DNA of 27,666 bases from a virus. The stretch spans positions 1 to 27,666 of the IMG/VR virus record IMGVR_UViG_3300049216_000192; one strand, written 5' to 3'. A model generated the notes under the pieces. The model was given only the letters and a program-made list of their open reading frames with translations. It did not search any database and was not told where the DNA came from. Positions 1 to 27,666 of this stretch are shown here, in pieces (positions within the stretch are counted from its first letter, which is position 1; every line of letters begins with the position of its first letter). The translations under genes and the position numbers were made by a program.

Positions 1-456
1 AGGAAACTTCTTCAGCGGGTGGTGGACCAGCACACCGGCATCGGGATCAGCAACGAAGGCTCTGGCCGGGGCCACCCAATCGGTGTTGCGCAACATGGCG
101 TCGTCGTGCATGATGATGTAACAACGGTTCTTCGCCAGCGGCACGGCGAGATCGAAAGGTTGGGAATATCCGATGCGACTCCAGGAGCGGGCCACGGTCA
201 CGGGATAACCCAAGGCGGCGATGTCTTCGCAGAACTTCTGTTTGGAGTCCTGAAGGGATACGTCGCCGCCGTTCCGGGTGTCGCCGCCGTTGATGCTGAC
301 GATTACGTCATCAACGAGGCCGTCGGAATTCAAGAACAAAGACGTGACGGCCCAGATCAGGCAATCGAGCGGGCCGTCGAAAGTCGATATAACTACACTG
401 ATTTTTTCTTCCGCCAAGTCTTTTTCCTTCAATTCGACCGTTACACTTTCTATCAT
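1..456 (-). CDS. Family 2 glycosyltransferase-like protein, partial
   Basis: Reading the minus strand from an ATG at 456 gives an open frame that runs off the left edge, so about 152 N-terminal residues are visible. It begins MIESVTVELKEKD and contains VISTFDGP (nucleotide-binding strand of a GT-A fold), VIVSINGGDTRNGG, QDSKQKFCEDI and SWSRIGYSQPFD. The DDA at IIMHDDAML sits where GT2 enzymes carry the metal-binding DXD-type acidic pair. The same blocks occur in the next two genes, so these are paralogs. Its ATG overlaps the stop of the upstream gene (ATGA), which implies translational coupling. The likely role is sugar transfer, perhaps onto virion or host-surface glycans; the donor and acceptor are unknown. 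Fold assignment is fairly sure, function is not. Confidence 0.75.
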   Translation of the reverse strand, partial: MIESVTVELKEKDLAEEKISVVISTFDGPLDCLIWAVTSLFLNSDGLVDDVIVSINGGDTRNGGDVSLQDSKQKFCEDIAALGYPVTVARSWSRIGYSQPFDLAVPLAKNRCYIIMHDDAMLRNTDWVAPARAFVADPDAGVLVHHPLKKFP

Positions 457-2024
457 TTGAACTGTGCCTCGTATTTATGCCAAAGGTTCACGATGCCCTC
501 GTGGTCGCAGTCCCAAACGTACTTGGCACTGTATCTGAACGTCATCGGGCCGACCATGTATCCGAGATCACGCACCATTTTCGCCAAGTCTCGTTCGACG
601 CTGTTCACGAACGCCAGCCGGTCGTCGCTGAAGCCGGAAAAGTCCAGCCGCTCCATCGCCTCCCGTGAGATGGCGAAATTTACGGTGCGGATGTTGCTGT
701 CGTTGTACCAGCCGCCAGTCATTCCCATGCCGGGCTTCAGCATCTCGAAGATCATCGGGTAAATGAAATCTTTGTGGATCGGGAGAACGTCGTCGGTGTA
801 CCAGAACAAATTGTTCCAGTCGAAATCGACTTTGATTTTCCCCGAACACAGGTCGGCGAACGCCCCCAGGTCGCCCTTGCTGTTGGGAACAGGGATGTAA
901 AAATCGGGGTTGTGCTTGAGGATGTTCGCCTTCTGTTCGGCGTCGGGTTCGTCGCCGTTGTAGGTGTGGAATACGGCTATTTTCGCCCCGTAATGGTTGG
1001 CGTTATTCCACGCTTTGAGCCATTTGTCGATCTCGAAGGTGCGCTCGAACACCACCACGCCGACGAGCGGCCTGATCGAAGACAGGTCCGGCATTGGAGA
1101 CGTTTCCGGCATGTACTTGACGAACAAGTCCTCAAAATTCTGGTTCTGTTTGACCTTGCTGCGGAACTCGTGAAGGTTGATGGTGGGGATGTCGGTTTCG
1201 TTCATCGCCTCGCCGGACCAACTCATACCCTCGTAATGTTCCAGAACACTCTCGGAGAAGAACTGGAATTTGTCCCCGTGGACGTACAAGTCGTAGTAGT
1301 TCCAACTGCCGAATCCCGTCGTGAACAACGTGTACAATTTCCACGAGTGGTCCATCGACAGCTTGCCCTTCTTCTCCACATCGACGGTCATGCCGGGGCC
1401 GGGGAGGACCGAGTAGTTGCCCTCTTCCGTCCAGAACTCCCGGAACTTCTCGATGTCGATCTTCTGCTCGATGTCGGTGGGCGGTATGGTGCAGTAGTGG
1501 CCGTGCCAAGGGCGGCTGATGCGGTTGGTGCGGACCAGAGTGAAGGCGTTGTTCATGAACGGCAGATCGACCCGCAACATGCCCTCACTGTACTGCCAGA
1601 CGTTAGCCAACAAACAATTCGCCAGCATCGGCTTGTACGTCATCACGGCGACCGACGGATCGGCGAAAAAGCTGGGGAACGCCTCTTCCATCCAGTTTTG
1701 CTTCAGGATAATGTCGTCCTGCATGAAAAGGACGACATCCGTGCGGGCCAGCGAAGTCACCATGTCGTAGGGTTGGCCGAAACCGACACGACTCCAGGCA
1801 CGGGCAACGGTGATCGGGTAGCCGAGAGCGGCCAAGTCTTCACATAGCTGCTGCTTCTTGTCTTGATAGATCGGCTCACCAGTCCGGCTGTCCGGGCCGT
1901 TGATGCTCACAATGATCTGGTCGAATACGTCCTTATCCGTGTGAAGCAACAAAGATACGATGGACCTGTAGAAGCACTGAATCGGACTCGTTCCCGTAGC
2001 GATAATCGCCGTTATTTTTTCCAT
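453..2024 (-). CDS. Two-domain family 2 glycosyltransferase
   Basis: This 523-aa protein starts at ATG 2024, which has GGAG eight bases upstream. A GTG at 2048 in the same frame is less likely because the Shine-Dalgarno would overlap it. Domain one (about 1-315) has AIIATGTSPIQC, IIVSINGPDSRTG, QDKKQQLCEDL, AWSRVGFGQPYD and the acidic pair in VLFMQDDIIL, all shared with both neighbouring glycosyltransferases. After a linker, a second domain (about 325-523) starts with VGVVVFERTFEIDKWLKAW and carries a second acidic pair in FWYTDDVLP, suggesting another GT-A-like unit, so this may be a bifunctional or duplicated transferase. The stop overlaps the start of the next gene (ATGA). Donor and acceptor are not visible. 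Confidence 0.75.
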   Translation of the reverse strand: MEKITAIIATGTSPIQCFYRSIVSLLLHTDKDVFDQIIVSINGPDSRTGEPIYQDKKQQLCEDLAALGYPITVARAWSRVGFGQPYDMVTSLARTDVVLFMQDDIILKQNWMEEAFPSFFADPSVAVMTYKPMLANCLLANVWQYSEGMLRVDLPFMNNAFTLVRTNRISRPWHGHYCTIPPTDIEQKIDIEKFREFWTEEGNYSVLPGPGMTVDVEKKGKLSMDHSWKLYTLFTTGFGSWNYYDLYVHGDKFQFFSESVLEHYEGMSWSGEAMNETDIPTINLHEFRSKVKQNQNFEDLFVKYMPETSPMPDLSSIRPLVGVVVFERTFEIDKWLKAWNNANHYGAKIAVFHTYNGDEPDAEQKANILKHNPDFYIPVPNSKGDLGAFADLCSGKIKVDFDWNNLFWYTDDVLPIHKDFIYPMIFEMLKPGMGMTGGWYNDSNIRTVNFAISREAMERLDFSGFSDDRLAFVNSVERDLAKMVRDLGYMVGPMTFRYSAKYVWDCDHEGIVNLWHKYEAQFK

Positions 2025-2040
2025 CGAGTGTTCTCCAAAA

Positions 2041-2090
2041 ATTTCCACTCCTTAGTATAATAAGTCGTTCCTAAAAAATCAGGAGATAGC
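2041..2090. promoter_or_regulatory. Divergent promoter region between two glycosyltransferase genes
   Basis: This short AT-rich gap lies between divergently transcribed genes. On the plus strand a perfect TATAAT is at 2056-2061, with an AGGAGA ribosome site at 2081-2086 before the ATG at 2096. The same bases read on the minus strand give TATACT, another -10-like hexamer, suitable for the leftward gene starting at 2024. I see no convincing -35 for either direction, so promoter strength is uncertain. Confidence 0.45.
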
Positions 2091-2095
2091 AACAA

Positions 2096-3067
2096 ATGCC
2101 GCACCCGCACATGATATTTGACATCGACGAATGCGAGCAGTATTCGAGCCAGCCGGAAAAGACCACGGCAATTGTTACGACCAGCCAAGCCCCCATCAAC
2201 TTCCTGATGTGGAACGTCTTTTCCTTCTTGCTGCGCAGCAAGATGAACGATTTTCTGGAACACATCACGGTCTGCATCAACGGGGCCGACCGCAGGACCG
2301 GCGATCCGAGTCTCCAGGACACCAAACAAAAATTTCTCGAAGAGTTGCGTGACCTGAAGTGGCGGAAGCTGGACGGGACTGCCAAGGACATGCCGCTGAC
2401 CATCATCCGGGTGTGGAGCCGGATCGGGGCCGATCAGTCGGTCGAAATGGGTACGGCTTGGTGTCACACCGACAGCTACCTTTTGACGCACGACGACTCT
2501 ATTGTGCTGGAACACGGGTGGGAGTCCGAGGTGATGTCGAAGCTGTACGCCGACCCGAAGGTGGCGACGGTCTACTGCGACCATCAGCTACAGGGATTCC
2601 TGTCTTCCGACAAGTTTCACGGCGAATGGAAGCTGAACATTCCGCACATGAACAGCATCCACTTCATGGCGGTCAAGAAGGCAGCCATCGCCAAGGCCGG
2701 GGTGCGGTGGGCCGGGTTCCACTTCCACAAAGAGTTCGACCTGAACGAGATCGTGAACACGCCGGAACTGTTCGAGTTCTACAAGGAACACATTCGTCAG
2801 CCACAGACGGAAGAAAACTACAGTTGGGTGAGTCAGGATTTTGGCGCTTGGATGCACTACCGACTGAAGCAGGAAGGCTACTACAGCGTCCCGTTCGAGA
2901 AAGAGTTGGTCCACCACTTCAAATCCGCAAGCTGGGGCGGGGCCGAGTACGTCGCCGAAGTCGTCAACCGAACAGAGGCCCAGCAACACGTCGCTAAACT
3001 CGAAGAGGAGTTGGCGAATTACCCTGAGTACATGGAACTGTATAACAAATACAAGGTAGCAATATGA
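2096..3067 (+). CDS. Family 2 glycosyltransferase-like protein
   Basis: A 323-aa paralog of the two leftward glycosyltransferases. It shows TTAIVTTSQAPINF, ITVCINGADRRTG, QDTKQKFLEEL, VWSRIGADQSVEM and an acidic pair in LLTHDDSIVL, in the same order and spacing as its neighbours. It lacks the second domain seen in the 523-aa protein. AGGAGA lies nine bases before the ATG. Its stop overlaps the acetyltransferase start (ATGA), so the two form a coupled pair, consistent with making or decorating a sugar or peptide group. The substrate is unknown. Confidence 0.72.
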   Translation: MPHPHMIFDIDECEQYSSQPEKTTAIVTTSQAPINFLMWNVFSFLLRSKMNDFLEHITVCINGADRRTGDPSLQDTKQKFLEELRDLKWRKLDGTAKDMPLTIIRVWSRIGADQSVEMGTAWCHTDSYLLTHDDSIVLEHGWESEVMSKLYADPKVATVYCDHQLQGFLSSDKFHGEWKLNIPHMNSIHFMAVKKAAIAKAGVRWAGFHFHKEFDLNEIVNTPELFEFYKEHIRQPQTEENYSWVSQDFGAWMHYRLKQEGYYSVPFEKELVHHFKSASWGGAEYVAEVVNRTEAQQHVAKLEEELANYPEYMELYNKYKVAI

Positions 3068-3486
3068 TTGAACTTAGGCCCGTCCAATTCGGAGATTTGG
3101 ACAAGTGCAGGGAGTTGCGGAACAAAAATAGAAAGTGGTTCGGGGACGACGGCATCATCTCCGAGAGCCGTCACATAGCTTGGTACAAGTCGATCAAGGA
3201 CAACTTCAGCTTCTACGTCATCGAACTGGAGGGTGTCGTGATCGGCACGATCTCTGCGAACGAAGAGAACGGGGCTATTGAGATCGGAAATCTGACCCTG
3301 GATGAAAATTACCGGGGTCACGGGTATATGACCAAAGCCGCCCAAAAGTTGATCCGGCCCGACGGCGTTTACGTCGGGCGAACTCTTCCTGAAAACATCA
3401 ATTCGCAGAAGGTGTTCGAGCGGCTGGGATTCGTTCGGCAGAAGGAATTGGCGGGTGATTATGTACTATTCAGGCTGTACACTTAA
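3064..3486 (+). CDS. GNAT-family N-acetyltransferase
   Basis: A 140-aa protein of the usual length for a single GNAT domain. It opens with IELRPVQFGDLDKCRELRN (strand 1 and helix 1) and has VIELEGVVIGTIS (strands 2-3) and IGNLTLDENYRGHGYMTKAA. The last contains the acetyl-CoA-binding R-G-x-G-x motif A near residue 90. It ends with NSQKVFERLGFVRQKE, the typical motif B. It should transfer an acetyl group from acetyl-CoA to an amine; the acceptor may be an amino sugar, given the coupled glycosyltransferase upstream, but this is inferred from position only. The stop overlaps the convergent stop of the next gene through a shared TTAA. Confidence 0.85.
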   Translation: MIELRPVQFGDLDKCRELRNKNRKWFGDDGIISESRHIAWYKSIKDNFSFYVIELEGVVIGTISANEENGAIEIGNLTLDENYRGHGYMTKAAQKLIRPDGVYVGRTLPENINSQKVFERLGFVRQKELAGDYVLFRLYT

Positions 3487-4043
3487 CGCTTAACCAACAA
3501 CTGATCTATCTTTTCTTGGTCGGGTCCGAGAACGCAGAACTGATTGTACCAACCCCGCTTCTTGCCGGTGTAGTAGGTGTGCCCGGCAAGAAATCTCTCG
3601 ACCGCATATTTCGTATTTTTCGTGTAGTGATGACTGTAGAGGGCTTCTTTGAAGTTGTCGCTCTCGGTGTGGTATTGTTGCGCCACCCGCAGCAGGATGG
3701 TGAACAACGAACGCCGCATCGCCAGCCGGGTCCACCAGACGGATGGTTCTACCCAGCAGATGGTTTTGCGTTGGGTGGGGCCGAAGTGGGACCGGGGGTG
3801 AACGTCCAACATCTCTTCGACTTTAGACATGAACGCTCCCACGGCACGGGTTTTACCTGTGGCGTGGGAGTAAAAGAACAGAGGCAAATCCTTCAACTCG
3901 TAGTGCCAAATTTCTCGGCAGTTGTACCACTGACCGGCCAAGTAACGACCGCCAGTAACCCCCTTCGGCTTACAGAAAGAGCCGGGATCGGGCCGGTAGG
4001 GGGTGTCGATGCACAACAACGCCTCACGAGTCTTGGGAATCAT
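3483..4043 (-). CDS. Hypothetical protein, 186 aa
   Basis: I do not recognise this family. The protein is soluble, rich in aromatic and basic residues, and has several Cys and His residues (ALLCIDTPYRPDP near the start, SHHYTKNTKYAVERF and GHTYYTGKKRGWYN near the end) without a clear metal-binding pattern. GAGG lies a few bases before the ATG. The start lies inside the end of the upstream gene (20-base overlap), so it is coupled to the 171-aa protein and the polymerase gene before it. No function is assigned. Confidence 0.65.
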   Translation of the reverse strand: MIPKTREALLCIDTPYRPDPGSFCKPKGVTGGRYLAGQWYNCREIWHYELKDLPLFFYSHATGKTRAVGAFMSKVEEMLDVHPRSHFGPTQRKTICWVEPSVWWTRLAMRRSLFTILLRVAQQYHTESDNFKEALYSHHYTKNTKYAVERFLAGHTYYTGKKRGWYNQFCVLGPDQEKIDQLLVKR

Positions 4044-4539
4044 CAGAAGCCTCTTTTTCGTCCTGGTCTACAACCTTGCCTTTGATATTGATTTTCTGAC
4101 CGGCTGCATCCAAGAATTCGTCCAGATTGGTCAGACTGATGATGCTCCAGTGGGGATCATCGGTCGGTACATATTCTTTCTGCGTGTAGTAAAAAACTTC
4201 AACTTGGTATTTGTAGATTTTTTCCTCTACCTCCTGCGGCGTCATGCCGACGGCCAAGTCTTTGGCGAGTTCCTTACAGACACGGAGGGCTTCCCGTTCG
4301 GTGGCGAAGCCCAGCTTGCGCATGACCCTCGTTGCGGCCTCGGCCTTGTCCCGGTTGTAGATCAGGTCGATCACGTCCTTCTTCAGCCGCCCGTCAACGA
4401 ACTCGGCTGAAGCGGTGTACCGGGCGAGAACCTGCCCCCGCTGGGGCTTGTGGGTCCGCACGTCGAAGAAATACTGATCGAAATTAGACTGGTCGATCAC
4501 CAGTTCGTTGTTCTCAACAACGATTTCTTCGTCATTCAT
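4024..4539 (-). CDS. Hypothetical protein, 171 aa, coupled to the polymerase gene
   Basis: The chosen start at 4539 has GGA seven bases upstream; an in-frame ATG at 4551 has no ribosome site. The ATG overlaps the TGA of the DnaE-like gene (ATGAATGA), indicating translational coupling. The protein has an N-terminal acidic stretch, then FFDVRTHKPQRGQVLARY and AEFVDGRLKKDVIDLIYN, a Lys/Arg-rich helical middle, and a strongly acidic C-terminus. It reads like a small phage-specific family, but I cannot name a function. Position suggests co-expression with replication genes. Confidence 0.65.
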   Translation of the reverse strand: MNDEEIVVENNELVIDQSNFDQYFFDVRTHKPQRGQVLARYTASAEFVDGRLKKDVIDLIYNRDKAEAATRVMRKLGFATEREALRVCKELAKDLAVGMTPQEVEEKIYKYQVEVFYYTQKEYVPTDDPHWSIISLTNLDEFLDAAGQKINIKGKVVDQDEKEASDDSQDS

Positions 4540-7288
4540 CTTGTTTTCCATTCATGATGCACTGGTCGAACTGGTCGAGGGCTTCCTCGTGGGTGAGAAC
4601 ATTGTCCTCTTGAGGCTGGCCGGGACGCATTACGACGACCCGGTAGTCTTCGTCCTTGTTCTTCGGAATCTTCCACCGCTGGTGGCGGGGAGGACTGTCG
4701 AAGGTGTAGGTCGGGAAGCCGCCGGAAGGGGGCATCAACCTTACCCTAAGTAAGTTATCTTTCTTGAATTCCGGTCCCCACCGCTCCCAATCGTCCTCCC
4801 AGACGTTGAACCGGGCGGCTTCGTTCATGGCGTCCTGACACTCCACCTGCCAGAACTTGGTCTTCTTCTTACTTTCCTTTTCCGTCACCTTGAGTACCTT
4901 CAGTTCCACCGGGGCCGTACTCAGGTCGGGGTTGCTGCGGAACTGCTCGAACGTGAACCCGCCCCGGTAGTCGGGACTCTTCTCCAGGTCGTGGACCCAG
5001 GCGAAACCGTAGAACTTCTCTTCGCACGCCACGGGGTTGCGCAGTTCCTTCACGATGGCCGAATCAACGTCCCATTCGGCGGGGTTGAAGTCGGAGAACT
5101 TCGGGACGGAGAATGCCCCCACGTCAACCGCCTTGACCGACTTCTGGTAGCGGTTCCACAAAGTAACGATGGCCTTCCACTTGTTCGTCTTCTTCTTGAC
5201 CGTACCCATCTTGTAATACTTCTTCACGTCCTTGTCGATGTACTCGTCCGTACCCTCCAGACGCACCGAGTCGATCTCCCAACGGGCTTCGCCGCCGTCG
5301 TTGGGGCCGCACTCCACTTCCTTCTCGACATCGACCTCGACGGTGATGTCGAACTGCGACCGCCACTCCTCGTTGTCGAACGGGTTCGTGTCGGAGTTGG
5401 GCTGCAACATGGTTTCGAGTTGGACCGTGGTTCCGGTCAACTCCTCGAACTGCTCCTGGTAGCGGACGGCGGCTGCCGACTGCCGCTTCTTCTTGTCCTC
5501 GTGCTTCTTCATCCGGTCCTTGAAGAACTCCACGAACTTCCACAGCGTCACCGGATCGGCCTCCTTGAAGCAGCGGAGGCCGATCAGCGGCTTCAGCACG
5601 TTGGCGTCCGTCCCGAACCTGTGCAGGAAGTCCTCGAACCCCTTGTACGGCTGACCGGCGAGAATACGCTTGGCCGGTTCTTCCCCGATGCCCTTGATGT
5701 TGGACATGCCGAAGTAGATTTCGTCGCCGACGAGATCGAAGGTCAGCTTGGACTTGTTGATGTCCAGGTGACGCATGTTGACCTTGTGGACGAACGCCTC
5801 GGTCTTGTACTCCTTCATCTTCTCGGCCAGCGTCTCGCAGGAGAGGATGGCCGTGTAGAATTCGTGCGGGTAGTGGGCCTTCAGCCACAACAGCCGCCCG
5901 GAGATGTAGGTGTACGCAACGGCGTGGCTCAGGTTGAACCCGTACTCGGCGAAGGCTTCGATCTGGTCCCACAGGTTGCTGACGCTCGCCTCGGAAATGC
6001 CAAGGTTCTTGGCCCCGTTCGTGATGAACATTTCCTTGTACTTGATGAACCCTTCGACCTTCTTCTTCGAGATGGCCTTGCGCACCAACTCGCAGTCCTT
6101 CAGCGGGATTTCGCCGACGACGTTGAGCATACGCATAATTTGTTCTTGATACGTCAAAACCCCGTAGGTTTTCTCCAGGATCGGACGCACCAGCGGGTGG
6201 AGCGTGAACGGCTCACGGCCCCGCTTCCGTTCGATGTACCGCTTGTCCATGTTCATACCGAGCGGGCCGGGACGGTTGAGGCTGGTGTAGGCCACCAAGT
6301 CTTCAAACCGGGTGACGCCGCCCCGCCGGGCCATACCCCGCACGGTGTCTTTGTCGAACTGGAAGATACCCTTCAGGTCGCCCTTGTCGGCCATTGCCAA
6401 GGCGACGGGATCGTCCCGCCACGCCTTCACGTCGGTCCAGTCGCCTTGACCGGGGAGGTTGCAGATTCCGGTCAGGCCGTGCCGCTCCTTGATGAGTTTG
6501 CACGCCTTGGCGATCTGGAGCAGGTTGGAAATTACCAACAAGTCGAACTTCACCAGACCGACCGGCCCCAAGTCCTGACCGTTGAGTCCTTCCACCCACG
6601 CACTGGCCTGCGGGTTGTCCTTCCGCTTCACCAGCGGAACCATGTCGCTGAGGGGGATGTTGGCAATGATGAGGCCACCGGCGTGGACGCCCATGCCCCG
6701 GTTGCGGTGGAGCAGTCGCTTGGCGGCGTCGGCGACGGCGGGGTGTTCTTCGCAGTATTTCTTCAGGTCCGGGTACAGCTTCATGGCTGCGTCCCAGGTG
6801 ATGGCCTTGCCTTCGTCGTCCTTGTCGTCGAGGTTCTTGGTGAGTTTCTGAATCTCCTCACGACTCTCGCCGTGGACACGGGCCATGTCGATCAGGGCCG
6901 ACTTGATCTTGAAGGTGGTGTAGTTGCCGATGTTGCAGACGTACTCGGCTCCGAAGGTCCGCTTGGCCCAATCGGTTTTGAGGTAGTCCCGGACTACGCC
7001 CAGGTAGTCGATGTCGATGTCGGGGTATTCGCCGTATTCGCAGTTCGGCTCTTGTTCGATCTTGTAGTCTTTGCAGATGCCCAGCAGCTTACACACCAGA
7101 AGATTGTTCTGGTTGATGGGGTAGCGGGTCTTGGTGGTGTAGAGGGTCCAGAAATAGTCCAGCTTGCTCTTGGCGACGATCTCGCCCATCTCCCAGGACA
7201 GCCGCTTCTTGTAGATCAGCGTGTCCAAGTTCATTTCGACCAACTTGGCTTGGCACGTTGCCTCGAACTCTTCTTTGGTAATTGTCAT
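4532..7288 (-). CDS. dnaE: DNA polymerase III alpha (DnaE), catalytic C-terminal half of a split polymerase
   Basis: A 918-aa C-family replicative polymerase without its own PHP domain. The palm acidic pair lies in YPDIDIDY (residues 88-95) and the third catalytic Asp at about 249 in GLVKFDLLVIS. Fingers follow with GIFQFDKDTV, YTSLNRPGPLGM and TYGVLTYQEQIMRM, then AEYGFNLSHAVAY, the helix-hairpin-helix stretch FGMSNIKGIGEEPAKRI, and an OB-like segment around VELKVLKVTEKESKKKTKFWQV. The PHP part is a separate gene at 15356-16795. Residues 25-87 (RLSWEMGEIVAK...DYFWTLY...LLVCKLLGI) align with the segment that normally precedes the active site but lack the PGRGSA loop, which the other half retains. 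I see no clear clamp-binding peptide. A 10-bp hairpin lies upstream. Confidence 0.9.
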   Translation of the reverse strand: MTITKEEFEATCQAKLVEMNLDTLIYKKRLSWEMGEIVAKSKLDYFWTLYTTKTRYPINQNNLLVCKLLGICKDYKIEQEPNCEYGEYPDIDIDYLGVVRDYLKTDWAKRTFGAEYVCNIGNYTTFKIKSALIDMARVHGESREEIQKLTKNLDDKDDEGKAITWDAAMKLYPDLKKYCEEHPAVADAAKRLLHRNRGMGVHAGGLIIANIPLSDMVPLVKRKDNPQASAWVEGLNGQDLGPVGLVKFDLLVISNLLQIAKACKLIKERHGLTGICNLPGQGDWTDVKAWRDDPVALAMADKGDLKGIFQFDKDTVRGMARRGGVTRFEDLVAYTSLNRPGPLGMNMDKRYIERKRGREPFTLHPLVRPILEKTYGVLTYQEQIMRMLNVVGEIPLKDCELVRKAISKKKVEGFIKYKEMFITNGAKNLGISEASVSNLWDQIEAFAEYGFNLSHAVAYTYISGRLLWLKAHYPHEFYTAILSCETLAEKMKEYKTEAFVHKVNMRHLDINKSKLTFDLVGDEIYFGMSNIKGIGEEPAKRILAGQPYKGFEDFLHRFGTDANVLKPLIGLRCFKEADPVTLWKFVEFFKDRMKKHEDKKKRQSAAAVRYQEQFEELTGTTVQLETMLQPNSDTNPFDNEEWRSQFDITVEVDVEKEVECGPNDGGEARWEIDSVRLEGTDEYIDKDVKKYYKMGTVKKKTNKWKAIVTLWNRYQKSVKAVDVGAFSVPKFSDFNPAEWDVDSAIVKELRNPVACEEKFYGFAWVHDLEKSPDYRGGFTFEQFRSNPDLSTAPVELKVLKVTEKESKKKTKFWQVECQDAMNEAARFNVWEDDWERWGPEFKKDNLLRVRLMPPSGGFPTYTFDSPPRHQRWKIPKNKDEDYRVVVMRPGQPQEDNVLTHEEALDQFDQCIMNGKQDE

Positions 7289-7312
7289 GTCTACTCCGAC
7301 GCAATATGAGAC

Positions 7313-7341
7313 GCAGCCACGGCTGGGCGTACCGTGGCTGC
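7313..7341 (-). promoter_or_regulatory. Perfect 10-bp hairpin in the leader of the polymerase gene
   Basis: GCAGCCACGG (7313-7322) and CCGTGGCTGC (7332-7341) form a perfect stem with a nine-base loop. It lies between the stop of the 182-aa gene and the polymerase ATG at 7288. No T-run follows on either strand, so it is not a standard intrinsic terminator. It may be an RNA-processing site, a stability element or a protein-binding site. Confidence 0.5.
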
Positions 7342-7365
7342 GAGGATGCTTAGAGATTTGGATAC

Positions 7366-7914
7366 TTAGACCGTAACTTCTTCTGCCGTTTTGCGGTGAA
7401 CGATCATACGGTAGCCTTCGATGTTGACCTTCTCGCCGCCTTTGACCGACGGCCAGATTTCCGAAAAGAACTTCTTCGCCCGGTCCTTGAGGCCGGTCAG
7501 GGTCTTCTCGTCAGGGTTCTCGTACATGAAGATGCCGACCGAGAAGCCCGCCGGGAAGTTGTAGTCGTCGTAGTTCTTCTCGGTCAGCTTCGCCGCCTTG
7601 CCGGAAGCGTTCATGCCGTAAATGCGGCTCGGCCAAACCGCACAAGGCTGCCAGTTCCCGTTCTCGTCCTGTTGGTCGATAACGAGATCGGCCAGCGGAT
7701 TCTTGTCGTCGGCGAGTCGCCCCTTGGGGCTTTCGTCGTCTTCAATACCCAGGTCGGCGTAGTACAACTCGCTCATCTCGACGCTGTGTTGCGAAGACTC
7801 TTCGCCGGTGAACCCCGTGCAGTAAGCGCACAGGGGGTCGGCGAACGATCCTGCATATTTGTCGCAGTCAATAACGAGGATGTATTCCTCGCTGACCAGC
7901 ACTGGATTACTCAC
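7366..7914 (-). CDS. Hypothetical protein, 182 aa, partner of the AAA+ ATPase
   Basis: The start is GTG 7914, placed seven bases after a strong AGGAGG. That sequence lies in the last codons of the AAA+ gene, so the two overlap by eight bases and are probably translated in tandem. The protein begins MSNPVLVSEEYILVIDCDKYAG, has a CAYC pair, an acidic middle (DLGIEDDESPKGR) and a C-terminal stretch ending IEGYRMIVHRKTAEEVTV. I do not recognise the family. The tight coupling suggests it is a substrate adaptor or structural partner of the ATPase, but that is inference. Confidence 0.6.
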   Translation of the reverse strand: MSNPVLVSEEYILVIDCDKYAGSFADPLCAYCTGFTGEESSQHSVEMSELYYADLGIEDDESPKGRLADDKNPLADLVIDQQDENGNWQPCAVWPSRIYGMNASGKAAKLTEKNYDDYNFPAGFSVGIFMYENPDEKTLTGLKDRAKKFFSEIWPSVKGGEKVNIEGYRMIVHRKTAEEVTV

Positions 7915-8971
7915 TGTTGAACCTCCTCTTGCCGCCGTGTTTGCGGATTTGACCACCGAACCCCATCGGCATCTTACGCTCGTCGTCAGCCGAAGTAATA
8001 TGCTCTTCCTTCATCAAGGTCAAGGTTTCGATGGCCTCGCTGTAGTCGTCACCCAGGATAACCACAGCGGTGAAGAGTTCCTTCAGGTGGGCAATCGAGA
8101 ACTCGTCCGTATCGGCGACCCACTTATCGAGGTCGATCTTCAGGCTCTTCAGTCTATCCTCGCCGATGATGTGCTGGAAGTACAGTTTGCGGCTTTCCGG
8201 GTCGGGGTGGCCGATGAAGAACCGCTTATCGAAGCGGGACGGCCTGTTCACGATACGAGCGCCCAACTTCTCAGGATAGTTGGTGGTCGCCAGGAACACC
8301 GCCTTCTCGATCTGGTTGATGCCGTCGAGGATATTGAGGACTTCGCTCTCGCTGAACTGCTCCAGGATCGAGTCAATATCCTCCATCAACACCACGACGG
8401 GGGTATCGGGTTCGATCTCCCGGAACTTGCGCATACCCTCGTTGAACAAGGTCGGGTGGGTGAACTTGACGACCACGCCGTTCCGGTCAACCACGTCCTT
8501 CATGATGAGTTGGATCGTGCAGGATTTGCCGCTGCCCGGCGGTCCCCACATGATGATGCCACGCTTGTGGGTCAAGCCGTACTCTTTGAAGATCGCCGCC
8601 TTGTCCCAAAACTTCTGGATTTCCTCCAGAACCTTCTCGGAGTTGGTTTGCGGGAACTTCAACAGACCGACCGTAAGGACGGGAATCCGCTCGAAGTAAA
8701 TGCCGATGGTGTTGGAGTGTTGAATCTCGTACACGCCCGGCGTGATCTTGTCGGCGGTCTGGCTCGCCGGAACGAACCGCTTGCCGTCGTTCGTCGTCCA
8801 TTGGACGAGTCCCGACAAGTCTTTTTCCGCCCCCGGCTTGTCGGGCGGGGAACAGTCATCCGACATCGAAACCGGGGACTCGCCACACACGGCAGACCTT
8901 GTAAATCTGTGTTGGCTGCTATGATTCTGTAGGAGTTCGTTGAGTTTGCGGTTTTCTTCGGCTTGGGACAT
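7907..8971 (-). CDS. BCS1-like AAA+ ATPase
   Basis: A 354-aa single-module AAA+ ATPase. It has Walker A GPPGSGKS (143-150), Walker B VVVLMEDID (192-200), sensor 1 ATTN (228-231) and an arginine-finger/box VII segment NRPSRFDKRF (242-251), followed by a helical lid. The VVLMEDID, ATTNYPEKL and SRFD pattern is closest to the BCS1/Cdc48-type clade. The N-terminal 130 residues (PGVYEIQHSNTIGIYFERIPV) are likely a substrate-recognition region with no membrane segment. The start at 8971 has GGGAGG upstream. A farther upstream in-frame start is rejected because it would run through the promoter and hairpin. Role: ATP-driven remodelling of an unknown protein or complex. Confidence 0.85.
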   Translation of the reverse strand: MSQAEENRKLNELLQNHSSQHRFTRSAVCGESPVSMSDDCSPPDKPGAEKDLSGLVQWTTNDGKRFVPASQTADKITPGVYEIQHSNTIGIYFERIPVLTVGLLKFPQTNSEKVLEEIQKFWDKAAIFKEYGLTHKRGIIMWGPPGSGKSCTIQLIMKDVVDRNGVVVKFTHPTLFNEGMRKFREIEPDTPVVVLMEDIDSILEQFSESEVLNILDGINQIEKAVFLATTNYPEKLGARIVNRPSRFDKRFFIGHPDPESRKLYFQHIIGEDRLKSLKIDLDKWVADTDEFSIAHLKELFTAVVILGDDYSEAIETLTLMKEEHITSADDERKMPMGFGGQIRKHGGKRRFNSE

Positions 8972-8979
8972 TTTATGTA

Positions 8980-9005
8980 CCCTCCCAGGTGATGGAGGGA
9001 TTATA
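8980..9005 (-). promoter_or_regulatory. -10 element and ribosome-site-burying hairpin upstream of the AAA+ gene
   Basis: On the minus strand TATAAT lies at 9005-9000, with a weak TTCACT 17 bases upstream. Just downstream, CCCTCC (8999-8994) pairs perfectly with GGAGGG (8985-8980) across an eight-base loop. The second arm is the Shine-Dalgarno of the ATG at 8971, so folding would hide it. This may restrain translation of the ATPase. Confidence 0.45.
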
Positions 9006-9055
9006 AACCGAGTCGGCGGCTCAGTGAATAGCAAAATACGATAAGGATATACAAT

Positions 9056-9301
9056 ATGATTGTACAACTAGACCCGCCGATTGCGTTGGAAACTCCCAAG
9101 GGATCGGCCACGGCATATTTGGTCATTAGCGACGAGCGGGGACTGATGTGGCAGGCGTTTCTGGAGGATAGTGGCGAGTCGCACGTCTTCTCGAACCGGG
9201 AGGTATTCCAACGAAAAAAGGCAGCCAAAGCTGCCTTGAGGGATGAAGAGAAACGGGACGCCTTCTACACGAGAATGAAGATCGGCAACTTCGTGGTTTA
9301 G
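9056..9301 (+). CDS. Hypothetical protein, 81 aa
   Basis: A small soluble protein: a beta-rich N-terminus (IVQLDPPIALETPKG, AYLVISDERGLMWQAFLED) followed by a basic helical C-terminus (QRKKAAKAALRDEEKRDAF). AAGGA precedes the ATG. It is transcribed divergently from the AAA+ gene and its stop overlaps the convergent stop of the next gene. The form resembles small nucleic-acid or protein-binding phage proteins, but I do not recognise it. Confidence 0.6.
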   Translation: MIVQLDPPIALETPKGSATAYLVISDERGLMWQAFLEDSGESHVFSNREVFQRKKAAKAALRDEEKRDAFYTRMKIGNFVV

Positions 9302-9528
9302 AGCAGGATCACGTTGTTGAACGGGAGCATGAAGACGTGTTTGCCCAGCGGGGACCAGATCGTGGCCTCAAGGTCCAGCATGTAACTCTTGTTCTTCCCG
9401 TAGAACTCGTAGCCGGATATGTTGCCCGTGCAGCCGTTGAACATGCTGCCGGGCCAATTGATTTTGATCTTGGAACCGACAGGGTACTTTGCCTTCAGTT
9501 CCTTACAGGAAAGCCATACGTTTGTCAT
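9298..9528 (-). CDS. Hypothetical protein, 76 aa
   Basis: A small beta-rich protein (KYPVGSKIKINWPGSMFNGCTGNISGYEF, then YMLDLEATIWSPLGKHVFMLPFNNV). The VGSKIKI...GCTGNISGYE pattern is like an SH3-type barrel, but the similarity is only visual. AAGG lies directly before the ATG. It follows the 119-aa gene with a 13-base gap, so it is probably co-transcribed with it. Confidence 0.55.
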   Translation of the reverse strand: MTNVWLSCKELKAKYPVGSKIKINWPGSMFNGCTGNISGYEFYGKNKSYMLDLEATIWSPLGKHVFMLPFNNVILL

Positions 9529-9541
9529 GCCTTAATGTAGT

Positions 9542-9901
9542 TTACAGTTTCAAATTCTTCACGATCTCGTCCATCACTTCGTCGGCCTGCTTCTGGGACT
9601 CTTCGTTGGCTTGGTTGTTGTTGTACTGTTGAAGGGCAGCCATCAACTGACCCCGGAATTGCATCAGGCTGAAAGGACCGGATTTCGCCATTGTGTCAAC
9701 GGGGATGCGGTAGTCCTCGTACCGGAACATCTTCTTGCCGACCCAGAGATCGGTTTTGAAGTCGTCGGGTTCCTCTTTGCCGCTGGCGTCCATGACTTCG
9801 ATCAGGTCGATGAGTTCCATCAGCTTGGCGAAGGGCATTGTGAAGCTGAGATCGCCCCACTCGAAGGCTATGCCCTTGCGGACGGCGCAAACCATCACCA
9901 T
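9542..9901 (-). CDS. Hypothetical protein, 119 aa
   Basis: GGAG lies six bases before the ATG at 9901. The protein has a short beta part (GIAFEWGDLSFTMPFAKLMELIDLIEVMD), a middle YEDYRIPVDTMAKSGPFSLMQFR and a C-terminal Gln/Asn/Glu-rich helix. It starts immediately downstream of the tmRNA terminator on the same strand, so it depends on readthrough or its own promoter. No family recognised. Confidence 0.55.
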   Translation of the reverse strand: MVMVCAVRKGIAFEWGDLSFTMPFAKLMELIDLIEVMDASGKEEPDDFKTDLWVGKKMFRYEDYRIPVDTMAKSGPFSLMQFRGQLMAALQQYNNNQANEESQKQADEVMDEIVKNLKL

Positions 9902-9911
9902 TGGAGGCTCC

Positions 9912-9947
9912 GCAAAAAGAAAAAGCCCGGCAGACCCCTGCCGGGCT
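9912..9947 (-). terminator. Intrinsic terminator of the tmRNA gene
   Basis: AGCCCGGCAG (9924-9933) and CTGCCGGGCT (9938-9947) form a 10-bp GC-rich stem with a four-base loop. Read on the minus strand it is followed by TTTTTCTTTTT. It begins three bases after the mature tmRNA 3' end at 9950. Confidence 0.9.
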
Positions 9948-9949
9948 AG

Positions 9950-10303
9950 TGGAGGCGAGGGGAATCGAACCCCTGTCCAAAGCTGCTAGTGAAAAAGCCT
10001 CTACACGCTTGTCTTATCGTTCAATCTCGCCATGACCTACCACGATGAGCAAAGGTCGGTCACAGCCAGCAGAATCGAGTGTCGCCCCCGCCGTATCTGC
10101 AAGAACGGGGACCAGTGGTTATTTTGACTAAGGCTAGGCAGACGCTAAACCACGTCGCTGCCACCTAACCCTGGCGGTCAAGCCGCCATTGCGAGATCAG
10201 ACTTGCCGGTTAAGGCGTGATCGACCTTTTATACTGGCCTTGTCGATCAATCCAGTGCGTGCCACTCGTCCACGTCACACTCTGTAGAAGCCAGTTCGCC
10301 CCC
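9950..10303 (-). ncRNA. ssrA: tmRNA (transfer-messenger RNA)
   Basis: A complete 354-nt one-piece tmRNA. The 5' end GGGGGCG (10303-10297) pairs with CGCCTCC near the 3' end (one G-U pair). It is followed by AACTGGCTTCTACAG, matching the tmRNA D-region consensus. The 3' half has AAGCGTGTAGA and the T arm AGGGGTTCGATTCCCCT. The tag frame ends with codons for L-A-M-A-A and TGA (TGA at 10180-10178), and the stop sits in the loop of a TGGCGG/CCGCCA hairpin, as in known tmRNAs. With GCC at 10216 as resume codon the tag is ALTGKSDLAMAA; GAT at 10222 is an alternative. CCA is not encoded. It rescues stalled ribosomes and tags nascent proteins for proteolysis; SmpB is needed and is not in the window. 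Confidence 0.93.
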
Positions 10304-10338
10304 GAAGAGTTTCCCGGTCTTGCTGTCCCGGTAACACC

Positions 10339-10367
10339 ATACTACTACGGTTTTGGCCGGTTGTCAA
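10339..10367 (-). promoter_or_regulatory. Sigma70-type promoter of the tmRNA gene
   Basis: On the minus strand a perfect TTGACA (10367-10362) is followed after exactly 17 bases by TAGTAT (10344-10339). It lies about 35-40 bases upstream of the mature tmRNA 5' end, leaving a short leader for RNase P to remove. The TTGACA overlaps the stop codon of the preceding gene. Confidence 0.75.
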
Positions 10368-10636
10368 CCGCCGATGTAGTTTTTCTGCCCCGGTATCCGC
10401 AACTTCTCCCATTTCCCCTTCTCTGGGGCACTCACGAAGTCCCGGATGTCCTTGTACCCTGCACCCTGGATGACCTCCAGAGCCTTTTTCACGTCCCCGT
10501 CGAAGCGATTCAGGACTTGCTGCCGCTTCGTGTCAAAAGTCATGGCGTCCCGGTTGTAGCCGGTCGTGCTTGGCTCCAGGGCACTCTCGCTCACTTCTCG
10601 TTCTTTCAAGAACTCTGCAAATCGTTTGAATTCCAT
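10364..10636 (-). CDS. Small protein with the F-x-E-[WFY]-L N-terminal tag, 90 aa
   Basis: The ATG at 10636 is preceded by GGGGAG; a TTG twelve bases upstream in frame is unlikely. It begins MEFKRFAEFLKEREVSES, one of five window proteins opening with an F-x-E-[WFY]-L motif and a nearby Glu. The rest is charged and mostly helical (DTKRQQVLNRFDGDVKKALEVIQGAGY), ending in a Lys/Gly-rich tail. If the motif acts like the T4 capsid-targeting peptide, this would be an internal head protein cut after LKE or near it. It is divergent from the tagged gene at 10704. No enzymatic domain is visible. Confidence 0.65.
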   Translation of the reverse strand: MEFKRFAEFLKEREVSESALEPSTTGYNRDAMTFDTKRQQVLNRFDGDVKKALEVIQGAGYKDIRDFVSAPEKGKWEKLRIPGQKNYIGG

Positions 10637-10703
10637 ATCGCTCCCCAAGGGAATGTCTTCACGTCAATATATACCTACCGAGAACCGAATTTCGAGGTTG
10701 AAA
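10637..10703. promoter_or_regulatory. Divergent intergenic region between two tagged genes
   Basis: This 67-base gap must hold promoters for both divergent genes. It contains CAATATATACC (10665-10675), which on the minus strand reads as a TATATT -10-like element. No good -35 is visible. GAGG before the ATG at 10704 is the ribosome site for the rightward gene. Confidence 0.35.
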
Positions 10704-11288
10704 ATGCAGTTCACTGAATGGCTACACCTGTGGGAGAACCAAGAAGTATCCGGCGGCATCACATCGGCCACCGGCAACCCTGGCACGGCCAGTTACAACG
10801 TGTCTACACCCAAAGGTAGTCGAAAGTTCATCGTTCTGTTCGCCAAGAACAACGACGAACTGCACATCAACTTTCTCGGAAGCGTCAACGACGAAGAAGG
10901 TATCGACAAAAGCGTCAACGTCGGAAGCATCCTGCAAAACTTCGTCGGCGAACTCTGCCAGAAGTTCGGCCCGTTCGATCCGGCGAAGATCAGCTACAAG
11001 CCGTCCGGCGGAACCAGGACGGGATGGACCTCGGACGGGTCGGCGGTTCGTGACAGGCTGTTCCAAAGATATATACGCCAACTCCAGCAGAATATGCCGC
11101 CCATGTGTTCGTTCGCCCCGAAAAGGGCTGAATACCCAAGCGGTCCCGGACGGTCGGGCCGAGTCCCGATCTCAGCCACGTCGAGAATGCCCGCCAAGAG
11201 CAAATTCGACAACCACCCGCTCCGGGCCGCATTCAAAGGTAATGATGAAGAGTTTGCGTCCTTTTTTGGCCTTGGAAGCACTACATAA
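10704..11288 (+). CDS. Hypothetical protein with the F-x-E-[WFY]-L N-terminal tag, 194 aa
   Basis: The start is ATG 10704, with GAGG seven bases upstream. The frame is open farther left, but that part overlaps the divergent gene and lacks a ribosome site. It begins MQFTEWLHLWENQEVSGG, the shared tag with LWE as a possible cleavage-like triplet. The middle has beta-rich KFIVLFAKNNDELHINFLG and a helical NVGSILQNFVGELCQKFG. The C-terminus is basic and Pro/Ser-rich (RSGRVPISATSRMPAKSKF), which would suit DNA contact. I do not recognise a family. It is followed after 17 bases by the PspC-domain gene. Confidence 0.68.
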   Translation: MQFTEWLHLWENQEVSGGITSATGNPGTASYNVSTPKGSRKFIVLFAKNNDELHINFLGSVNDEEGIDKSVNVGSILQNFVGELCQKFGPFDPAKISYKPSGGTRTGWTSDGSAVRDRLFQRYIRQLQQNMPPMCSFAPKRAEYPSGPGRSGRVPISATSRMPAKSKFDNHPLRAAFKGNDEEFASFFGLGSTT

Positions 11289-11305
11289 CGCACAAGGAGG
11301 ATTCC

Positions 11306-11476
11306 ATGAAGAGAACCCAAGACCGTGTAATCGCTGGTGTCTGTGGAGGCATTGCCAAGGATATGGGTGTTGATCCAGTGCTTGTTCGACTGGCGTTCGT
11401 ACTCGCCTTCCTGCTCTTCGGCGTTGGCCCACTTATTTACCTCATTCTGTGGGTAATAATGGGCAATGAAGCGTAA
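11306..11476 (+). CDS. PspC-domain membrane microprotein, 56 aa
   Basis: A 56-residue protein consisting only of a PspC domain. It begins KRTQDRVIAGVCGGIAKDM, followed by GVDPVLVRLAFVLAFLLFGVG and PLIYLILWVIMGNEA, matching the family consensus throughout, including the GVCGGIA turn and one or two membrane-embedded helices. AAGGAGG lies five bases before the ATG, the strongest ribosome site in this region. PspC proteins act in envelope-stress (phage shock) responses in bacteria; full-length PspC is about twice this size, while many stand-alone domains are this short. It sits between two tagged putative virion genes on the same strand. It could protect or modulate the inner membrane during infection. 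Confidence 0.88.
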   Translation: MKRTQDRVIAGVCGGIAKDMGVDPVLVRLAFVLAFLLFGVGPLIYLILWVIMGNEA

Positions 11477-11497
11477 ATAACCCAAATGGAGACGAAT

Positions 11498-12601
11498 ATG
11501 GCCCACAAATCATTTCAGGAATACCTCGATAACAAGTCGAAGATGTCCAACACCGGCAAAGTCCAGCAGATCGCTGACTACACCGGCCCGAAAGCCGCTG
11601 CGCCCGGAAAAGAAAAGAAACACAAAGACGCCGGTGGCGAGGGGCAAAAGGGAACACCGAAGCCTTACGCCGGTGGAACCAACGCCGCCGACCCCAACAA
11701 GGGCAAGCTGGGCGACGGTTTCGCCAAGAAGGGCGACAAGGCTCTCGAATACACGCCGGGCAAAAAGACCCCGGCCACCAAGAGCAACGATCCTTCCGGC
11801 GTCCCCGGTGGCAAGAGCGTAGCCACTTGGCCGAAGACGAAGACTCAGGAGTGGATTGACCGCACCAAGGAAATGTCCCTGGCGGAATTCACCAAGGCGA
11901 TGCAGAAGCACGCCACCAAGGGTCTGGACGAATGCGCCTGCCAGAACGGAGACGTTCTGGAATCCGTCAAGACCGCCGTTGCACTCGCCAAAGCGAACAC
12001 CAGCGTCATGAACTCCCTGGTCCGTGAAATGAAGCGGAGCGGGACGTTCGGCAAGCTGGTCGCCGAGATGTTGAAGCACGAAGAAACCTACGGGGTCATC
12101 GCTCGCTTCATGGAACACGACGAGAAGTACGCCCGCCGTCTCGTTCGGGCCATGAACGAAATGGTCGGCCCACCGGCCCACAAAGACGACATCGACGAAG
12201 ACGATCCTTCCAAGCCACCGCACCCGTCCGATCACCACGGCTCCGACGATGACGATCCGATGAGCATGGGCGACGACGACATGGGTGATGACATGGGCAT
12301 GGGCGGCGATGACGACGACATGGGCATGGGTGGAGACGACGACGGAATGGGTGGGGATGACATGGGCGGCGACGATATGGGCATGGGTGGAGACGACGAC
12401 GGAATGGGCGACCCTTCGATGGGACCGCACGGTCACGGCGGCGACAAGGATTCCGACATCGCTCCGGGCAGCAAGATCATGCCGACCAAGAAAAAGAAGC
12501 CGAAGGCTCACCACCACCTGATGAGTGCCCTGAAGGATAGCCCGATGGGGCAGGACATGGGCGGAATGGGTGGCATGGGCGGCGGCGTCGGCCCGGTATA
12601 A
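11498..12601 (+). CDS. Putative internal virion protein with tag and Asp/Met/Gly-rich tail, 367 aa
   Basis: ATG 11498 has GGAG six bases upstream; ATG 11486 in the same frame has no site. The protein begins MAHKSFQEYLDNKSK, a variant of the shared F-x-E-[WFY]-L tag. Residues 15-130 are Lys/Gly/Pro-rich and probably disordered. Residues about 130-230 are helical (SLAEFTKAMQKHATKG, VREMKRSGTFGKLVAEML, KYARRLVRAMNEM) with a CAC pair. From about 235 the chain is Asp/Met/Gly-rich (repeats of GDDDMGMGG), then Lys/His-rich, and ends MGGMGGMGGGVGPV. There is no catalytic motif. A scaffold, an internal head protein or an acidic DNA-mimicking protein are all possible. A terminator follows. Confidence 0.65.
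   Translation: MAHKSFQEYLDNKSKMSNTGKVQQIADYTGPKAAAPGKEKKHKDAGGEGQKGTPKPYAGGTNAADPNKGKLGDGFAKKGDKALEYTPGKKTPATKSNDPSGVPGGKSVATWPKTKTQEWIDRTKEMSLAEFTKAMQKHATKGLDECACQNGDVLESVKTAVALAKANTSVMNSLVREMKRSGTFGKLVAEMLKHEETYGVIARFMEHDEKYARRLVRAMNEMVGPPAHKDDIDEDDPSKPPHPSDHHGSDDDDPMSMGDDDMGDDMGMGGDDDDMGMGGDDDGMGGDDMGGDDMGMGGDDDGMGDPSMGPHGHGGDKDSDIAPGSKIMPTKKKKPKAHHHLMSALKDSPMGQDMGGMGGMGGGVGPV
12265..12420 (+). repeat. Internal Asp/Met/Gly codon repeats
   Basis: A low-complexity coding stretch built from GAC/GAT, ATG and GGC/GGT codons. A unit of about 32 bases encoding MGMGGDDDGMG occurs nearly identically at 12320-12351 and 12377-12408, with shorter derivatives around them. This pattern suggests growth by slippage or unequal exchange. 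Confidence 0.75.
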
Positions 12602-12606
12602 TACTG

Positions 12607-12692
12607 ACAGTAAACTCCTCTCGCCTCTGATACATGCGCACTTGAGGGGTCTTTTGGGAACAGCCCGCCATATGGCGGGCTGTTTTCGTTTG
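12607..12692 (+). terminator. Intrinsic terminator after the Asp/Met-rich gene, possibly tandem
   Basis: The main element is a perfect palindrome, CAGCCCGCCATATGGCGGGCTG (12661-12682 with minimal loop), followed by TTTTCGTTTG. A weaker hairpin just before it (ACTCCTC near 12614 with GAGGGGT near 12645, then CTTTT) may be a first terminator. From here to the next gene (12693-12733) I see only AT-rich sequence with CTATATACC. Confidence 0.8.
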
Positions 12693-12747
12693 TAGCTACC
12701 TCCCCTATATACCTGTAGCCCTAAGTCATACATGGAGGTATGCAAAA

Positions 12748-13194
12748 ATTGAGATTATAGATCAGATGATGGACCATCTGAAAAACTTCGTTGAAAAGCC
12801 GAGTGCCGCTTTCAACAACTTGCCGGTTTGTCCATTCGCAAAAAAGGCAAGGAACTCAGGGAAGATCGAGTTTTTCGTACACTCACTGGTGCTAAGAGCG
12901 CCCCTGTACGAACGGATAGAACAGTTCAACGCCCAGGACTTTTACGAGACGCTGTGGCTGATTCACCCGAACTGCATCATCAACTCCTACGAGACGGACA
13001 AGATATGCGACGAATTGAGTGATAAGTACGGGCCGGACTTGCAGTTCTTTTCGGGCCACCCGGAATCGAACTTCCAGATGAACGGCATTTACACCCGACG
13101 GGAGCCGTACCCGAACATCATCGTCCAGAAGACTTCCTTGTTGATTAAGAAGGAAGCCAAACTGAAAGGGACTCGGTACTACGACCAGAAGTAA
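12748..13194 (+). CDS. CPFAK-motif phage protein, about 142-148 aa
   Basis: The first ATG in frame is 12766, but it has no ribosome site at a normal distance. A GGAGG at 12734-12738 lies nine bases before an in-frame ATT at 12748, so an ATT start giving six extra residues is possible. The protein contains NNLPVCPFAKKARNSGKIEFFV near its N-terminus and then a helical and beta mixture ending LLIKKEAKLKGTRYYDQK. The CPFAKKA motif seems familiar from uncharacterised phage proteins, but I know no function. It is followed by a terminator shared with the convergent LeuRS gene. Confidence 0.7.
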   Translation: MEIIDQMMDHLKNFVEKPSAAFNNLPVCPFAKKARNSGKIEFFVHSLVLRAPLYERIEQFNAQDFYETLWLIHPNCIINSYETDKICDELSDKYGPDLQFFSGHPESNFQMNGIYTRREPYPNIIVQKTSLLIKKEAKLKGTRYYDQK

Positions 13195-13197
13195 AAG

Positions 13198-13219
13198 AAG
13201 CCCGGCGAAAGCCGGGCTT
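13198..13219. terminator. Bidirectional intrinsic terminator
   Basis: AAGCCCGGC (13198-13206), loop GAAA, GCCGGGCTT (13211-13219). A T-rich run follows on the plus strand, and TTCTTTTAC follows on the minus strand. It lies between two convergent genes and probably serves both. Confidence 0.85.
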
Positions 13220-13225
13220 TGTCGT

Positions 13226-15073
13226 TTAGTCGTCGATGGTCCGCTTCACGACGAAGTTGATAATCTTGTTCGGAACCTGGATCGTCTTGGTGATCTCCAA
13301 CGTATCCGTCAACGCCTTCACTTCGGGATACTCCAGCACGTCGTCCAGATCGTCGTCGCCCATCTGTTCCACTGTGAGCCGCTTCTTGCCGTTCACCTGG
13401 ATCACGATGGTGAGCGTCCGGGGAGCGTCGAGGGCGATGCGGGCCGGGAACGGGTACTGGTGAATGCTCCCGTCGTGGTCCTTACTCCACAGTTCTTCCG
13501 TCCGGTGCGGGCAGATCGGGGCCAGCATCAGCACCAGACATTCCTTGGCGTTTTGCCAGGACAGGCCGGGCGTCGTCTGGTAGTTCTCCAGCATCACGTT
13601 GCGGAACTGCATCAGCCAGGAGATCACCGTGTTGAATTTGAGCGCCTTGTAGTCGTCGTGAACCTTCTGGCACGTTCGGGCCAGTGCCCTGGTCACGGCA
13701 CAGTTCGGGTCCAGACGATCCGAATTCAACATGGGCCGGGTGTAGATGTCTTCCACGTCGTTCAGGAAGCGGTCGATGCCCGCCATGTGGACGTTCCAGG
13801 GACCGCCCTGGTCCCACGGGCCGATGAACATCAGGGACGCCCGAACCACGTCGGCCCCGTAATCTTCAATCAACTCGTCGGGGTCCATGACGTTGCCACG
13901 GGACTTCGACATCTTCTGGTGGTCGGCCCCCAGGATCATGCCCTGGTTGAACACTTTCACGGCTGGCTCGCCGAAGTGTGAAACCTCTCCCGCCAGTACG
14001 CCACAGTCGGACATCGCCTTCGTGAAGAAGCGGAAGTACAGCAGGTGCATACATGCGTGTTCGATGCCGCCCGTGTAGATGTCCACGGGCATCCACTTCT
14101 TCACCAACTCCGGGTCGAACGGCATCTCGTACCTGTCTTCACACAGGTAGGCGTACTGATACCACGAGGAGCAGAAGAAGGTGTCCAGGGTGTCGGTTTC
14201 CCGTTCGGCGGGGTGGCCGCACTTGGGGCAGAAGCACTTCTTGAAGTCCGGGTGTCGCTTCAGCGGGCTTTCGCCGTTGGGAAGGAATTCAGCGTTTTCC
14301 GGCAACTCGACGGGCAGGCCGTAGATCGGCACGGGGACGGTCCCGCACTCGGCACAGTAGATGATGGGAATGGGCGTCCCCCACATCCGCTGGCGGGACA
14401 CGTTCCAATCCTTCAAGTTTTCGATCCACTCCCGCTGCATTTTGACGACCTTATCCGACAGGCCGCTGTGGTCGAAGTTCAACAACTGGTCTTTATACTT
14501 GGTGATCCTCAGCTTCCAGGACGGAATCGCCTTCTCGACGACCGTGGCGGTGCATCGCTCACACTGGCCGTTGACGATTTGTTCCTTGGCGATGGTGGTC
14601 TGGCACTGCGGGCAGAAGTCCACGGGAACGTCGTCTCGGTAGGCAAGATCGTTCTCGTAGAACTTCAGGAACAACCACTGGCTCCACTTGTAGTAATTGG
14701 TGTCACACGTCTTCAGGGTGTGTTTCCACGAGAACATGCACCCCATCGTCTTCAACTGAGTGGTCATCCGGGCGATGTTGTCTTCCGTCCACTTGGCGGG
14801 CTGGAAGCCGTGCTTGATGGCAGCGTTCTCGGCGGGCATCCCGAAGGCGTCGAAACCCATTGGGAAGAACACATTGAAGCCGTGCATCCGCTGGAAACGG
14901 GCGAAGGCGTCAGCCGGGGTGATGGCGTACCAGTGGCCGATGTGGAGGTTGCCGGACGGGTACGGGAACATGGTGAGGGCGTAGTAGCTCGGCCCGTCGG
15001 CGTGCAGGTTCACGTCGTACAGGCCGCTTGCTTGCCACTTGTTCTGCCACTTCTGGTCGATTTCTCGGCTCAT
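13226..15073 (-). CDS. leuS: Leucyl-tRNA synthetase lacking the CP1 editing domain
   Basis: A 615-aa class I synthetase; bacterial LeuRS is usually around 860 aa. It has the HIGH motif in FPYPSGNLHIGHW (44-47), GFDAFGMPAENAAI, a CPQC...CERC zinc pair (154-174), WGTPIPIIYC, DTLDTFFCSSWYQYAYL, GGIEHACMHLLYFRFF, KMSKSRGNV (387-395) and a C-terminal VQVNGKKRLTVEQ domain. In normal LeuRS about 180-200 residues of CP1 editing domain lie between the MQRNWIG-like segment and the SRQRYWG-like segment. Here MQREWIENLKDWNVSRQRMWG runs straight through (212-232), so the editing site is deleted. It charges tRNA-Leu in the cytoplasm, without post-transfer editing. GGAG precedes the ATG. Confidence 0.95.
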   Translation of the reverse strand: MSREIDQKWQNKWQASGLYDVNLHADGPSYYALTMFPYPSGNLHIGHWYAITPADAFARFQRMHGFNVFFPMGFDAFGMPAENAAIKHGFQPAKWTEDNIARMTTQLKTMGCMFSWKHTLKTCDTNYYKWSQWLFLKFYENDLAYRDDVPVDFCPQCQTTIAKEQIVNGQCERCTATVVEKAIPSWKLRITKYKDQLLNFDHSGLSDKVVKMQREWIENLKDWNVSRQRMWGTPIPIIYCAECGTVPVPIYGLPVELPENAEFLPNGESPLKRHPDFKKCFCPKCGHPAERETDTLDTFFCSSWYQYAYLCEDRYEMPFDPELVKKWMPVDIYTGGIEHACMHLLYFRFFTKAMSDCGVLAGEVSHFGEPAVKVFNQGMILGADHQKMSKSRGNVMDPDELIEDYGADVVRASLMFIGPWDQGGPWNVHMAGIDRFLNDVEDIYTRPMLNSDRLDPNCAVTRALARTCQKVHDDYKALKFNTVISWLMQFRNVMLENYQTTPGLSWQNAKECLVLMLAPICPHRTEELWSKDHDGSIHQYPFPARIALDAPRTLTIVIQVNGKKRLTVEQMGDDDLDDVLEYPEVKALTDTLEITKTIQVPNKIINFVVKRTIDD

Positions 15074-15092
15074 CTCACGCTCCCGAATAACG

Positions 15093-15123
15093 AAAACCCC
15101 CCGATTCTACCACCGGAGGGTTC
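15093..15123 (-). terminator. Intrinsic terminator upstream of the LeuRS gene
   Basis: On the minus strand AACCCTCCG and CGGGGGGTT form a stem (one G-U pair) followed by TTTTCG. It lies between the stop of the 73-aa gene and the LeuRS start, so it ends the polymerase-PHP transcript and implies a separate supply of LeuRS message. Confidence 0.75.
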
Positions 15124-15137
15124 GCTTGTAAAGCAAA

Positions 15138-15359
15138 TCAACCTACGACAATCACTTCGGATTCCGTCTCGATCCAGACGGTGGCCCCGCAACTGAGCGG
15201 GCAATCTGGACGGTAGATCACCCGGCACGGGCCGTTGATGACGACCTCGCTGCCGTAGCGATTGTCCTTGTAGGTTTTGGTCGTCAGGACAGGTTCCCGC
15301 TTGCCCGTCTTGCGATTACTTTTGATCTTGTGCTGATTGACATGGATGATGGTTTTCAT
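15138..15359 (-). CDS. Conserved small phage protein, 73 aa
   Basis: It begins MKTIIHVNQHKIKSNRKTG and contains LTTKTYKDNRYGSEVVINGP, CRVIYRPDCPLSCGATVWIE and a short terminal strand. This HVNQH...NRK...KTYK...GP.RV.YRPD.PLSCGA.VWIETE pattern is one I associate with a widespread uncharacterised family in phages and bacteria. The fold is probably all-beta. Its ATG overlaps the stop of the polymerase PHP gene (ATGA), so the two are coupled. A terminator follows. Function unknown. Confidence 0.72.
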   Translation of the reverse strand: MKTIIHVNQHKIKSNRKTGKREPVLTTKTYKDNRYGSEVVINGPCRVIYRPDCPLSCGATVWIETESEVIVVG

Positions 15360-16795
15360 GCTGCGAACGCCTCACCTGGGGGCAACGGGTCGATGTTACG
15401 GAAGTCCAACACGATGGACCGACCGCCACGGGCTTCGCTCATGAAGCGACTGAACAGCAGCCCTTCGTACACCGGGTCCACGTCGGTAATTCCCAAGCAG
15501 TAGCAAACCAGCGCACCCACGGCGGAACCCCGCCCAGGGCCGACGGCTTCGGTTCCGTCGCCCCAACCCAGCAGGAGCGGACTGATGCGGCGGGCTTCGT
15601 CCGTCATCATCTTCTGGAGGAGGAAATACGACGAGAATCCCTTGCGGCAGATCAGGCTGTACTCTTCCTTGATGCGGTCGAGGTATTCACGGGTCTTCGG
15701 CAGCCCACGCTGCTTGAAGCCCAACATCACGAGTTCTTTCAGCTTTTCGTCGGCGTCGGGGAGGACGGGCAGTTTGAGGGAGCGGTCGAGTTTGACGCCC
15801 TTGGCCTTCTCGCAAATCCAGACGGTGTTCTTCTTCGCCTCGCAGAAGAGTTCGTAGGGGATGACGTTGCTGTAATCCTTCAGCCACTTCTCGTTCAACT
15901 CTTCTTCGCTCTTCATCCACAGGTTGGCGTCCTGCAACTCGAAGAAGTCCTTCATGGCGTCTTCGGCCATCGCCTTCTCGATGTCCTGGATGGTCCTGCC
16001 GGTCTGGACCATCAACATCAGGCGTTGGAACTGAGAGTCTTCTTGTTTGCAGTAGTGGCAGTCGTTGGTGAGGATGAGCCGCAGGCCGTACTTCTGACTG
16101 GCTTTGACGATGAAGGCGTCGTAGGCGGATTGTTTCTTGAAGTCGAGCAGCATCATTTCCAGGAAGTAATGGTCCTTCCCAAACATCTTGACGTACCGCT
16201 CGATCATGGCGAAGCCGTTCTCTTCGGCGACTTCCAGGCCGAGCGGGAGGCCACGGTCGAAGGCTTTGCCGACCTCGCTGGCGTAGCAGCAGGACGTGAA
16301 GAACAGACCTTCTTTGTGCTTCAGGAGTTGTTCGTAGTTGACACGGGGGCGGCGGTAGAAGCCTTTCGTCCAGCCCCAGGAGGACAACCGGACGAGGTTC
16401 TTGTAGCCCGTCTCGTTGTAGGCGATGGCGAGAAGGTGCGCACCGTACTGGCGGATTTCCTTCAGGTCTTCTTCGCCAAGACCCTTCATGAACTTCTGCA
16501 TATCGTCCGGGTCGTTCAACTCCGGTTGCAGGCGGTTGACGTAGAGTTCGCAGGCGAAGATGGGACTGAGGGTGTCCTTGCCGTGTTTCTTACAGATATT
16601 TTCGCAGGCTTTGATTTGACGGGGGACCACGCCCATCATGCCGTGGTCGCTTACCGTAAGGAACTTCTGGTTGATCTGAGGGGCACGGATGGCGTATTCC
16701 TCGACCATCCCGTAGCCGTCGAGGAGGCTGAAGTCCGTGTGCAGGTGAAGGTGTTCAAATCCGACTATTTCCATCTTGCGATCTGTATTGCTCAT
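15356..16795 (-). CDS. dnaE: DNA polymerase III alpha (DnaE), PHP-containing N-terminal half
   Basis: A 479-aa protein covering the PHP domain and the start of the palm. The PHP metal residues look intact: HLHLHTDFSLLDG (15-27), TVSDHGMMG, FACELYV, HLLAIAYNETGYKNL and LTNDCHYCKQED. It continues through EYLDRIKEEYSLICRKG and SSYFLLQKMM to VGPGRGSAVGALVCYCLGITDVDP (about 418-441), then RFMSEARGGRSIVLDFRN where a complete DnaE would have its PDxDxD active site, and stops. The catalytic half is encoded at 4532-7288. The two must pair to form a working polymerase; the PHP part may add proofreading or pyrophosphatase activity. It overlaps the membrane-protein gene upstream by 41 bases. Confidence 0.9.
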   Translation of the reverse strand: MSNTDRKMEIVGFEHLHLHTDFSLLDGYGMVEEYAIRAPQINQKFLTVSDHGMMGVVPRQIKACENICKKHGKDTLSPIFACELYVNRLQPELNDPDDMQKFMKGLGEEDLKEIRQYGAHLLAIAYNETGYKNLVRLSSWGWTKGFYRRPRVNYEQLLKHKEGLFFTSCCYASEVGKAFDRGLPLGLEVAEENGFAMIERYVKMFGKDHYFLEMMLLDFKKQSAYDAFIVKASQKYGLRLILTNDCHYCKQEDSQFQRLMLMVQTGRTIQDIEKAMAEDAMKDFFELQDANLWMKSEEELNEKWLKDYSNVIPYELFCEAKKNTVWICEKAKGVKLDRSLKLPVLPDADEKLKELVMLGFKQRGLPKTREYLDRIKEEYSLICRKGFSSYFLLQKMMTDEARRISPLLLGWGDGTEAVGPGRGSAVGALVCYCLGITDVDPVYEGLLFSRFMSEARGGRSIVLDFRNIDPLPPGEAFAA

Positions 16796-17090
16796 ACTCT
16801 TCGTTAAGCCTCTTTTGCTCGGAATTCATCCGCATGTGAGCGACTTGGAATGCGGATATGATACCCCAGCAAAAGATACCCAGCAAGGGGAAACCCATGC
16901 CGTTGATGGGCTGCTCGGCGACCGCCGTTTGGACGGCGTATAGGGCCGTCACGCCCAGCGCCCAGACGAGGAGGAAGGCCCGATAGGTATTGTTCCTGTT
17001 ATTCATGCCGACGACCAACAGGATGAACCCAATGAGGCTCCCCGGCAGGAGGAGGTAGGTCATCAGGTCGTAGATTTCTTGATTTTCCAT
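16755..17090 (-). CDS. Small membrane protein, 111 aa
   Basis: Three hydrophobic segments are visible: TYLLLPGSLIGFILLVVGM (about 10-28), AFLLVWALGVTALYAVQTAV (about 38-57) and FPLLGIFCWGIISAFQVAHM (about 67-86). A charged, probably cytoplasmic tail follows (SEQKRLNEEYEQYRSQDG). GAGGG precedes the ATG. Its 3' end overlaps the start of the PHP polymerase gene by 41 bases. No family recognised. It could be an inner-membrane anchor or modify the host envelope. Confidence 0.6.
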   Translation of the reverse strand: MENQEIYDLMTYLLLPGSLIGFILLVVGMNNRNNTYRAFLLVWALGVTALYAVQTAVAEQPINGMGFPLLGIFCWGIISAFQVAHMRMNSEQKRLNEEYEQYRSQDGNSRI

Positions 17091-17144
17091 GTCGCCCTCG
17101 TGTTTGAGAAATCACCAGCAGATTACAGCAAGTTACGCCGAAAA

Positions 17145-17375
17145 TCAAGTCGTGGCTTCTTCGGTTTCGTCCTCGGTGGAATTCGCCCGCTTCCAATCCT
17201 CAAATTCTAAAGCAATTGCTTTGGCTTGATCGTCGAGATGGCCGAGTTCGGCCTGAATCTTGTCGTAGAACGCCTTGAGTTCTTGCTTCTTCTTTTTCTT
17301 CTCGGCGTGAAGCTGGGCGATCTTCCCGGAGAAGGTAATGAACTCGTCGGTCAGGAGGAGGTTGATGTTATCCAT
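17145..17375 (-). CDS. Coiled-coil protein, 76 aa
   Basis: The central region (IAQLHAEKKKKKQELKAFY through DDQAKAIALEFEDWKRA) has heptad-like spacing and strong charge alternation, and the C-terminus is acidic (STEDETEEATT). It starts three bases after the 194-aa gene with only a weak ribosome site, so it is probably expressed by coupling. A 54-base gap follows in which I see nothing. Function unknown. Confidence 0.55.
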   Translation of the reverse strand: MDNINLLLTDEFITFSGKIAQLHAEKKKKKQELKAFYDKIQAELGHLDDQAKAIALEFEDWKRANSTEDETEEATT

Positions 17376-17378
17376 GTG

Positions 17379-17963
17379 TCACTTTATGAAAGGGTAGAAC
17401 TTGATCTCTTTGCCTTCCTTGAGGTAGGTCGGCGGGATGAAACCCAATACCTTGGGCCTGCCGTTGTGCCGGTCCCGGTGCAGCCACAGTTGGCAGCCGG
17501 GGTGCTTATCGGAACACAGGAGCAACTTCGGGGTGGACGCCTTGGATACGTCAATATCCCCGGCGGCGACCCATTCGTCCCAGATTTCATTGTATATCTG
17601 ATGGACCCGCTTGCCCAGCGCCACCCGGATGAACTCTTCGTTCTTCGACAGGGTGATATACAGGAAATACTCGTTGACCATATCCCGGCCCCGGCGAGTA
17701 TCGGGGTCGTTGACGCCGTGGAACGGCTCCCAAAGGCAGGCCAAAATATCGTTCTTTGTGGCCCGCACCTTGATGGCACACCGGCTCTTTTTGTCGCCCT
17801 TCACCTGCCAGCAGTCCGTCTTCTCGGAACAGTCTTCGTTGAACGAAGCGGGCTGGAGGTTGAAGTGCGGGTAATGTTCGTTGAGGCACTTGCGCACAAG
17901 GTCTTCTTTGTCCTTGCCGTATTGGAGCCGTTCCTTGATGCTCATCTCGTCGATATTGGTCAT
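17379..17963 (-). CDS. Possible PD-(D/E)XK nuclease-like phage protein, 194 aa
   Basis: The order of elements resembles a restriction-endonuclease-like core: a helix with Glu (KDKEDLVRKCLNE), a strand with Asp (EKTDCWQV), a strand with Lys (SRCAIKVRA), then RDMVNEYFLYITL and IRVALGKRVHQI. The acidic residue expected just before the Lys is missing, so activity is doubtful, and the assignment is only visual. The start overlaps the ClpP-like stop (TGATG), indicating coupling. A resolvase, a DNA end-processing enzyme or an inactive relative are all possible. Confidence 0.5.
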   Translation of the reverse strand: MTNIDEMSIKERLQYGKDKEDLVRKCLNEHYPHFNLQPASFNEDCSEKTDCWQVKGDKKSRCAIKVRATKNDILACLWEPFHGVNDPDTRRGRDMVNEYFLYITLSKNEEFIRVALGKRVHQIYNEIWDEWVAAGDIDVSKASTPKLLLCSDKHPGCQLWLHRDRHNGRPKVLGFIPPTYLKEGKEIKFYPFIK

Positions 17964-18637
17964 CAGAAACTCCTGATATTGTCGAGTGTATCGAACCCCG
18001 GCTGGCCGAATATGCCGTCGGCGAAGCCGAACTGGACGGATTGTTCGGCGTCGAGGTTCCAGTCACCTACCTTCTGAATCTTCCGGTCGATGTAGTTGAG
18101 AACCTGTTGATCCGTCATGTTCTTGTCCCGAAAATATCGGCCCATTATCGCACGGGCTGCGTATATCTGCAACATCCGTTGGTCGATTTTCTTGTTCCAG
18201 ACGGCGTTCGCCTGTACGGTTGAAGAAACGCCGTCGAGCGACAGAAAGCCCCGGTGAATCATCAGTTCGCAGTTGGGCATCATGACCCGGCGGGGAGCGG
18301 CCTCGAAGATGATACCGCTCATGGAGGAGACTTCGCCATGTGCGAGAATCACGATTGGCGATTTTGCCGCTTGGATGGCGTCGAAAATCGCCATCCCGTG
18401 CCCCCAATCCCCGCCTGGGGACTGGAGATGGATCAAAATGGGGCCGCTCCCGGCCTGATCCAGTATGTGCAGACTCTTGACGAACGTGGTCGCCATGCGG
18501 AACTCGACGCCGCCTTCTTCGTCGTGCCCACCCGCACTGTAGTGACTGTGGAGGTAGACTTCTCTCGTGGACAGGTTCACGTCGTAGTTGTGAACCTGTC
18601 CGAGAAGTTCTGCGTAATCAACCTTGCTTTTTGCCAT
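17963..18637 (-). CDS. ClpP-like serine protease
   Basis: A 224-aa protein with the ClpP/crotonase fold. It has REVYLHSH, PILIHLQSPGGDWGHGMAIFDAI (oxyanion-hole SPGG, about 73-76), VSSMSGIIFEAA (nucleophile Ser 105), MIHRG (His 128) and VGDWNLDAEQSVQFGFAD (Asp 192, aligned with Asp 171 of E. coli ClpP). The triad is therefore complete. The length is near that of ClpP. The start at 18637 has GGAAG nine bases upstream; an in-frame start 33 bases earlier is less likely. It follows PrkA, YeaH and SpoVR in the same direction and overlaps the genes on both sides. It may degrade host or phage proteins with a Clp ATPase, or serve as a head-maturation protease. Confidence 0.85.
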   Translation of the reverse strand: MAKSKVDYAELLGQVHNYDVNLSTREVYLHSHYSAGGHDEEGGVEFRMATTFVKSLHILDQAGSGPILIHLQSPGGDWGHGMAIFDAIQAAKSPIVILAHGEVSSMSGIIFEAAPRRVMMPNCELMIHRGFLSLDGVSSTVQANAVWNKKIDQRMLQIYAARAIMGRYFRDKNMTDQQVLNYIDRKIQKVGDWNLDAEQSVQFGFADGIFGQPGFDTLDNIRSF

Positions 18638-18806
18638 CGTCTTTGTCTTCCAGCCTTTCGGCAGGTTCAAACTCGAACACCATGTAGTCGTCGTGAAGTT
18701 GTTTACGACCGAACTTCACGCCGAGTTCCATCAGTATAAATTTCAGTTGGTCGGTGAACTCTGGCAGTCCCTCTCCCGACAACAGAACGATCTCATATTT
18801 TTTCAT
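18618..18806 (-). CDS. Small protein, 62 aa, between SpoVR and ClpP-like genes
   Basis: It begins MKKYEIVLLSGEGLPEFTDQ and continues LKFILMELGVKFGRKQLHDDYMVFEFE, ending in a charged tail. A beta-alpha-beta pattern is likely. AAGG precedes the ATG at 18806, seven bases after the SpoVR stop, and its end overlaps the protease start by 20 bases. It may be a regulator or adaptor of either neighbour. I do not recognise it. Confidence 0.6.
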   Translation of the reverse strand: MKKYEIVLLSGEGLPEFTDQLKFILMELGVKFGRKQLHDDYMVFEFEPAERLEDKDDGKKQG

Positions 18807-18813
18807 TGACACC

Positions 18814-20412
18814 TTACCAGTGCTTAATGTGTTCTTTCCTGCTCGTGACTTCGACATCCTCGTCCGAGTTGGTTCCGTAGCATCCGTAGATGGCTTCGTC
18901 GCCGTCGTCGTCCTTGGTGGCAAGGTACACGTCGTTGTTCCAGAGGAACCGCAGTGAGGTAAGAACTTCTTTGACGTAGGGCTGGTAGATCGCCCGTCCG
19001 TCCCATTCGTGCTGGAGCATCATGTAGCCCTTGCCACGGTAGTTCGGCTCCGTCAGGTTGATGACGGGCAGACCGCCGTTCAGGTGGCGCTGCATCAGGC
19101 TCCGCTTGATGTCCTTGAAGTCCCGGTGTTCCATCCGGTACTCGCCGTTCGGGTAGTGCTTCCAGTGGAAGTATTCCTGCTGGCGGCAGAAGTCCTCGGT
19201 GAAGAATTCGTTGAGGAACGTCAGGTCGTCGTAATACTTCCTGACCTCGAACAACTTCTCCTTGCCCAGCCCCAGGTTCTTGTCCCACTTCTCCTTGGCC
19301 CGGATGTCGGTGCATTCCTCCCACTCCGTACCGAACTGGCCCTTGTTCCACCGCTCCTCAATGTCGAGCATCATGTAGAAGCCCAACTTGTAGGGGTTCA
19401 TGGAGTATTTGCCGCCCAGCACGCCCATCTTGTGGTCGGCGTACTCGATGATGCCAACGTCGTGGGACTTCTGGCCCAAGCTGACGTAGCCCTGGCGGGC
19501 CATGATAACGTGGTCGGTGAGGCTCGCCCACCCTTCGTTCATGACCTTCGTTTGCCGCTGCGGGAAGAAGTACAAACTTTCTTCGTACAGCATGGAAACG
19601 ATGTCCTGCTGCCACGGCTTGAGCGGGGCGTTCTCCCGGATGAACCCAAGGATGTCCTTGGTCGGGTCGCTGAACAGCCCGATCTCGTCGGCGATGTCGG
19701 CCTTGGAGATGCGGCTGTTCTCCTCACCACGGAATTGCTTCGTGTTGAGGAACGGCTCCATGTACATCCGCTCTTTGTTGACCGTCAACCGGCGGGGCTG
19801 GCGGTACTTCCGTTGGTCCACCATGTTGCGATCTTTGATGATCTTTTCCGTCCACGCCTTCGACCCGTCGATCAAGGTTTCGATGCGCAGAACGTGGTCG
19901 ATGAACTCGATGACCCGTTCCTTGCCCCAGCGACTCATGTACCGCCGGATGCGAGTACCGTGGTTCGCCATCTTGTTCAACATCGTCGTGTCGGTCGCAC
20001 TGAAGTGGATGTTGTTCTTGAAGAAGTCGTTGTGCCCGGTGGCGTGCGCAACGACCGTCAAGTTGTCCACCAGCGTGTTGGAACTCAAGAGCCACTGGTA
20101 GCACGGGTTGGTGTTAATCACCATCTCGTAAATCTTGTGCATCCCGTATTCGTAGCCACGCTGCAACTCTTCGTATTCCATACCCCACTGCCAGTGCGGG
20201 TATCGAACCGGGAAACCGCCGTAGGCGGCGATCTCGGAAATCTCGTCGTAAGTGAGAAGCTGAACGACGGTCGGGTAAAAATCCAGACCCCAATCTCGGC
20301 ACGCCTGGAGGATGATGGGGACGTTATCCCTCATCTCCTTCGGGAGTTGAACACCGGGTACGGTATTGTCGCCGAGCAGGATGCCCGACCCGTGCATGAA
20401 CTTACTGCCCAT
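18814..20412 (-). CDS. spoVR: SpoVR family protein
   Basis: A 532-aa protein with family hallmarks along its whole length: LQACRDWGLDFYPTVVQLL, FPVRYPHWQWGMEYEEL, YEMVINTNPCYQWLL, VVAHATGHNDFFKNNIHFS, DPTKDILGFIRENAPLKPWQ, QRQTKVMNEGWASLTDH and MNPYKLGFYMMLDIEERW. E. coli YcgB and B. subtilis SpoVR are similar in length. In B. subtilis SpoVR affects spore cortex formation; its biochemistry is unsettled. Its ATG overlaps the DUF444 stop (TAATG), and in bacteria these genes occur with prkA, as here. It ends in a Lys/His/Trp tail. Two invariant-looking His-rich blocks (HATGHND, HWKHYPNGEYR) could bind metal. Confidence 0.95.
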   Translation of the reverse strand: MGSKFMHGSGILLGDNTVPGVQLPKEMRDNVPIILQACRDWGLDFYPTVVQLLTYDEISEIAAYGGFPVRYPHWQWGMEYEELQRGYEYGMHKIYEMVINTNPCYQWLLSSNTLVDNLTVVAHATGHNDFFKNNIHFSATDTTMLNKMANHGTRIRRYMSRWGKERVIEFIDHVLRIETLIDGSKAWTEKIIKDRNMVDQRKYRQPRRLTVNKERMYMEPFLNTKQFRGEENSRISKADIADEIGLFSDPTKDILGFIRENAPLKPWQQDIVSMLYEESLYFFPQRQTKVMNEGWASLTDHVIMARQGYVSLGQKSHDVGIIEYADHKMGVLGGKYSMNPYKLGFYMMLDIEERWNKGQFGTEWEECTDIRAKEKWDKNLGLGKEKLFEVRKYYDDLTFLNEFFTEDFCRQQEYFHWKHYPNGEYRMEHRDFKDIKRSLMQRHLNGGLPVINLTEPNYRGKGYMMLQHEWDGRAIYQPYVKEVLTSLRFLWNNDVYLATKDDDGDEAIYGCYGTNSDEDVEVTSRKEHIKHW

Positions 20413-21632
20413 TACTCGTCCCCCTTGTCTTCCCTGTCGGACTTCTTGCTTCCGAGCAGTTGTTTGATGGCTTTCAACACCTGTTCGTTACGCTGCTCGT
20501 CGGTCAACGTCGGGGCGCTCCACATGCCAGCGGCGGGCTTGGTTTCGGCCCCGATGGAGACGGTCCTGACGGCATCCTTGTCCAGCGTGCCGTCCTTGAT
20601 GGCGGAATCGACATGCTGCTTCAGGCTGCCGTCGTAGTTGTAGGCGAGAATCTGCGTGATCCCCACGAAGTTGGCGACGTGCGGCGGGAACTCTTCCTTC
20701 AGGCTGTTGATGAACACCTGATTGTCGTCGCCCCAATTGTCGCCGTCCGAGAAGTAAAACACATAGATGTTCCACTTCTGGGGCGGGAACCGATTGTCGA
20801 ACTGCTTCGTGATGAACTTCAGCGCACTGGAGCAAGTCGTGCCGCCGCCGAACCGATACTTGTAGAATTTCTCTTCGTCCACTTCCATCGCAGCGGTATC
20901 GTGCCAGACGTACATGCGTTCGACACGGGTGTAGAACCGGCGAATCCACACGTCGATCCACCACGCCATATCAGAAACGATTTCACATTTCTGAGCGTCC
21001 ATCGACCCCGACCCGTCACGGGCGTAGATGATGAGGGCGTTGCTGGACGGGATGCGGATTTCGTTGTACTGGCGGAACCGCTTGTCCCCCGGCCACGGCG
21101 TAATGATGCGGCGGGGTTCCGGGCAACCGGGAACCTTGTGGAGTTCTTCCAACGTCCCCATGCTGGCCTGCCGCTTGATGGCCTGGAGGAACGTGCGGCG
21201 GTTGTGTCGGAGCGATTCGGGGCCGACGAGACTGATGTTGTTGTACTTGATCTTGATGTCTTCAAACGTCTCGTTCGGCTTCGGCTTCAGGTTCGGCAAC
21301 GCAAGGTCGTCGGCCATAAACTTGAGGACTTCTTCAAGGTCCAAGTTGATGGTGATACCTTCGGACGACTCCTGCCCCGCCCCCTGGCCCGGCTCCGGGT
21401 CTTTCCCGATCACGTCGCCGGGCTTACCGGGACCACGACCGACACCTTCCTCTTTGTCGCCGTAGACGATGTGAGGGATGTCAATTTTGGGGATCGAGAT
21501 CGAAATCTTGCCGTTCTTTCCACGGTTGCGGAATATCTGGCCGGACTTGATGAACTTCTTCAAGGCTTTGCGGATTTTGCCAGAGACAACATCCCTAAAG
21601 TCCTTGTGGTCTTCTTCAATACGCCTTGGCAT
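20412..21632 (-). CDS. yeaH: DUF444 / YeaH family VWA protein
   Basis: A 406-aa member of the YeaH/YhbH family. The basic N-terminal half has FRDVVSGKIRKALKKFIKSG, ISIPKIDIPHIVYG and a Gly/Pro/Glu-rich linker (VGRGPGKPGDVIG). The C-terminal half is a von Willebrand A domain with an intact DxSxS metal site in ARDGSGSMD (204-212), later RFGGGTTCSSALKF and IYVFYFSDGDNWGDDN. In bacteria it is encoded with prkA and spoVR and is thought to be a substrate or partner of the PrkA kinase, which is inferred for this copy too. It is coupled to SpoVR (TAATG) and starts nine bases after the 71-aa gene. Confidence 0.95.
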   Translation of the reverse strand: MPRRIEEDHKDFRDVVSGKIRKALKKFIKSGQIFRNRGKNGKISISIPKIDIPHIVYGDKEEGVGRGPGKPGDVIGKDPEPGQGAGQESSEGITINLDLEEVLKFMADDLALPNLKPKPNETFEDIKIKYNNISLVGPESLRHNRRTFLQAIKRQASMGTLEELHKVPGCPEPRRIITPWPGDKRFRQYNEIRIPSSNALIIYARDGSGSMDAQKCEIVSDMAWWIDVWIRRFYTRVERMYVWHDTAAMEVDEEKFYKYRFGGGTTCSSALKFITKQFDNRFPPQKWNIYVFYFSDGDNWGDDNQVFINSLKEEFPPHVANFVGITQILAYNYDGSLKQHVDSAIKDGTLDKDAVRTVSIGAETKPAAGMWSAPTLTDEQRNEQVLKAIKQLLGSKKSDREDKGDE

Positions 21633-21641
21633 TGTTTCCCC

Positions 21642-21857
21642 TTACGGCTTGATGAAAGTTAAGCCGAACTCGTAGTCTTCCGTGTCGGCGGCGCAGTCTT
21701 TGATCTTCATGCCCATGAACAGGGCGGTTTGTTCGTCATTGAGGCTGTTGATGAGATCGGCGAGTGTGCCGTCCTCACCCCAAGTGTCCATTGCGATCTC
21801 GTCGATTTCGGCGAAGAGACGCCTGTACTTTGCCTCATCCAACCAGTGATTTTTCAT
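21642..21857 (-). CDS. Small acidic protein, 71 aa, between PrkA and YeaH genes
   Basis: It begins MKNHWLDEAKYRRLFAEID, continues TWGEDGTLADLINSLNDEQTALFMG and ends EDYEFGLTFIKP. It is acidic and mostly helical. AAGGTGA precedes the ATG and follows directly on the T-run of the terminator after prkA, so its translation depends on readthrough or an unseen promoter. It is the first gene of the YeaH-SpoVR-protease part. Unknown family. Confidence 0.65.
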   Translation of the reverse strand: MKNHWLDEAKYRRLFAEIDEIAMDTWGEDGTLADLINSLNDEQTALFMGMKIKDCAADTEDYEFGLTFIKP

Positions 21858-21867
21858 TTGTTCACCT

Positions 21868-21916
21868 TAAAAAAAGGGGGCGGAACGGACCTTCCGGTCT
21901 GTCGCCCGCCCCCTTC
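21868..21916 (-). terminator. Intrinsic terminator inside the PrkA-YeaH-SpoVR operon
   Basis: On the minus strand AAGGGGGCGG pairs with CCGCCCCCTT across a loop that itself holds ACCGGAAGGT, and a run of seven T follows. It stands between the prkA stop (21929) and the next start (21857), so it should cut most transcripts after prkA and lower expression of the downstream genes. Confidence 0.85.
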
Positions 21917-21928
21917 CCTCAGACGGGA

Positions 21929-24031
21929 TTACTCTTCGTCGGCGAGGTCGCCACGGGCGAAGATGCCGCCCACGAAATCCAACACGTCGGTGGCCGACCG
22001 CTCGTTGTACCCGTACTGCTTGATGAGACGGGTCTTCAGGGCGTCGATCTTCTCCTGGATGTCCTTATCGACAACCGTTGCCCCCGACACGTTGAGCGCA
22101 CTCAACTTGATCGTGTCCTTCACGTCCTCGAACAGCTTCATCTCCAAAGCCTTCTTCAGCTTCGGGTTGCTGTCCCACTTGAACTGCTTGTTCTTGTGGG
22201 CCAGATCGCCGATGAACGCTGCGATCTGGCGGCGGAAGTCGTCGGCCCCTTGGTTGGGGATTTCGATCTTCTCTTCCACCTGCCGCATCAGCCGCTCGTC
22301 GGGCTTGCGGTCCTGGCCCGTCACCTTGTCCCGCACCTTGGCCTTGTTGATGTAGGCCATCACGTTGTCGATGTAGTTGGTGCAGAGCCGGATGATGGCG
22401 TCCTCGTCGCCGACCAGTGCCTTCTGCACTTCGGCCTTGAGGATTTCCGTCAGCTTCTTCAGGGCCACGTCGATGCAGGTCATGTAGCGACCGACCTGAT
22501 CCTTGTTCGTCAGCAGCGACGAGTCCTGCAAACCCTCACGCAGTTCGTTCAGCACCATGAAGGCGTTGACGTAATCGTGGTTGTTGCTGAGGCAGTTCGA
22601 GAGCTTGTCCTGGATGTACCGGACGGACACGCCGAACATCATGCCTTCGTCGGTGTACTTGTCCTTCATCTCCTTCACCGCATCCTCGGTCCAGCCGGGG
22701 AGCAGCTTGCCGTTGTACAGTTCGGCCTTCTCGACCAGGGACAGCTTGCCGTCCTTGTCGTCCTGGAGCCGGGTCAGAACCGCCCACAGAGCGGCGATTT
22801 CGAGCGTGTGCGGGGCGACGTGCTGGCGCACCTTGCCCGGCCCGTAGTCCTTTTCGAGAATCTGAATCTCTTCGTCCCACTTGAGGGTGTAGGGGACGTT
22901 GATCTTCACCGTTCGGTCACGAAGGGCTTCCATGTACTGGTTGCTCTTCAGCTTCTCGAATTCCGGGTTGTTGGTGTGGGCGAAAATCGCCTCGTCGATC
23001 AACACCTGGGCGAACTTCTTCGGCTTGATGGACTGTTCCTGCGAAGCACCGAGCAAGTCGTAGAGGAACGCCTGATCCAACTTGAGGGCTTCGATGAACT
23101 CGATCATGCCACGGTTGCCGACGCAGAACTCGCCGTCGAAGTTGAAGGCACGGGCGTCGGAATCCGAACCGAACTTGGAGATCAACCCGAAGTTGATGTC
23201 GCCGGTCAGTTCCGTCGAGTCCTGGTTCTTCTCGTCCTTCGGCTGGAAGGTGGCGATGCCGCAGCGGTCCACTTCGCTGTACACCTTGCGGGTGACGACG
23301 ATGTGGTTCTTCAGCACGGCTTCGAGGTCGCCGTTGTTCCGCTTCAGCAGTTCGTTCATGAAGAACTTGCAGCGGGGGTTCAGTTCACCTTCCATCTTGA
23401 TGGTGTACTGTTCCTTCTTGTTTTCTTCCGTCACCTGATCCAGAAGAACGGCGTTCATCTCGGCGATGAACTGCTGGCGGATGTCGCCGGGGAGCAGCTT
23501 CAGCGGGTTCTCGTGCAGCGGGCACTCGTTTTCCGCATTGGTGTAGATGCCGTCGTCGCCCGTCGGGAGATTGACCCACCGGAACGAGTACCACGCACCG
23601 GCGTCGGTCAAGCTGTACTTTTCGAGCCGACGCTTGATGAGGCGGCAGATGGTGGACTTGGAGCTACCGACCGGGCCGTGCAGCAACAGAACACGACGTT
23701 CCGTACCGTAGTGACCCGCAGCACCCTTGATGAACTTCACCAGGGCGTCCTTGGTTTCCGCAAGGCCGATGATGGGAATGTCCGGGTCGTCGAAGAAGTT
23801 GTAGTGGGTGTACGTCTTCCGGTACTCCTCGAACTCCTCCGACCCGTCCTCCATAATCATGTCGAAAATCATCTGCCATGCGTTCCGACCCAACTTCGGG
23901 GTCTTCAGGCAGAGATCAAGGTACTCTGCCATGCTCATTTCTGCTGTCAAGGCTCGGAATTTGTTCTTGTCGAACAGTCCGGCCACTCTCTTCAGTTGGT
24001 TCATCTTTCCCTCCGTTGCGGATTCCATCAT
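21929..24031 (-). CDS. prkA: PrkA-type AAA+ serine protein kinase / protease
   Basis: A 700-aa PrkA protein; bacterial PrkA is about 630-645 aa. It has the N-terminal EMSMAEYLDLC box, FDDPDIPIIGLAETKDALVKF, Walker A GPVGSSKST (119-127), YTNAENECPLHENPLKLL, NRGMIEFIEALK, FAQVLIDEAIFAHTNNPEF, IKINVPYTLKW-like strand, and a helical C-terminal kinase-like region. PrkA from B. subtilis was first described as a Ser kinase and later reported as an ATP-dependent protease; in enteric bacteria it is called YeaG and acts in stationary phase with YeaH. AAGGGG precedes the ATG at 24031. A sigma70-like promoter and a terminator bracket it. Confidence 0.95.
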   Translation of the reverse strand: MMESATEGKMNQLKRVAGLFDKNKFRALTAEMSMAEYLDLCLKTPKLGRNAWQMIFDMIMEDGSEEFEEYRKTYTHYNFFDDPDIPIIGLAETKDALVKFIKGAAGHYGTERRVLLLHGPVGSSKSTICRLIKRRLEKYSLTDAGAWYSFRWVNLPTGDDGIYTNAENECPLHENPLKLLPGDIRQQFIAEMNAVLLDQVTEENKKEQYTIKMEGELNPRCKFFMNELLKRNNGDLEAVLKNHIVVTRKVYSEVDRCGIATFQPKDEKNQDSTELTGDINFGLISKFGSDSDARAFNFDGEFCVGNRGMIEFIEALKLDQAFLYDLLGASQEQSIKPKKFAQVLIDEAIFAHTNNPEFEKLKSNQYMEALRDRTVKINVPYTLKWDEEIQILEKDYGPGKVRQHVAPHTLEIAALWAVLTRLQDDKDGKLSLVEKAELYNGKLLPGWTEDAVKEMKDKYTDEGMMFGVSVRYIQDKLSNCLSNNHDYVNAFMVLNELREGLQDSSLLTNKDQVGRYMTCIDVALKKLTEILKAEVQKALVGDEDAIIRLCTNYIDNVMAYINKAKVRDKVTGQDRKPDERLMRQVEEKIEIPNQGADDFRRQIAAFIGDLAHKNKQFKWDSNPKLKKALEMKLFEDVKDTIKLSALNVSGATVVDKDIQEKIDALKTRLIKQYGYNERSATDVLDFVGGIFARGDLADEE

Positions 24032-24219
24032 ATTCCCCTTCGGGTATTGGGCCAGTTGTTCAGGGCAATATACCCTTGCCAGAAACCTCGATCAAGTGAA
24101 GGTGAAGAAATATCCTCAACAATCTCGGATATTTTTTCCAGATGCAGTGAAGGCCCGCTGGCATAAATATCGTAGGCTGCCCGATATGGGCAGACAAGAC
24201 TTAATTAGAAAGGAAAAAT
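24032..24219. promoter_or_regulatory. Divergent promoter region between prkA and the packaging ATPase
   Basis: On the minus strand TTGATC (24095-24090) and TATATT (24072-24067) are exactly 17 bases apart, a good sigma70-type promoter for prkA about 35 bases from its ATG. For the rightward gene I see only AT-rich sequence (TAAATAT near 24165), a small hairpin CTGCCC/GGGCAG (24177-24193) and the ribosome site AAAGGA before ATG 24220. No open frame of note lies here. Confidence 0.6.
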
Positions 24220-25020
24220 ATGCTGCTCAAACAAGCTGAAGAAATCATCAAGTGCGGGAAGAGTTTCCCCTACTTTTGCAAGCAATATGCGAAGATGACG
24301 CATCCGCTGAAGGGACTCATCCCGATGGAGTTGGAGGCGTGGCAACTGCGACTGGCCGATGCTTTGGAGGACAACCGATTCGTCATATCGACCAAATGGA
24401 GGCAGTCGGGAATATCCACCACCACCTTGATGTACTGTCTCTGGTTGTGCATGTTCCGAGAAAACCAGAAGATACTTTGGGTGTGTAAAACGCTCGCAGA
24501 GGCCGAAGATGTCGGACGGACACTTGCTCTGGTCATCAACTTCTTGCCGAGATGGATGCAACCGAGAATGGAAAGGAACAACAAACGGGAGAAGACGTTC
24601 GCCTCGACCGGCAGCGACATCCTCTTCCACTGCCCGCAGGCCGCTCGTGGGCGGGCCGTGACGCATCTGGTCATCGACGAAGCGGCCTACATCCCGAACA
24701 TGGAGTTTCACTGGAAGTGCATGTGGCCGTGTCTATCGACCGGCGGGAAGTGCTTCATTCAGTCAACGGTGAACCGGGGTGGCGACGGGTTGTGGTTCTC
24801 GGAACTGTACCTGGGGGCCATGAAGAACACGAACTGCTTCCACGTCTTCACGTCGAACTACAAGGAACACCCGATCTACCAGGACGACTCTTACGTCAAA
24901 GGCGTAAAAGAAGCCCTGGGATCAGAAGGCTGGTCCATCGAAATGGAGCAAGAACTATTTCACGGCCTAAAGTGCGGCGAAATTACAGAAGCCGGACCTT
25001 CGCCGACCGAGACTACTTAA
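24220..25020 (+). CDS. Large-terminase-type DNA packaging ATPase, ATPase domain only
   Basis: A 266-aa protein with the order of motifs of a phage large terminase ATPase domain. It begins with an adenine-pocket-like PMELEAWQLRLADAL and has a deviant Walker A KWRQSGISTTT (59-69; the usual Lys is Ile and an upstream Lys may act instead). Walker B is THLVIDEAAYI (148-158, DE 153-154), and the coupling motif is in FIQSTVN (179-185). Phage large terminases usually have 450-650 aa with a C-terminal RNase H-like nuclease. Here the chain ends at TEAGPSPTETT and the next gene is on the other strand, so the nuclease is missing or encoded elsewhere. It should power DNA translocation into the head. Confidence 0.8.
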   Translation: MLLKQAEEIIKCGKSFPYFCKQYAKMTHPLKGLIPMELEAWQLRLADALEDNRFVISTKWRQSGISTTTLMYCLWLCMFRENQKILWVCKTLAEAEDVGRTLALVINFLPRWMQPRMERNNKREKTFASTGSDILFHCPQAARGRAVTHLVIDEAAYIPNMEFHWKCMWPCLSTGGKCFIQSTVNRGGDGLWFSELYLGAMKNTNCFHVFTSNYKEHPIYQDDSYVKGVKEALGSEGWSIEMEQELFHGLKCGEITEAGPSPTETT

Positions 25021-25354
25021 CTTCACCGTAGTTGGCGTCGTTGTTGATGTCGGCTGCGATCTGCGCCGCACCGTGGTAGGGATCAGCGCCCATGTGGGAC
25101 GCCGCCTCTGCGTTGCGGCGGCAGTCCTGGGCCTCTTCCATCGTCTTACCGGCACGATAGCTGAAGTTGTCCCACTTGCTGGACTCCCTCGGATTCGAGA
25201 ACATGGCGTGCGGGGCACGAGTCATGATCTTCTTCTTCCGCTTGGAACCGCAGTCGGGACACTGTACGCCGGGGTATCGACCCTTCTCGTCGTACTTCGT
25301 GATCTCCTCCCACTGCTTCGTACACTTCTTGCATTCAAATTCGTACATTGGCAT
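25013..25354 (-). CDS. FmdB-like zinc-ribbon protein, 113 aa
   Basis: The N-terminus MPMYEFECKKCTKQWEEI and VQCPDCGSKRKKKI form the classic CxxC...CxxC zinc ribbon of FmdB/regulatory-protein type. The rest is disordered, with FSNPRESSKWDNFSY and an Ala/Asp-rich end. Such ribbons are common in phage genomes near packaging genes. Its stop overlaps the convergent ATPase stop by eight bases. The role is unknown, perhaps nucleic-acid binding or protein contact. Confidence 0.8.
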   Translation of the reverse strand: MPMYEFECKKCTKQWEEITKYDEKGRYPGVQCPDCGSKRKKKIMTRAPHAMFSNPRESSKWDNFSYRAGKTMEEAQDCRRNAEAASHMGADPYHGAAQIAADINNDANYGEVK

Positions 25355-25358
25355 GTCG

Positions 25359-25664
25359 TCACCCTTTTTCGTTGATTTTCTTCATGCGGCGATAAGCCTT
25401 TTCGATCATTCTTAGTTTTGTATCGACCGAATAGAACCGCCACCAGAACCCTTTTTCGAGCATTTTGATCGTCTTGAACATCAAACGATCATTCAACTCC
25501 CGATGAACTAGGCCCAATTGCATCTGCTGCATCTGCTGCTCTTCCTTGACAATCGAGCGATACTCTTCAGGCGTAATGCCTTCAGCTTCGTCGCCCTCGC
25601 CATCGAAGAAATTATCGACATCCTCTCGATAGTCTTCGTTGTCATCGTAGTCGAATCTTCTCAT
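25359..25664 (-). CDS. Hypothetical charged protein, 101 aa
   Basis: A strongly acidic N-terminus (RRFDYDDNEDYREDVDNFF) is followed by a Gln/Met-rich helix (KEEQQMQQMQLGLVHRELN) and a basic helical C-terminus (MIEKAYRRMKKINEKG). AGAGGG precedes the ATG. The stop of the upstream 207-aa gene lies a base away, so they are co-translated. Unknown family. Confidence 0.65.
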   Translation of the reverse strand: MRRFDYDDNEDYREDVDNFFDGEGDEAEGITPEEYRSIVKEEQQMQQMQLGLVHRELNDRLMFKTIKMLEKGFWWRFYSVDTKLRMIEKAYRRMKKINEKG

Positions 25665-25665
25665 G

Positions 25666-26289
25666 TTACCCTCTCGATACAGTTTGGAATAAAAGGGAAA
25701 GCTGCTTCCACAACTTGTCTACCTTGACTTCATTGGAAGTCATTCCTCCCCTCCCAAAGCTGTGCTGGAAGGGAGAACTAGCCTTATTTATCCAGGAGGA
25801 TGTAACAAACTTTCCCCAGCCGTCTGGATATGACGCAAATGTAGAGATTTTGTCTTCCTTCACGTCGCAACACAGATCGGAGTCAACCGGCTCGGCTGAC
25901 GGGTCGCTCACGACCCACACTTTGTTGGACTTAACGAGGGGAGTCTTTTGGAAGAACTCTACGTCCTGGTCAGTGAAGCCCCTCAGCATCACGACTTCGG
26001 GTTCCACGACAATTAAAGGAGTAGGGAGGAATTTGTTGTCGATGCAAAAGCGGACCTGTTCTTCCTTGCTCATCGGCTGGTGGATGCGCATCTTCACCCG
26101 ACACTTCCTGGCCCAACTGAACATCTGCCAGTCGAACGGCTTCCGGTTGCACAGGATGCCCACCGGGGCGTCGGGCAGCATCTTGGAGAACGAGTACCAG
26201 GAGGCGAACGCCATCCAGTCGTGGTGCGGACTGTAATCGCAAACGATCAGCACGCTAATGCCGTCGCCGGTCGATGTGATTTTCTTCAT
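25666..26289 (-). CDS. Hypothetical protein, 207 aa
   Basis: It begins with a Rossmann-like strand and turn, GISVLIVCDYSPHHDWMAFASW, and continues MLPDAPVGILCNR, WARKCRVKMRIHQ, LIVVEPEVVMLRG and KVWVVSDPS. The alternation of strands and helices suggests an alpha/beta fold, and a divergent glycosyltransferase-like protein is possible, but I cannot support an activity. Ribosome site is weak. It sits 12 bases after a tagged small gene. Confidence 0.6.
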   Translation of the reverse strand: MKKITSTGDGISVLIVCDYSPHHDWMAFASWYSFSKMLPDAPVGILCNRKPFDWQMFSWARKCRVKMRIHQPMSKEEQVRFCIDNKFLPTPLIVVEPEVVMLRGFTDQDVEFFQKTPLVKSNKVWVVSDPSAEPVDSDLCCDVKEDKISTFASYPDGWGKFVTSSWINKASSPFQHSFGRGGMTSNEVKVDKLWKQLSLLFQTVSRG

Positions 26290-26301
26290 GTTCTATCAGA
26301 G

Positions 26302-26505
26302 TTACTTTCGGGAAATAGTGCCGCTGGGGGCACGCTTGTCGGGCTTCCCGAAGATCGTGGGAAAGTGAACGCCCTGGTACGGATTCATCAGCTTGGCGGG
26401 ATTGGCCGGACGCACGCCACCCTTCGCCATGATCGAACCGGGGGCGGAAGTCTTCTGCACCAGGAATCGGCTCTCTTGCTCCTGCAACCACTCGGCGAAA
26501 GTCAT
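26302..26505 (-). CDS. Small protein with the F-x-E-[WFY]-L N-terminal tag, 67 aa
   Basis: ATG 26505 has GGGG about eight bases upstream; a GTG at 26511 is an alternative. It begins MTFAEWLQEQESRFLVQ, the shared tag with LQE as a possible cleavage-like triplet. The remainder is basic, rich in Pro/Gly/Lys and probably disordered (PGSIMAKGGVRPANPAKLM, IFGKPDKRAPSGTISRK). That composition would suit a small DNA-associated internal head protein. It overlaps or abuts the stop of another tagged gene, so two tagged proteins are made in tandem. Confidence 0.65.
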   Translation of the reverse strand: MTFAEWLQEQESRFLVQKTSAPGSIMAKGGVRPANPAKLMNPYQGVHFPTIFGKPDKRAPSGTISRK

Positions 26506-26507
26506 CG

Positions 26508-26828
26508 TCACATCCCCGGCTGCGGAGCAGCCGCAGCAGCGTCCATAGCGGTGGCCGCAGCACCCAGGTTCAACGGCTTGCCCTTCTGCTGGGCCTGCTT
26601 GTTGGCAGCCTGGAGCAGATCGGCCTGACCCTTCGGGTCGTTCAACAGGTCGGCGGGCTTCTGGCCCGGCTTCATCGGCATCTTCTGGAGGGCAGACGTG
26701 GTTGCGTCCTGAGCGGTTTGCTGGGCGGGCGTCAACTTGGTTTGCGGCGCAGCCGGACCCATTTCACGCAGGTAGAGCCATTCGGAAAATTTCTTGATTC
26801 GGTCCATGTCGGTATGTATCACCGCCAT
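26508..26828 (-). CDS. Small Ala/Gln-rich protein with the F-x-E-[WFY]-L N-terminal tag, about 99-106 aa
   Basis: Two starts are possible: ATG 26828, overlapping the HNH gene stop, or ATG 26807 giving MDRIKKFSEWLYLREMGP. The tag FSEWLYLRE is the clearest in the window, with LRE as a possible cleavage-like triplet. The rest is Ala/Gln/Pro/Lys-rich (LTPAQQTAQDATTSALQKM, LLQAANKQAQQKGKPLNL) and ends with an Ala-rich helix and PQPGM. Low complexity makes homology hard to judge. It is coupled with the tagged 67-aa gene downstream. Confidence 0.65.
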   Translation of the reverse strand: MAVIHTDMDRIKKFSEWLYLREMGPAAPQTKLTPAQQTAQDATTSALQKMPMKPGQKPADLLNDPKGQADLLQAANKQAQQKGKPLNLGAAATAMDAAAAAPQPGM

Positions 26829-27100
26829 TGCCACTTTTCCACGCCGTTCTCGTCGATGTAATGAACACACCAGCCTTTCGTTCCAGGATGGTTGCCGAGA
26901 ATCTTGATCTTTCCGGTATGACACTTGCGATGGCAGAGGGTGCAACTCGTCAGCATATTGACCCAATCGTACTTTCCGCCCTCGCTACCCTCGAAAATGC
27001 GGTGGGTGTCGAGAAGGTCGTAGTCGTCGATTCCGCAGAAAAAGCACTTCCCATCGAACAGCTTGCGGCACTGCTTCTTGGTGTATTTTTTCTTCGCCAT
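26819..27100 (-). CDS. HNH-like zinc-binding endonuclease, 93 aa
   Basis: A small protein with CFFCGIDDYDLLDTHRIFEG and MLTSCTLCHRKCHTGK. These give the two CxxC-type zinc knuckles and the His/Asn/His core (DTHRI, WVNMLTSC, CHRKCH) of HNH nucleases that handle phage packaging or mobile elements. The N-terminus is Lys-rich (AKKKYTKKQCRKLF). Its TGA overlaps the next gene's start. It could be a free-standing homing-type endonuclease or a packaging-associated nuclease; the latter is interesting because the ATPase nearby lacks one. Confidence 0.75.
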   Translation of the reverse strand: MAKKKYTKKQCRKLFDGKCFFCGIDDYDLLDTHRIFEGSEGGKYDWVNMLTSCTLCHRKCHTGKIKILGNHPGTKGWCVHYIDENGVEKWQWR

Positions 27101-27144
27101 ACCCTATGATATAGGAGCCTCTACCTCAAAAGGAGAATAGACGA

Positions 27145-27414
27145 ATGAAAACTTTCTTTGCAGCTTTGTTCGGTACTCTGGTCGCCGTCGCCCTCGTCGG
27201 CACTGGCGTTTACTTCTACGCCAAGGCCCACCCGGAAGTTGTTCCGTGCCCTGGCGGTAAGTGCGTCCCGGACGTGAAGAAGTGCGTGTGCAGCCCGGAT
27301 TGCAAGTGCGGCGACAAGTGCCTTTGTGCCAAGAACAAGACCTGTTGCAGCGATGGCTGTCCTTGTTGTAAAGGACAGAACCTCGACCCGACCAAGGAAT
27401 GCGGGAACAAGTAA
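27145..27414 (+). CDS. Membrane-anchored Cys-rich metallothionein-like protein, 89 aa
   Basis: The N-terminus is a hydrophobic segment (FFAALFGTLVAVALVGTGVYFY, about 4-25) that could be a signal anchor. The remaining 64 residues hold 14 Cys, mostly in CxC and CC pairs (KKCVCSPDCKCGDKCLCA, TCCSDGCPCCKG), with many Lys. This pattern is typical of metal-thiolate proteins. AAAGGAG precedes the ATG, and a terminator follows, so it is a single-gene unit. It may bind metals at the membrane or the cell surface; the target metal is unknown. Confidence 0.75.
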   Translation: MKTFFAALFGTLVAVALVGTGVYFYAKAHPEVVPCPGGKCVPDVKKCVCSPDCKCGDKCLCAKNKTCCSDGCPCCKGQNLDPTKECGNK

Positions 27415-27423
27415 ACCGCTACG

Positions 27424-27458
27424 AAGCCCAGGGAATTACACCTGGGCTTTGATTTTTT
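27424..27458 (+). terminator. Intrinsic terminator after the Cys-rich gene
   Basis: AAGCCCAGG (27424-27432) and CCTGGGCTT (27441-27449) form a nine-bp stem with an eight-base loop, followed by TGATTTTTTC. It overlaps the last codons of the convergent gene. Confidence 0.85.
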
Positions 27459-27666
27459 CAGCCAGTAACGTCGTCGAAATGCCGCCCACCATCGGGGCCA
27501 CATACACTTCTTTCACGATTTCAGCCCCGACTATATCCTCGATCTTGTATTCCGACCCCTTCACCAAAACATCAGGGTCCAACTCCTCGATCAACTCCAG
27601 CGGCGTGTCCTCGTTGAAACTGACGACGTAATCAACCATCTCCAGCGAAGCGATCATCTTCATCCG
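27436..27666 (-). CDS. HldE/RfaE2-type heptose-phosphate nucleotidyltransferase, C-terminal part
   Basis: The last 76 or so residues are in the window; the gene continues beyond the right edge. The visible part contains MIASLEMVDYVVSFNEDTPLEL, IEELDPDVLVKGSEYKIEDIVG and APMVGGISTTLLAEKI. This matches the end of the RfaE domain II family, including DVLVKG.xY, VG and the STT motif before the terminal helix. These enzymes join a nucleotide to heptose-1-phosphate for ADP-heptose, a precursor of lipopolysaccharide core and other glycans. It could feed the glycosyltransferases, which is inference. Whether a kinase domain precedes it cannot be seen. Confidence 0.85.
   Translation of the reverse strand, partial: RMKMIASLEMVDYVVSFNEDTPLELIEELDPDVLVKGSEYKIEDIVGAEIVKEVYVAPMVGGISTTLLAEKIKAQV

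Follow-up and report, generated by a model that had tools for sequence, protein, structure and literature searches.

Five otherwise unrelated proteins encoded in a 27,666-nucleotide stretch of viral DNA (IMG/VR record IMGVR_UViG_3300049216_000192, hereafter the window) share a short N-terminal peptide, F-x-E-[WFY]-L, which is probably a T4-type capsid-targeting sequence (CTS) belonging to a greatly expanded, tryptophan-type system in huge T4-like phages. That the tagged proteins would be packaged in the head is well supported by inference from the sequence comparisons below; one step further, they may be injected into the host.

In the window, the motif starts at residues 3–7 in 5 of the 36 genes, and within the first 15 positions F.E[WFY]L was observed five times against 0.03 expected (p = 2.5e-9), while the reversed motif showed no enrichment there. 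All five open reading frames named in a preliminary description of this DNA are present with the peptide at their N-termini, and a hexamer-based gene caller recovered each of them. The tagged genes, their tags and the nearby promoter-like boxes are as follows.

10364..10636, minus strand: tagged protein 1, N-terminus MEFKRFAEFLKERE, 90 aa with no family assigned
10595..10621, minus strand: tag FAEFLKERE, residues 6–14 of protein 1, predicted cut after LKE (E12); kept as MEFMRFAQFLKQRD in a relative
10664..10677, no strand assigned: AT box (TATATA), nearly palindromic, in the stretch that separates the divergent tagged genes 1 and 2; a possible late promoter of the two genes
10704..11288, plus strand: tagged protein 2, N-terminus MQFTEWLHLWENQE, 194 aa with no family assigned
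10710..10736, plus strand: tag FTEWLHLWE, residues 3–11 of protein 2, predicted cut after LWE (E11); MFKNWLHLMENQQ in a relative
11473..11479, plus strand: GTAAATA box (CATAAATA in a relative), a possible late promoter located 18 nt upstream of tagged gene 3
11498..12601, plus strand: tagged protein 3, 367 aa, C-terminal half rich in Gly, Met and Asp, N-terminus MAHKSFQEYLDNKS
11513..11539, plus strand: tag FQEYLDNKS, residues 6–14 of protein 3, without an adjoining hydrophobic-x-E; conserved form MAHKTFQEYLDTKS
24162..24169, plus strand: CATAAATA box, an element of the type seen at tagged genes, 50 nt upstream of the gene for terminase (packaging, late)
26302..26505, minus strand: tagged protein 4, 67 aa, N-terminus MTFAEWLQEQE
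26473..26499, minus strand: tag FAEWLQEQE, residues 3–11 of protein 4, predicted cut after LQE (E9); MKTFAQFLAEKEE in a relative
26508..26807, minus strand: tagged protein 5, about 99 aa when the conserved start is used (a longer call, 26508..26828, has the N-terminus MDRIKKFSEWLYLRE)
26763..26789, minus strand: tag FSEWLYLRE, residues 7–15 of protein 5 when its start is the ATG at 26807, with cleavage predicted after LRE

We favour the ATG at 26807 as the start of protein 5 because the conserved N-terminus in a relative is MNRIKSFTEWLRVRE. Pfam and PHROG searches of the five window proteins returned nothing usable and no family in common among their bodies, which agrees with the original view that the remainder of each protein is unrelated to the others; an AlphaFold2 model of protein 2, built from two sequences, reached a pLDDT of 56 and was unusable. 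In the closest relative (IMG/VR 3300049215_000772), the orthologues of all five proteins keep the tag on bodies that have diverged to 50–66% identity where measured. The family of protein 3 (F1) comprises 14 loci, with the tag retained in 10 of 11 homologues.

A genome-wide count of the motif had been proposed as a check, and its frequency lies far above expectation in related contigs as well as in the window. Among 2609 genes on six related long contigs (1.7 Mb), 88 carry the motif starting at residues 3–6, compared with about 4 expected (interior, 0.93 per position); each long relative is individually significant, and the reversed motif there is null or marginal at most. F-x-E-[WFY]-L proved too narrow a definition, the motif having E, D, K, Q or N at +2 and L, I or M, sometimes F, A or Y, at +4. 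Tryptophan is preferred 35-fold at +3 and leucine 8.6-fold at +4, glutamate is favoured at +5 and +8, and the second aromatic residue is tryptophan in over half of the tagged families. An independent scan of IMG/VR for ATG-MNFKEW[LF] returned 85 stretches with 53 unrelated bodies, against 9 for a control with F and W swapped. Little or no enrichment was found in S-PM2, PA5oct, immuto and RaK2, T4-like phages without the expansion, which is thus not general to T4-like phages. A search of the open-licence literature, with subscription journals outside its scope, returned no earlier report of the peptide or of tags in huge phages.

The tag is present on at least 116 non-homologous families, with chance matches, such as HldE-like kinases and signal peptides, making up about 10–15% of the strict motif list, and the relatives encode 10–40 or more tagged proteins per genome. 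A few carriers are duplicates (F18), as would be expected if all were paralogues of one ancestor whose bodies had diverged past recognition, leaving the start as a functionless relic. This is scarcely credible, however, given that the families differ in their recognised domains and range from about 45 to 1100 aa in length, and that the tag is kept in 69 of 85 homologues and, at less than 50% identity, still in 50 of 61 (82%), against a background of 10.5%.

The likeness to the peptide of T4 internal proteins, noted at the outset, was borne out. The T4 CTS of IPI, IPII and IPIII was reportedly described by Mullaney and Black. In experiments, residues 4 and 7 of the T4 CTS were mapped as needed for targeting and residues 8 and 10 for processing (PMC9026906). 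The tag has this same spacing, namely an aromatic residue, a second aromatic at +3, a hydrophobic residue at +4 and then, in about half of the tagged families, a gp21-type hydrophobic-x-E, and the same motif search on the T4 genome yields ipI, ipII, ipIII and 61.1. Relatives encode gp21-, gp22- and gp23-type head genes, including the core-21-22-23 gene order, with the gp21 protease (PF03420) in three of them (G002, G011 and LR756511) and the gp23 capsid protein (PF07068), whose N-arm terminates in [LIF]NE, in five records; the window fragment itself contains no gp21, gp22 or gp23. The gp22-like scaffold is diverged from that of T4.

The triplet that would be the cleavage site is statistically tied to the tag. 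An LxE triplet had been noted in four of the five window genes, and LKE, LWE, LQE and LRE are indeed there, with none in the third gene. Across tagged families, a hydrophobic residue at +5 predicts glutamate at +7 (16/24 versus 6/92, p = 2e-9) and one at +6 predicts glutamate at +8 (16/29 versus 19/87, p = 2e-3), and controls with a spacing of three are null. A [LIVMF]xE triplet lies at +4 to +8 in 58 of 116 tagged families, compared with 12% of untagged proteins and 11% after internal copies of the motif. The triplet is thus found in about half of the tagged families rather than all, so cleavage would either not be universal or occur at another site in the remainder. These results also bear on the idea that the peptide is some other docking signal, for host RNA polymerase, a membrane, the tail or a degradation system, which merely resembles the T4 CTS. 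Short aromatic amphipathic peptides suit many docking purposes and the binding partner proposed here is putative, but the T4 spacing, the coupled gp21-type site, the presence of gp21-type proteases and the recovery of T4 internal proteins by the same search make that idea decidedly unlikely.

We propose that the tag acts as a CTS in the following way. The two aromatic residues three apart and the hydrophobic residue that follows would dock the newly made protein on the scaffold core while the prohead grows, and the protein would be enclosed as the gp23 shell forms. A gp21-type head protease would then cut after the hydrophobic-x-Glu at the end of the tag, freeing the body in the head beside the DNA, and at infection those bodies able to pass the tail could reach the host cell together with the phage DNA. 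Among these huge T4-like phages the tag has spread to 10–40 or more unrelated proteins per genome, sizeable enzymes included.

The recognised carriers include a helicase, a PAP2 and ArdC anti-restriction-domain protein, a C39 peptidase, a GNAT acetyltransferase and a HAD phosphatase, and the small tagged proteins are basic (net charge per residue +0.055 versus -0.007, p = 4.5e-7). Entry into the prohead core need not end in injection: many carriers could be scaffold-like proteins that the protease destroys and the head expels, as happens to the T4 core proteins gp67, gp68 and gp22, which are digested and then leave the head (PMC9026906), and some carriers are of low complexity or very short (40–90 aa). 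We regard this as unlikely, since the carriers include folded enzymes of about 120–950 aa, implausible as disposable scaffold, and, like the internal proteins of T4, vary widely from relative to relative.

A distinctive upstream arrangement accompanies many of the tagged genes. A T4-late-promoter-like box abuts the ATG, and no ribosome-binding site is present, in 42 of 107 tagged genes compared with 98 of 2446 other genes; this suggests late, leaderless mRNAs for many of them. Enrichment is confined to the abutting box: the exact late-promoter string TATAAATA, sought at any distance upstream of tagged genes, is not enriched. In a relative, the AT box between genes 1 and 2 lies only a few nucleotides upstream of the gene 2 orthologue's ATG. 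A search of the relatives for a late sigma factor, starting from T4 gp55, gave no match, a result that says little over such a distance. Leaderless late mRNAs might themselves require a particular 5' coding sequence, with the peptide following from an RNA-level element, and the 42 genes with an abutting box and no Shine-Dalgarno sequence would fit; but the other 65 of 107, all five window genes included, lack this arrangement, about 100 untagged genes share it, and F, E and L within the tag are each encoded by several synonymous codons, which points to selection at the protein level. An RNA-level origin is therefore very improbable.

Capsid targeting as such is known from T4, and the system described here, as far as genomes can tell, would be its expansion to 10–40 or more carriers per genome in a tryptophan-type form. 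Common to both are an N-terminal peptide of about 10 residues with the pattern aromatic-x-x-aromatic-[LI], varied bodies that are often small and basic, and a T4-type gp21/gp22/gp23 head (here, from the genes of relatives); the hydrophobic-x-E cleavage site of T4 has a predicted counterpart in about half of the tagged families. T4, by contrast, has about four such genes by the same search and phenylalanine at the second aromatic position, whereas here large enzymes are among the carriers, and the late-promoter-like box abuts the ATG of many tagged genes. P1 DarB, an anti-restriction protein, likewise has an N-terminal signal that loads it, and reporters, into the head (PMC9024508), but this was shown for one protein, in a different head, and no shared short motif was reported. 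The giant phages SPN3US and phiKZ have many injected head proteins whose propeptides are removed by a head protease (PMC5694885); these propeptides, however, are mostly longer than 100 residues, have another cleavage motif and no common short tag, and belong to a different lineage. In T4, packaged IPIII and IPI counter host defences, also without the tag (PMC9391042). The parallel here would be packaging; the ArdC-type domain on one tagged protein is only suggestive of a counter-defence role.

On balance, we think it somewhat more likely than not that these phages carry an arsenal of 10–40 or more injected proteins, each with one cleavable N-terminal tag and many expressed from their own late leaderless-mRNA promoters. 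The proteins would have been drawn from sources with nothing in common, as their helicase, anti-restriction, peptidase, RNA-repair and acetyltransferase domains suggest. Proteins that enter the cell with phage DNA are normally known only where a cultured phage has been analysed by proteomics; a tag that can be read in the sequence may allow packaged, probably injected proteins of uncultured huge phages to be found by sequence search and, if our reading is true, injected effectors to be listed genome-wide from sequence alone. The tag singles out over a hundred proteins as candidates for host takeover in the first minute and for counter-defence. It also supplies packaging tags from nature, and a natural experiment in how unrelated genes gain both a late promoter and a peptide for targeting.

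Copies of the motif also occur in the last 30 residues of proteins, at an approximately two-fold excess when counted without de-duplication, which we do not take as evidence of a C-terminal signal.

Gene calls and translations of the window, an IMG/VR virus fragment of 27,666 bases, recovered, with their starts, all five genes described as sharing an N-terminal F-x-E-[WFY]-L peptide (the tag):

10364–10636, minus strand, tagged gene 1
10704–11288, plus strand, tagged gene 2
11498–12601, plus strand, tagged gene 3
26302–26505, minus strand, tagged gene 4
26508–26828, minus strand, tagged gene 5

Within the first 15 positions, F.E[WFY]L matched five times in the 36 genes of the window against 0.03 expected, and the LxE triplet that the preliminary description had placed beside four of the tags was indeed found in four of the five genes. 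A conserved relative indicates 26807 as the most likely start of gene 5 (window MDRIKKFSEWLYLRE; relative MNRIKSFTEWLRVRE), so that its tag would begin at residue 7. The closest relative, IMG/VR 3300049215_000772 (G001, 134 kb; PrkA-like protein 87% identical), keeps all five tagged genes, tags included.

Profile searches (Pfam, PHROG) assigned the window terminase to the T4 type; it is 37% identical, and the window DNA polymerase 47% identical, to counterparts in LR756511.1, an unannotated 595-kb uncultured phage, while the PrkA-like gene has matches in 80 IMG/VR contigs. Relatives encode a gp21-type head protease (PF03420) and a gp23-type capsid protein (PF07068), and in G002, G011 (long relatives) and LR756511 the genes for core protein, protease, scaffold-like protein and capsid follow the T4 order. 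A protein of ~600 residues directly adjoins the protease gene (G002 192279–194081, G011 5789–7585, LR756511 526639–528489), in the place of T4 gp67/gp68; it starts KLINYDVF or KLIEFDAF, with tag-like aromatics three apart. LR756511 also has another, weaker match to Peptidase_S77 (242621–242989; L181:2621–2989), which may be a divergent paralogue of the protease like that reported for SPN3US. The terminase gene (window 24220–25020; G001 29693–30490) covers the ATPase half only, 266 residues against 613 in LR756511, and appears split or reduced; the nuclease half was found neither in the window nor in the 134 kb of G001.

We ran the proposed test of enrichment over chance on six long relatives (1.7 Mb, 2609 genes), with crude gene calls on metagenomic, mostly incomplete records. 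F.[EDKQNRS][WFY][LIM] begins at residues 3–6 in 88 genes, against 0.93 per interior position; some 10–15% of entries in the resulting lists of tagged proteins (carriers) are chance matches.

Motif counts per genome (observed/expected)
G001: 10/1.0
G002: 23/3.4
G003: 18/2.0
G004: 17/2.2
G011: 14/1.2
LR756511: 23/7.4

A reversed motif reached no significance in these six genomes except marginally in LR756511 (11/5.7, p=0.03), where a wider form of the tag motif itself gave 81 matches against 30 expected. With genes called likewise, the set was weaker in KVP40, the excess in S-PM2 amounted to a hint at best, and PA5oct, immuto and RaK2 showed none. T4 served as a positive control, since a slightly wider motif yielded known packaged proteins among its matches (ipI, ipII and ipIII, with gene 61.1). 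Across all IMG/VR contigs, exact ATG-initiated MNFKEW[L/F] occurred in 85 stretches, many on large contigs (72 distinct proteins, 53 unrelated bodies), compared to nine for an F/W-swapped control of equal degeneracy. Counted without de-duplication, the motif also appears slightly overrepresented among the final 30 residues of proteins, and one 54-residue protein (G002 84914–85078; L098:4914–5078) has a copy at each terminus (FKQWLQEN ... FNEWLKNK).

With the tag removed, the bodies clustered into 121 families, in 116 of which the tag lies near the start; the consensus is M-(K/N)-(T/S/N)-F-K-(E/D)-(W/F)-(L/I)-E-x-x-E. Small carriers are basic, as are T4 internal proteins.

Tagged proteins with assignable bodies (recognised domains unless stated)
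SF2/SNF2-type helicase, 947 residues, G011
PAP2 with ArdC N-terminal anti-restriction domain, 659 residues, G004
DUF6036 nucleotidyltransferase
Poly(A)-polymerase head domain
C39 peptidase
HAD phosphatase, RNA-repair type
GNAT acetyltransferase
HD phosphohydrolase-like family (by inspection)

On other contigs, 69 of 85 homologues of tagged bodies carry the tag (50 of 61 below 50% identity; background 10.5%), those lacking it belonging mostly to families that seem to owe their first match to chance. The F, E and L codons of the tag vary among synonyms, indicating conservation of the peptide rather than of the DNA.

T4 gp21 cuts after [LI]-x-E (PMC9026906). Were the tag to end in a site of this kind, but not at a fixed position, hydrophobicity at k would predict glutamate at k+2. 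This coupling was seen in the tagged families from +5 to +7 (16/24 vs 6/92, p=2e-9) and from +6 to +8 (16/29 vs 19/87, p=2e-3); a spacing-3 version was null. Hydrophobic-x-E occurs at F+4 to F+8 in 58 of 116 families; untagged proteins have it at that position in 12% of cases, and interior copies of the F motif are followed by it in 11%. In the independently retrieved MNFKEW[L/F] set the figure is 26 of 49. As the triplet is absent from half of the families, we do not claim that every carrier is cleaved. In the capsid proteins of this clade the short N-terminal arm still ends in [LIF]NE, which suggests that the head protease probably retains a gp21-type, hydrophobic-x-E preference.

The ten N-terminal residues of T4 IPIII are enough for packaging, and residues 4 and 7 of the capsid-targeting sequence govern targeting, 8 and 10 processing (PMC9026906). 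The likeness to T4 internal proteins put forward in the preliminary description held up: the tag is a shared start with the residue spacing of this mapped sequence, and the T4 search returned those proteins among its matches. Since these phages have a T4-type head and the spacing agrees, capsid targeting is the most probable role of the tag. Compared to T4, there are 10–40 or more carriers per genome, a tryptophan-type consensus, large enzymatic cargo and abutting promoter-like boxes; we found no earlier description of the tag in the open-licence literature.

These boxes resemble T4 late promoters (TATAAATA, CTAAATA, CTATATA) and, in many tagged genes, end mostly 4–7 nt 5' of the ATG with no Shine-Dalgarno. 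Across the six relatives (L094–L150, L169–L198), this arrangement occurs in 42 of 107 tagged and 98 of 2446 untagged genes (p=1e-27), several of the latter having wider tag variants (MNFKQWFQE, MEFREWF, MKTFKEFAA); others resemble, by inspection, tail-fibre-type virion proteins. T4 late promoters lie at a known position relative to the mRNA start, from which the mRNAs would begin at or beside the ATG, making these genes candidates for leaderless late mRNAs in huge phages. In the GC-rich window, boxes of this type are scarce (8 in 27.7 kb), and its five tagged genes lack the abutting arrangement. A near-palindromic box lies between divergent genes 1 and 2, its counterpart in a relative being only a few nt 5' of the gene 2 ATG, and a CATAAATA box precedes the terminase gene. 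The boxes support late expression of the tagged genes, a timing that we infer.

Elsewhere in the window, inspected translations show DnaE (DNA polymerase III alpha) apparently split into 15356–16795 and 4532–7288, 8 kb apart, with the break near the PDIDID catalytic motif. A 615-residue leucyl-tRNA-synthetase-like protein (13226–15073, by inspection) is shorter than cellular enzymes and probably lacks the editing domain. Adjacent SpoVR-like, YeaH-like and PrkA-like kinase genes (18814–24031, named by inspection) resemble a bacterial stress cluster, and ARAGORN identified a tmRNA gene at 9949–10303 with the tag peptide GKSDLAMAA.
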